Source of the DNA: Kryptolebias marmoratus
Lineage: Eukaryota; Chordata; Actinopteri; Cyprinodontiformes; Rivulidae
Reading direction: 5' to 3'
Assembly: GCF_001649575.2 (NCBI RefSeq)
Contig: NC_051436.1
Coordinates: forward strand, 13,180,388 to 13,244,387
DNA length: 64,000 nt
The notes under the pieces were generated by a model that made no database searches, had not been told where the DNA came from, and saw only the letters and a list, made by a program, of their open reading frames with translations. Of this stretch, positions 1 through 64,000 are shown piece by piece. Both the position numbers and the translations under genes were made by a program. Within the stretch, counting starts at the first letter, position 1. Every line of letters begins with the position of its first letter.

Positions 1-445
1 TGCAAACAAGAAAGAATCAAAGTCTGAATGTTTGTAATCTTTGTGAGCTGCAGTGAGGATTTCTATTGACACAACTTTGTTTTGGAAATCATTTCATGAA
101 CTAAGGAGCACTTTTAAAAAGAACATTGTCACTGTAGAATTACACTTTGAGTTCATGTTGGAGCCAAACCCTTTTGTCTGAACTGCATCATTTACAGGAA
201 AGGCTTTGCTTAATTTAGAAAGACGCCAAACTAGTTTCCACTCTCATTACAACAGCCTTGCTCTGTGGTGAACCGACCCGACTGCAATCCAGACATATCA
301 CAAAGACATTTGGTGGATAATGAAACAAACAATAACATAAAGGAAGTTTAAACTGTACAACAGCTTAAACTTTATGAGATTTTAACATTGTAAAGCATTT
401 ATATTTCAAAACAACACATATTGTACATTCACTGTTTTCTTCCCT
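1..445. repeat. Left arm of inverted segmental duplication (partner 30088-30537)
   Basis: The first 445 bases read as the reverse complement of 30088-30537 with only scattered mismatches, so the duplication continues left of the window. In copy C the partner is intron 10 of the USP gene, which is why this arm is assigned to USP copy A. Confidence 0.9.
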
Positions 446-522
446 TTACATACATGGCTGGTTAAAGAAGAGTTTACACAGCAGAGGGACAAAAGTTTCA
501 GTTTTTATCCATTTGCTACAAG

Positions 523-736
523 CAGTGGTCTCCAATCCTGGTCCTGGAGAGACACTATCCTGCATGTTTTCCTTGTTTCTCTGCTCCAACACACCTGATT
601 CATTTGTTAAATGACCTCTTCATGTTCTGCAGAAGCCTGTTAATGACACACTGATTCAAATCAGCTGTGTTGAAGCAGAGAAATAAGTAAAACATGCAGG
701 ATAGTGGCCCTCCAGGACCAGGGTTGGAGACCACTG
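523..736. mobile_element. hAT-type MITE with 8-bp target duplication
   Basis: A non-autonomous palindromic element. The left end CAGTGGTCTCCAATCCTGG is mirrored by the right end CCAGGGTTGGAGACCACTG. It is flanked by a perfect 8-bp direct repeat GCTACAAG (515-522 and 737-744), the signature of hAT superfamily insertion. A related, more degraded copy is at 51232-51385. It sits inside the remains of USP copy A. Confidence 0.9.
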
Positions 737-1565
737 GCTACAAGCATTAAAATTAAAATGACCTGATAATACAACAATAAATTATATTTGTCTGTTTTGA
801 CTTTTGATTATTTTGTGCCTAGACAGATTACAACAACATGTAAATTTGTTGAATCTATGCAATGTAGGGACTCAAGGCAACCAGCAGAGGGTGTTGTAGG
901 TGAACAACAGATGAAAAAGAAGATTAAAAATAAAATGACAAAAGAGAGGACAACATATAAGATGAAAAACTCTGTCACACCTAACAGGACATCATCTTAT
1001 ACAAAAGATTAAATATAAGGGGTTTAAACATGATGATTAAAAAAATTGTGACCTTAAACTTGCTGATGCTGACAATGAGAGGACAAATACAGATGTTAAT
1101 ACAAGAAGAAAAAGATTAGTTCAAGGTGATAACGCTTGTTTTCATGAGTGTCAGGACAGTGAAACAACTGGAGAAAGTGAACAAAACAAAGCAAAACATG
1201 ATTTGGGGGTCATAAGAAGAAAAAAGTATCTGGAAAGAAAACAGTCAGAGAAAAAAAGAGGAAGACATCACTGATTAGAGAGTCAGGAATCATGATGCTA
1301 ACCAGAGCAGATTAAATAATCAATATTTGGAAGAAAAATTTATACAAAACCTCCCCATCATGAAGGTGAAGCAGATCAACAGAGGATAGACAGTAAACAA
1401 AGAACCCATGGTACATTGAAAACACAAAAAGATGGTTTGAAGAGACAAACCAAAATAGAGAAAACTGATGAAGATCTTAATGCTTCTTATAGACGATCTG
1501 CAACAAAAAGAAAAGATACACTTATATGGCAGCAATGAAAGGAACATAGAATATAATGAAGCAAA

Positions 1566-1918
1566 TATTAGTGAGATTTGTTTTAATTATTTCTGACAGC
1601 TCATACAAAAAATAAGGACAGTATGTGTCTCTGGGGTCAGGATCTGTGTTGAGTTATTCTTTTGGTAATCATTTGTGCTATATTCAGTCTTCCTCATTCA
1701 TGTCTTTTGAAGTTTTCCTGTCAGGCTGCCACACCCTCTTCAGCTTTTCTCCACTGCCTGTAACTATCATTCAACCTTTACAAGAAATGATATGAAACCA
1801 GAATGCGGATCAACTATTCTTTTTGTTTTGTTGTGTTGTATAACTGTTATATAAAATAAATGCTACAGTCAGCTTTGATTTCTGATCATTTTTATTGTGA
1901 TATATTTAGTTTTTGCAT
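1566..1918. other. Intergenic, nothing recognised
   Basis: AT-rich spacer between the USP-A remnant and the duplicated block starting at 1919. No ORF, repeat end or splice pattern supports a gene. Confidence 0.5.
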
Positions 1919-2470
1919 TGCTTTACATTTAAAATAACAGCATAAAGGTTGTAAAATCATTGGTAAATGTGTATTATTTTGACATGATCCAAAAAGAAAA
2001 ACGACATTTTAATAAAGTAAGTATATAAAATTGAAAGTTTCTGTTTAAAAGATTGTTTTGTGATGAGTCTTAAGGAAGCAGCCACTGCAGGTAAACAAAC
2101 ATACCTACGGTAGGTCACGTGATGACAGCCGGGAAACCCATGATGATTTTCATTTGAAGTAACGTCATGTGTTCTCTGTTTGATAAGACAGGCACAGGAA
2201 TTGATAACTTTGTGCAGAAGCTCTGCTATTTTGCTGCTTGTATTATAAAGTCCTAATACATAATCAGATGAAAAATAATAAATAAAGAATAAAGTCCATT
2301 TTGCAGATATTGAGCTAAAATTTGATGTGGTAGTAGCTGAGAATCATTTATAACAAATACTCTGAGCGTGACATCTCACAATATTGTCTGAGATCGTTTT
2401 CAAGATTTGACAAAAATGACTACAACTTTGTCATTTTCCCCGTTGGATGATTTAGGTCTCAAACAACAAA
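1919..2470. repeat. Inverted segmental duplication upstream of USP-B (partner 22240-22927)
   Basis: Reverse-complement similarity to 22240-22927 is clear over most of the block, for example the segment around 2090-2130 (GGTAGGTCACGTGATG) against 22680-22700. In the partner locus this DNA lies between UBL1 and RBR1. The 3' part (from about 2290) also belongs to a dispersed family seen near 34.7, 37.9 and 39.6 kb. Bases 2471-2924 to its right hold no recognised feature. Confidence 0.7.
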
Positions 2471-2924
2471 GGCAGCAAGTGATATGCATTTCTTTATTAG
2501 GACTAGGACTTTAACAACAAGAACAACAGGAATAATAGTAATAAAAACAACAACTAGGAGCACTCAGAGCTACGACAAGGCCATGGCATCAAACAAACCA
2601 ATGCTACAAAAACATGACCCCCTTAGCGGAGGTCAGTAATAACTAATAATAAGTAATTAATAACATGGGTCTTGGCAAACCTCTGCCAAACAGCCGTGAT
2701 TGAAACATGATTTTACCTTAAATAAAACTATTTTCTCTGTCATATCTCTTGTGTACAAAATAATTTCTCTTTAAGAACTGTGTGAAAAGGGACATGATTT
2801 GACCCATAAGATCTGCTTCTTATCATCATGTCAGTTTAATGAGCAAATGATTCTCCCACACATTTCATTAACTCTCCTGTTCAGAGTGCAGCTACCACAG
2901 CAGAAAACTCATGTCAGAATTCAC

Positions 2925-3217
2925 CAGAAGTTGTGCCTGTTTTTAATGTAATTCTGGTAAAAAATAAAAAAAATGTTTTAAAAATTATCTACATGCAAAA
3001 ATTTTGGTTTATCTACATTTATTATTTAGCCTGTACGTAGACGTAAATAATGTGCTTGCTGTCAAAGCCACGTTTCCGAGGCCACCTGAACGCAGCATTT
3101 TCGCAGCAGGAGACGAGGAGAAACAGAAATTCAGAGGACCGACGGCGTCTAGGAGAAGTTGAATGAATTGTAGTCAACCGAGGAATGGTTTTAAAGTTTA
3201 AACCTCGCAACTAAAGG
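2925..3217 (+). promoter_or_regulatory. USP-B promoter and non-coding exon 1, with ISRE
   Basis: The ISRE-like core GAAACAGAAA lies at 3120-3129. A non-coding first exon ends at 3217 (AACTAAAG followed by GTAGGT), and exon 2 begins at 3305 after a TTCTCTCTGCAG acceptor. The whole block is conserved in inverted form at 20690-20995, including the donor, which supports function as promoter plus 5' exon. The transcription start is not determined; it is probably within 3050-3150. No TATA box is obvious. Confidence 0.7.
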
Positions 3218-3356
3218 TAGGTTTGTGTGTATTCTTTGACTTTTACTTTTGTTTTTCTTGTCAAAACACCAACTGCATTTGACTGATAGTGATTCTCTCT
3301 GCAGCAGCCGGAGGTGGTTTAAATGAACCGACAGCAGGAAGAGACTAAACATAAAT

Positions 3357-6300
3357 ATGCCGGCTAACAACAAACCTTCAGGTAAGATATTTCGGAACTA
3401 TTATCAGACAACATAGAACTGTTTTTGTTGTAGATTTTGTTTTATTTGGGATTTACACATTAACCTTTATTGGACGGAGCATAAAATGTTTTGCAGGTTA
3501 GATTTTTTAGGTTTTGCTTCCATACTTTATTTTCTCCAAAAATCCAAGAGTTTTTTCCCCCACATGCATCTTCCCAATTTACTAGTGGTTATCAAACTTA
3601 CTTCCTCTTAGACGATAAATGGGACACCTGCAAATCCAAAAGTCTGCACCATTTTATAGTTTTATGCTATAAGTGGAGAATTTGTTAAAGAGATTCTAGT
3701 GCTGTTTTTGTAGAAACTCCTTTACCCGCAGTAACTCTCAGTAGTTGTTTTCTGTATGACTTTATCAGTCATTCACATGGTTGTGGAGGACTTTTGATCC
3801 ACTCCTATATTCAGCATTTTTAAAGTGTGCTGAAGTTTGCAGGCATGTGTTTCTGCTCAGCTCTCTTATGGTCCCACCACAACATCTCAGTCAAGTTGAA
3901 GTCTGGATTTTGATCGTACAGTTGCAGGACGTAGTTTTTTTTCTTTTTCAGTCATTCAGTTGTAGATTAGCTGCTGTGTTTGAGACCAGTCTGATCCAAG
4001 CTTCAGCTGCTGGACAGATGTCCACACATCTGACTCTAGAATCCTTTGGTCTACAGAGGAGTTCATGTTTGACTCAATGACTGCAAGCTGCCAAGATGGA
4101 GTGGCAGTGGCTCGGGAGGTAGGGGTTGGTCCTGTAACCGGAGGGTTGTCAGTTCGAGCCCCCGCCTCATCAGTCTCAGCTATTGTGTCCTTAGGCAAGA
4201 CACTTCACCTGCCTTGTCTACTGGTGGTAGTCAGAGGGCTCGGTGGTGCCAGTGTAATGGCAGCCTCACTTCTGTTAGCCTAGCAGCTGTGGCTACAATG
4301 CAGCTCACCACCATCAGTGGATGAAAGTAGTGTGAAGCGCTTTGGGGTCCTTGGACTAGATCAAGTGCAAGCCATTATACCAAGATCCTGCAGCTGCAGA
4401 ACAAACATAAATGTCTCTCACCACCATCCTTGACAGTTGGTATTAGGTGTTTGTGCTGAGTGTGAGTTTGGTTTTCACCAAACATAACACTGTGCATTGT
4501 GGGTAAACATCTCTACTTTGGTGTCATGTATCCAAAGCACCTTGTTCCAGAAGTCTTTTGGTTCATTCAGGTGAAACTTTACAAACCTCAGTCATCCTGC
4601 CATGTTCTTTTGAAATGTAACCCTTCCAAACAAGCCACACAGTATATTTCTAATTGTTGTCGTGAACTTTAACCTTTAACCTCCCAACTGAGGCCTGTAG
4701 AGTCTGAGTTGAAGATCTTGAGTCTTTTGTAATTTCTCTGAACATTGCACAGTCTGACCTTGGGGTGAATTCACTGGAAAGACTGGCAGCTGTCTTAAAT
4801 GTTTTCCACTTGTGAATAATCTTCCTCTGTAAAATGATGGACTTGAAGTAGTTTGGAAATGACCTTTAACCCTCCCCAGACTGATGACCAGTGACAGTAG
4901 CTTCTCTAAGGTCATTGCTGATGTCCTTCCACTCTGGTTAACACACACCTGTACGCTCCAGAGCAGCAAACTGATAAAACTCTGACAATGATCAGTTAAT
5001 CAATACACTCGATCAGCATCTCCTTTCCCTCCTAAATCTTATGTAAGGAACAAGAGTGGTCTTAGTTTGTCACAAAGCTTTTCCATTTGGGCTTCATTAT
5101 TGTTTGATAAATAATGACATGATGGAATCTGTTGTATCTGTTGTGTGTTTTTGTTCAACTGAGATTAGATTAGAACAATTTTCAAACCTTTTAAAGACCA
5201 AATCATTTCTATCATGTTCAGGTGCAAAAACAAAACCACAGAAATGAAACAAAGTAGAGTTTCATTTTTTTTATGACTGGAAATAAATGACACAAAATAG
5301 TTTTTATGGTTTTAAAATTAAATGAAACATGATGGTTTTTGTTTGAACACTGTACACCTGTCTGTGTTGTTTATGATCAGTTTATGATCCACATTAACAG
5401 CATGAATGCAGTTTTGCCATTTTTATGTGTGTAACACAAATGCACAACCCAGTAACCTTTGCAGTGTTTTGCAAATAAATTAAATGTCTTGGTTTTTTTT
5501 CCAAGTTCAGTTTGTGTTTTACATGAATAAAAAGGAAAATATTTCAAAATTACATTTGCATTATCTAAACCTCCCAACACGTCTATCAGCAGATGAATAC
5601 CACGGCTTGAACAACCGTGGAGCAACCTGCTACCTGAACAGTGTGCTGCAGGTGCTGTTCATGACTGAAGAGTTCAGAGAAGCTGTGAAAAGGTTTGTTG
5701 TTGTTGTTGTTTTAGCCATATGTGTTAAAGTAAGTTACTGTAGATTAAGTTTAAGGGGCACCTGTGTAATACACCTAATTTCCTTTTCTTTAGTTTTTCA
5801 GATGACAGTCCTGACACTGAGAAGGTTATTGATCCTCATCTTAAAGACTTGTTTCATGACTTACAGCGTGAGACTACACACACCAAAAAAATAATAAAGG
5901 CACTGAAGATTGACAGAGGTACAGTGTGTTAGCACTCAGGACAGTCTTTGTGTCTTTTGTCTTCTTTTTCTCCATTTAGGGATCTGCGCAGTGGATCATG
6001 TGTCTCCATCACACCCTGTCCCTAACATCCTCCTCTGTCACACCAACCCTCTGCATGTCCTCCTCTACATCCACTAACCTCCTCTGTGGTCTTCCTCTGG
6101 TCGTTCTCTCTGGCAGCTCCATACTCAACATCCTTTGTCCAATATATCCACTGTCCCTCTTCTACACATGTCCAACCCATCTCAGCCTCAAACTTTGTCT
6201 TCATCCTGCCCAGCCTGTCCCTCTGATGGACCCATTCCTAATCCTGTTACTTTTGGTCACTCTCAGTGAAAGTCTTAACATCTTCATCTCTGCCACCTCC

Positions 6301-9300
6301 AGCTCTGCCTCCTGTTTGTCTCTTAAACTCTCCACCTTCAGTACCTCTTCTCCTTGTAGCATCTCTGTTACACCTGTCTCCGTCTCATTCACACACATGA
6401 ACTGTAAATCCCTTTATGCTCATTTTATAATGACATCAAACTGGAGCTTATTGCAGGTGATCATTTTGTGGGTTGAACAAATGTCTAGTTAACATTTGGT
6501 TTATATTTAAAACAAACAAAAAAGAACAAATACCATAACATCAACCAGAAATATGTTTTTAATGGGAATATTATCTTTATGAATCTTAGTGCAGTGATGT
6601 GATTACCATGGGTGCTTCAATTTTTGTTTCCCTGAATTTGCTCCCCCTTTTTATCACATCATCAGGCGCCCATGCTACAGATCAGTGCTGTCTGCAAACA
6701 TCATGGTCCACTGACTTTGTTTTAATGACATTAATGCATTTGAAGTTAAGTTGATAAGTAAAGTAGAATACAGTAATTAAATATGAAAACCCTCTAATTA
6801 TCATCAGGCTGGATGATTATCATATATAAACACAAACTATTGTTCTTCAATATTTATTACTTATTTTCTTGAAGAAACACAAATGAAGTGTGTTTTATAT
6901 TTCAGTGTATGAACAACGTGATGCAGCAGAATACTTAGAGAAGATTTTAAGCCAGACCAGTTCCAAAGCAGCAGAGGTACAGACTTCATCAATATTACAA
7001 GAGAAACTTTAATTTGTTGAAAAAAAAAAATCCACTTTCTTCACATGTTTATGTTCATCTGTTTGTCCAGATCTTCCATGGACAGATGGTGCACAGGACC
7101 ACCTGTTCTGTTTGTGAGACAGACACTGAGACAGGTGGACAGTTCTGGCATCTTCCCTTTGACCTGGTGGATTCTTCCAGTGGAAACTACAGCGTGGTGA
7201 GAATTTTATAAATCCCAGTTATTCCTTGATACTCTCTGTATTCTGAAGGTCTGATCTAGTAAAGCTTGTGTGATTTATTGAAAACTTTCTATTTAAAAAT
7301 CCATTTTAAAGACTTTTTTAAAGACAATGTTCAGTTTTTCCTTGATGTAAACACTGATCTATTTTTCAGGAAGATGGCATTGAGAAACATTTCAAACCTT
7401 CATATTTTAATGGAGACAACCAGATGTACTGTGACAAATGTGATACCAAAGTTGATGCTTCTAGTGTGAGTAAATGCAAAATATTCCTCAGGTTTTAAAA
7501 TGACCATACTAACATACTAATATTTTTGAATAAATCTGTATTTTTAAATCAGAAATATGTTATAAAGCATCATCCAGATGTTCTGATTCTGCTGCTGAAG
7601 AGGTTTGACTTCAGTTATCACTTCATGTCGTATGTCAAAATCAAGTGTGATGTTGATGTTCCCCACACCCTGAAGATACCAGAGGTATGTCTTTAGTATA
7701 GTTTAGAATTTGTTATAATCTCTGTTTTTTAATATTTGAGTCTGATAGCTAATGTTTTTCTCCTGCTGATCAGAATCAGACATATGAACTCTATGCGGTC
7801 GTGGATCATTTTGGGGATCTGAGAGGCGGACATTACACAGCAACCATCAAGTCCCAGGATGATGAAGACAGATGGTTCAGCTTTGATGACACCAGAGTCA
7901 CATCGGTGAGACTTAGCAGCTTTTCTTCACTGTTGTTAAAGGTTGCTTCAAAACTACTGTAATTTAAAGGTAAATAATCCAAAAATACATAAATTTGTTA
8001 GTTTTTTGTTTGCCTTTTCTTTCCACAGCTCAGCAGTCCATTCACAGATGATAAGAACGTTGCAAAGTAAGTTTTCGAGGCTACTGAATAAAATTAATCT
8101 GCCTGGGTAATCGTTTCACTAAGGTTGTTGTTCAGTCCATTCTTCCATCAAATCATACTCCCAACATGTACCCAGCACTTGTCATTTAATACAAAGCGAT
8201 GACTTTTTCACAATCAGTGGTTGATGTTTCATAGGGTACTAATCTGTTACATTTCCCTGAAATCCCACATGCAGAGGCAGCAGCTCCAGGGATTTATTTA
8301 CATTATTACAGTTTGTTTACATTTGCTGACAGCTGATAAAAGATCCATCCTCCTCCTTCAGCAAAAAGAGAAACTTCTCCAAGACCTGTAGGCAAACACC
8401 TTCTTTTCATACCCAAAAAGTCAGAGTATAAATTGACCATAGCTGCAAAAATACGAATTGCTGGAAGTATAAATTGACCTGGAGCCACTTACTGGAAGTC
8501 AGAGCTAAATCTGTTTGTTCACATCTGGCATTCCAGCAGATCCCCTCACTGACAAACAGTGAAGGAGCTCTTTGATGGAGTGATGTCAGCTGCTCAGGAG
8601 GCTGTGATCATTCTTAGTTCAGAGGTTACCAAAGTAATGGACAGTGTTAGTTTCTTCAGCACAAAGTGGAAATCATGTTGTACTCTACCAGATCTGCCCT
8701 TTGTCACCAAATCTGTTTGTGGTGTTCGTGGACAGGAGGCTGATTTTATAAACATACTGGAAGCATTAAATTCAAAATAAGCTGATATTAAAATAGTAAT
8801 ATAAATATTTGACATGAATTAACAAATATTTTGAGGTCAGTTGAGAATAGGATTAATAGCTTTTGTTCTTTTATAGATTTGGCAGTGCCTATCTTCTGTT
8901 TTATAGAAAGAAAGGTAAGACTCAGTAAATTGATGTGTGACATAAATGAATGCATCAAACTGCTTGACATGGTGACTAAATATATATATTTTTTTACTGT
9001 CAACTTAATGCAGCAGATATTCAAGAAAAAAGGAAACGTAAGAGGAATGAGATACGGGATGACCTGGTACCAAAGAAGGCAAAACTAGACTTTTGTGCAC
9101 GGTACAACACAGTGAAGGATACTGACATTGAAGACCAGGAAGACAATAAAAACCTGCTCTCAACTGAAATCTGGAAAAGATTGAAGGTTCCTGAACGTGA
9201 AGAACTAACAGTGACTAGAGAGAGTAGACCAGATGCTGATCATGATGTTCAACCTGGAGAAAGTAAAATATCAGCTGTACTTCCTAGACATGACAGACAT

Positions 9301-12300
9301 GATGACATGAGTGATCCACCAGGAGGATTTATAGATGAAGAGACAGAAATAAAGAGAATAAAAAATGAGACAGAAAATTCTGACAGACATGAAAACATGA
9401 CATCTAAAGATGCTGACCAGGAAGAAAACACAGATGAGAATGACATGAGGCAGGAAGAAGACACATATCTGATCTCTTCTAAAGAAATGAAAAAAATCAG
9501 TGTTCCTGAACAATCAGAACTAACTGTGGTTAATCAGACCAGACCAGATGTTTGTCATGATTTTAAACCTGGAAACAATGAAAAGGTGGTTTCTGCTGCT
9601 CATGACAGACAAGATGATATTAGTCATGCCCAGGGGAAATTATCAAGTGGAACTACAGAAGACAAACAGGAAGAACAGGAAGTCAAACATGAGACTGAAG
9701 ACTTTAGTTGTTGCAAAGGAGGCATCACATCTAAAGATAGAACCACGAAAGACCTGGAAGACAACAGAGGTCTGCCCTCTACTGGAGATCAGACTGAACT
9801 GAAGGATCCTGATGAAGCTGACATTAATCTGACGACACCAGATGTGAAGATCAACCTAAAACCTGGAGACAGTGAGAGGTCTCCTTTACCTGCTGGTCAT
9901 GATGAGATGAGCCCTGAACACAGAAAAATAATCTGTGTAACAACAGATGTGAGCAAAGAAACAAAAAACTCTAACGATCATGAACAGGTTATGAAAACAA
10001 AGGATGAAATCACTGATGATTGGGAAGAAAACAGAAATCTGCTCTCTAACACAATTTCTGCTCAGACTGAAGTGAAGAATCCTGAAAAATCAGAACAAAC
10101 TGAGACTAAAGAGATGAGACCATTTGTTGATCATGATGTTCAACCTAGAAACAGTAAAATATCAGCTGTGCTTCCTGTACATGACAGACAGGATGACGTG
10201 AGTGATCCATACAGTCTAATAATGAATGTAACAACAGATAAAAATAAACAGACTGAAAACTCTGACAGTCATGAAGACATGACATCGAAGGATACTGACC
10301 AGGACAAAGACAGAGGACTGCCCTCTACTGGAGATCAGACTGAACTGGAGGATCAGGATGAAGCTGAACTAACAGAAGTTGATCCAACCAGACCAGGAGT
10401 TGGTCATGATTTTAAACCTGGAGACAGTGAAAAAGTTGTTTATACTATTTATGACAGATCAGATGATATTAGTGATGCCCAGGGGAGAATATCAGATGGA
10501 ACTACAGACAACACACAGGAAGAACAGGGGGTCATACATGAGACGGAAAACTTCAGTTCTTACACAGAAAGCATCAAATCTAAGGATAGAAACACTAAAG
10601 ACCTGGAAGACAACAGAGGTCTGCCCTCTACTGGAGATCAGACTGAAGTGAAGGATCCTGATGAAGCTGAGATTAATCTGATGACACCAGATGTGAAGAT
10701 CAACGTAAAACCTGGAGACAGTGAGAGGTCTCCTTTACCTGCTGGTCATGATGAGGTGAGCCCTGAACACAGAAAAAGAATCAGTGTAACAACAGATGAG
10801 AGGAAACAGACAGAAAACTCTGACAGTCATGAACAGGTTATGAAAAGTAAGGGTGAAAACACTGATGATCGGGAAGAAAACAGAAACCTGCTCTCTACCG
10901 AAGTTTCTACTCAGACTGAAGACAAGAATCCTGAAAAATCAGAACAAACTGAGACTAAAGAGATGAGACCAGATGTTGATCATCATGTTCAACCTGGAAA
11001 TATATCAGCTGTATCTGCTGGACATGACAGACAAAACAACACCAGTGGTCCACCAGGAAGATTTATAGATGAAAAGACAAAAGAAAAGGGAATAAAACAT
11101 GAAACCGAAAACTCTGACATACATGCAGATGAAATCACAAGTATTAATACAGATACTGATGACCTAGAAGAAAAGATCTCTACTGAAGATCAGGATAAAA
11201 TCAGGGATCCTGAAAATAAAAAACTCAAAGAGATGAGACAACCACTGAGTGAATTAACAGATAAAGACACAAAAGACATGAGAATAACACATGAGACAGA
11301 AAACTCTGACAGTCATGAAGACATGACATCTAAGGATGCTGACCAGGAAACAGTCAGAGGTCTGCCCTCTACTGGAGATCAGACTGAATTACAGGATCAG
11401 GATGAAGCTGAACTAACTGACACTGATCAGATGACACCAGATGTGAAGATCAACCTAAAACCTGAAGGCAGTGAGAGGTCTCCTTTACCTGCTGGTCATG
11501 ATGAGGTGAGCCCTGAACACAGAAAAATAATCAGTGTAACAATAGATGAGAGCAAACAGACAGAATCAACACACAACTATGACAATAATGAACAGGAGAT
11601 GACAACAATGGATGAAAACACTGATGATCAGGAAGAAACAGTAATCTGCTTTCTACCACCATTTCTACTCAGACTAATGCCCAGTATCCTGACAAATTGG
11701 AACAAACTAAGATCACCAAGACAAAACCAGGTATTGGTCGTGATGCCTGAGAACAGTGAAATATCAGCTGTATCTGGGGGACATGGCAATCAGGATGACA
11801 TGAGTGATCCACACCAGTTAATAATGAACATACCAACAAATAAAAACAAACAGACAGAAAACTCTGACAGTCATGAAGACATGACATTGAAGGATACTGA
11901 CCAGGACAAAGACAGAGGTCTGCCCTCTACTGGAGATCAGACTGAACTGAAGGATCCTGATGAAGCTGAACTAACTGTGGTTGATCAGACCAGACCAAAT
12001 GTCAGTCATGATTTTAAACCTGGAGACAGTGAGACAGGTGTGTCTGCTGATCATGACAGACAAGAAGATATTAGTGAGGGGAGATTATCAGATGGAACTA
12101 CAGACAACACACAGGGAGAAAAGGAGGTCAAACATGAGACGGAAAATTTTAGTTGTTGCAAAGAAGGCATCACATGTAAGGATGGAAACACTAAAGACCT
12201 GAAAGACAACAGAGGTCTGCCCTCTACTGGAGATCAGACTTACATGAAGGATCCTGATGAAGCTGAGATTAATCTGACGACACCAGATGAGAAGATCAAC

Positions 12301-12765
12301 CTAAAACCTGAAGATAGTGAGAGGTCTCCTTTACCTGCTGGTCATGATGAGGTGAGCCATGAACACAGAAAAATAATCAGTGTAACAATAGATGAAAGCA
12401 AACAGACTGAAACAACACAAAACTTTGACAATCATGAACAGGAGATGACAACAAAGGATGAAAACACTGATGACCAGGAAGAAACTGAAACCTGCTCTCC
12501 ACTGCAATTTCTACTCAGACTGACGTCCAGATTCCTGACAAATCTGAAAACAAGCTCTGGCAGTCATGAAGACATGATATCTAAAGATGGTGACCAGGAA
12601 AAAGACCAGAAACCAAATGCTGATCATAATGTTAAACCTGGAAACAGTGAAGTATCAGCTGTATCTGCTGGACATGACGGACAGGATGACATGAGTGATC
12701 CAGCAGGAAAATTTATAAATAAAGAGGGAGAAGAAAAGGGAATAAAACATGAGTTTGAAAACTGA
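3357..12765 (+). CDS. USP-B: ubiquitin-specific protease (C19) with giant acidic repeat tail
   Basis: Coding exons: 3357-3381, 5593-5692, 5794-5918, 6906-6976, 7071-7196, 7370-7465, 7553-7684, 7774-7905, 8029-8066, 8877-8914, 9017-12765. They join in frame to 1543 residues. The start MPANNKPS is read from exon 2. The catalytic domain spans about residues 10-294: Cys box GATCYLNS (Cys21), zinc pairs CSVC (119/122) and CDKC (170/173), LLLKRFDF, His box GGHYTA (His245), WFSFDD (Asp263/264) and the C-terminal strand [10 protein letters not shown]. The tail exon opens with a basic NLS-like patch (KRKRKR...PKKAKL), then about 1200 acidic, Glu/Asp/Thr-rich residues in tandem repeats. The expected role is removal of ubiquitin or a ubiquitin-like modifier from proteins. 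The TGA at 12763-12765 is premature relative to the ancestral tail. Fish relatives are, as far as I recall, annotated USP47-like; I do not assign a symbol. Confidence 0.88.
3735..4985 (-). mobile_element. Tc1-like transposon remnant in USP-B intron 2, split by a SINE
   Basis: The minus strand of 4680-4900 reads as the N-terminal helix-turn-helix part of a degenerate Tc1-type transposase ([17 protein letters not shown], then FTPRSD-like and SKNPRA-like pieces across frameshifts). The flanking plus-strand text (3760-4070 and 4385-4680) matches, from memory, a widespread fish Tc1-like family. No intact ORF or clear terminal repeats. It is interrupted at about 4096-4385 by a SINE. Confidence 0.6.
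4096..4385 (+). mobile_element. tRNA-derived SINE
   Basis: The 5' part has a pol III promoter look: an A-box-like GTGGCTCGGGAGGTAG followed about 40 bases later by a B-box GGTTGTCAGTTCGAGCC. The 3' part ends in the fish SINE/LINE tail motif GTGAAGCGCTTTGGGGTCC. It is inserted in the Tc1-like remnant of USP-B intron 2. Confidence 0.75.
5990..6410 (-). mobile_element. LINE fragment (reverse transcriptase C-terminal part) in USP-B intron 4
   Basis: Read on the minus strand across frameshifts it gives pieces typical of the region after the reverse transcriptase in fish non-LTR elements: [50 protein letters not shown]. Several stops. It explains the 987-bp intron 5919-6905. Confidence 0.8.
8067..8876. 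other. USP-B intron 10, nothing recognised
   Basis: 810-bp intron between the [12 protein letters not shown] exon and the [10 protein letters not shown] exon. Short open frames occur on both strands but show no family similarity or splice support. Confidence 0.6.
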
Positions 12766-12950
12766 TAGTCATAGAAAAGACATGACAGGGAATAATACAG
12801 ATACTGATGACCAAAAAGAAAAGCTCTCTACTGAAGGTCAGAATGAAATCAAGGCAAGTCCCATACTCAGTGAAAGATCTGTTGTGTGTGAGAGACAAGG
12901 TCAGGCTGATCCACAGGAGGTAATTATAGATGTAGAGACAGGAGGAAAGA
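9420..12950 (+). repeat. In-frame tandem and higher-order repeats coding the USP-B tail
   Basis: The motif [10 protein letters not shown] begins at 9766, 10312, 10615, 11356, 11914 and 12211. Spacings of 546, 303 and 741 bp recur as 558 and 297, so a unit of about 1.6 kb (offsets 1590, 1602, 1596, all multiples of three) occurs twice in tandem. Within it are shorter related modules with signatures [33 protein letters not shown] and [12 protein letters not shown]. The product is strongly acidic and probably disordered. Modules containing FLLRL near 11670 and 12510 are read in a shifted frame compared with their siblings. Confidence 0.9.
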
Positions 12951-13402
12951 GAATAAAACAAGAGGCAGAAAGCCCTGACCCTCATGAAGAAAACATGACA
13001 TCGAACAACAATAAGCAAGAAAAAGTCAAAAATATGCTCCCAAGTGAGGATCAGAATGAAGTAGATCCTGATAAATCAGAACTAACTGAGTCTAAAGAAA
13101 CTAAACCAGATGTTAATCCAGATGTTAAACCTGGAGACAGTAAAAAGTCAACTGAAGCTGTTGAAATCTACAAAAAAGGCACAATGAGTGATGAAGATGA
13201 GGTGTCTTTAAATGAAAACACTAAAGAGAAGATACCGGCCGGAATAAGGGTAGAACATGAGGTGGAAAACTCTGGGAGGTCTGAGCAAACTGTGAGAGTG
13301 AAGGAGGATGATGATGAGGAAGTAAACCAACATCTGCTCTCTGCTGGAGATCATGATGTTGAAAGGGGTGCTAAGGGAAGATGTTATAAAAGTTGTATTT
13401 AA
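12757..13402 (+). pseudogene. Frameshifted continuation of the USP-B tail
   Basis: Sister repeats read GAAAACTCTGACAGTCATG; here the text is GAAAACTGATAGTCAT, two bases shorter, which brings the TGA at 12763 into frame. In the other frame the tail style continues for about 210 codons (DTDDQKEKLSTEGQNE, KPDVNPDVKPGDSKKS, ENTKEK) to a TAA at 13400-13402. I infer that the ancestral protein was longer and was truncated by this indel; a sequencing or assembly error in a repetitive exon is the alternative. Confidence 0.75.
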
Positions 13403-13444
13403 ATTGTGTATGTTATAAATTGTGGGGATTCTGTTTTTTGCTTT

Positions 13445-13450
13445 AATAAA
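13445..13450 (+). terminator. USP-B poly(A) signal
   Basis: AATAAA about 43 bases after the TAA that closes the continuing tail frame, followed by a T-rich stretch. Its position fits a transcript that covers the frameshifted 3' part. Confidence 0.65.
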
Positions 13451-13475
13451 TTATTTTCTTCTTCATTCTGAACAC

Positions 13476-14056
13476 CTGCTGTGAAGTGTCTGCATTGGGG
13501 ATCTGTCTAAATCATATGTTGTAGCAGATGTTGCAGAACAAATGAAACAATAAAGATAAACTGGAGTTTTGAGGTCCAGCACATTGTTCTACAAACATAA
13601 AAGTCATTTTCAGGTAATACATTATAAAAATCTGTGCTAAAGATGACATTAAAAACAGTGTCAGCTGTTTGAGTTTTAACTTGCAGAGTGCTTCAAAACC
13701 AACTTACCATTACAGTATTCACTTCTGGACCATAATCTTTGGATGTTCAACATCTTCAACAACAAGCTAATGAAACTCACACAGTTGTCTTCCAAACTAT
13801 TTATGACTAACAGGGTTTTAAGGAAGCCTGTAATATTTAATTATTTATATCACTGATCTGGTTTGTCCTTACTGACTGAGATTTGTGCCATTCTGGGTTC
13901 TGAAACATAACATCCCATCTACTGTTAAGGCATTGATGCTGTCCATGGTGCTGAAGTAGCAAACGATTCTAAATACACTATTTGTAATAATTTGTCCAGT
14001 TTTATTGTTCTATGCGGAAATGGAGTTTCAGTTCTCTAAGATCATAGACCAAAACT
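13476..14056. other. Intergenic, nothing recognised
   Basis: AT-rich DNA between the USP-B polyadenylation site and the RING2 fragment. No ORF, terminal repeat or splice pattern found. Confidence 0.5.
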
Positions 14057-14059
14057 ACA

Positions 14060-14362
14060 TCAAGTCTCTTTTTCTGAAGCATTATTTCTAATCCACACAG
14101 GTATAGAGGTCTGTCTGGCGGCAATGTCACAGGAGTATGATGCTGACAAGCTTCTTGTTCTGATACATTCAGCATACGTCTTCAGACATACAAAACAGAA
14201 ATCAACCTTGCATCGAAAACACCTGATCTGTTTACAGCCAGTTTGTTTATGCTCCAGCAGTGAGCCACAGGTGGGACAGGCTTGGATGGAGGGCCACTGC
14301 TTCATTCCCATCACAGACCCAATAGTTGTCTGCATTTATCAGCATTCTGGGTTATGGTTTTC
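14060..14362 (-). pseudogene. Isolated RBR RING2 fragment
   Basis: The minus strand encodes PSIQACPTCGSLLEH, KQTGC, CFRCKVDFCFVC and ends RQTSIPVW plus a short divergent tail and a stop at 14060. It aligns with the C-terminal part of RBR2 exon 4 (PSIRACPTCGQKVEH, KTGC, CPRCQVEFCFVC, RQTSIPVW). All RING2 cysteines including the catalytic one in TGC are present. Upstream the frame meets a stop after about 10 codons; no RING1, IBR or start exon is visible between 14.4 and 17 kb on this strand. Most likely a relic of a further RBR copy, or a lone terminal exon. Confidence 0.8.
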
Positions 14363-14661
14363 ACAAATGCTTCATTATGGTATGGCAGTACAGATAGTAC
14401 ATTTTGATGATGTATAAAAAATGTCAAGATTTCAACTGGATAAGTTCAATTAAATCGCACTGTGAATGGTTGAAGTAAATATATTTGAATAATTCCAAAA
14501 AAAAAAATTGCAACTGAGGCAAAATTTGCAGGACCCACATGTGATTATTTGTGAAGCATTGAGAATGGAGTGGAAAAAATGAGTAAAACTCACACACAAA
14601 ATCATAGAAATACCTTTACATTTACAAGTCAGCCTCTGAACAGGCTCTAGTCCTGTAGTAA

Positions 14662-14697
<36 letters not shown>

Positions 14698-14729
14698 TAT
14701 GATGATGATGATGATGATGATGATGATGG
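14662..14729. repeat. (GAT)n microsatellite
   Basis: About 22 GAT units interrupted once by AATAT. Confidence 0.95.
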
Positions 14730-14911
14730 TGACGGAAGACACAACTGTCTAGCAGCTGAAGACACAAGTGGTAGAGATGTTTCTCAATGCAGGTAATCAA
14801 CCTATTATTAGATAAAATAACTGCAGCACCTGAGACCTAAACCAGCTTAAACCATAAGTTGAAGTGCAGAGAAACCTGGGAGAACCAAATACTGACAGAA
14901 AAGAGGACCCT

Positions 14912-15630
14912 TGTTATGTGCTTTGGGCACATAATTATTTTTGCCTATTTTTTTTTTTAGATTTTGGTTTGTAGACTTTAGTTGACTGATTTTGATAAAT
15001 ATTTTTGGGCATGGATAAGTTCTTAATTTTGGTAATTAATTTGTGGCGCTGTGGGTCCGCCCATAAATAGGCTGGGTTTCGGGAGGTAAGGAAGCTGCTC
15101 TTCTGCTCGTTTCTGCTCGCTCTACCTCCACCACCGGGAATGCGTCCTGAAGCCAGTGCGCGCACGTCCCCAGCTGCGGCCTACCGAAGCTGACGTCTCC
15201 AACCTGCTATGCAGTAGTTTTGTTGGCTTTGTTTCTTTGTTTGTTTTTTCGTTATGATTTTGGCCTGGTGGGACCGGTTGTCCTATTTTCGATTCTTCAT
15301 TTTCAGTAGATTCTTTTAGGGTTTAGTTTGGTACTAACAGGGGCTTCGACGGACCTGTATAGGGTTGGCCCCCTGTTGTACCATTTTGTTCTTTTTGATC
15401 GGCTCACCAGGTCCATCTTTTTGTTAATACTTTTGGGGTTTTGTTTGTTCTTTTTTTTTTGGACATGGGGGAACTGAGGGTATTTAACACTCTCTCTTCT
15501 TTTTTCTCTTTACAGAAACTCAAAGTAGCTGAACCAAAACAAAAGTTTGAGAGAGTTTAAGAATAAAATAATTTTTTTGAACCCTCATTCTTGCCTTGTG
15601 TCCTCAAATATGCCCTTGGTGGACGTAACA
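14912..15630 (+). mobile_element. Solo LTR, family 1 (719 bp) with 5-bp target duplication
   Basis: Ends TGTTATG...ACGTAACA, so it starts TG and ends CA. The 5-bp direct repeat ACCCT flanks it exactly (14907-14911 and 15631-15635). Internal features fit an LTR: a TATA-like CCATAAATAGG near 15061 and a polyadenylation-like GAATAAAATAA near 15562 followed by a GT-rich stretch. No internal retroelement genes remain, so it is a recombined solo LTR. The superfamily cannot be told from the LTR alone. Confidence 0.9.
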
Positions 15631-15644
15631 ACCCTCCTAAGTCA

Positions 15645-16095
15645 CAGGTGTCATTCCTCAGGGGCCACTCTCCTGCCTGGTTCAGATGTGTTCTCGCTTT
15701 AAAATACCTGATTTAAATGGATGATTTATGGACATGCTTCTGGAGAACTTGATGATTTGGTGAGGAGGTAAATAAATAATTTAAATCAGGTGTGTTGAGG
15801 CAGGAAACACCCTTACAAAAAAATCCCACGAAATTCACATGTGATCACATGTGATTCCCATTTTCCACATGTGGTTCACATAATCCACAAAAAAAATCAC
15901 ATATTTCCACATGTGATTCCCATTTTCCACATGTGGTTCACATAATCCACAAAAAAAATCACGTTTTCACATGTGGAAATGTGGGAATCACGTGATTCAC
16001 CTGTGAAAGTCACATGTGATTTTCATGGGATTTTTTTGTAAGGGCAACTAAACCTTTCAGGACAGTGACCCTTGAGGCCTGGAGTTGGACACTCC
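15645..16095. mobile_element. hAT-like MITE carrying a nested second MITE
   Basis: Outer ends: CAGGTGTCATTCCTCAGGGG on the left; on the right GGCCTGGAGTTGGACACTCCTG, whose reverse complement is similar. Nested within at 15810-16044 is a second palindromic element with ends CCCTTACAAAAAAATCCCA and TGGGATTTTTTTGTAAGGG. It contains a direct tandem repeat of roughly 55-60 bases (ACATGTGATTCCCATTTTCC, twice). No clear target duplication for either. Confidence 0.7.
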
Positions 16096-16300
16096 TGTCC
16101 GAAATACAGGCAGAGACAGAACTACCTATATCCAAGCTTGTACAGCCTGGTGGTGGGATATTTGTGTCTCCCTGCCTCCTCAGTCCCATGTGAAAGAGTT
16201 TTCTCCAAAGCTGGAGAAGTTTTTCCAAAGTCTGAGTCCAAGTACAGTAGAAAAAATACTTTTCCTTAATAAAGTGAATAAAGTTATTATGACCCCAGTA
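16090..16300 (+). pseudogene. hAT transposase C-terminal dimerisation domain, frameshifted relic
   Basis: One frame gives YPSLYSLVVGYLCLPASSVP then CERVFSKAGEV; after a frameshift the adjacent frame continues SLSPSTVEKILFLNKVNK. This is the hallmark C-terminal block of hAT transposases (LA.yl.iPasSv.sERvFS.aG...L.....e.llfl). It is adjacent to hAT-like terminal sequence, so it is the tail of a dead autonomous hAT. Confidence 0.85.
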
Positions 16301-16809
16301 TTCATAAGATTATTCACTGTCCCACAACTGTAACATTAAAAAAAAAACATCTCACTGACTGAAATCAAACTGACAAGTGTTACATTTAAACACACATAAA
16401 TAAATGAACCACACAAAAAAATAAAAAGAATTATGACAATGGGGTGAAACAGCAGCAAATATAAATATAATTTAAACAAAAAAAAAAATTTGGCTCAAAT
16501 ATAAAATAATCATTTTTAAATATAGTTTCATTAGCCGGTTTTATTACCAATAATCATAAACAAAAGATGTCAGCATTGGAATCAGGATTGAGAACAGCTG
16601 AAAATATAAGTTTTTAAATGACTCTCTGCTGATCAGAAAGTTTGTTAACTTTGGAAATTTAAGAACCTGAGTTCAAATTTGACAGACACAGAGTTTCATC
16701 ACCTGGAGGTCAGGGTCTGTAAAAGTTGCTGTAAGATCAGAACAGCTGTAGCAAAGAGAGTTTGATGCTGCAGTAAACTTAGCAGAAAGTTGTTTCCCTT
16801 CAGAAATTA

Positions 16810-17080
16810 ATGAGCTTCAAACACTTTGCTGTAATCTGGAGAGGATTCAAATCAAGCTGACTCAATAAGCGTTGAACGTTTTCCTCCAAGGATCTTGACG
16901 AAATCTCTTTTGTTACTGTTGCTTTTTTCTCTTTTCTCATTTGTCTTTTCTTTTTTCTTTTTTTTCTCTCTTTTTTTTAAACAATTTTTTTTTCTGTGTC
17001 CACGTGCAGATTCTCTTTTGCTGAAGGTCACAACAAACCCCAGAGAGTATTGTTCTGTATTTATAAGAGGAGAAGCCTTC
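16810..17080. repeat. Left arm of inverted repeat (partner 20432-20684)
   Basis: From GAGCTTCAAACACTTTGCTG to GGAGAAGCC, the reverse complement of 20432-20684 with indels in a T-rich middle. The arms are about 3.35 kb apart. The partner arm directly follows the donor of the orphan USP first exon at 20690, so this sequence may derive from a USP first intron. Confidence 0.85.
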
Positions 17081-17084
17081 TCCA

Positions 17085-17920
17085 TGGGGGTTTCTTATTT
17101 CTATCTTTCAAAAACATGTTAGTGTAAAATAATTTCATGTATTTTTATTTGCAGGAGAAAAAGTTCACAATTTTTTTGTTCTGCGAAAAGCTCAAAAAGC
17201 TTAGAGTTGTAATTAATATATTTTTTATCAGTCTCTTAGCTTTGTTATAATTTTATCTGGGTGTTGTTCAGTGTTAGAAAAATAATGTTCACATTAAGTT
17301 TTTGTTTTTCTGAATACTGTCTGAAGTTTAAACTGCACCAAAATAAACTCATAGATCTCTTCATCGTATCTATTTAAAAACAGATTTCTTGCTCCTTTTT
17401 AGTGATGTCTCTGTGGTCTGGTAGTTTCACCTTCAAATGGCATCTGATTAAATTTTTGTGGGAGTGAAAGTTCAGATTCGAGCTTCAGATTCGAGTCACT
17501 GATTGGTTAAAACTGTTGTATGAAAACATTTTCTCTGATCAAAAGAGCCTCTAATCAGTCTTAATTCCTGTCAAGTGTTTTCTTTTTCAATTAGTTGATG
17601 GAAAAAGTGAAAGTTCACTTAGAGGTTTGGCAATTTTGTGATAAACTTAGTCAAACCAGAAACTGATTAGTGCTTTTTGAACAGAATAAAATGGAGGACA
17701 GTGATGATGCAATTCTTAAAAAAATATTGGACTTGGCCTAATGCTGATAACACAATTTAAATGTGACTTGTATTAATAAAAGAGATGAAACTTGGATAAC
17801 TGAATCTAAATTATCTAACTTTAGTTTTTTTATATGACTATAAGATGATCAAGAGGTGTTTCAGAAGGATCTGTCCTTGGACCATTATTATTTACATGTA
17901 TATACAGTTCATACAGGGGA
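17085..17920. other. Intergenic, two ISRE-like GTGAAAGTTC motifs
   Basis: GTGAAAGTTCA occurs near 17466, and again near 17608 as GGAAAAAGTGAAAGTTCAC. They resemble the ISRE half sites of the RBR promoters, but no convincing exon follows. A short reading frame from the ATG at 17691 (MEDSDDAILKKILDLA, then stop) has no recognised relative. Confidence 0.35.
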
Positions 17921-17924
17921 TTCA

Positions 17925-18080
17925 GGAAGTAACCAGACCCCATTCACTGCAATTTTATTATGTAGCAACCTGATGTTACAGTCTTTAAAATAAATTGCTC
18001 TTAATTCCCCATACTGGCAAAATGAAAAAAAAAAGTTTCAATATAACATTTACAGAAGGCTGTAATATTTAAAGGGTATT
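17925..18080. mobile_element. Possible Tc1-like terminal fragment
   Basis: CAGGGGATTCAGGAAGTAACCAGACCCC followed by TTATTATGTAGCAACCTGATG resembles, from memory, the end of a common fish Tc1-like family. Only one end is seen. Confidence 0.4.
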
Positions 18081-18306
18081 TATTGAAATTAGTGAAGTCA
18101 CACAGTTCTGTTTGCAAAACGTGTCCAGATTAAAACAGCTGCATGAAGCTGAGGAAAGTCAAATGTGAGGAAAAGTCAGTCCTCCACATGTGGACAGCAA
18201 CAGGAAGAAAAACTTGTGAACACTTGACTGAAAAACTTGTGAATTCTTTTGACAAACTTTCTGCAGCGAGATGAAGCAGAGACAGCAGGCTGTGTGGCTT
18301 CGTCAG

Positions 18307-18830
18307 TCAAACAAGGAGAAAAGTCTTCCTAACAGGAGCCAGCTGGTTTATCAGCACACCTAACACTGGTGTTAAAGTCATAGATAGACCAGGAAGCTGG
18401 TTTTCATCAATGAAGATGGAACCTGCATCGCTGTGGCAAACAGGTTCTTTAATTTCTCCAAGGGACCAATCAGAAGAGGCGTTCTCTGTGAAGGAGCGCT
18501 CCATTTCACTCATGGAGTCTGTGGGTTGAATCTCACCGAGTGAGCACACAGCTGAAGCGTCATCCCTCTCACCCATGTTTTCATCTTCAACATTAAACTT
18601 GTTGGATGAGTCTTGGTCAAATTTAGGAGCTGCGGATGTGTTCAACCTGCCAGCTGAGTCCCCCCGTGAGCAGACACCCATCAGTGTTTGGGAGAAGGTC
18701 ACACTGCATGAAGTACAACAGTTAATGAATGAATGAGTCAGTAAATCAACAGTCAGGCCAATCTGATGAGTTTCCCAGTGAGTATTTTTGGTTTGAAGGT
18801 CTAAACTGTCCATAGACGTCTGAGATAAAG
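18307..18830 (-). CDS. Possible exon, unrecognised acidic protein
   Basis: An open frame of 168 codons from an ATG at 18813. A plausible acceptor (TTTATCTCAG) lies just upstream at about 18831. The product is Ser/Glu/Asp-rich (AVCSLGEIQPTDSMSEMERS, SSDWSLGEIKEPVC), with a repeated SLGEI motif. A second open frame, 19295 to 19062 (-), contains VEFILPDVSIVFDSV and LSLSQPSFSPERLQ. The two could be exons of the same gene or decayed gene pieces; I recognise neither. Confidence 0.35.
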
Positions 18831-19061
18831 TTGGTCTAAAAGAGAAAGTTTTGTAGATGTCTGAATCTAATTTTAGATGTTAAATATGTGTTCACATTTA
18901 ACTGAGATTTGTTTGGCATAAATTGTCCATCTTTATAATAACTAATGCTGTTGCTCTTTTAGCTGAACTAAGTGATTTAATGCTGGTGTTATAAATGCAT
19001 TTTTTTATAACAGAGAAGTTGGTTTAAAGGAAAGTTTTTCTCAAATGATTAATTACTTTTG

Positions 19062-19295
19062 CTAACTATTTAAAATTAGCTGGAGACGTTCAGGACTAAA
19101 TGAGGGCTGTGACAGAGACAAACAGAAGTTGTCCATCTGAGACAGCTGAAGCTGGAAGTGTTCCTTGAAGTGTTTCTTGTGAGCCTCTGAACCGTGAGAA
19201 GACTCAGAGACGTCCCTGTGAACGGAATCAAACACTATGGACACATCAGGTAAAATAAACTCTACTTTACTGAAAACATCTGCTGTGAAAACCAA
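19062..19295 (-). other. Open frame of unknown status
   Basis: 77 codons, amphipathic, HFKEHFQLQLSQMDNFCL in the middle. No donor is seen before the stop. Described only because it lies upstream, on the same strand, of the 18.3-18.8 kb frame. Confidence 0.2.
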
Positions 19296-19299
19296 GTAG

Positions 19300-20430
19300 A
19301 CACATGAAGGCAGCAGGAAAACTGCTCTTTAATGCTGCTCAGAACATCAGGTTTCTGTAGGATCATGACTGAAAAATATTGTAAAGAACAGATTTCAGCA
19401 GCATTTGGTGGTTCAGGCCAGAGTTACTTTAACAAGTTTCCTCTTTCTCACGTCTCTTTGACACAAATACATGTAGTAAAATTATCAGAAATCTGTTATA
19501 GTTTGATACACATCAAGTTAACAAAAAGCCTCATCACGAATCAGGTTTAAACAGGTAAAGGCTGCTATTTTTCTATAAAATAAAACAATTATAATTTTGC
19601 ACAACTTCTGTCTTTTTTTAAATAACAACAATAAAATGGAAACACATCAGTCAGGTTTTAGGGGCATTTATAGCACAAAGTCAGTTTATTATCAGACAAA
19701 TTATTTGTTGAATTGGGAAATTTCACTTCCTCCACAAACACTTTTAGTTGTAGAGGTCCTCAAGAATCCATCTTAGGATCATTTTTATCCATCCATCCAT
19801 CCATTTTCTTTTCCCGCTTCTCCATTCCGGGTCGCAGGGAGCTGGTGCCTATCCCCAGCGGTCACTGTGCGAGAGGCGGGGGACACCCTGGACAGGTGGA
19901 TCATTTTTATTCTCATTGTAAATGAGTCCTCTGGATCTTCCACAAAAACAATATTTTATTCCACTGTTCTGTAGATGATGCTCAGATCTGTTTATCTTTG
20001 AGTCTGAAGGACCCAACATTTCCTTTGTTCATTCTTGAATACGTGCATGTATTAAAGAGATGTGATTCATTTATTTAGTGAAGATAATATGTTTACTTGG
20101 TTTTATTTTTGTTTTTAATGTATCTTTAATAAGTTTTTATGTTTTATAGTTGTTGTTTTGGGGTTTCTTGTTCAGCACTGTGGTCAACTCTGGCTGTTTA
20201 AATGAGCTTTATAAATAAAGCTTTTCTGATTTGATTCATGGATCACCTTAAAATCTATATTATGTAACATGTATTTATTTTACACAGTTATTTTTTGTCT
20301 TTTTCTAAGATAATGGCTGAACTTTAGGACTGTGTACTTTAATGTTCTTTCTTTGCTGAAAGATTGTGATTTTATCTCACTGTGATCTAAATGTTGCTGG
20401 TATGACAAATAAAGTGAATTGGGGGTGGTG
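19300..20430. other. Intergenic with a fish interspersed repeat at 19780-19905
   Basis: From (ATCC)n TTTTCTTTTCC to GGGGGACACCCTGGACAGGT is a short copy of the same dispersed family seen more fully at 58560-58880. The rest is AT-rich with nothing recognised. Confidence 0.6.
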
Positions 20431-20431
20431 G

Positions 20432-20684
20432 GCTTCTCCTGTTGTAAATACATAACAAGACTCTCTGGGGTTTGTTGTGACCTTCAGCAAAAGAGAATTT
20501 GGACACAGAAAAAACAATTTTTGGAAAAAAAAGAGAAAAGAGAAAAGGAAAGAGAAAAAAGCAACAACAACAAAAAAGCTTTTGTCAAGATCCATGGAGG
20601 AAAACATTCAATGCTTATTGAGTTATAAATCATCTTGATTTGAATCCTCTCCAGATTACAGCAAAGTGTTTGAAGCTCACAACC
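20432..20684. repeat. Right arm of inverted repeat (partner 16810-17080)
   Basis: Reverse complement of 16810-17080. It abuts the donor of the orphan USP exon 1 on the minus strand. Confidence 0.85.
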
Positions 20685-20689
20685 CTACC

Positions 20690-20995
20690 TTTATTTGCAA
20701 GGATTAAACTTTAAGCTATTCCTTTGTTGACTAAAATTCATTCAACTTCTCCCAGACGCTGTCGGACCTCTGCACTTTAACATAGAAACCTTCAGATTAG
20801 TTTGTTTCTCCTCGTCTTCTGCTGCTAAAATGCTGCGTTCAATGGGCCTCGGAAATGTGGCTTTTAAAGCAAGCACCTTATTTACACCTATAGGCAAAAT
20901 AAGAAATGAAAAAAAGCCTAATTTTCTGCATGTGGGTATTTTTTTTTACCAGAATCCCATTAAAAGTAGACACATTACTTCTGGTGTAGGCCTAT
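20690..20995 (-). pseudogene. Orphan USP promoter and first exon
   Basis: The reverse complement of this block matches the USP-B promoter and non-coding exon 1 (2925-3217) almost throughout, including TTGAACGCAGCATTTT, GGAGAAGTTGAATGAATT and the exon end AAATAAAG followed by GTAGG. The ISRE core of USP-B is disrupted here by substitutions and an insertion. No USP catalytic exon follows on the minus strand down to 14 kb. It marks where a USP gene once stood beside UBL1, as USP-C stands beside UBL2. Confidence 0.85.
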
Positions 20996-21033
20996 TTGTG
21001 GTCAAGAATATCAGATAACTGTTCAAGTAAAAC

Positions 21034-21039
21034 TTTATT
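21034..21039 (-). terminator. UBL1 poly(A) signal
   Basis: TTTATT on the plus strand (AATAAA on the minus strand), about 80 bases after the UBL1 stop codon. Confidence 0.6.
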
Positions 21040-21119
21040 ATTTGTAAACAAAGTTGTCATGAGCCACAGTAGGAAGCAGCAATAGGAGGAGGAGGAAGAG
21101 GAGGTACAGAGGGTCTGGA

Positions 21120-22049
21120 TCAAGCTGTCAGTCCTCCAGGAACCCGGATGACCATCTGGATGACAGACTTGTTTTGGATCCCATATTCAGACAGCAGTGT
21201 TGTGTCTCCATCCAGCATCTTGTCTGTAAAAATCAGCCGCAGGTTGTCCTGTCCTGGACACACATGGAAACAAACACACACTTATGAGAATCTTCTGTCA
21301 TAGTTATTTCAAACAACCCCACTCACAGAAACATCTCGTGAAAAGCTATCTATTTTATCCACTGGTGTATCAGACTGCTCATCAGTTTCAATAAGGAACA
21401 ACAAGCAACAGAGAGAAAAAGTACTAGTAATATCTGTGCCTTTAAGGGGTTAATGTTCCAGGTTCCTAGGTGTGTGACATGTGGGTGAGGGAGTGAGTGG
21501 AGCCAGGAAAAGGTGAAGGTGAGCATGGTGGGTAGTCAGGGCTGTTCATGGTGAGCTGTGGATGAGACAGAGGCTCTTGTTTTGAGCCAACTTTTGTGCT
21601 GTTGCACAATGAAAGTGGTGAGATTGCACGGTCGCCCCAGGCTCATCTTTCTGCATACAAGAGCATTACAGTACAATAAAAAAAGCATAAAACAGTTGAC
21701 TATTTGAGTTTTAAGCTACTTTCCTATAGGTCTATAAAACACATCAGATTATGATAAAATAAAAATAGTGTGCGAGAAACAAAAAAAAAAAAAGAAAACA
21801 AAAATCTAATACCCTATTTAACTGCGTTGACAAACATGTAAATTATTACTAACACTGACACCATATAGAGTTAGCTCTGGTTCTTCAACTTTGTGTCTTT
21901 TACCTGTTGTCTCTGGGAGTTTCTCTGCTATTTTCTCCTTCAGCTGACGCACGGTCATTTTCTGCATCTGCTCCTCGGTGTTGCAGAGGTCTATGAACAT
22001 CTTCTCCCCTCTCAGGCCATGAACCATGACCTGGTAGATTTTTTCCCAT
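21120..22049 (-). pseudogene. UBL1: ubiquitin-like protein with a frameshift in codon 3-4
   Basis: Exon 1 22049-21904, exon 2 21253-21120. It is nearly identical to UBL2, but the run of five A after ATGGG is six A here. The ATG at 22049 therefore leads to a stop after 12 codons (280 coding bases against 279 in UBL2). An in-frame ATG at 22027 (MVHGLRGEKMFIDLC) could initiate, but would lack the first residues of beta-strand 1. The rest is intact: TEEQMQKMTVRQLKEKI helix, then LRLIFTDKMLDGDTTLLSEY and the C-terminus RVPGGLTA. Splice sites are good (GTAAAAG donor, TGTGTCCAG acceptor). Either a young pseudogene, a shortened protein, or a homopolymer sequencing error. Confidence 0.8.
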
Positions 22050-22133
22050 TTTCCTGCTGCTCGATCGGTTCTTTCTGCTGCTGCGTTTGAGACAAACCTC
22101 CTTCAAATGACTGACAGCTGCCATGAAAAAAAC

Positions 22134-22143
22134 TTTCACTTTC
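22134..22143 (-). promoter_or_regulatory. ISRE of UBL1
   Basis: TTTCACTTTC on the plus strand, GAAAGTGAAA in gene orientation, an exact match to the GAAAnnGAAA core. It lies 85 bases upstream of the ATG. The same element is at the matching place in UBL2. Confidence 0.8.
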
Positions 22144-22239
22144 TGTTTAAAAAGCCAATCTGCTATTAAAGTCCTCACATTCCTCCAAGGAATCCATATC
22201 GCCCGCCACCTTTCTTGCCAAAGTTTGAGACAACGATCA

Positions 22240-22927
22240 TCGTATGTGGAGAAATGACAAAGTTGCAGCCATTTTGGTCAAATCTTGAAAACAACTTTAT
22301 TTGTAATCTCATACAATACTGTGACCAAAAGTTAATCAGTTATACATGTTTATCCAATAAATACTTTCTGTAAGTTTCAATTGAAAAAATTCACTGGTTC
22401 ATAAGATATTTTGAAAAAAATAAATGAACACAGAGAGAGAGACATGGTCCTTTGGTGGCAGACGATGTGTACTTTAAATCAACTTAATTTAGTTTAATAA
22501 TGTGCTGTTATTAACTCATTTGATTATATATTAATACTTTATAAGCGCAGCAGCAAAATAATAGAGTTTCTGCAGAAGGGTTTCATTTCTTGTGCCTGTG
22601 CATTTTTTTGCATTTATCAAACCAGCCTGTGTGTAAATAAGTTACCTCATATGAAGATAATCTTGTTTTCCCAGCTGTGATCTTGTGACCTACTGTAGGT
22701 GTAGTTGTTTACCAGCTATGCTTGCTTCCTTGAGAGTCACCACGAAACATTTTAGTCTAGATCTCTTTGCCTCTCTCTCTTTTGAGCGTGTCAGGAGGGT
22801 TAATGTAGTAGCTTTCAACTTTGTGTGCCTACTTTGTTACAATATTGCTTTTAAGAGTATGTGAAAATAATAATTGTTAAACAATAATTTTACAACCTTT
22901 ATGATGTTATTTTAAATGTAAAGTAAT
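22240..22927. repeat. Inverted duplicate of 1919-2470, between UBL1 and RBR1
   Basis: Matches the DNA upstream of USP-B in reverse complement. It fills most of the 1.06-kb interval between the divergent UBL1 and RBR1 starts. Confidence 0.7.
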
Positions 22928-23032
22928 GGAATGCAGCGTTCATTTTGTTCTAAAGTTACACAACATGACAAAACAAAGAAAATGGAGTCGACCCACCATG
23001 TGACTGGTTTCATGTGACTTCTGGTAAAAAGT

Positions 23033-23042
23033 GAAAGTAAAA
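23033..23042 (+). promoter_or_regulatory. ISRE-like element of RBR1
   Basis: AAAAAGTGAAAGTAAAAG around 23026-23043. The core GAAAGTAAAA differs from the consensus by one base. It lies 68 bases before the ATG of RBR1. The RBR2 counterpart (43053-43062) is an exact match. Confidence 0.6.
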
Positions 23043-23109
23043 GCAAGTCACTGCGCTTTGACAGTGATAGGTTTCTCAACAAAGAGCAGAAGAATTGATC
23101 TGATCCACA

Positions 23110-25436
23110 ATGAACGATCAGGACCAGAACGAGAAGAGATACGACCCCAGAGACACAACACTGAGATTTGTCAACAGACCTGATGATCTGGATCCACTGC
23201 GTAAGGACTAAAAACTGGGCAGCAGTTGTTGTTCTAATGTTCTTATTTCATGTTTCTTACTTTCAATTTGTGCATAATAGCTCTATCTCAGTAAGTGCAT
23301 AGAGTAAAACAAAGCAGATGTGGGTGTTTTTCTCACAATGTGTGTACAGTATTTGCAGCAATGCTGAGTTTAATGTCTGTTCTCTGCCTCTCAGCCCCCG
23401 ATGAAGGAGATCAGGGTCTCCGATCAGAGATGTCCTGTGGTCACGCCGTCACTCCTCAGTCTCTCACCGGATGGTGTCGCAGCCTGCTGGATCAGGTACT
23501 TTCCACCTGTTCAGTCAGTCAACATGTTGTTATGACTTCAAAGTAAAGATTTATTGTTTCTTTTCTCTTTAAGAACCTCCAACTTATAGAAATTTTCATC
23601 AACTCTTTGTGTTGGTCCAATCTGATGTTGATGATTTCCTTGTTGTGTTTAGAGGCATACAAAATTCCTGCACAAGAACAAAGATTACACCCAACCCCTT
23701 CATATTTTAAGAAACACAAGCTTTCTTTTTGCTCCTTTCAATGATTCAGAAACAGCTAATTAATTGTTCAGAGCCTGTTTGGTTACTTGTTCAACTACTC
23801 TCCTTTTGGCATGTATCACACTTTTTACAGCTAAATAAATGTCCTTCACTTCATGTTTGAAAAAAACTTTGCTTTTTTATAGTGCAAACAGCTTCAAGTG
23901 ATTTCTACTGAGACATCTGTATTTGCCTTGCATTTGATCAGGTCTATTTCTGGATGTTTCAGAAATATTTCTGGATGTCCTTTAAAAACATTGTATTTGA
24001 GAGCATTTGAGACATTATCTTGTTATAAAGGTTGTCCCCTTTTCACCTTCATCTACTTTTAAAAACTGCAGGGTTTGCTTCCAGAATGTACTAATATTTA
24101 GTTGAAACTATTACTTCCTACCTCTCTGCAAATAGCATAGTGGTGGGGCTTGAGAATCCTCATAATCCTGAGGGCTGGCCTCAGATGAAGGATAAAACTT
24201 AATAAAGAATAACCACAAAAAACTGGAAAACTGGGACATCTTCTTGGAGCCAGGACTGAAATAGAAGCTTACCAACAAACAAGTGGTTGCCAGTTCTTGA
24301 TTCCTGTGGCTCAGCTAGGCCCAGCACAAAAAAGCTAAACCTACCAGGAGTTGCTTACAATGAGAGATTTCACGCAGGTGTGGAGACACTCTCAAGCCCC
24401 CAGAAAATGGACACCAAATAAGCCATGTTGAAATCCTAAATTGCAGACAGAAGGGATCGACAGGCATCTGCTTAGAATGTCTCCTGTCTCTTCTTTGTCC
24501 TGCTGGGAGACCCAAAGGCAGACCCAGATCTTTTCCCTCTAGCCTGCAAATGCATTCTGAGCTGCAGAGCCTCATTAGGCTCAGGCATTTCTGGGTTTCC
24601 TACCTGGATCTGTTAAGGGGAAGAGGATGGATGGATGGATTTTACTGCCTTTATGTTTGAACTGCGTTCAAAGTCACTGGCTGCAACTCAGGCCCAAAGC
24701 ATGATTAAATCAACACTGTACTAAATAGTCATAGTCATCTTTTTTTCAGATTTTTCAAAACATTTTCCCTTAAACAGGCATTTGCTCATTTTTGTTTAAA
24801 AATCAACAATCAATATGACTTGTGATTAAAATGTGGCCAAGAAATATCAATTATTGGAAATTTAAACTCAGTTGTACAACATCCTGACCAGTTCTGCACA
24901 TAATTCTCTGTGTTGAGCTGTTTATATGATGAATATGTCTTCAATTTTAAGGGTCGATATACATTCAAGTGCCCTGCCTTAAAGAAAGGAACCCTGCAAC
25001 AGTGCGGTGCAGTGTGGCCTTATCAAGAAGTGCGCCGTTTAGCAGTCCTGACCGCTGAAGAAATGCAGCAGTTTGAAGAGAAAATTGCTCTTCTGGCTGC
25101 TACAAAGTACTGCGAGTTTAAACCAGTAAGTGTTTTTCAAATTTGTTAAGAGTTCAGAAATCTTTCCAGAAGTTTCAGCACCAAAGGTTTCTGAAATGTT
25201 AAATTTTATGTTGTTGTTGTTTGTTTGTTTTATTCTTTCTCTGACAGTGTCCTGGTTGTAAGACCTTCGTTGAGAGACAAAACCTGACTAACCTCAATGT
25301 GCAGTGCTTAGTGTGCAAAGCAGATAAAAAGAAAGTGTACCAGTTCTGCTGGCAGTGTTTGAAGCCATGGAAAGGTCCAGCTCCACGCTCGGACAAACCT
25401 CCATACCTGTGTGGCACAGAAACTAAATATACATGA
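23110..25436 (+). CDS. RBR1: RBR-type E3 ligase truncated before RING2
   Basis: Exons 23110-23200, 23395-23495, 24952-25125, 25248-25436; 184 residues. It has the same exon phases as RBR2. Present: N-terminal RYDPRDTTLRFVNRPDDLDP, degenerate RING1 (SCGH, GWC, KCPA, CGAVW), and the first IBR cysteines (CPGC, CLVC, FCWQC). After PAPRSD the sequence jumps to the RBR2 3' end: relative to RBR2, bases 45078-45354 (277 bp) are missing with a 3-base GAC microhomology at the junction. The frame also shifts and ends KPPYLCGTETKYT. RING2 and the catalytic cysteine are gone, so it cannot act as an RBR thioester ligase. It could be a non-functional copy or an interfering short form. Confidence 0.85.
24150..24660. 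mobile_element. Interspersed repeat in RBR1 intron 2, LINE-like 3' end
   Basis: Absent from the matching intron of RBR2. It ends in a (GGAT)n tail (24636-24653), common at the 3' end of fish LINE copies. The body has no readable reverse transcriptase frame. Confidence 0.5.
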
Positions 25437-25689
25437 ATGTAACAGTTTTATTTTCCCTGGGATTTAACAAAAAAATGTAAGATGTTGTAGGTCTTTTTAT
25501 CCATTAAGAGCATTAAACAACATTTGCTCTGTTTTGTTCTTATAATTTGCTCTTCACAAACATAATTGAAAATTGTTTCCTAACACCTGATTTATTTTTA
25601 ATAAAAGAAAATAAAGAATAATTTTGTGACCAAGAAATCAAGGTTTTCAGCTGCACACATAAATGTAAAGCTTTTTGTTTTGGGACAGT

Positions 25690-26160
25690 AAGGGGGCTGT
25701 ACTGGTGTAGTGGTCGGTGCTTTCACGTCACAATAGAAAGATATTCAGATCAAATTTTGGCTCAGGTTTTTCTGCCTGCAGTTTGCATGTTCTCCCAATG
25801 CAGAGACTCTGGTTTTTATCCCACAGTTTAAAAAAATAGAGTGTAGGTTGATAGGTGGTTTTTAATTGACTTTAGGAGGAATGCATTATTGTGTGGTGTG
25901 TCTGTAATTCATTCATTAACCTTTATTTAACCATGCAAATCCAGTTGAGATCTCTGATTGCTTTTTCAAGGGAGGCCTGGACCTGAAGGCACCCTAACAT
26001 GCATGTTTTTAGACTGTGGAAGGAAACCAGAGCACCCAGAGAAAACCCACACAAACACAAGGAGAACATGCAAACTCCATGCAGAAAGACCCCAGGTCCA
26101 ACACGGGGTTTGAACCCAGGATCTTCTTGCTGTGAGGCAACAGTGCTAAGCATCTGCCAG
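25690..26160. repeat. Fish interspersed repeat, two abutting fragments
   Basis: Typical text of a dispersed family: GTTTGCATGTTCTCCC and GGAAACCAGAGCACCCAGAG with AACATGCAAACTCCATGCAG. The family is also seen at 19780-19905 and 58560-58880. No coding potential. Confidence 0.7.
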
Positions 26161-26369
26161 TCAATTTACCAGTGACTTATGCAGGGTATAACCCAGCTCT
26201 CATCTGCTGACTGCTAGGACAATCTACAGTTTCTTTTCATCCTTGATCAGGATACTGTTGAATACATCTACTAAAGGTTCTTTGATTTTAGTCACATCAG
26301 TGGTTGAAGCATTCGGCCAGGAGAGGTCATCAGGTGAGATCCAGCTTCCACTGCACATTTTGATCTCCA

Positions 26370-26790
26370 GACTACGGGCCTGCAGTGATGGTTAGTGCCC
26401 ATCTTCTCCTGGCTTCCAGCTCAATTCTGCCTCCTACTTCAGAGCCAACAAGAGGCTCACTCTGCTACCTCCCCCCAGCCTGCTCACCACACTCTTATTC
26501 TCACCTCCTACATCTCCAGTGGCTGTCAGCATTCTCTATATTGACTGCAGGGAAGCCCCTACAGCCTACATTCATAGGAAACAACCAGATCTTCCACCCT
26601 TTGTCCCTGCATTGCTGGACCAGGTCCTGCTATTTTGTGGCTATTCTTTCTGAGGCTTCTTCACATCCATTGTCCCACACGACTATTAGTTCAATCAGGA
26701 TTCTCCTCTTTGCCACCTCAGATCATAAGACAATGTCAGCCCTCAGGGTGACTGGATGATCTGGGGAAAAACAAGCTTCCACCTCAGGAC
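26370..26790 (-). mobile_element. LINE fragment (post-RT C-terminal part)
   Basis: The minus strand gives SEVAKRRILIELIVVWDNGC, EASERIATK, CRDKGWKIWLFPMNVGCRGF, matching the conserved C-terminal region of fish non-LTR elements. Broken by stops. Confidence 0.8.
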
Positions 26791-26799
26791 TACCCTCAT

Positions 26800-27570
26800 C
26801 TCCCATGACGAATAAGTATAGAAAATAATTTAGTGTGTGAAGTCAATATGAATAAGTTCAAATTTAGAAATTAATAAATAGTCCATTTAACTTTGAATGG
26901 AAATAATTTAAAACACCATCATTTATCCACATCTCCAATATGGTGCCTGTAGTCAAATGTACAAATGAGATGATTTGTTATTAGACACTTCAGAAAGAGA
27001 TGGAGCTTTCTGTAACACCAGTTTCAAAATAACACTGAACAATAACAGGACTGAAGACATGTCTACACAATAAAAATGGTTTATAAAAACCATAGCTACA
27101 CAAAGATTTCACTTATTTTATGTATAATCTATAACAACCTGTAGCTGAAACAAAGCTGTAAAACAGGGGTCAACAGACTGTCATTCTAATATCATGGGAC
27201 TTTTTTTAAATGATAGAGAAAAACTAAAAAAAGTCTTTTTAAAAAATCTTTTTAATCTGTAGCTTTTGTGTTCATACTTCATTTGTGTCAGATTCCTAAA
27301 ACAGGCAAGAGTGGAAAATAATTATTATTGTTATTTTGTATTACACACTACAAAAACCCACAAAGAAGACACTAGACTGCAGAAACGGTGGCAAATCACT
27401 TTAGAAACAATAAATATTGGGTTAAAGTTGCGGGAAAGTTGTGGTGTTTTGGACAAAGTTGCAAAAAGTTGCGATTTCACGATGTTTGCTTGATTTTGCG
27501 TTAATAGTTGCGATCACAACATTGCGAAATCCTGGAGGGTCTGATTAGAGTGAAAATACAGCTGAAATGA
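26800..27570. other. Intergenic, nothing recognised
   Basis: AT-rich sequence without a supported gene or complete repeat. Confidence 0.5.
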
Positions 27571-27574
27571 TAAA

Positions 27575-27793
27575 CATAATAATGTTTAATTTGAAGGTAA
27601 ATTATACATTCAAAAAAGTTAAAAAACACAAACAACTGGACTTCTATTCTGTAGTTGAAGACGTTTCGCTTCTCATCCGAGGAGCTTTCTCAATTCAGAA
27701 ATAGAGAGTGTGGAGTTGGGCTTTTAAAGCTGAGATGTGATGTAAGCTGCAAATTGCAAATTGTTCTCACTCTCCTAACAATAGAGGATCATT
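27575..27793. repeat. Dispersed repeat fragment
   Basis: Contains GAAGACGTTTCGCTTCTCATCC followed by GAGGAGCTTTCTCAATTC, a sequence I know as a frequent fish interspersed repeat. The class is not certain. Confidence 0.45.
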
Positions 27794-27840
27794 AGGGTCC
27801 TTGTTCATGTGACTCACTGAGTCACATGAACAAGGACCCT
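27794..27840. repeat. Perfect 23-bp-arm palindrome
   Basis: Arms of 23 bases around a single central C: AGGGTCCTTGTTCATG... mirrored by ...CATGAACAAGGACCCT. It could extrude as a cruciform. It directly abuts the CCCTAA-like repeat. Confidence 0.95.
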
Positions 27841-27895
27841 AACCACCCTAACCACCCTAACGACCCTAACGACCCTAACGAGCCTAACGAGCCCC
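27836..27895. repeat. Telomere-like short tandem repeat
   Basis: About seven units of a 9-base motif: CCCTAACCA, then CCCTAACGA, then GCCTAACGA. It encodes a GSLGSL/GWLG run when read on the minus strand next to a fragment of the USP-C tail. Confidence 0.9.
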
Positions 27896-27990
27896 TGCGG
27901 AAAAAACTTCTGAATCCTTTTCTTATTTTCTTAAAAATTAACTGTAGGATGTTAAAGAGAGTGTATCTCCTGGTGCACGTTGCATGTTTA
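27890..27990 (-). pseudogene. Duplicated piece of the USP-C tail exon
   Basis: The minus strand reads FKKIRKGFRSFFRR, matching [14 protein letters not shown] in the USP-C tail (DNA match 27892-27960 to 28890-28965). It is about 1 kb downstream of the intact copy and is followed by the short tandem repeat. Confidence 0.75.
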
Positions 27991-28287
27991 AGGGATTTGA
28001 CACAAATCAAAACTGATAGATAACCTATAATAGCTGCAGAAACAAAACAAAATAAATTTTATATCTTCCATCGTTGCACTTTGCAAGTGTTACATTTACT
28101 GAATACACCACTGACAAAACATGTTTAGAATTAGGTCAAACCCACTGATTTTTAATTGCTTTTAAGTCAGAGAAAACTCAAAAGACACATATTCCAATTT
28201 CAGTTTCATAAAGCAGACATCCAGATTTCAAAGATGTCATCTCTTTTTATTTTGCACAAACACAAAGAAATGAAATGTGATCCATAT

Positions 28288-28293
28288 TTTATT
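28288..28293 (-). terminator. Candidate USP-C poly(A) signal
   Basis: TTTATT on the plus strand (AATAAA in gene sense), about 175 bases beyond the USP-C stop. Confidence 0.5.
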
Positions 28294-28468
28294 ATAATAA
28301 AAAAGGGCTGAACAATAAAACATGATAAACTGCATCACCAACAAAGTCTTATAATTCTATCCTTTCAGCCTCACAAGTATCTGATCTCAAGTGATCCAGC
28401 ATTGATAAAATATTGAGTCATTTGCCTCAGAGGCAACTGAAATGTGTGCTAACAAGAACAAATATGGA

Positions 28469-31400
28469 TTATCGTTTAATCTGTCTTTTCACTTCTGTCA
28501 GTCTGCCCCTTTTATGATTTTTCACTGAAAAGGGGAAACACATTAAACATGTATTGTTTGAAACTCTATCAGCTGTTTCTAGGTCTACATCTGGAAATCT
28601 TTTCAGTATGTGAACATCTGGCTGAGTTTTCTTGTTAGCTTTTTTAGCTTTTCCAGAAGCTTTTTTAGTTAGGTGTTGTTGATCAGATGAAAAGGTCTCA
28701 CTGGGGTTTGTAGTACAAACACTTGCTCGTAAATTGGCCTTTGTTGTCTTTATGTCAGACTTCACTTTAATATTTGCTTTATTATATTTTACATTCTTTT
28801 CACTGCCGACAAATAAGGTTTTCTCTGCATTCTTTATGTTTGTTGGCCTGTTTGACTGTTTTATTGTTTGACTGTTGGACTGTTTTATTGGCCTGCGGAA
28901 TAAACTTCTGAATCCTTTTTTTATTTTCTTAACATTAAATCTTGGCTGCTCTGAGCTGTGTTCTCTGTCTGCAGCTCCCTGTAATCCTCGGCTTTCCTTC
29001 TCAATTTTTCCTCTCCTGTCAGCTGTCTGGTTTTCAGTCAGCCTTGCTCTTGTTTCTGATGATGATACACTATGAGAAGCATATGAATCTTCATCATCAA
29101 TTTTCTGACTTCTAGTTTGTCTCTTCAAACCATTGTTTTGTGTTTTAGATGTACCACAAACTTTTTGTTTACTGTCTATCCTCTCTTGATCTGCTTCACC
29201 TTCATGATGGGGAGGTTTTGTATTAAATTTTTTTCTTCTTTCCAAATGTTGATTATTTAATCTGCTCTGATCAGCATCATGAATCTGGACTCTATCATCA
29301 GTGATGTCTTCCTTTTTTTTCCTCTTACTGTTTTCTTTCCAGTTACTTTTTCTTTTTATGACCCCCAAATCATGTTTTGCTTTGTTTTGTTCACTTTCAC
29401 CCCTTGTTACACTGACCTGTTCAGGTGTATAAGTACGATTAACATCTGATCTCATCTTTTTAACCTCAGTTAGCTTTCCATTGCCCAAATTCTTTTTTTT
29501 TTTTTTAACCTGGACATTATTAAAAAGCAGATCCCCATCTATTTGGTCATCTGCACTGTTCTTCTCTGTAGTCACAGTTTTGGTTTTGTTAGAGCTGACT
29601 GTTTTTGTGTTATCAGCCTCCTGTGCAGAGTTCTCACTGGTAGCAGGGTGATCTTCATTTGTGTACTTGTCCTTTGAGTCTTCAGGACCAGAATCTGCAA
29701 CATCAATTAGACAGAAGATCAAAATAAATATAGACATTGTTCCAAGTAGTTTGATCCTGTCATTAACACCACACATCAGTTAATTCTCACTGAAATATCT
29801 GCTGATTCTTACCTTTCTTTCTGTAAAACAGAAGATAGGCACTACTGGATCTACAGGCAGAATAAACCAAAAATATATTAAATATCAATCATTTCTACAT
29901 GTAGGCTGTATATTTGAGTAAAGTTTATGTAACAAAACAAGCAAAAGTCAAAACAGACAAAAAAAAATTATTGTTTTAATGTCAGCTCATTTTGATTTTA
30001 TTGCTTGCAGCAAATTAAAAAAGATAACAACTGAAACTTTTTTACCCCTTTGTTGTGTAAATTATTCTTTTACCAACACAACATTTATTTGAGAACAGAA
30101 GAAACCAGTAAATGTACAAACAATTGTTTTGAAATATAAATGCTTTAAATTGTTAAAATCTCATAGAGTTTTAGCTGTTGTACAGTTTAAACTTCCTTTA
30201 TGTTATTGTTTGTTTCATTATCAACCAAATGTCTTTGTGATATGTCTGGATTGCAGTCGGGTCGGTTCACCACAGAGCAAGGCTGTTGTAATGAGAGTGG
30301 AAACTAGTTTGGCGTCTTTCTAAATTAAGCAAAGCCTTTCCTGTAAATGATGCAGTTCAGACAAAAGGGTTTGGCTCCAACATGAACTCAAAGTGTAATT
30401 CTACAGTGACAATGTTCTTTTTAAAAGTGCTCCTTAGTTCATGAAATGATTTCCAAAACAAAGTTGTGTCAATAGAAATCCTCACTGCAGCTCACAAAGA
30501 TTACAAACATTCAGACTTTGATTCTTTCTTGTTTGCAGGAATTATTCCTAACTGCTATGATTCTTATGATATAATTTATCACAGATGACAAAAATTTTAG
30601 GGCTAAAGTGTGAATTTACTTTAGGTTAGGGTTAGTCATGTACTGGTAATAGTTAGGGTATGAGTAAGGGTTAGCCTACAAAAATGAATGGAAGTCAATA
30701 CAATGCCCTAATAAAGAAAAAAAATACTTATTTGTCTGTGTTCTGGTTTGCCTTCTGTATGTTTTTTGATGTCATGTTTTGATTATTTCTTAGTTCATTT
30801 AAATCTGTTATGTTGTTTTACATTTGGCCTACTCTTAAATTGTTTTTGATCTGAATTCTTGTTACTTCCTGTTTTACTGTGTTGAACTCTTTCCTATGTA
30901 CATTTTGGTTGACTTTGCTTTCTTAGTTCACATCTGACCTCTGCTCTGTTGATTAGCACCGTCAGTAATAAGACTCATTGTTTCTTCATTCTGTTGCTAG
31001 ATAATTGTTGTTGTTTGATTATTTTCTGGATTCCCTTTCTTCTGGCATCTTTGGTTAACAGTGGGTTACAAAAGTATTCAATCAAATACTTTGTGAAGCC
31101 ATGTCTCCATAGGCTTGGTACATCTAACCACTGGGATTTTCATCCATTTTTTCATGACCAGTCTGCTATATTTCTGTCAGGCTGGATTGGTGCTGCTTGT
31201 GTTCAACAATCTTTAACTCAAACTAGAGATCCACAATTAGATTGAGGTATGGGCTTTGAGTGGACCATTTCAGGACAGTTAACTGGTTCTCCTTAAACCA
31301 ATGGACTGTTGCTTCAGCAGTGTGTTTCGTGCCATTATCCTGCTGGGAGGTGAACCTCTGCCCTAAACTCAAATCTCTGGGAGACTCCAAGAAGTTCCTC

Positions 31401-34400
31401 TCAAGAATTTCTCTGTATTTTGCTCCATCTACTTTTTATTTATATCTGACCCATTTCCCAGTTTTTGTTGATGAAAAGCATTCCCACAACATGATGCTGC
31501 CACCACCATGCTTCACTGTAGGGATGGTGGTTCCAAGAATGATGAGAGGTGGCAGGTTTGTGTCAGACATTGTGTTGTCCTTGACCACAGCACTTTCCTT
31601 CACATGTTAGGAAGAAAGTGCTGTGGTCAGATGAAACTAAAACGTATTGATGTTGCCCTCAGCCTCCAAATTTTGCAGAAAGCTCCGTGGAGCTGCTGAT
31701 GTCTTGTTTGTTACTCAGGTGACAGCTGACAGTCTAATGGAGGCTATGTTGTAATGTCAGGTGTGAACTATCAGATTTAACTACTTGTGAACACATTATC
31801 CAGGCAGAATCATTTTACCAAAAGTCAACCACCTCTAAAACTTACATTGCAATGTTCTTCTTGTCTGGGAATGGACTTTCATCAAGCTGAAAAAAACAAA
31901 TCAATTTTTTATTAAATCTATGCCTTCTTTTGGAAAAGGCTATATACCTTTACAGCACGCTGGAGCAACTTTTAACAACACTGAAAAAAAAAAAAAACTG
32001 CTACATCTCACCGGTGTGACTCTGTCATCATCAAAGCTGAACCATCTGTCTTCATCATCCTGGGGCTTAATGACTGCTGTGTAATGTCCACCTGTCAGAT
32101 CACCAATATGATCCACGGCTGCATAAAGTTCATATGTCTGATTCTGTTCAAACAAATATATAGATGTTAAAATGAGAATTAAAAAAATAAATAGATCATA
32201 TCTAAAACAAAATAAAATACAGTGAAGATTAACCTGTGGTATCTTCAGGGTGTAGGGAACATCAACAATACAGCTGATTTTGACATATGACATGTTCTGA
32301 TAGCTGAAGTCAAACCTCTTCAGGAGGAGAATCAGAACATCTGGATGATGCTTCATGACATATTTCTGCAAAGAAAAACAAAACAAACACCCCCAAATAA
32401 AATGTAAGAATGTTGTTCTGCTTCCATTATTTTTGTCTCTATCCAAAAACATCTGAGACATATTTTATTATTTACAGTACTCACACTAGTAGCATTAACT
32501 TTGGTATCACATTTGTCACAGTACATCTGCTTTTCTCCGCTGAAATCTGAGGTTTTGAAAAACTCCTCAATGCCATTTTCCTGAAAAATGCACCTGTGTT
32601 TAGTTTTGAGGAAAAACAATCAAGCACCAAACAGTGTAATAAAGTTTTTAAAATGTCTTTTAAGTAGAAAGGTTTTCAATAAGGAAAATAAACTTTAACA
32701 ACTCGGACCATCAAAGCACAATTTCTAGGAATAATTAGAGATTATAAAAAGTTTTTAATAGTCTTACAAAATCAACAACAGCATAAAGGAAAACCTTGAA
32801 TCTGAAGGTTTGTTTGTAAGTACATACACTATTTGCCAGAAGTATTCATTCATCCATCCAAATCCTAATTGAATTCAGGTGTTCCAGTCACTCTCATGGC
32901 CACATGAGTATAAAATCAAACACCTAGACATGCAGACTGCTTCTACAACCATTTGTGAAAGACTGGGTCGCTCTCAGGAGCTCAGTGAATTCCAGCATGG
33001 TGCAGTAATACGATGCCACCTGTGCAATAAGTCTAGTCATGAAATTTCCTCACCACAAAATATTCCACAGTCAGCTGTTAGTGGTGTTATAACAAAGTGG
33101 AAGTGGCCATAAAATCACAGAGCAGGCTCAGCAGACGCTGAGGCTCATAGAGCACAGAGGTCACCAACGCTCTGCAGAGTCAACAGCTGCAGACCTCTAA
33201 ACTTCATGTGGCCTTCAGATCAGCTAAAGAACAGGATGTAGAGAGTTTCATGGAATGGGTTTCCATGGCCGAGTAGCTCCAAGCCTTCCATCACCAAGTG
33301 CAAAGAGTCGGATGCAGAGATTTGAAACACGCCGCCACTGGACTCTAGAGCAGTGGAGACATGTCCTCTGGAGGGACGAACCACGCTTCTCTGTCTGGCA
33401 ATCCGATGGATGAGTCTGGGTCTGGGTCTCGGTACTTGTCTGACTGCATTGTGCCAAGTGTAAAGTTTGGTGGAGGGAGGATTATGGTGTGGGGTTGTTT
33501 TTCAGGAGTTTGGCTCGGCTGCTTAGTTCCAGTGGAAGGAACTCTTAATGCTTCAGTGTACCAAGACATTCTGGACAATTTCATGTTCCCAACTTTGTTT
33601 AACTTAGCTCCCACCTTTCCAATCATATTAAACTCTATGGATTTAGAATGGGATGTCACTCAAGTTCATATGTGTGTTTGAAGGAAGACGAGCGAATACT
33701 TTAGGCAATATAGTGTATGTCTAAAATAATTTCTGTCAAGGCTTCATTTAATGTCAGATTTCAGGTATTGTACTTTTCCCTTGAGCCTCTGAGGAAGTTC
33801 AGAAGTACTTCAGTGTAATAAATAGTTTACCAGTTTAACAAGATGGAGTCATAGTATTTATATGGTAGAATGGGCTTTCTCTTTGTGACAATTAAATGGA
33901 AGAAAATATAATATTTCTTTTAATTTTTAAAAGCTTTGTTTTCTGATATAAGAGTCTAGTTTTCAAACAGTCCTGTGCTAAACTGTCATAAAATCAGTCC
34001 GTGGTGCTTTATGTGACTAAACAAAGTGTCTCACTGAGCTGCGACTGTTGGAGACCCTAAATTACAGAAAACTGGATTTTTCCATTTCAGTCTCACTGAA
34101 TTCTGAGTGTTTGCAATTAGCTAGCTGTGAGGCTGCGGTTTGAGTGGCCACTTTTAGAAAATCAGGGACTATTTTTGTGGGTACATTAGTTCATTGTCCA
34201 ACTCTATGACATCACCCACACATTGGCAGCTGCCCCCATGTTTTTAAATATAATAACGGAGTACATTTTTTAAATGAAGATAGGCAGATTTGAAACAGTT
34301 TATTAATTATCACTTATCATGTTTTTATACACAAACATGTTTTCTATCAGTGGAAAGCTTGTGAAAATACAGCTCTAGCACTCTTGAGATGAGTTGGAGA

Positions 34401-36546
34401 TACCAGCAACAAAACTGAGATGGGTTTTAGACCGGTTTGAGACACTGGCAACAACTCTGTGACTGTTTAGAGAGAAAATTTGTCACACAAATTTTTTTAA
34501 CATGAATGTTCATGTTAAGCGACAAGATGGTGAGCCTCTGTGACTCACGCAGACTAACTAAGAACCACTGCAAATGTTTCCAGACATAATTCAAGACTAC
34601 CTTGTAAATGCTGTGCTTCACCTAGTTACCACTAGTTACTAACAGCTGCAAGAGTGATACTTTTTTTTTTCAATTCTTGATTGCAAATATATTAAATAAC
34701 AACCTAGCATTTCTTGAAGGAATGCATATTGTCCACTGCCTTCCATGTCAGAGTTTTATACTAAGATTATCTTATATTGAGAAATGACAGTGTTGTGGAT
34801 GTTTTGGGTACAAAACAATGCAAAATGTTGCAGATGACTCTCAGCTAAAGCTACACCAAATTTTATAAGATTATTATTAGTTACAGCATTTTTCTGTCGG
34901 AAATGTCGGGGTTTTTTTTTTTTTGGTGTTTTAGTTTATTGTTTTTATTTGTCTTCATGTTTTCTGTTCAGGTATTTTTGTCATGATTTGGCTTTTGTTC
35001 TTTATGTCCTTGTGTGCTGTCACTATTCACTCCTCCCCAGTCACTCTTTGGTCTTTCTGCCACGCCCATCTACACCTGCCCCAAGCCTTGATTATCTTCG
35101 ATCTTTGCCCACTTTCCAATCACCTCCTCTGTTTTAAAAACCCGGTCATCACTTCCACACCCCGCTGGTTCATTGTCCTTTGTTATCTGCCTTGTTGCCA
35201 TGCCTCGTCGCCATATGCTCTGTTTGGGTTTCGTCTCGTCTCGCCTCAGGTCTGTTTATGAGCATTTCAGTTTGTTAGTGTTTTTTGTATCTAGTTTGTT
35301 TGCTGCCACATGAGCTTTTTGTTTCTGTTTATCTTTTATTTTAAAATAAATTAGTTCTATCCCCGCTACAAAATGAGTCTGCACTCTGGGTTCACCTCCT
35401 TCCCCCATCCCCCCTCCTGACAGGAAAATTAAGTAAACTCCAAAAGCTATTCCGTTGCAGTCATGCATTAATGATTACTTTCTGAGTTTCATTAAAATTT
35501 GTCCACTGGTTCATGAGATATTTTGCTAAGGGACAAACAAACACACTCAGACATAGGCAAAAACATTATTGCCCACCCCAGAATGACAGGTGATAATAAG
35601 ATGTGAAAATATGTCTACTGAATTATTAATACTGTCAATTTTGATAAACCAGAAAGGTTGTAGATCAGATTTTTCACAGTCTGAACTAATCTTCAAACAT
35701 CCTGTCAATAAAAACACTGAGAAGTTCACAGAGTGTCAGATTCTCACCACGCTGTAGTTTTCCCTGCAGGAATTCACCAGTTCAAGAGGAAGATGCCAGA
35801 ACGGTACATCTGTGTTAGTCTGTGTCCCACAACAAGGACAGAAGATCCTGTGGCTCATCTGTCCATGGAAGATCTGACAACACAAAGAAACATAAACCTG
35901 TGAAGAAAAGTATTTTTTCCTAATCAAAGTACTGTTTTTGTTTTGAAGAAGTCTTTACCTCTGCTGCACTGGGACTGGTCATCCGTAAAATCCTCTCAAG
36001 GTATTCTGCAGCATCACGTTGTTCATACACTGAGACAAAAAAAAGAAAAGTCTTCCTGAATATTCATTTATAAAACTAATGTTTAAAAAAGAAACAAAAT
36101 TTGTGTTTTTAGCTCATATTTATTGATCAGAATGATTATTGGAGTTAATAAATCAGAGCTAAATAGACATAACAATCAATGCAGATTTACAAACTGATAT
36201 AATTTCATAAAAATCATTGGAAAAGAATGTGAATGTTGTCATACTGTACCTCTGTCAATGTGCAGTTTCTTCAGTATTTTACATGTGTCTGTTGGTTTTT
36301 GCAGTAATTGATCAAACAATTCTTTAAGATGAGGATCAATTAAATCAGAGTTAGGATTCTCATCCACAAACCTAAACAAGTAGAAGTCAGGTGTGTTACA
36401 CAGGTACTCGTTAAAATGAATTTTCAACATAAATGCAACAACAAACCTGTCCACAGCTTCTCTGAACTCTCTGGTCATGAACAACACCTGCAGCACACTG
36501 TTCAGGTAGCAGGTCGCTCCCTCTCTGATCAAGCCGTGGTACTTAC
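28469..36546 (-). CDS. USP-C: ubiquitin-specific protease (C19) with basic tail
   Basis: Exons, 5' to 3': 36546-36447, 36371-36250, 36029-35959, 35873-35748, 32580-32485, 32365-32234, 32143-32012, 31886-31846, 29850-29813, 29694-28469. Phases are identical to USP-B. Catalytic features: [13 protein letters not shown] and YCDKC zinc pairs, [30 protein letters not shown]; all triad residues present, no stops. The tail is about 408 residues, Lys/Arg/Ser-rich ([30 protein letters not shown]) and unrelated to the acidic USP-B tail. The coding start exon (MPANNKPS in USP-B) was not found between 36.6 and 39.1 kb, so the N-terminus is unresolved; with an equivalent exon the protein would be about 702 residues. 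Intron 31886/29850 holds transposon debris, and intron 35748/32580 holds a Tc1 element and a solo LTR. Confidence 0.87.
30088..30537. repeat. Right arm of inverted duplication, within USP-C intron 10
   Basis: Reverse complement of 1-445. Distal to it (30560-31050) is AT-rich intron without recognised features except a GGGTTAGGG-rich patch near 30630-30680. Confidence 0.9.
31060..31720. mobile_element. Tc1-like transposon remnant in USP-C intron 10
   Basis: Contains the phrase CAACATGATGCTGCCACCACCATGCTTCACTGTAGGGATGGT (31485-31530), a hallmark of antisense fish Tc1-like transposase ([11 protein letters not shown] region). Upstream and downstream text is degenerate. No intact frame or terminal repeats. 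Confidence 0.65.
32825..33717 (+). mobile_element. Tc1/mariner element with internal deletion, in USP-C intron 6
   Basis: Terminal repeats TACACTATTTGCCAGAAGTATTC and, at the right, GAATACTTTAGGCAATATAGTGTA. Target TA. Between them are recognisable transposase pieces: helix-turn-helix ([19 protein letters not shown]), [18 protein letters not shown] text and the [14 protein letters not shown] block. The catalytic C-terminal third is deleted. Dead copy of a family very common in fish. Confidence 0.92.
34725..35575. repeat. Dispersed repeat interrupted by a solo LTR
   Basis: Bases 34725-34903 and 35423-35575 are two halves of one copy of a dispersed family. Its 3' half carries GTCCACTGGTTCATGAGATATTTTG; similar copies are near 2290-2470, 22240-22440, 37850-38200 and 39585-39720. 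The LTR at 34904-35422 split it. Confidence 0.65.
34904..35422 (+). mobile_element. Solo LTR, family 2 (519 bp)
   Basis: Starts TGTCGGGG, ends CCTCCTGACA. Flanked by the 5-bp direct repeat GGAAA (34899-34903 and 35423-35427). Internal CTGCCACGCCCATCT and a late polyadenylation-like AAAATAAATTAG. The same family as 53986-54441 and the fragment at 51806-52105. Confidence 0.88.
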
Positions 36547-36999
36547 CTACTGGGAGATTTAAATAAAGTGAAAAAAAAATGCTAACACAAACAGACATAC
36601 AGCATTCAAACGTAAGGCTTTATGTAGTTTGTTGTGCTTTGCTGGGATAATTTGATTTAAAGTCCATAAAACAATTTATAAAAGAATATTCGACATCAAA
36701 CAAATCTTGTGTTACAATAATCAGACATTTTGAGGTAGCCTTGAATTATGATCTGTGATAATCGTGAAATGCGTGGGTGCTGATTTAGTTATCGCAGAGA
36801 TAATTTATACACATCATTAAAGCATTTTTATGCTTTGATGATCTGTATAAATTGTCACGGATGGTCACAAAGTGCACATGGTGTTGTTTGCCTTTTGTGC
36901 CTTTGATACACAGACACCTGCTAACAATAAATAACTGCTGATTTCTCAAAGCGTTAGGTACAAACTTTTTTGCGACTTCAGCATATGTTGTGCCACTTT

Positions 37000-37680
37000 T
37001 TAGCCATTCATATACCAAAATATTCAACTCTTTGCACATATTTTCCTCATACGAATACATCGAGACGTCTCTTTGAAATCTGCTTCATGATACTTGTTCT
37101 ATTTTTGTTTTTACATGCTGCATTAAGCTTTTAGCTTTTAGCTTGTGTTCTGCTTCTTTTAGCTTTAACAAGTCAGTCTCAGCTTCCTCAGCAAATTCCA
37201 GGAAAGTCATTTAGCATTTATATTATATTTTCACAGTAAATGTAATTTCTCTAGTTAGTTATTTACTACTATTGTTGTTGCTGTACAGAAATCAACATAT
37301 TATTTGTTGTTAGGTGTTTGTGTATCACAAGAAGAAAAGCAACTACAACACTATGTGCACTTTTAGACCATCTGTTTTTATTATTTAATGACATGTTTAA
37401 ATTGTTTCTGTTTATCTAAATTTATTTCCTTGCACAAGTTCATGTTATGATTTCTGGAAATGTCCCTGTTTTCCAGCAGCGGTCATGTTATCAGGGTGTG
37501 TTTGCTCCTTAGTGCAACTTTGAAATAATTTCTTCACACAGAAGTTGATTTTTTTTTTTTACTCAATTCCTAGCAAAACTTTATTGACTATGATAATTTA
37601 AAAAAAAAGTCTTCTATAAATGTTTTAAAGTTGTTAGGTATGTTAATAAGTTTAAAGCAATGCAGTAAAAGATCACAAAA
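37000..37680. repeat. Direct segmental duplication (partner about 41690-42920)
   Basis: Shared text includes TTTATTTGTTGTTAG..GTTTGTGTATCACAAGAA and AAAGCAATGCAGTAAAAGATCACAAAA. In the partner it lies between UBL2 and RBR2; here it lies 5' of USP-C. A 91-codon open frame at 36785-37060 (-) falls partly in it and is not conserved in the partner, so it is not called as a gene. Confidence 0.75.
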
Positions 37681-37849
37681 CTTCCCTAAATATAGTTTTC
37701 CTGTCTAAAACCCCTGTGACTGTAATCTGTCATGGCTTCTTTCAGAAGGGACAAATGCTCTAAGAAGGTGTCTGAACAATAACAAGTTCTTAAGTTGGTA
37801 GGTTTTTAAATATTCAGATTTTGAATTTTAATTTAGCTCTCAGATGGTA

Positions 37850-38200
37850 ACCATTAAATCTACAACTGAACAGCTTTTAGAGTCAACTAAATTCAAGATG
37901 GCTGCCACAGCTAATCAACCTTAGCTAACCTAAAAATGGCAAAAATTTGGTCAGCTTTACAAATATTGAGCTAAAATATGACACAGTAGTAGCTGAGAGG
38001 GATTCCCAACACATATATTGACTGCTAACGGACTGAAAAGTTTCACAATATCACATTATTGTGCATTTTGTTATTTTCAAGATTTAAATAAAATGGCTAC
38101 AACCTCATCATTTGTCAACATAAAATGATCTTAGTCTAAATCATTGATACAAATGGCAGAGGGCAAAATGCATTCCTTCAAAGAATGCTAGGCCTTTAAT
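37850..38200. repeat. Dispersed repeat copy
   Basis: Member of the family at 2290-2470 and 34725-35575 (TATTGAGCTAAAATATGACA, TTTTCAAGATTTAAAT, AATGGCTACAACCTCATC). DNA from 38200 to 39110 has no further recognised feature. Confidence 0.6.
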
Positions 38201-39112
38201 TTGTTCTGCTTTGTGTTTATGTTCATGTTTATTAAAAGTTAACTGAGGGCTACCTCATGACTAGATGAATTAACAGATTTGTTAGGTTTATAAATGTGCT
38301 TTTAATATAGCATGTGCTTCTTGTTGTTCTCAATTGAAATATTTTTTTGAGTTTGGCAAACTAGTCTGAGACTGAGAGCACTTTAGGTCTCAGGTATGTT
38401 AACGTATATATTAAATTCTCTGTTGTATTTGGCACAAAACGATTAAAATCTGTTCAGAAATGTTGCTGAACATAAATACTGTTATAATTCTTTCTTCTGG
38501 GGTCATGTTGGGGGTAAATGTTTTGGTTTATTGAGAAAATTAACTGATGGAAGTGAGGTGAAACCCCCTAACAATAAATTACAGATAATTCTATAATGAC
38601 ATTTTGTTTTTGTCACAAAGGGTTCATGAATGCAGAGTAAATTGTGGCAGGAGTCGTTCAGTGTTATCTAAAAAGCTTGTTTTCTCAGATCCACAGCACA
38701 TCATCTTATCCGGAGGGCTCAACGAGCTGCAGGAATACAAACCACTGTGCTCCATCCTCATGTTCGGGTTCTTCTGAAGATCAGTTCAGTCACACCATGC
38801 TGTTACAAAGACATCACTATCAGTCAAATGCAACTATAGGTTTGGCAAATCCTCTTGACAACCAAGAAAAAAAAATGAATCCAATCCCTTTTTTTTAATT
38901 CCCCAGTCTTTGTAATGCCATTACCCCCACCTATTTACATTTGGTATCATTGAAAAGCCCTAAATGTCCTCTGTATATAACAAAAGGATTCAATTTAGTA
39001 GTGTGCAGTGGATGTGAGATATCCAGGTTTTCAAACGTCCTCCACAGAGGACAAATTTGAACTACTGGTCGTCAGGAGAAGCACAAGTGAACAAACAAAG
39101 AAAACCCCCTAC

Positions 39113-39330
39113 CTTCAGATTTACAGTTCACAGACATCCGTCAAAGAAAAAACAACTTTCCAACTTCTTACTGACACTCGCAGAGTTTTTTTATGTACTG
39201 GTTCAATGGTAAACCACTCAAACACTTCCTCTTTCGCTTCTGTAACAAAAACAATATGCTGCATTCAGGGTGCGTCGGAAATGTCGCTTTTAAACGATTC
39301 GTGGCAGAAAAGCTTGTTATAAAGGCTATC
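39113..39330 (-). promoter_or_regulatory. Probable USP-C promoter and non-coding exon 1
   Basis: In gene orientation AATGCAGCATATTG and TTCCGACGCACCCTGAATGC resemble the USP-B promoter (CCGAGGCCACCTGAACGCAGCATTTT). The exon would end at 39113 (AAATCTGAAG followed by GTAGGG), as in USP-B (AACTAAAG, GTAGGT). An ISRE-like AGAAGCGAAA (39232-39241, one mismatch) is present. Similarity is weaker than between USP-B and the 20.7-kb remnant. Confidence 0.5.
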
Positions 39331-40515
39331 AGTGTCCAAACCTAATAGTTTTAACACTGATAGCCTTAGTTAAAGCTAAGAATACAGATGGTTAATAAGT
39401 ACAAATTAAAAGATCTGCAGTGGGGCTTGAGTGCAGTATTTACAGGAACTGGATTAAATTGATAAAAAATTCTAATTACATCACATTAACTGTAAGTAGA
39501 GAATCACATTAAAAATAAGCACACAACTTTTGGTTAATTGTAATATTAGTTATCAGCCACTGCACTGAAAGACAGGCAATAATGTGATTGCTTTATGTCT
39601 GTATTTGTTTGTCTGTTAGCGAAATATCTCATGAACCACTGGATGGATTTTAATGAAACTCTCAGAAAGTAATCATTTTTTTAAATATTCTCTTGAAGAG
39701 GTCAGTGATGGGATTCGGTGATGCACTGCTGCTGACATCAAGTACACAACTTTGACTTGTAGTTAATGACCTAAGGAACGATTATAAACAATTAATGTCT
39801 CACCTGCTGTAGATAGCAAACTTTTCACCAGACTGACGAGCTACTGACTAAGTGGATTACTGTCTTCTTACACAACCTTAGTTGTAAAAACTTTTGTAGC
39901 AAACATTATTTTATAACCTTCGCATTGTGTCATCAGTTTCATATTTCACGTTATTCTTGGCAGAGATTTTACAAAGTGCATCAGATTGCACCAGAAGTGC
40001 TACAGCTAGCTGCTTCTACTCTTTGCACTTGTAAATAACGGCATAATTCTATGTAAATAACTGTGTAAAATGAAATTGGCTGTGATGTAAAGGTTTCTTA
40101 AGAAGCAATTGTTTGAACCTCTATGAAATCTTTTAGATCGAACCTGTTTTGAAACAAGAGGAATTTAATTTTGACCTGGCCATGCTGGGACTAGCTGTTA
40201 GCTCAAATAACCCATCAGAATTTAACTGTTTTTAATTTAAACTGGCTTTTTTTTTTCAAAGAGCTATCTCAACAGGTAAGACGTTAATTGCTCATATATA
40301 ACCTTTCTGCAGACGCCCATCTCAATAGATTAGTGGTTTATATAAGGTTTATAGAAACACAAAGTTTGAGGAAATCAGTTTAATTTTGTGCAACAACAGA
40401 ATATTTGATTTCAAACATAAGAAACATTACAATCAAACAAATAAAATAATAAATCTTTTGCATTTGTAAACAGTCACTGGAGGAGGTGGCGGGCGCAGCA
40501 GGAGGTGCAGGTGGT
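39331..40515. other. Intergenic; dispersed repeat piece at 39585-39720
   Basis: Contains GAAATATCTCATGAACCACTGGATGGATT of the dispersed family in inverted orientation. Otherwise AT-rich without genes. Confidence 0.5.
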
Positions 40516-40520
40516 CTCAG

Positions 40521-41314
40521 TCAGGCCGTCAGTCCTCCAGGGACCCGAATCACCATCTGGATGACAGACTGTTGTTGGATTCCATATTCAGACAGCAGTG
40601 TTGTGTCTCCTTCCAGCATCTTATCTGCAAAGATCAGCCTCAAGTTCTCCTCCCCTGGACACACACAGGAAAACAAACACACACACACACACACAGACAT
40701 AAAGTAGATATTAGTTGAAGACTTAGTCATAATACAATGCATGCAAACCACCTAAAGAAACAAACATTGAGCAAATACCATCACTACATTCTATCCGCTG
40801 GTGCATCCGAAGGCTACAGAGCAGTTTTATCTTAATTTGTGTGTTATTTAGTATTTTGTAGATAGCATTGAGTGACTTCGTCTGTAGCTTTGTCATGTAA
40901 AGCTGTGTTAAATATTCAAAATGAAGCTGAATCTCCACAAAAACAAACTACATCGGAGCTCGAACAGTTAACTTTATGACAGCCTGAGCAACGACTGGCA
41001 TAAGGTTGTTGTGCAAAATATACTTTCACTTTTAACTCCTAAGTGTATTTGGCTCTTAAAACATCAGTTTTTACTTAACTTGTGTGACTTGTATGAACAT
41101 TATTACTTTTTAAACAAATATTTCTCCTAATAAGCACGCAAAAGTTTAATTGAAAACTCAGGGACTCACCCGCCGTCTCTGGGAGTTTCTCTGTTATTTT
41201 CTCCTTCAGCTGACGCACGGTCATTTTCTGCATCTGCTCCTCGGTGTTGCAGAGGTCTATGAACATCTTCTGCCCCCTCAGACCGTGAACCACGACCTGG
41301 TAGATTTTTCCCAT
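40521..41314 (-). CDS. UBL2: ubiquitin-like modifier ending in Gly-Gly
   Basis: Exon 1 41314-41170, exon 2 40654-40521; 92 residues, one ubiquitin-like fold. Start MGKIYQVVVHGLRGQ (beta hairpin), TEEQMQKMTVRQLKEKI (helix), LRLIFADKMLEGDTTLLSEY (equivalent to ubiquitin RLIFAGKQLEDG.TLSDY), SVIQMVIRV, then PGG at 87-89 followed by only LTA. A Gly-Gly followed by a few residues is the usual form of a conjugatable modifier precursor, which must be trimmed by a protease. Splice sites: GTGAGT donor, TGTGTCCAG acceptor, phase 1. An exact ISRE lies 112 bases upstream. Divergent neighbour RBR2 starts 1.87 kb away. It is related to the ISG15/ubiquitin group but has a single domain and VPGG rather than LRGG. 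Confidence 0.9.
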
Positions 41315-41425
41315 GTTCCTGCTGCTCTCTGTGCTCCTTCTGCCTCTGTGCTGAACGACTGAAGTTCCTGCAGTTAGTTTGTATTTGACAAAACAAGTTC
41401 TGACGTCAGAGAGAACAAAAGATTC

Positions 41426-41435
41426 TTTCACTTTC
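41426..41435 (-). promoter_or_regulatory. ISRE of UBL2
   Basis: TTTCACTTTC on the plus strand, GAAAGTGAAA in gene sense. 112 bases before the ATG. Confidence 0.8.
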
Positions 41436-41689
41436 TATTTCATAAAAAATAAAAAAAGAAGAAAACAACGCCTTTATTGTGTGAATGCTGACACTATTGT
41501 TCTCCAGTTTTTTTAGCTTTCTATACATAATTTGCAATCTAATGAGATTACTTCTACATACTTTGTGCTATTTTAGCCATTCCTACATCAAAACATTCAG
41601 CTCATTCAGGAAATAGTAGCTGTGACTTTTGGTTTTTGTAATTTTCATACTTTTCAAAATATTTAACTTTAATTATGAATATTTTCTTA

Positions 41690-42920
41690 ACAGGAACACA
41701 TTGAGCTCTCCTCAGAGCCTTTAAAAACATTGTTTCTTGGAAATCTGCTTCAGCAAACTTGCTCTATTTTTGTATTCTTATGCTACTTTTACCATTTAGG
41801 TTTAACATCATTTGAAAAGTAATGTAATGGAAAATTTTAATGTTGTTCTTTTTAATAGTAAAATGTATAACAATAATTGTGATTTTTGCCTGCACAAGTG
41901 AAGACTTAATGAAGTTATTCTTCTTCTAACTGTTAAGGTTTGAAATGATTTTGTTCTTTGTTCTATGTGGGAACTGAGAAAAACTCTGGTCCTGCCTTAC
42001 TCATTTCTGCACCTGGACTTGACTGATTTGTTCTCAGTGATTCCTCTCCCCCTGTTATTATCAGATATTCTTTGTGAGAAACGAAGCTGCTCAGTAACTA
42101 TGTAAAAGTGTGGCTGAAAATGATGTAATGAAGTTCAGTGAGTTTGGGTCTCCGAACGCTCTTTTGCCTTCGGAATAAAATTCTTTTTCAAAGACAAAGA
42201 TCCATCTTTCTCCTGATTCTCTGAAACAGACATCTTACTACTTGTTGATTATTTTTTGCTGCTACAGTATAATAGTCACAACTACTACTGTTCTGGTACT
42301 TTTACCTTCTAGTTAGCCTTATTGCTACTTTTAGCTCTTAGTGAATCTTTTGCTACTTCAGCTTTTAATGACCCTTTTATTACATTTAGCTAGCCTTTTG
42401 TTACATTTAGCTTTTAGCTATCCTTTCCCCTACTTTTAGCTGGTGCTCTGCTTCTTTTAGCTTTAACAACAAGGTTCAGCTTCTTCAGCAAAGTCATTCA
42501 GCACTCAGCATTCACGCCATGTTTTCACAGTAAATTTAATTTCTCTAGTTTCAATTATTTAATATCAGTGTTGTTGATAAACTTAGTACTTTCTTACTTT
42601 GAGAAATTAACATTTTATTTGTTGTTAGTAGATGTTTGTGTATCACAAGAACAAAAGCAACCCCATGTTCACTTTGAGACCGTTGTTTTTATTATTTATT
42701 GAATGTATTTCCTTGTATGAGTTCTGGGAATCACCTTATTTCCCAGCAGCAGTTGGGTTATCAAGGTGTGTTTGTTATTCTTGTTTCTTTAGTGCAGCTT
42801 TGAAATAATTTCTTTCTCAGGCAGTTATAACATTTATAAATAAGTCTTTTATAAATGTTTTAAAGATGTTTGGTATGTTAATGAATTTAAAGCAATGCAG
42901 TAAAAGATCACAAAAGTTTC
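41690..42920. repeat. Direct segmental duplication (partner 37000-37680)
   Basis: Collinear with 37000-37680 but expanded by about 550 bases in the middle (roughly 41790-42470). That insert includes a run of TTTTAGCT-type repeats around 42300-42460. Confidence 0.7.
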
Positions 42921-43052
42921 CTAAAATAAAGTCAAAGTTGCCCAGAGCATTACTTTTGTTCATGTAATCATTTATTCAAAAGAACTGACAATCAGACAGT
43001 TTGGTTTAATGTGACTTCTTGTAAGTTTAAGAATATAATTGTGGAAGTAAGT

Positions 43053-43062
43053 GAAAGTGAAA
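43053..43062 (+). promoter_or_regulatory. ISRE of RBR2
   Basis: GAAAGTGAAA, exact core, inside AAGTGAAAGTGAAAGCAAA. 121 bases upstream of the RBR2 ATG. Confidence 0.8.
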
Positions 43063-43182
43063 GCAAACTCTCTGAACCCAGAGAGTGACGCAGCTGCAGC
43101 AGCAACTTCAGGGGGAATTTACTGAGAGCAGACAAAAGAGGTTTGGTACTGACAAGAAGCAGAAGAGCTGATCTGATCCACG

Positions 43183-45386
43183 ATGAGCACTCAGGACCAG
43201 AACGAGAAGAGATACGACCCCAGAGACACAACACTGAGATTTGTCAACAGACCTGATGATCTGGATCCACTGCGTAAGGACTAAAAACTGGGCAGCAGTT
43301 GTTGTTCTAATGTTCTTATTTCATGTTTGTTACTTTCAATTTGTGCATAATAGCTCTATCTCAGTAAGTGCATAGAGTAAAACAAAGCAGATGTGGGTGT
43401 TTTTCTCACAATGTGTGTACAGTATTTGCAGCAATGCTGAGTTTAATGTCTGTTCTCTGCCTCTCAGCCCCCGATGAAGGAGACCAGGGTCTCCGAGCAG
43501 AGATGTCCTGTGGTCACGCCGTCACTCCTCAGTCTCTCACCGGATGGTGTCGCAGCCTGCTGGATCAGGTACTTTCCACCTGTTCAGTCAGTCACCATGT
43601 TTTTATGACTTCAAAGTAAAGATTTATTGTTTCTTTTCTATTTAAGAACCTCCCACTTATAGAAATTTTCATCAGCTCTTTGTGTTGGTCCAATCTGATG
43701 TTGATGATTTCCTCGTTGTGTTTAGAGGCATGCAAAATTTCTGCACAAGGACAAAGATTACACCCAACCCCTTCATATATTAAGAAACACAAGCTTTCTT
43801 TTTGCTCCTTTCAATGATTCAGAAACAGCTAATTAATTGTTCAGAGCCTGTTTGGTTACTGACATGTTCAACAACACCCTCTTTGGCACGTATCACACTT
43901 TATACAGCCAGATAAATGTCTTTCACTTCATGTTTGGAAAAAAGAAAAAACTTAGCCTATTTTCTGTGCAAATAGCTACAAGTGATTAGCATTGGGACAT
44001 TTGATTTTGGTCAGGTTCCTTTCTGGATGTTTAAAGATATTTGAATTAAAAGCCTACTGTGGCCATGCAGTATTTTTGAGGAGTATTTGTTTTTTGTTTT
44101 TGTTTTTCTAAAGTTTCCTTTTGCTTTCTCATTTAAACTATTTTACTATTAAGTTCCTGTTTTCCTCTTTTTAGGAATAACAGGCATCATGTTTGCTCCT
44201 ATTAGTGTTTCAGAGAAATGTAGGAAATCGTTTAAAACAAATGTTTGGTTCATGTTTACTGACTGTGATACCCGCTACCAGTAGTAAAATGTGTCAAACA
44301 TGAGCCCATGATGAAACCAGAGGATAAATACTTGCCCTCCAATGCTGCCATGGGTCACTGGAAGCAAAAATTTTTCCACACAGCTGATTTGAAACAAACA
44401 AGCAGGTCTTCAAGCTCCTATATTTAGAGTGTTTTTAAAAAGTATCATCCTCTACTCCTTCTCTAGTGAGCAAAAAAGCAATTTATGAAATGTGGTCTTT
44501 CTTCTAAATGATTGCCTCTGACTAATGTATACTTGATCTGATCATACCCCGCTGTCAGTGCTGTGATGGCACAAACAGATGTACCGCTACACCCCTGCTG
44601 GAGAACATCCCAACCAGTTTCACTGAATGTTCAACTGCTTAAATGACGAATATGTTCTAAATTTTCAGGGCCAGTACACATTTAAGTGCCCTGCCTTCAT
44701 TAAAGAAACCCACCAACAGTGCGGTGCAGTGTGGCCTTATCAAGAAGTACGCCGTTTAGCAGTCCTGACCGCTGAAGAAATGCAGCACTTTGAAGAGAAC
44801 ATCGCTCGTCTGGCTGCTGCAAAGTACTGCGAGTCTCAGTCAGTAAGTGTCTTTCAGATCTGTTTTAAATCAATATTAGAAACTGCAATCAACTTTCTGC
44901 AATGTTGAACACTACATTTTTCTCTGACAGTGTCCTGGCTGTAAGTCCTGTATTGAAAGAGAAGACCTGACTAACCTCAGTGTGCAGTGCTTAGTGTGCA
45001 CCGCAGATAAAAAGAAAGTGTACGAGTTCTGCTGGCAGTGTTTGAAGTCGTGGAAAGGTCCAGCTCCACGCTCTGACCGCTGTGACAATGATGGCTGCAT
45101 CAACCATGACCTTGAAGTGCTCAGGACCTGCAAGACCACCACTTTTCCTGAAGTGAATGGGGTCGATGCCTGTCCCTCCATCCGGGCCTGTCCCACCTGC
45201 GGTCAGAAGGTGGAGCACGACAAGACGGGCTGCAAGAACATCATCTGTCCTCGCTGCCAGGTGGAGTTCTGCTTTGTGTGTCTGAAGCTGACTCCGGAGT
45301 GTCTGGACACGAGTTCCTACTTCATCCCCTGCAGCGATGGTGTGGCTCCCAGACAAACCTCCATACCTGTGTGGCACAGATGCTAA
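43183..45386 (+). CDS. RBR2: RING1-IBR-RING2 E3 ubiquitin(-like) ligase
   Basis: Exons 43183-43273, 43468-43568, 44669-44842, 44931-45386; 273 residues, all junctions GT-AG and in phase. Order: N-terminal RYDPRDTTLRFVNRPDDLDP; degenerate RING1 around Cys45-Cys82 (SCGH, GWC, KCPA, QQCGAVW); IBR from Cys123 (CPGC, CLVC, FCWQC, then CDNDGC); RING2 Cys209-Cys239 (CPTC, KTGC, CPRC, FCFVC). Cys223 in KTGC sits at the catalytic position of RBR ligases, which form a thioester before transfer. The protein is short, with no obvious substrate-binding domain besides the N-terminus. The poly(A) signal AATAAA is at 45552-45557. The divergent UBL2 neighbour and the ISRE suggest it may conjugate that modifier; this is inference. 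Confidence 0.9.
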
Positions 45387-45551
45387 ATATACATAAACAA
45401 TTGATCTTCTATCCTTTGATAGTAATATTCTCAAAATCTGAATATTTGATATCTGTTCTTGTTCAGGTTTAAAACCAATTTTAAACAATCTCTACAACTG
45501 AAGTTACTGAAGTTTATTTCTTGAGACCTGATTTTTTTCTGATATAATGTG

Positions 45552-45557
45552 AATAAA
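45552..45557 (+). terminator. RBR2 poly(A) signal
   Basis: AATAAA 166 bases after the RBR2 stop. Confidence 0.7.
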
Positions 45558-45913
45558 GATTCATTTTTAACCAAATGCGTATTTTATATCTGACCCAAAC
45601 AGGTGCATACATCTTCATACCTCACCTGTAGGCTGGACACACTGAAAGGCAGCAGCTCATTAGGAACATAGCAGTGGCGGGCCGTGCAATTCACACCTAG
45701 GCCTTCAGTAGAGCTCCGTCTGAATCAATCCACCCTCAATAACAATTTCAAGGCTATAAAAAACATCTTTTTATGCAGAAATGCAGTATCAGGAGTTGTT
45801 GCATCGCAGATAGATAACTCGTTTAGCCAGAATAAATGTATTTACTGAAGAAACAAACCCGGGGTGCACAAATCTCCTACTGCAGCTTCAGCTACGACAC
45901 ACGTAAAAAAAAA

Positions 45914-46583
45914 NNNNNNNNNNNNNNNNNNNNNNNNNNNNNNNNNNNNNNNNNNNNNNNNNNNNNNNNNNNNNNNNNNNNNNNNNNNNNNNNNNNNNNN
46001 NNNNNNNNNNNNNNNNNNNNNNNNNNNNNNNNNNNNNNNNNNNNNNNNNNNNNNNNNNNNNNNNNNNNNNNNNNNNNNNNNNNNNNNNNNNNNNNNNNNN
46101 NNNNNNNNNNNNNNNNNNNNNNNNNNNNNNNNNNNNNNNNNNNNNNNNNNNNNNNNNNNNNNNNNNNNNNNNNNNNNNNNNNNNNNNNNNNNNNNNNNNN
46201 NNNNNNNNNNNNNNNNNNNNNNNNNNNNNNNNNNNNNNNNNNNNNNNNNNNNNNNNNNNNNNNNNNNNNNNNNNNNNNNNNNNNNNNNNNNNNNNNNNNN
46301 NNNNNNNNNNNNNNNNNNNNNNNNNNNNNNNNNNNNNNNNNNNNNNNNNNNNNNNNNNNNNNNNNNNNNNNNNNNNNNNNNNNNNNNNNNNNNNNNNNNN
46401 NNNNNNNNNNNNNNNNNNNNNNNNNNNNNNNNNNNNNNNNNNNNNNNNNNNNNNNNNNNNNNNNNNNNNNNNNNNNNNNNNNNNNNNNNNNNNNNNNNNN
46501 NNNNNNNNNNNNNNNNNNNNNNNNNNNNNNNNNNNNNNNNNNNNNNNNNNNNNNNNNNNNNNNNNNNNNNNNNNNNNNNNNNN
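45914..46583. other. Assembly gap (670 N)
   Basis: Run of N inside the hAT-type element. Its size may be nominal. Confidence 1.
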
Positions 46584-46917
46584 GGTTTGCTAGGTCTGGC
46601 TAGTACGCTCTCTGACTATCCAATCAAAGAGTACGAATGTGCTGACGTCACCGTACGCCTGCTAGAGGGCCCTGGTGTAGCCAACTCAATATCTGATTGG
46701 TTGAAGAAACAGCTTGGTTGACACTTATTTTATACTACAGGGCCCGCAGAACTGATTGTGAAGGCCTCCAGGCAGATTTCTTTGACCCTGGCAACAAATG
46801 ATTGCTGAAATGTGATTGGTTGAATGCTTTAATATAAAAATCCATGCCTGGAAACAGCGCAACCAAGGGAAAGGCTATGAAAGGAAGCAGACCGACCATT
46901 TGGAATTATTATTGAAT

Positions 46918-47017
46918 AACAAATATCTGAATAATAATTATTCAGATTATTATCTGAATAATTATTATTATCTGAATAATTATTATTATCTGAATAATAA
47001 TTATTCAGATATTTGTT
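46918..47017. repeat. AT-rich nested palindrome inside the hAT-type element
   Basis: Built from alternating ATCTGAATAAT and ATTATTCAGAT units. The outer 18 bases AACAAATATCTGAATAAT are exactly mirrored at the right end. It is likely to form a hairpin. Confidence 0.9.
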
Positions 47018-47069
47018 AGGCCAGCAGAGAAGGCCTTGCAGGCCCTGACGGCCCACCACTGGAACATAG

Positions 47070-47834
47070 TTTAGCATATATGAATTTAAGATAGTCGAGC
47101 ATGCTTCAACGATATTAAACAAAACTTATTGAAAATAACACTGAAATGTTTATAGAAATACAAAGTAAATACTGTTGCAAATTCTAATGGAAAAAAACTT
47201 CAGTCACTATGAAAAGCATTTATTTCATTTTAGATAAAAGCATTTCACATAAACCTTTGAAAGGGAATAGTTCAGATTATTTTGAAGTGGTGTTTTGTGG
47301 AGTTGTTGTCGTCTTAAAAGAAATAAATCCGTACTTCATGGTTCAGTACAAAATAAAGGCACAGAAGGGAACTGGCAGAAACACCAGACGAGACAAGAGG
47401 GCTTCAGGGCTGTGCTTATGTAAAAGCATCTTCCTAGAAAATGTGTGAGACTTTTCCTAAATCATGAAAGCTTTTAAACATGAAAGTATTCAGTTTTGTA
47501 CAATTTTTATCCATTTCCCTAAACAACGCAAGAACAACTTATATTTACTTTCACTGGAGCTTTTCAGTTATGTACTCAGGCATACCATTTTTTTATGAAA
47601 TCAAATCAAGAATAGACTCATATGATTATTGGAAGCCACATGCTGTACAACATACAGTAGATAATACTGTCAAACACAAAATATTAACAAATAAATTAAA
47701 AATTGCAAAACCATTTCCACGTGAGAAAACCCAGCCTACCTCACAGTAAAAACAACATTTAAAGTTAAAAACATTTTAAATGATCACAGAAAAGGTGGAC
47801 TTTACATGTCCGAACTTGCATTTTGTGTCTTTAA
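47070..47834. other. Intergenic, nothing recognised
   Basis: Short open frames only; probably contains the 3' untranslated region of UBL3. Confidence 0.5.
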
Positions 47835-49764
47835 TCATTTTTTACACAATCGCTCTGATCCTTGAGTTTCCAAAAAATCAGCTAAATTCTCGATGCTTCT
47901 TCGAGTTTCACCTCCACCGTGCAGTTTTACAGCCAGCTGTATAACTCCTCCATGGTTAACTCCATATTCAGACAGCATCTCTGAGTCTTTCATCTGTCGG
48001 CCATTGAAGATCAGCCATTGCTGGTCCACTAAAACACACAAGAAAACAAGCACTCACTAAGAAAGATTTTTTTTAAACCAAAGTTATACTAGAAGTTATT
48101 AATTTACAAACAAAGTACATTCTACTTATAACATGTCTAAGTCTCCAGTAGTGCAACAGAAAACTGCAAAGCAGTTTTGTTTCTGTGATTTATTGCTCAT
48201 TTGTGTGACTCGTTTGAGTGTGTTTCTTATTTTTTTGTGGTTAATAATCAGTGATCTCATCTCATTTTTTCTCATGTGTTGTATAGTTAAAATTAAATAG
48301 AATATCAATTCTTGAAAATGTTAGATAACTAATAATTTAAAGTTCAGTTTTTTCTTATTGTTGCAGAAACATCTGAGGAGTGAAACTCTTCATTTTCATC
48401 AGCTGATATCAAAGTATGATGTTCCTAAAAACTGACTGTTGCAGCACTTTTTGGTTGTTGTTTTTTATAAGAAAAAGAAGAAATATTCGCCCCTCAGTGG
48501 GGAAATCCCAAAGGTTTATGTAAAATTTTTAATCTGTAAATTCACATAGTTCAAGAGTAACTAAGTGCTTATACTTGAACAATGTACAACAGAAGAAAAC
48601 TAATTATATTTTATATTTTTATTTTGTGCTTTGCAATTTTTGCTACAAACCTAATGGGGTTGATAAATGTATTGTAAGCCTTTTGCAACTTTGCAAACTT
48701 CCTTTATTTGACTTGTTCCTTGTGTTTAACCCAAACACACAATAAGGAGCAGACAGGGTTTAGATGTGGTTTTATAGTCTAGATGAGTTAATTCTGGTCT
48801 AAAACTGGCTTTCTGAAACTACATTCTGATTACTGAGTCCTAAACTAAACCAAATCAGAATAATTAAAAAACACTTCTACTAGTTTGAACTGAGTGTTAG
48901 TCACTAAATGCAAGAAACGCCTGTAAACCACATACTGGTCTTACAGTGAGACAATTTAATTAACCAGAACCTCACCATGCAGCTTTCACTTTTTAAATAC
49001 AGCAGTTTTGTATTTCTGAGTCTGCTGTCAAATCCTCTTTGTCTATTTCAAAAGTTTGACCTGTTCTTTTTTCAGGAGGTCTGCTTATTCACCCGGTAAC
49101 TCCTGAATTTCCCATGATGATCTCAGTTACCAACTAATCTAGAATGTGGAACATCCAAAAGAGCCTAAGAGATCTAGAACTTAAATAAAGGCTGAGAATT
49201 TCAGATGAGTATTCACATGTCTTTGTAAACAAACAAAAAAATATAAACTATTTTCTTTATTTAAGAGGAAGCCAGTGAAGAGAGGCTGACAACAGAGTGG
49301 CACAGTCTATTTCCTGGTACCAGTGTAGGCGGGACAACAGAAACTGGTGCCAAAATAAAGAGAGTTACAATAATCCAACCTAGAGGTGATAAATGCTGAA
49401 TTTACTGTCTTCAAATCCTTTTTAGAAAACATGGATTTAATCTTAGAAATAATTCAGAAATTCCGAAAACAGAAAACTTTACTACAGAGATCTAATGTGT
49501 TGATCCAATCACAAAAGTTCAGTATACTTTACTTTAGCCTTTTATTTCTATGTTTTTACTTTAATAAACGTGTTATTACTTAATAGATAAGTCAAATGGC
49601 AGCAGATAACTAGTCCCAATAAGTTTACCTGGGACACTTTGCTTCTCGGCTATTTTTTCCTTCAGCTGCAGCACGGTCATTTTCTGCATCTCCTCTGGGT
49701 TGCCGAGATCAAACACGGCCATTTTACGATCCAGGCCCCTAACAAAGACCCTGATATTTTCCAT
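47835..49764 (-). CDS. UBL3: ubiquitin-like protein with Gly-Gly-Gly and a 24-residue tail
   Basis: Exon 1 49764-49629, exon 2 48028-47835; 109 residues. The start is taken as MENIRVFVRGLDRKMAVFDL by alignment with UBL2. PEEMQKMTVLQLKEKIAEK helix, WLIFNGRQMKDSEMLSEYG, VIQLAVKL. After LHGGG (83-85) there are 24 residues ending RLCKK, so if the glycines are used the precursor tail is longer than in UBL2. The intron is 1.6 kb. No good ISRE near the start (AAAAAAGTGGAAG only). Confidence 0.82.
48029..49628. other. UBL3 intron
   Basis: AT-rich, with no transposon recognised. A GTGAAAG-type half ISRE (TTTCACTTTTTA, near 48983) is noted but unsupported. Confidence 0.5.
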
Positions 49765-49830
49765 TTTCTGCTCCTCCTCTTCTGCACCTGTGTTGAGAAA
49801 ACAGCAAGATATGATGTCTGAAGCTTCCAC

Positions 49831-50980
49831 TTTTTTATTTATTTTTTACTTTATTTAGTTTTCAAAAAAAAAATATCACAAAAAAACTTCTCCACAAATC
49901 AGACAAACCTGTTTTCAGGTATAAAAACAGAAGGAAAAGAATTAACTTACACTTAGTCGCACAATTCACTCTTTAAAAAAGTCCTCTGGAAACGATTCAC
50001 CTGTAAACGTTCTGCCACCTTTGGACCTCTCCAGATAAGACGAAGTCAAAGGTTTGAGTAATAAACCTTGTTTAAGAGGTAAAGGAGTGTGGGTTTCTTC
50101 GATGCAAAATGTCAAATGATGGAATGGACGCAGAGTAATAATTTAAAGTAATAATAAGTAAAAATATAACACTTTATTTGAGGCAGCAGCAGCACCTAGA
50201 CACCTGGAGGGGAGAGACACGTCCAGGCCTGAAGCCTTCTGAACACGAGTCATACAGTCGACAACACGTGGAAGAGCACAACACACAACTCCAACAAACT
50301 GACATCCCCGCAGGGCACTGCAATTACACACTAAAAGGACAGAGCATGTAATTTTGCACCTCAGCTTACCGTAGCTTCCTGGTCAGATAAGGGCCCTGTG
50401 ACATCAGCAGATAGCATCTACCCCGCACTGTAACAACCCCCACCTCAGTGTTACGGCTAAAGCTGCTCTTTAAAATCTAAACTAAATTAAAAATATATCA
50501 AAATGAAAATCTTAAAATGCCTGCTTTCCCTCGCTTTATTTTTTTGGTTTTATTATACCCTTTATTTCTGTTATACTAAACTGAACATTAATGTCAACCA
50601 ATGCCCGTTTGGTGCTCTCCTTATCCATCTTGTCTGCCATTTTCATCCCCCTTAACGCCGGGATGTGCTGGAACTCATATAAAATTAACTGTAAGCACCG
50701 TCATTTTGATCCTATACAGTGTTTGTTGTATTTCAGTTAATATATCTTGTCTACTATCTGACTGGTTGTTCTGCAAAGTGTCCAATGATGAACTAGAATC
50801 CAAACAGATTATTGATTTTAATGGTCTTACTTCTTTTACCCACTGAAGTGCTAACAATACTGAAAGCATTTCACTTGTATATACTGATATTCCACTATTA
50901 ACCCTTTTTCCTACTATAAATATGAAATTGCGGTACAATAAACACTATTCCTATCCTATTAGCTATATTTTTTTTATAAA

Positions 50981-50988
<8 letters not shown>
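49831..50988. other. Intergenic; possible LTR piece 50110-50433
   Basis: On the minus strand TGTTACAGTGCGGGG starts a stretch that reaches AATAAAGTG near 50170 and ATTTGACA near 50110, LTR-like. No matching target duplication was found. The rest is unremarkable. Confidence 0.35.

Positions 50989-51045
<57 letters not shown>
50988..51045. repeat. (TA)n microsatellite
   Basis: About 28 TA units. Confidence 0.95.
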
Positions 51046-51050
<5 letters not shown>

Positions 51051-51231
51051 TAATTTTAATACAGATTTATGTATTCTTGCATTATGCATTCATTCAGAAA
51101 ATAAAATGTATCCTTGTTCTTCTTTTCTTATAATGTAAAATCAACTGCAGCATCAGGAAGCGTTCATGTTGGTACAGTGGGTTATGGCTTCCTTCACCCC
51201 CTCTTAAACTATTAGTCTTCTCTGTCTACAA

Positions 51232-51385
51232 CAGTGGTGTCCAATCCTGGTCCTCAAGGGTCTCTATCCTGTATGTTTTACTTGTTTCTCTGGCTTCTGC
51301 AGAGCTTGAAGACCTGCTGAAGAGCAGAGAAACAACTAAAACCTGCAGGATAGAGGCCCTCCAGGACCAGGCTTGGACAACTCTG
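51232..51385. mobile_element. Degraded hAT MITE, same family as 523-736
   Basis: CAGTGGTGTCCAATCCTGGTCC at left; CCAGGACCAGGCTTGGACAACTCTG at right. It shares the internal CTGCAGGATAG and TGTTTCTCTG motifs with the left-edge copy. No target duplication is preserved. Confidence 0.75.
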
Positions 51386-52470
51386 CTTTAAAATATAAAC
51401 AATGTTTTCCTCAAAAGAGTGTCCATAATCCTTGAGATGTTGGTGCACGTGTACACAAACAATAACAACAAAGACACCTGCAGGTTTAATACACATAAGA
51501 CCACATGGGTACATCAGTCTCACATTAAATGTATCATTAACATATAAATATGTATACAGGGAGTACAAGCAGAATATTTAATGAAAGCTGAATTACAAAC
51601 ATGTCTCTGACACAGACGTTAAGATTTACAGATTTATTTACTTCTCAGTGTTTTTACGAGTTTAACTGAATTTTATCACAGTGATTCAATTATGCTTAAC
51701 AAAATATTTAATTTGATTTAGATTCACTCATAAGTTATTCAACTAAACATTTAAAATTTTGTGTTTAGTTTCTGCTACTTTTTTTATTTATAATAGATTA
51801 CTCACTGTGGGGTTTGGGGGTTTTGGGTTTTCAGTTTTATTGTTTGTTTATTATCTTGTTTCTGTTTAAGTTATTATTTCAGTTTAGTTCTTGTTTTTGT
51901 GGTGTTCTGCTTTTATCATCATTCTTTCCTCCTCAGTCTTCTCTTTGCTTGTCTGCCACGCCCATCTCCACCTGTCCTCAATCCTAATCACTCACCTGTT
52001 CCCACTCACCTCATTACCTCCAGTGTTTTAAAATCCAGTCACTTTCTCCACCACTCTGCTGCATCATTGTTTTTGGTTTCTGGATGTTCTTGTCTCATTC
52101 CATGGCTGATGTCCTTGTAGAAGTCAAAAATTGAAAATGAAGCTATGGAGTCATATTTATCAGTGTTTTGATCAGCCAAGGCCCCAGAGAAACAGGTTTG
52201 GAGTCAGAATCTTTATCGGTATTATGAAAACACGCTCCTGTGAGAAGGTAACAACTGTTCAAGAGCGAAATCTTGTCCTTCTTTAATCTAAAAATAACTA
52301 ATTAGGAGTAAGTATTATATACCAGGGAGAGAGATCCAGACTGGGAGACAGTCTGAAATGTGTGAAACATAAAATATGATCATTCAAATAAATTTCCCAG
52401 CTGTGAATCTTTGACACATTTGTTTTGCCCCATCCTGCATAGACATTGTTCTTCTTTGACACTTAGAAAA
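51386..52470. mobile_element. Intergenic with LTR family 2 fragment (51806-52105)
   Basis: TGTGGGGTTTGGGGG, then CTGCCACGCCCATCTCCACCTGTCC and TTTTAAAATCCAGTCACTTTCTCC match LTR family 2 (34904-35422). The 3' end is lost. No target duplication. Confidence 0.65.
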
Positions 52471-52480
52471 GAAAGTGAAA
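52471..52480 (+). promoter_or_regulatory. Orphan ISRE
   Basis: GAAAGTGAAA followed by GTTG, an exact core in plus orientation. No plus-strand gene follows within 3 kb; UBL4 exon 2 lies on the opposite strand. It may be the relic of a lost RBR promoter, or chance. Confidence 0.45.
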
Positions 52481-53985
52481 GTTGTACAATCTGAGAAAAA
52501 AACAGAACATTTTTGTATCAAAAAATAAAAACTAATGTCTCCTTAATGACCTTAAAGATAAAATGAAACACAAGAATCACTTATAGTTTTATTTAATCAG
52601 ACATACAGCATTGTTTTCATATATAGTGTCTCATATGTCTACTTTCAAAAGAAAAAAACGTTATCACTAAATCAAACTGTATATAAAATATAATATACAT
52701 ATATATATGTGTGTGTACAATTTTCTGTCATTTATGCTTTTTTTTCTTTTTTGTGAACATCTTATGAAAGATAATATGAAGCAAGTTGTTTTGCATAATG
52801 CTGTAAAGTATAAAAAATACAAAAATCATTTTGTCATGCAGAAATGTAAAAATGACACATTTCCAATGAAATCAATGTTAATAAAGTTAACATGAACATC
52901 AAAGAGGTCCAGGAGGAGCTGCAGCTCCACAAAAATCCATCAAAACTAAACAGAGAACATTTATGAATCTGGTTAAATGCAGTATCTGAGGACAAGAGAA
53001 ACAGATTATTATCAAATGAAAAACCATTATTTAAAAATACAGACACTTTCTCCAAACTACACAACGGACATTGAGTGTGAAAGACCTCAAAAGATGATTC
53101 ATAGAAAAGTGTCACTTAAACCCATGAAACAAAGTTACTGTGAACAATCTTTGCAGAACCATAAATCATTGGTGTCGTTACAATTTGTCAACGTAGAGGA
53201 CCTTTTAGTCATTTAAGTTGTAGGACGTCAGAAAGAATTGAAACAGTTCAGCTGAGATCCTTTAATTGAAAGTGATCCGGAGCTCAGAGATCGAGGATTC
53301 TGTTTAGGTTGGATAAACTTCAGTCCTTTGCAGTCCCACAGGGTTTCTCAAAATCAGCTAAATATTCCCTACTTCTGTGTTTTTTATCATTCTTTTTATG
53401 TTGAGTTAACTCAGAGGGAAGTTTATCATAGTCGGTCGTATGATGTTTCATCGTGATCAGATAATGAACCATAGAAGGTATTAAAGCTAGGAAAGTTCAC
53501 TTTTGCTTCAACAGTGGACATGTGTTTTACTCCGTGATCAGACAGCAGAGAGGAGTCTTCCAGTTGTTTTCCATGAAAGTAAACTTCAACTCTTATATAA
53601 TCACGACCTACACAAAACAGAGAGTAAAACGTCAAATGGCAGCAACAGAACGTGTCACAGCTTAAAGTGAATTAAAACATGAACCTGTGAATTTATTTTC
53701 CTCCGTGGATGTTATAAGTAAATACTTTATCTACATCTCACAAATGTTTTAATCTTTCCCTCTTCTGTAGCAGGAAATTATAAAATACACTAAAAAAAAG
53801 CATATCCCATGAAATTTACTGATTATTCAGATATTTTTTGTAGATAATACTGAAGGATTTATTTTGGATCTTTCTTGTGCTTTTTTGCATAAAATAATAA
53901 TTATAAAATTTACTCTTTAGTTTCAGAAATCTTAGGCTACTTAAAAAAAGAATACGTCTTATCTTTGCAGAACTGAACTTCTGAT

Positions 53986-54441
53986 TGTCATGAGCGGTGG
54001 TGACGGAGGCAAGCCCAGAAAGCAGACTCATACTTAAAAACTAAATACAGAACTGATTTATTAGAGAAAACAAAAGCTGATGGGGCAGCGAAAACAAAAC
54101 ATAACATAACCAAAACTAGAAGCACAGAAGAGACGCAGGACAGGGACAAAAAACAATGATCTGACGGAGTGGTGGAGGAAATGACCAAGTTTTAATACTC
54201 AGAGGATAATGAGGTAAGTGGGAACAGGTGAATGATAATAATTGCTGACAGGTGGAGATGGGCTTGGCAGGTAAACAGATGACAAAGCTGTGGAGATGAA
54301 GATTAAAACAAACACAGACACAAGAGACAAAGACAGAAAGTATATGAACCAAACTAACAAGATAACTGAATAAACTAAACAATAAACTCCAACTGAAACA
54401 AAAAGACAACAAACTGAAAACCAAAAACCCAAATCCCGACA
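53986..54441 (-). mobile_element. Solo LTR, family 2 (456 bp), minus orientation
   Basis: On the minus strand TGTCGGGATTTGGG to GCTCATGACA. Exact 5-bp target duplication CTGAT (53981-53985 and 54442-54446). Inside the UBL4 intron. Confidence 0.9.
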
Positions 54442-54480
54442 CTGATAAGAAAATCTGTTATTACTAAACAATCCGGACAA

Positions 54481-55898
54481 TACACTCCTGATCAAAATCT
54501 TAAGACCAGTCAAAAAATTGCAAGAATTTGCATTTTGCACTATTGGATCTTAAGAAGGTTCTAAGTAGAGCTTCACAGTGTTAAAAGTAGAAATCAGCGT
54601 AAGAGACAAAACCTTTTGAGCGGGGAATTAATTGAAAACTGCATTTACACTCAAACATGATTTTTTCAGCTGATCAAAAGTTTAAGACCATAGCTAAAAA
54701 AAAACACGAAAACCCCCCAAAACAGAAATCAAAGTGTCAAAAAAAAGGATTTAGTAATGAGTAGCTCCACCATTCTTGTTGATGACTTCAAAGAATCATT
54801 TAGGCATGCTTTATGTCAGTGTTTCCAGGAGGCTAGTGGGAACGTTGCTCCAAGTGTTGAAGATGGCTTCACGAAGGGCATCCACTGTCTGGAACTGATG
54901 TCCATTTTTGTAAACTTCCCTTGCCATCCATCCCCAAATGTTCTCAATTGGGTTTAGATCCGGGGANNNNNNNNNNNNNNNNNNNNNNNNNNNNNNNNNN
55001 NNNNNNNNNNNNNNNNNNNNNNNNNNNNNNNNNNNNNNNNNNNNNNNNNNNNNNNNNNNNNNNNNNNNNNNNNNNNNNNNNNNNNNNNNNNNNNNNNNNN
55101 NNNNNNNNNNNNNNNNNNNNNNNNNNNNNNNNNNNNNNNNNNNNNNNNNNNNNNNNNNNNNNNNNNNNNNNNNNNNNNNNNNNNNNNNNNNNNNNNNNNN
55201 NNNNNNNNNNNNNNNNNNNNNNNNNNNNNNNNNNNNNNNNNNNNNNNNNNNNNNNNNNNNNNNNNNNNNNNNNNNNNNNNNNNNNNNNNNNNNNNNNNNN
55301 NNNNNNNNNNNNNNNNNNNNNNNNNNNNNNNNNNNNNNNNNNNNNNNNNNNNNNNNNNNNNNNNNNNNNNNNNNNNNNNNNNNNNNNNNNNNNNNNNNNN
55401 NNNNNNNNNNNNNNNNNNNNNNNNNNNNNNNNNNNNNNNNNNNNNNNNNNNNNNNNNNNNNNNNNNNNNNNNNNNNNNNNNNNNNNNNNNNNNNNCAGGA
55501 TCATTTAAAAAATGCAAAATGACTGTCTTACTGCGTCCAACCTCAGCAGCGATGGCACGTTGTGAGAGGCCTTGCTTATTCAGCTCAACAATCCTACCAC
55601 GTTCAAAGTCAGTGAGCTTTTTTGCTTTTGCCATTAGGTCTTGACATGGAATCCAGATTTTTGCACAGCTTTTGGCTTTTAAAGACTATGGTCTTAAACT
55701 TTTGATCAGCTGAAAAAATAATGTTTGAGTTTAAATGCAGTTTGCAGAAAATTCCCCGCTCAAAAGTTCTTGTCTCTTGCACTGATTTTTTCCTTTAACA
55801 TTGTGAAGCTCTACTTAGAACCTTCTTAAGATCCAATAGTGCAAAACGCAAATTCTTGCAATTTTTTGACAGGTCTTAAGATTTTGATCAGGAGTGTA
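54481..55898 (-). mobile_element. Tc1-like transposon with assembly gap
   Basis: Inverted ends TACACTCCTGATCAAAATC (54481) and GATTTTGATCAGGAGTGTA (to 55898), with about 200 bases of further inverted similarity. The minus strand from 55634 encodes a Tc1 transposase N-terminus (MAKAKKLTDFERGRIVEL, LSQRAIAAEVGRSKTVI). The middle is N (54967-55495), so coding integrity is unknown. Inside the UBL4 intron. Confidence 0.95.
54967..55495. other. Assembly gap (529 N)
   Basis: Run of N inside the Tc1-like element. Confidence 1.
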
Positions 55899-56791
55899 TT
55901 ATTCACTTTTGTTGCGAAATCTGTTTGTTTTAGCAAGAATTTGTCCAACTGATATTTGTTGATCTTCACTGAAAAACTTCAAGAAATCCAGTAATTAGTG
56001 TGTCCACTTTAATAAAGTTAATCTGAAGTTCAATCTGCAAAAATTTAACCCAATTTAATCCTGGAGTAACTCTCATTTTTCTTTGAGAAAACATCTTATT
56101 CAGGATGAAATCTGGTTCTGTTTCTCATTAGCACCCAGGAAGTCTAAATTAAATTTTTGGACTAAACTTTCTGTCTGGGAAGCCGACTCAAGAAGTTTCA
56201 AAATTATTTCTGCATTCCAAATTCTTGAGCTAAAATAAGTTAATCTAAAAACAAAAACTAATCTGCAGAATTTACTTTTACCTTTTGTATTTACATAGAT
56301 TTAGCTGTTACTGCTTCTCTGCTTTAATTTGAACATATTTCTTGTTACATGTTACTGAAATAAATGAATCCCATGGCTGCAGATAGGGTTCTTTAACTTC
56401 TCTCAGTGAGTTTATCTAGACGGACATTCCTTTCGATCTTCCTTTTCAGCAGCCATACTGTCATTTTCTGCATCTCCTCCTTGGTGTTGCAGAAGACAGC
56501 CATGATCTTCTCTGGTTTGCCAAAGACACAAAGCAGGACCTGGATTTTCTCCATTTCCTTCTGTCTGCAGCACTCCTCTTTATCTGCACCTGTGTGGAAG
56601 ACAAAGTCCTTGCAGCTGATTGATGTTTGAGAAAACAGCAGGATCTGTAACTGTGTTAATTGATTGATTCATTCATTGTGGCCTAATATTACAGACAGGA
56701 GTTTAAATTTGGATGAGATGAACGTGTTTTTTGCTGGCACATGTTAAACTGAGTGTAGTGATTTGGTTCAAAAGTGATTGTATTTGAAAAG

Positions 56792-57318
56792 TTAAATGTT
56801 AGTCTTACTTGTTCGAGCTTCGCTCTCCTCATCATCTTTCTTCACCACAAACTCCTTTTGATTGTACACAAGAACCATGTGTATGATGGACTTGTGTTTG
56901 ACTCCATTTTCATAAAGCAGGGCGTTGTCTCCTTCTAACTTTTTGTTTTCAAAGAATAATTCCCTGTCTTCTGGCCAATCTGCAGACAAACACACACAGA
57001 GGAGTTATGGGACCAAATAAACAACTCACAGATTTAACCCTCCTGAAGCCCTCATCACTGAAGAGAAGAAAAGAGGAAGAGAAACTCTTCTAAGTTCAAG
57101 TCCATTTGACCCAAAGGCTACAGGAGGGTTAAAGATCAGAGATCTGTTATTAGCCTCTAATAAATGTTTTCCTTTGAGAACATACCCTTGAATGGCAGCT
57201 TATTTAATATCTTCTCCTTCAGCTGCCCCACGGTCACCGTCTGAAACTGCTCCTCTGTGTCACACAGGTCCACTGTCTCCTTACCAAAAACCCCCACAAC
57301 GTCGACACAAAAAGTCAT
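56792..57318 (-). CDS. UBL5: divergent ubiquitin-like protein without Gly-Gly
   Basis: Exon 1 57318-57186, exon 2 56979-56792; 106 residues. MTFCVDVVGVFGKETVDLC aligns with the UBL2 start, then TEEQFQTVTVGQLKEKIL, RELFFENKKLEGDNALLYEN, SIIHMVLVYN. After the last strand comes a charged tail (VVKKDDEESEARTS) and stop; there is no Gly-Gly, so conjugation is unlikely. An upstream in-frame ATG (57360) would add 14 residues. Donor GTATGT, acceptor CTGCAG, phase 1 as in the other UBLs. Confidence 0.8.
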
Positions 57319-58559
57319 TTCAGCATTTTTTTGTCCCATCTGGCAATCCATCACAGACACTGTAGCAGCAACAAAAATTGCTATCAGTCAAATGTAATTG
57401 TAAGAAGGGGAAGAAAAAAACCAAAATCTACAAAAGCTAATAAAGTATACCAAGTTTAAAAGCTTTCCTTCTTTTGTTGTGAGAGTTCCTCTTTAAGGGC
57501 TTCCTTAAAACAAGCTGCAGAACTGCTTACTGTCGCTCATATACTTCCTTTTAGTGCTGTAAAAATGTTACACCGGATGTGTCGAAACCTCTCCCATTAA
57601 AAAAGGAATAAAGTGTCTGACAAACATTCACTGCAGGAAAAAGGTGCTGGATCCAAGTCAAAACCTACAATACAAACACAGAGGGTGATTAATCGTGTGG
57701 AATATAAGGTTTAAAGAAGGACTGGAGGGTTTACAGCTTATAATCCAACATGTTTTGATTCTTTTATATGAAAGAATCTAAAACTGTAACATTTATTCAC
57801 ATATAGAAAGCTGCTGATAGTTTAAAAGCTTTTCAGTACAGGTAAAAACAGGTCAGTTTGGTTTATATATTTATAGAAATGTATAAATCAGACCGAAGGA
57901 TGTATTGGTGGACAAGGAGGATAAAAAGCACTGTTGGTTGTAAATATTTTAATGACTCTTGGACCCCAAATATCCATTACTGTATATCTTTCTTATTAAC
58001 CTATACATCATTTTCTCGTTTGCCTTCAGTCAAAAAGTAACACAGAACCTAAAATAAAAATCATCTTTTTTGGGTCCATATTACAAGATGTGAACACAGA
58101 CACACAAATATGTTAAAAACTTGGAAGTACATGAAAGTATAACACCTGGTAGCTTCAGGAAAAATCTGTTAAAAAACACAAACTCATTCCTGGCAGCAGA
58201 TGATTCAGCTCCACTATCAAAGGTCAAAGAGCAGAACAGACTTCTGAAGACACAGAACGGGTTATTTATAGTTGGAGCATATGAGTAATCTTATTTACTC
58301 ACTTTGTTTTACCATAAAAATGTAGTTCCTAATTTTCCTTGAAGTTAGACCTGTCATATTTTGTGTGATAGAAACATTAACTTGCCTGATTGTTGCTCAG
58401 ACGTGTCTGTAATTCAGTCATGCGATCCAGTTTGTCACCATCATCCTCAGCATTTAGGAATCTATAAACCAGTTTGGACAAAACCCCTCTTGGTTCAGTT
58501 TATCTGTCAGACCCAACAACAGCTCATTTTCAGCTGACATAATCAGGAGTTTCTATGTG
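57319..58559. other. Intergenic upstream of UBL5, nothing recognised
   Basis: No clear ISRE in the 250 bases above the UBL5 start. No other gene signal. Confidence 0.5.
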
Positions 58560-58880
58560 AATAAATATCCATCCCTCCATTTTCTTTACCCTCTTCTCCA
58601 TTCTGGGTCGCAGGGAGCTGGTGTCTGTCTCCAGCCATCACTGTAAGAGAGGCAGGGGACACCCTGGACAGGTCTCCAGTCCATCACAGGGACACATAGA
58701 GACAAACAATCATTCACACTTTCACTCACACCTAGGTGACCTTTTTTAGAGTTACCAATGAACCTAACATGCATGTTTTTGGTCTGTAGGAGGAAACCAG
58801 AGTACCCAGAGTAAACCCACGTGAGCTCAGGGAGAACATGTAAACTCCACCCAGAAAGGTCCCGGACTGGGAAGAGAACT
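58560..58880 (+). repeat. Fish interspersed repeat
   Basis: TCCATTCTGGGTCGCAGGGAGC, GGGGACACCCTGGACAGGT, AACATGCATGTTTTTGG, GAGAACATGTAAACTCCACC: the fuller copy of the family at 19780-19905 and 25690-26160. Confidence 0.75.
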
Positions 58881-59629
58881 CGTCTCTGAGGAAGAATGGA
58901 AACTAAATATGAACCCGCTCACATATGATGCACATGATCAATGATCCATTTTTGCTTTCAGTTCTTTTAGAACCTGGACACTTAGTCCCATTAAAACTTT
59001 GGTTCTCACACAAACATCTACAACTGAATTAGACTTTTCTAATCAATAATCAGATTCTCCACCGACTGAACTATGTTTACTTATTAATAAACAAATGATT
59101 TAATAAATAAATTTAGACTAAATGCTTTTGATGACTTATAAGAACCAGTGAATGTGTGTGAAAAGCTCTGCTGTATGTTAGAATGAAACACAGACAACAA
59201 GTAACTTTTATGTTACCCTTATAACATAGTTTAGTCTTTATTCTTCTGAATTATTGTGAGCTTTTTTATTTTATACTCAGGCAGAACTCTTTCCTTTTTC
59301 TTCTGGAGACGCTTCACCGTCCCATTCCTCAGCTGCAGTGTCACACATCAACAACCACCTCTCCTCCATAAATCATGACGACCTTAACGATTATATATTT
59401 TAGTTTCTGTGGATGTGAGTCGTGTTTGGGTGTGTCTGGACTGGATCAGCAGGAGGGAAGCAGCCAATATACGCTTGTGGTCTTCTTGGGATATTTATTG
59501 CTCAGTGCGGTGGCAAAAATATACAGTCAGTCTTACTAGAAATACTTAGATGGTTTGATAAATTAAAAAATAAACTGGTATGGGATCTTTCCTGGGATTC
59601 ACACCAGCATGTATTAATCTTGTTTCAGT
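58881..59629. other. Intergenic, nothing recognised
   Basis: AT-rich spacer, no supported gene. Confidence 0.5.
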
Positions 59630-59805
59630 GTGTGGCTGAGTTCACCAGGATGAACCAGGATGTCACTGATATATCAATATTGTTAAATGGAAATCAGCTC
59701 AACCAAAATCATCAGTCAGAATTTATCAGTCACATAAACACCAGCACAAATGTAGTCAACATGATTGTCTGTTCTTCTTCGAAGAAATATAAAAATAAAC
59801 TTTAA
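59629..59805 (+). other. Possible divergent UBL second exon
   Basis: After an acceptor-like CTTGTTTCAG the frame reads DISILLNGNQLNQNHQSEF, INTSTNVVNMIV, ending KKYKNKL and stop. The hydrophobic pattern resembles UBL3 exon 2 (WLIFNGRQMKDSEMLSEY, VIQLAV). But the apparent splice phase is 0, whereas all other UBL exon 2 are phase 1, and no first exon was found. Weak. Confidence 0.25.
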
Positions 59806-59865
59806 TCTTGTGACAAAGGGTCAAACCGCAGCACTTTAAATCCAGATAACATCCTTTTTATTCCA

Positions 59866-60695
59866 TCACTTCCAGGGATTTCTTGGTTCTTTGGTTTCAG
59901 ACTTTTTAACACTTCTCTTCTCTGTCTGACTCACAGTTTTTTCTCCTTTCCTTACAGCTTTTAGGGTCTGATATTTGTTGTCTGCAGCAACGACAGGCTG
60001 TTTCTGCATCTTATTTCTCTTCAGACTGCTTTCTTTGGCAGATGAGACTGGAGAGTAAACATCACGCGTCTTCAAGGTAGAATAACCAACATCCCTGACG
60101 TAAGTCTTTTCTCTCAGTTTCATACTTTTGTCTTGCATTCCTGCAGCAGCTGCAGCCTCTGTCTGATTGCTAAAGACTTCAGGTTGTTCAGACTTGATTG
60201 TGTTTCCTGTTGGGTTCTGATAAGAGACATCTGGTTTTGTAATGTTATATAGTTTTTCTGTGATCTTAGCCAATATTTGTCCTTCAAACACTGAGTTATG
60301 GTTTTGGAGAAACGTCCTTCGTGAAGAGTTTGTCCCCAAATGTACATCAGAGGTCTTTTCAGTTTTCTCATGACACATGTAGTTGTTTGCATCCTGCTGC
60401 TGTCCTTCAGCTTCAGCGTCTTTTTGAAGCCACCCGTCCCACCATTGTCCCTCCAGTTCTGCTATCTGCTTTGATTGGTTGTTCTCTCTTCTCACAGATC
60501 CTGCCCCGTTCCTCTCAAACACACCATCAGAGATCACGTCACCGTCCAAGCCCTTAAAATCGCCTCCTCTGCAGCTTTCAGTGTTCGGGCGGTGATCAGA
60601 AACAAGAGAGTAACTGGGGTTCGATTCGTCCCGTCTGTCCTCAGTTTGGACATTTGAATGTCCACGTTGAGCTTTCGGGTCCCTTCCATCACCCA
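59866..60695 (-). CDS. Orphan charged exon, unrecognised (276 codons)
   Basis: Open from an acceptor (GTTTTTACAG, 60696) to a stop at 59866. Entry phase 1, the same as the USP tail exons. Product hydrophilic and probably disordered: GDGRDPKAQRGHSNVQTEDR, WWDGWLQKDAEAEGQQQD, YNITKPDVSYQNPTG, EAAAAAGMQDK, ending in a basic stretch (KRSVKKSETKEPRNPWK). No domain recognised and no 5' exon identified between 60.7 and 61.4 kb. It could be a terminal exon of an unrelated gene, or the detached tail of another USP copy; the sequence matches neither known tail. Confidence 0.5.
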
Positions 60696-60699
60696 CTGT

Positions 60700-61387
60700 A
60701 AAAACAAACAGGTGTAATTATTAACAAACAGAAACAGCACATGTGCTCAGCCTCTTCTATGTCAATTCATAAAATACAAGTTCAGCTGATTTACTACACG
60801 AATCAAGCAGCATTTACCAAGATCGACATACAATTGTGTTTTGTGCTTTAAAATGTCTGTGTGTAGAGCTAAAGATAACACATCTAACCATCTGCTGTCA
60901 GTTTTTATTATTTTTTGTGTCAAACCTCATTTTATGTGTAGCAAACAACAAAAAGGCCAGAAACAAAAAGTGAGACGGAGCTTTTAAAGATGTTCTATAA
61001 AGTAATACCCTCTCCATCAACACTAACGCTCTTTTGTTTTGTAAATAAGGCCGTTACTGGCGCACCACAGGAGGAGGCACAATTAACCCCCAACTAACTG
61101 TTTTCCATTGAGTTTAGCCATTTAGTTTCTAGTTAGTTCTATTCAGTTTATTGTATTTTATAATATTAAGATTATATATGAAGTTTTATTTGAGCAAAAA
61201 AGCAAAGACCAGAAGCATTTGTGTGCAAGTCAAGAGGACTAAAATTTCAGCATGAGAAAAAAAAAAGAACAACTGTTACTTGTTTCAATGCTTTTTATTT
61301 TTGTCATAAAAATACAAGGGATAAAACAATTCCACACATATTTACACTCTGCTGCAGTGGGGGGGCTGCGTGTGTGTGAGAGGCATT
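60700..61387. other. Intergenic, nothing recognised
   Basis: AT-rich. TTAACCCCCAACTAAC near 61090 has the TTAA-C look of a piggyBac end but no matching partner was found. Confidence 0.45.
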
Positions 61388-63117
61388 TCAGCACTCACTC
61401 AGCTGTCCGTCTGCACTGTCGAAACAAACCTTGCACTGCCAGGGTATGTCCCTGGTACATTTGCCACATGTGTATCTGTAGCAGTCGACACATCTCACAG
61501 TTGCACAGTTGTTCGTGCATCGATGTCTGATCTGACACTTCGCCCTTTTGCCGGGGCTGCGTGTGGGAGCTTGTTGCCGAAGCAGTTTCTCCTTGCGTGC
61601 CTTCTTCTCACTCACATGAGAGTCACCCAGCTCCTTGGCGAGCTCAACCAGGAAGTCCACCCGTCTCTCCTGCACCCCAGTGCATGCCTCATAGAGCACA
61701 TGTGCGTTCTGTGCTGCCATGTCAACCATGTTGTAGAACACGGCGACTGGCCATCTCCGTGTTCCTGCACGCACGCTGTACTCCCGCACCATTTGGTCCA
61801 TCGCATCCACGCCGCACTTTGTCTCGTTGTATTGTGTGACCGTGTTTGGCTTCCTTTTGGTGGTGTCCTCGAGCTCAACCACGCTGTGCATGCTGCTGAG
61901 AACACAGATGACCTTCTTCCGTTTGGACGCATACACTGTCAGCGTGGCACCGGTGGTTGAAAACACCTGTGTGGTGAATTGAGTGCAGACCTTCTGTTTA
62001 GCGGATTGAGGAATCTCCCGGGAACTCTTGTTGACTGTGCCGAGGATAGTGGTTTTCCGGCTAAGCAGTCGTTGTGAAAGTGACAGTGATGTAAAGAAAC
62101 TGTCCGTGGTTACAGTTCTGCCCTTGTCCATGAATGGTTCCACCAGCCTCATCACTACCGTCTCGGACAGTCTCTCTCCGCTGGGACAACTGGGGTCCTT
62201 GCCAAGACATGGGAGGACATTACAGATGTACTTCGATTTTGAGTCGCAAGCCACCCAAAACTTGATGCCAAACTTGTGTGGTTTTGTTGCAGAGTATTGC
62301 AGGAAACAACAGCGAGTCTTTGAAGGGAAAAGCTGTTCACCAATGGTGATGTGTCGACCTGGGTTGTAGGAGGCGATGCAGTTGGTGACAAACGATCCCC
62401 ACACGTCGGAGATCGCAGCAAACTTGTCGGTCTGTGCTCGTTCGCTGCGTGTGAACATGTCAACAAAGCGTAGGTGTCGCATGATGTCTTGGAAGCGGTT
62501 TCGGGCCATAGTTGCAACGATCCTTGGGTTTGCCAGGTTTGCTGACCAGCTGTCACGTAGCGATGGAACCGTGGTCAAACCCCGCAAGATAATGACTGAA
62601 ATGAATGCCACTAGCTCCGGGAGATCCATGAACCAATCCACCTGCTCCGTGTGATGTGCATGCTGAGTGGTCCATTCTTGAATGCTACGAAGCATGTCAA
62701 GGGTGATAAAACAGAGGAAGCTCTGAAGGCGACTCCGGATACTTTGTCTGGCCTTAGCCGTTGGCTCTCCATCTGTGGCGTACGGTTCTATCGGGGTGAA
62801 ATGGAGACGTGTTCCCACTTGTTCTTCACGCCACACGGTGCCATCTTTTGCAGTCTCTGTCGGCTCACTCCCCAACCGAGCTCTCTTTTTTGGTAAAGGA
62901 GAAGTGTCCTCATCTGCAAGATAAACAATTTTAAATTAACTTTTTGTTTGGTTCTAAATAAGATAGTCAGGAAACGAAAATAGGTAGTTTGAGAAATCTA
63001 ACCTGAAGACAGTTCAGAGTCCGAATCCGGTTGAAGCACTATGTCTTCTCCATCTGAGTCACAAGGGTCGGCGTTGCTCAGGATCAGCTCCAGTGCCTGT
63101 TGAGTGGTCCTCTGCAT
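61388..63117 (-). CDS. piggyBac-type transposase, two exons (PGBD4-like)
   Basis: Exon 1 63117-63003 (MQRTTQQALELILSNADP...), exon 2 62913-61388; 546 residues, no internal stops. An acidic N-terminus, then PKKRARL (nuclear signal). The DDE_Tnp_1_7 domain follows with the piggyBac acidic residues in TTDSFFTS, VACDSKSK and GVDAMDQM. The C-terminus has a cysteine-rich zinc-binding domain (CTNNC, CVDC, CGKC, CKVC) as in piggyBac transposases. The intron (62914-63002) has GT-AG ends. GC content is well above the neighbourhood. Intactness suggests recent activity or domestication; terminal repeats were not found. Confidence 0.92.
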
Positions 63118-64000
63118 CTTGTTTCTTGTGAACAAATTAGGTGAAGCACTCACCTATTTATCCTCCACAGCACAAAAGGCTGCATGCAAATTTACATGTG
63201 CAAAGTCTCCCAGATCTGCCCAGCCCCCTCTAACGATTTCAATCTTTTATTTGAGTGAAAGAGAAACAAAATGGGGTCATGAAATGGGGAACAGCAACAA
63301 TAGTGTAGCTTTCTCTCCAAATGAGGGAGTGAATAATTGTATGTGGGTGCTCTGATGAGACCATTTAGATTCTAAACTTACATCATGTCCTCTGTAGCTG
63401 CTGCGCTCAGACTGTCCCTCTGACTGCCTCTCACCTTATTCATGTCCCCCCCACAACAATGCAGCTGGGGGATGGGCAGACACACTCAGGAGCAGCTTAC
63501 AATTTTTGCATGACCTTGTTTGAGATGGATCAACACAATTAATTTGGTTATTTTTTTTCTAAACTGTCATTTTGAACCCACTTATCTTTTTTTTTTAAGA
63601 AAAACATTACACAATTCTTTTAGAAAACTTTTGCATATTTCTTGAAACAGATTGTATGTTTTGCAAACTATATGTACATTTGGAAAAATGACCTGGATCA
63701 TGCATCTCTCCCAAAACACTTAACGTATGCTTCAAAACAAAATATGTGTTCCATACAAATTGTCAGTAACCTCAAAATGCAAAGTCTCTTGAGCTGTGTT
63801 TCACATGGTGTTTTGAGAATGTCATCTCGGTTTCAAGAAATGAGCCAAACCAATTGAAAAATAAACAATAAATCGACTTCAGTTTGTTCAAAACGTGTAC
63901 CGCCGTGCCACCAAGAGATATAAGTTCAAAATATAACCAGTTGATTTCATCTGTTTAGAGTATTAGACAGACGTTTGTGTGAGTTTGGCTCATCTCTCCC
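63118..64000. other. Intergenic, nothing recognised
   Basis: Upstream of the transposase. Short open frames only, without family similarity; no right-hand piggyBac end identified. Confidence 0.5.

Follow-up and report, generated by a model that had tools for sequence, protein, structure and literature searches.

A candidate interferon-linked cluster of ubiquitin-like modifier, RBR ligase and USP protease genes in the mangrove rivulus

ISG15 carries two UBL domains and an LRLRGG end (PMC13030082). In salmon, one report describes two further interferon-induced proteins: ARIT, a strongly induced RBR-only protein with no transmembrane domain, annotated as RNF144A or ARI5, and a USP18-like UCH-domain protease, annotated as USP47-like, with ISG15 raised by the authors as a possible ARIT client (PMC12234341). 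Induction of genes probably equal to the RBR and USP genes considered here is described in studies on salmon and trout (PMC12234341, PMC8467531, PMC11258392). The zebrafish 'nedd8-like' gene si:ch211-183d5.2 is found among Shigella-response genes (PMC6980646), and si:ch211-212k18.7 serves as a CD68 marker in the one listed paper bearing the clone name ch211-212k18, which mentions neither ubiquitin nor interferon (PMC11855996). The main text of a lumpfish poly(I:C) study contains no 194655, USP47, ARI5 or RNF144 (PMC10300353). In the open-licence literature we found nothing on the UBL described below or on UBL/RBR/USP linkage, and the three listed papers with the VPGG string included no fish UBL paper, as judged by title. 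The one listed paper that combines 194655 with zebrafish deals, again by title, with SARS-CoV-2 spike.

Genes of the cluster

We analyzed a 64,000-nt window of Kryptolebias marmoratus (mangrove rivulus), focusing on positions 20690-45557, all coordinates being those of the window. Gene models place two head-to-head pairs here, each with a UBL on the minus and an RBR on the plus strand: UBL1/RBR1, with ATGs at 22049 and 23110, and UBL2/RBR2, with ATGs at 41314 and 43183. The latter pair is intact, with a spacing of 1.87 kb, while both members of the former are damaged. The preliminary description of two divergent pairs was correct in orientation but overlooked the decay of UBL1/RBR1, for which function is ruled out as assembled, owing to the frame loss in UBL1 and the RING2 loss in RBR1.

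UBL2 is encoded by two exons on the minus strand (41170-41314 and 40521-40654, the second ending in MVIRVPGG-LTA-stop), and the product is 100% identical to the K. marmoratus protein P0001. With 92 residues, one UBL domain and an IRVPGG-LTA C-terminus, it lacks both the tandem domains and the LRLRGG of ISG15, and an identity as ISG15 was rejected on the single domain and PGG. The predicted fold is the beta-grasp of ubiquitin, as expected of Type I ubiquitin-like modifiers. UBL2 shares 84% identity over 100% of the length with a Nematolebias whitei protein named zgc:194655 and is similar to further proteins of that name, which places it in that UBL family, the zebrafish protein itself being absent among the matches listed. 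Among the listed homologues [K/R]-V-P-G-G is kept and followed by a variable tail, mostly of three residues; the GG is present in at least 117 of 119 and the preceding Pro in 112 of 119. That GG and tail length are held as the tail sequence drifts fits a processed, conjugated modifier. UBL1 has a similar structure on the same strand (21904-22049 and 21120-21253, ending in VIRVPGG-LTA-stop), with A6 in place of the A5 of UBL2, which puts the ATG at 22049 out of frame with the ubiquitin fold; codon 8 supplies the first in-frame Met and is likewise the start of the public model P0007. Beyond the interval under study, UBL3 (minus strand, 49629-49764 and 47835-48028) ends in LHGG followed by a 25-residue tail, and at about 53-57 kb several UBL exons are seen that appear incomplete.

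RBR2 comprises four plus-strand exons: 43183-43273, 43468-43568 (start of RING1, with CGH), 44669-44842 (end of RING1) and 44931-45386 (IBR and RING2 with Cys228, stop), and the protein is identical to P0121. It has the RING1-IBR-RING2 arrangement of RBR E3 ligases, and the RING2 catalytic cysteine, Cys228, is invariant in 50/50 cases, the corresponding pattern being found in 119 of the 120 relatives listed. RING1 is atypical, with no first CxxC in RBR2 or in any of the 119 listed RBR proteins bearing the CGH motif. The exons of RBR1 (plus strand, 23110-23200, 23395-23495, 24952-25125 and 25248-25436) end in a truncated fourth exon; compared to RBR2 about 275 bp are missing, corresponding to the late IBR, the whole RING2 and the catalytic cysteine. 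The dN/dS of RBR1/RBR2 is 0.07/0.14. A lone RBR RING2 exon is located at 14087-14329.

Only one USP gene, USP-B, was recovered in the interval (tblastn, 120 listed relatives, E 1e-3), where more than one had been proposed; another, USP-A, is situated beyond it. Eight catalytic-domain exons of USP-B were recognized between 31845 and 36544 on the minus strand (36447-36544, 36250-36371, 35959-36029, 35748-35873, 32485-32580, 32234-32365, 32012-32143 and 31845-31886), with the last catalytic exon near 29793-29852; the first exon was sought by homology and not found. USP-A has eight exons at 5595-8067 on the plus strand, a last catalytic exon near 8876-8915 and, seemingly, a very long acidic repeat tail. 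The UCH domain is evident (Pfam 9.1e-38 for USP-B), and the Cys and His boxes are present in both genes as GATCYLNS and GGHYTA; among the 120 listed relatives the Cys-box is matched in 76 by a stricter and in 102 by a looser pattern. By sequence, the closest solved USP is USP47, with USP18 further down the match list. No E1 or E2 was noticed in passing in the 64,000-nt window, and Rfam returned zero structured-RNA matches at gathering scores.

Interferon-response elements and linkage in other fish

Exact ISRE cores, GAAAGTGAAA, precede the ATG of UBL1 by 94 bp (22134-22143, minus strand), that of UBL2 by 121 bp (41426-41435, minus strand) and that of RBR2 by 130 bp (43053-43062, plus strand), which agrees with the preliminary description, as does the single-mismatch GAAAGTAAAA 77 bp upstream of the RBR1 ATG (23033-23042, plus strand). 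A second core, GAAATAGAAA, overlaps that of UBL2 (41432-41441, minus strand). In the window, GAAAGTGAAA occurs four times against 0.59 expected and GAAANNGAAA 16 times against 7.6, counts reached by 0/100 shuffles in both cases, while the GAS element TTCNNNGAA is not enriched (27 observed versus 30.6 expected). An exact sense GAAANNGAAA has p = 0.022 in any 200 bp drawn at random from the window and is present at three of four starts (binomial 4e-5), or three of five including UBL3 (1e-4), p-values that are too small as the genes are related and were chosen after the fact. Between the 300-bp upstream regions of UBL1 and UBL2 the best local match is the ISRE itself, yet the score of 28 is inside the shuffle range (mean 18.9, maximum 30). 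The upstream regions of RBR1 and RBR2 align solely within the ~30 bp directly preceding the ATG, a segment that does not include the ISRE (score 40, shuffle maximum 29). The exact element previously claimed near the start of USP-B could not be confirmed: the nearest exact GAAANNGAAA (34079-34088, minus strand) is intronic, 2.4 kb downstream of the first recognized exon, and with the first exon unplaced no ISRE is assignable to the USP start. The elements at UBL and RBR, together with the published induction of probable RBR and USP relatives, support interferon inducibility.

Conserved UBL-RBR linkage in other fish, set beforehand as a test of the proposal, largely held. Considering the species present in both homologue lists of each compared pair, among the matches listed, UBL and RBR are located on the same contig in 26/28 species, RBR and USP in 26/30 and UBL and USP in 23/27, with all three together in 10 of 11; in several species the locus tags are almost consecutive. 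Modifier, ligase-type and deconjugase-type genes are linked in most comparable teleosts. True UBL-USP or USP-RBR fusion proteins were rejected, as P0244 has half a UBL domain and P0344 is without the first RBR exons; the incomplete domains indicate merged gene models, which are evidence of adjacency only. When the alignments of UBL and of RBR were used to scan viral contigs, there were 37 and 46 pattern matches, respectively, and zero confirmed relatives.

A working model and its alternatives

We tentatively favor, at a little short of even confidence, an interferon-responsive cluster in which a processed UBL modifier, a compact RBR-type E3 and a USP-type protease work together. Interferon, through ISGF3 or IRF factors, would act on the ISREs in the promoters of the divergent UBL and RBR genes. 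The short UBL tail would be trimmed by a protease, plausibly the linked USP, to expose Val-Pro-Gly-Gly, and a shared E1 and E2 encoded outside the cluster would charge the modifier, which RBR2 may accept on Cys228 and hand over to target proteins, and which the linked USP may then take off again. UBL2/RBR2 would represent the working pair and UBL1/RBR1 a decayed duplicate. We infer conjugation, cognate E1 and E2, and specificity of RBR2 and USP for UBL rather than for ubiquitin or ISG15; a pathway that prefers the UBL is plausible.

Alternatively, RBR and USP may serve ubiquitin or ISG15, with UBL co-induced but acting independently of both, perhaps as a free regulator without covalent attachment or as a modifier handled by other ligases, the cluster then being an interferon-regulated neighborhood. 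RBR is indeed found in lineages without a listed UBL (among the matches listed), ISG15 has been suggested as a possible ARIT client (PMC12234341), and USP47 rather than USP18 heads the solved structures. Such loose co-regulation does not, however, call for three-way linkage in 10 of 11 species among the matches listed, and the constancy of GG and tail length fits a processed, conjugated modifier. We regard this alternative as a serious if doubtful contender. The damage to UBL1 and RBR1, the lone RING2 exon at 14087-14329, the incomplete-looking UBL exons near 53-57 kb and the RBR1/RBR2 dN/dS of 0.07/0.14 would rather suit birth-and-death of tandem immune genes, where local duplication leaves several dead copies and adjacency reflects shared regional ancestry with no functional tie. 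That three unrelated families with one biochemical theme share a contig in most species listing them, and that key residues are kept in the intact copies, makes this improbable. Very unlikely, finally, is a pseudo-modifier role for UBL2, unconjugated and blocking or tuning the ubiquitin machinery: Pro in place of Arg74 (Pro in 112/119 listed homologues) and the altered RING1 (119/119 listed CGH-bearing proteins) point in this direction, but a pure inhibitor would need no GG, no Arg72-like K/R and no tail of fixed length.

Comparison with described modifier systems

With UBL, RBR and USP together here, ISREs at UBL and RBR, and linkage in many fish, fish may have their own tagging system beside ISG15. 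The broader proposal, a second interferon-driven teleost modifier pathway built from a Val-Pro-Gly-Gly modifier, a clustered half-RING1 RBR and a clustered USP as a decay-prone syntenic module, is possible, albeit with considerable doubt; such a module might have been kept through much of teleost evolution, with tandem duplication and decay under pathogen pressure. If UBL is conjugated by the neighboring RBR and removed by the neighboring USP, fish would possess, alongside ISG15, an interferon-induced modifier system encoded by clustered genes. A possible client would thereby be indicated for ARIT, a ligase with very strong induction, and the small set of modifier, ligase and protease could serve to study the origin and diversification of such systems.

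The cluster RBR (family si:ch211-212k18.15) is probably ARIT, judging by annotation names and architecture, and the cluster USP (family si:ch211-212k18.13 or 'USP47-like') is probably the published USP18-like protease. The length of RBR2 and the names of its relatives agree with the published description of ARIT (PMC12234341). The compact RBR family was probably already described in 2025, as ARIT.

Like the ISG15/UBA7/HERC or TRIM25/USP18 system, the cluster combines an interferon-linked GG modifier with E3-type and USP-type partners; unlike it, the modifier has one domain and [KR]VPGG with a tail instead of two domains and LRLRGG, its E3-type partner is encoded by a compact RBR gene, and the genes form one cluster. 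The RBR seems to resemble salmon ARIT in being RBR-only and in the RNF144A or ARI5 annotation, whereas the accessible part of the ARIT paper mentions no UBL neighbor or atypical RING1 (PMC12234341). The USP shares the UCH domain and USP47-like annotation of the USP18-like/USP47-like clade (PMC12234341), from which USP-A seemingly differs in its acidic repeat tail. With ubiquitin and NEDD8, the UBL has in common the predicted beta-grasp fold, a GG in the equivalent position, and a mostly kept L8/I44/V70-like patch and K48; it differs in that about a third of positions are identical to ubiquitin, position 74 is Pro, the tail has 3 residues and the genes form a tandem multigene family.

A divergent pair and its decayed counterpart

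UBL2, a ubiquitin-like modifier gene of the zgc:194655 family (exons 41170-41314 and 40521-40654, minus strand), diverges from RBR2, a compact RBR-type E3 gene (exons 43183-43273, 43468-43568, 44669-44842 and 44931-45386, plus strand), with the ATGs separated by 1.87 kb. The models encode 92 residues, with the C-terminus MVIRVPGG-LTA, and 273 residues, respectively, and their translations are 100% identical to the Kryptolebias marmoratus database proteins P0001 and P0121, which identifies the window as DNA of this fish, the mangrove rivulus. The same divergent layout is seen for UBL1 (21904-22049 and 21120-21253, minus strand) and RBR1 (23110-23200, 23395-23495, 24952-25125 and 25248-25436, plus strand), the starts being 1.06 kb apart. 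Rfam at gathering scores recovered no RNA families in the window.

The preliminary description implied two working pairs; judged from the sequence as assembled, UBL1/RBR1 is decayed. UBL1 carries ATGGGAAAAAATC versus ATGGGAAAAATC at the matching place in UBL2, one additional A, so that the ubiquitin fold is not in frame with its start codon. In the public database the rivulus model P0007 begins at Met8 and matches UBL1 exactly from there onward, a start that would lose most of the first strand of the fold. P0008, a second rivulus prediction closely similar to UBL1, has an in-frame start. RBR1 is collinear with RBR2 as far as PAPRSD and then skips to the final codons, leaving approximately 275 bp absent, namely the late IBR and the whole of RING2, and the protein is therefore without the catalytic cysteine. 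These lesions may instead be sequencing or assembly errors. The dN/dS values, 0.05/0.33 for UBL1 versus UBL2 and 0.07/0.14 for RBR1 versus RBR2 (170 shared codons), fit a UBL that has been under prolonged constraint and an RBR copy constrained less strongly.

Interferon motifs at the gene starts

Congruent with the preliminary description, exact ISRE cores are present near UBL1, UBL2 and RBR2 and a one-mismatch core near RBR1, all upstream and in sense. Exact GAAAGTGAAA lies 94 bp upstream of the UBL1 start, 121 bp upstream of that of UBL2 and 130 bp upstream of that of RBR2, with the one-mismatch form 77 bp upstream of RBR1. The window holds four copies versus 0.59 expected, and at least four were reached in 0 of 100 shuffles; the fourth is at 52471-52480 (plus strand, exact), downstream of which homology search recognised no UBL, RBR or USP exons on the plus strand. 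GAAANNGAAA occurs 16 times versus 7.6 expected. An exact sense copy in a random 200-bp stretch of the window has p = 0.022, and such copies are found at three of the four UBL/RBR starts (three of five if UBL3, a further UBL gene without an exact copy within 300 bp of its start, is counted), these starts being non-independent and chosen because of the finding itself. Between the 300-bp upstream stretches of UBL1 and UBL2 the ISRE is the top local match, with a score of 28 that is within the shuffle range (mean 18.9, maximum 30); the RBR1 and RBR2 upstream alignment is confined to the final ~30 bp before the ATG, outside the ISRE.

The proteases and further copies

The two USP-type protease genes are USP-A (5595-8067, plus strand, beyond the interval 20690-45557 described initially) and USP-B (minus strand), in which eight exons of the catalytic domain are recognised between 36544 and 31845, the last catalytic exon lying near 29793-29852. 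The UCH domain is matched in Pfam at 9.1e-38 (USP-B). Of the solved chains, USP47 is nearest in sequence, with USP18 further down the list, and the catalytic motifs GATCYLNS and GGHYTA are unbroken in both genes. Among the best 120 of 198 matching relatives, the Cys-box pattern is present in 102 and the G[H/I]Y pattern in 117. A USP start exon was looked for by homology and not found, so the ISRE claimed at a USP start is conjectural.

Shortly downstream of the last catalytic exon of USP-A, a single acidic open frame of 1261 codons (8980-12762, plus strand) consists of direct repeats, with copies of 75-300 nt often spaced 750-890 nt. It is probably a giant repetitive tail of USP-A, and 28472-29779 (minus strand) may be a shorter counterpart in USP-B. 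Segments at 59869-60717 and 63087-63140 (minus strand) match the C-terminal regions of P0340 and P0328, members of another USP47-like family; the catalytic exons may lie past the window end.

An isolated RING2 exon of a further RBR copy (14087-14329, minus strand) is 57% identical to RBR2, and tblastn detected no other RBR exons beside it on that strand. Among the matches listed (P0121-P0240), none of 119 RBR proteins with CGH has a CxxC within 45 residues upstream; the available part of PMC12234341 makes no mention of a RING1 lacking it. P0191, an RBR labelled Lampetra planeri (31.6-kb contig), is 71% identical to the rivulus protein, which may reflect contamination or a very conserved family. 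UBL3 (47835-48028 and 49629-49764, minus strand) is open over two exons, with a 25-residue tail (GETRRSIENL...) after LHGG; P0095 and P0114 have long tails after GG and P0106 ends in a similar tail, so there may be a second kind of UBL, extended well beyond the GG at its C-terminus. Further, diverged UBL exons are present on the minus strand (53471-53590, 56381-56518, 56870-56971 and 57193-57312); the stretches examined show no obvious GG. A long transposase-like frame at 61391-62935 (minus strand) looks piggyBac-like, and remnants at 31226-31607 and 33223-33681 look Tc1/mariner-like.

Linkage in other fish and published induction

Linkage was judged from contig sizes and locus tags of the listed homologues, using rows with species and size only; equal-sized contigs were taken as the same chromosome or scaffold, which does not imply adjacency. 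Among the matches listed, UBL and RBR lie on one contig in 26 of the 28 species compared (exceptions Gambusia, Hippoglossus). RBR and USP do so in 26 of 30, including rivulus (exceptions Larimichthys, Neolamprologus, Oncorhynchus kisutch, Poecilia formosa), UBL and USP in 23 of 27 (exceptions Gambusia, Ilyodon, Lates japonicus, Stegastes); of 11 species with all three kinds, 10 have them on one contig. Without Pholidichthys (contig 492 Mb), these listed-match counts become 25/27, 25/29, 22/26 and 9/10. Some contigs among the exceptions are short or may stem from differing assemblies.

Tighter signs are near-consecutive locus tags and merged models. All three kinds are close in Oryzias javanicus (USP 181110, UBL 181140, RBR 181160) and Dissostichus (USP 011920, RBR 011927, UBL 011928 and 011931); UBL and RBR in Collichthys (027072; 027071 and 027069), Aulostomus (019115; 019114), Nibea (005266; 005263) and Pungitius sinensis (03302; 03299); and RBR and USP in Umbra (238630; 238590 and 238650) and on a 96-kb Coryphaenoides contig (015105; 015107). 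The models P0244 (cichlid, USP fused to UBL exon 1) and P0344 (grouper, RBR fused to USP) we read as neighbouring genes merged in annotation. Among the relatives, USP proteins are annotated with the zebrafish name si:ch211-212k18.13 and RBR proteins with si:ch211-212k18.15, which by naming habit presumably denote a single zebrafish clone.

Three unrelated families with one biochemical theme are linked in most teleosts compared among the matches listed, and ISREs accompany two of the three kinds in rivulus (UBL, RBR). Linkage in other fish, the absence of which the preliminary description named as a refutation, is seen; the two working pairs that it implied and the ISRE that it placed at a USP start find no support. 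The reading favoured, though only tentatively, is a module in which modifier, ligase and protease act preferentially on one another; close behind, and somewhat less probable, is action of RBR and USP on ubiquitin or ISG15.

In the accessible portions of the literature, PMC12234341 describes ARIT, an RBR-only salmon family annotated RNF144A or ARI5, as strongly induced by IFN-gamma (log2 fold 13.45 and 11.59), together with a USP18-like gene (4.93), and reports no induction of ubiquitin-like genes clustering with UBB, UBC, UBA52 and RPS27A. Table 2 of PMC8467531 lists trout RNF144A-A (LOC110500498, 5.2-fold) and USP47-like (LOC110500501, 3.1-fold) alongside many further E3 and antigen-processing genes, and IPNV raises LOC110500498 in at least three leukocyte populations (PMC11258392). 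Among matches listed in open-licence main text, as far as available, no description of the UBL or of the three-gene linkage was found. Several UBL2 relatives are annotated NEDD8-like, and zebrafish si:ch211-183d5.2 ("nedd8-like"), among the Shigella-response genes in the available part of PMC6980646, is a possible lead to this family. If the salmon and trout genes belong to the RBR and USP families of the window, as their names, their architecture and the adjacent gene identifiers lead us to infer, induction is in print for two of the three gene kinds (PMC12234341, PMC8467531, PMC11258392, as accessible).
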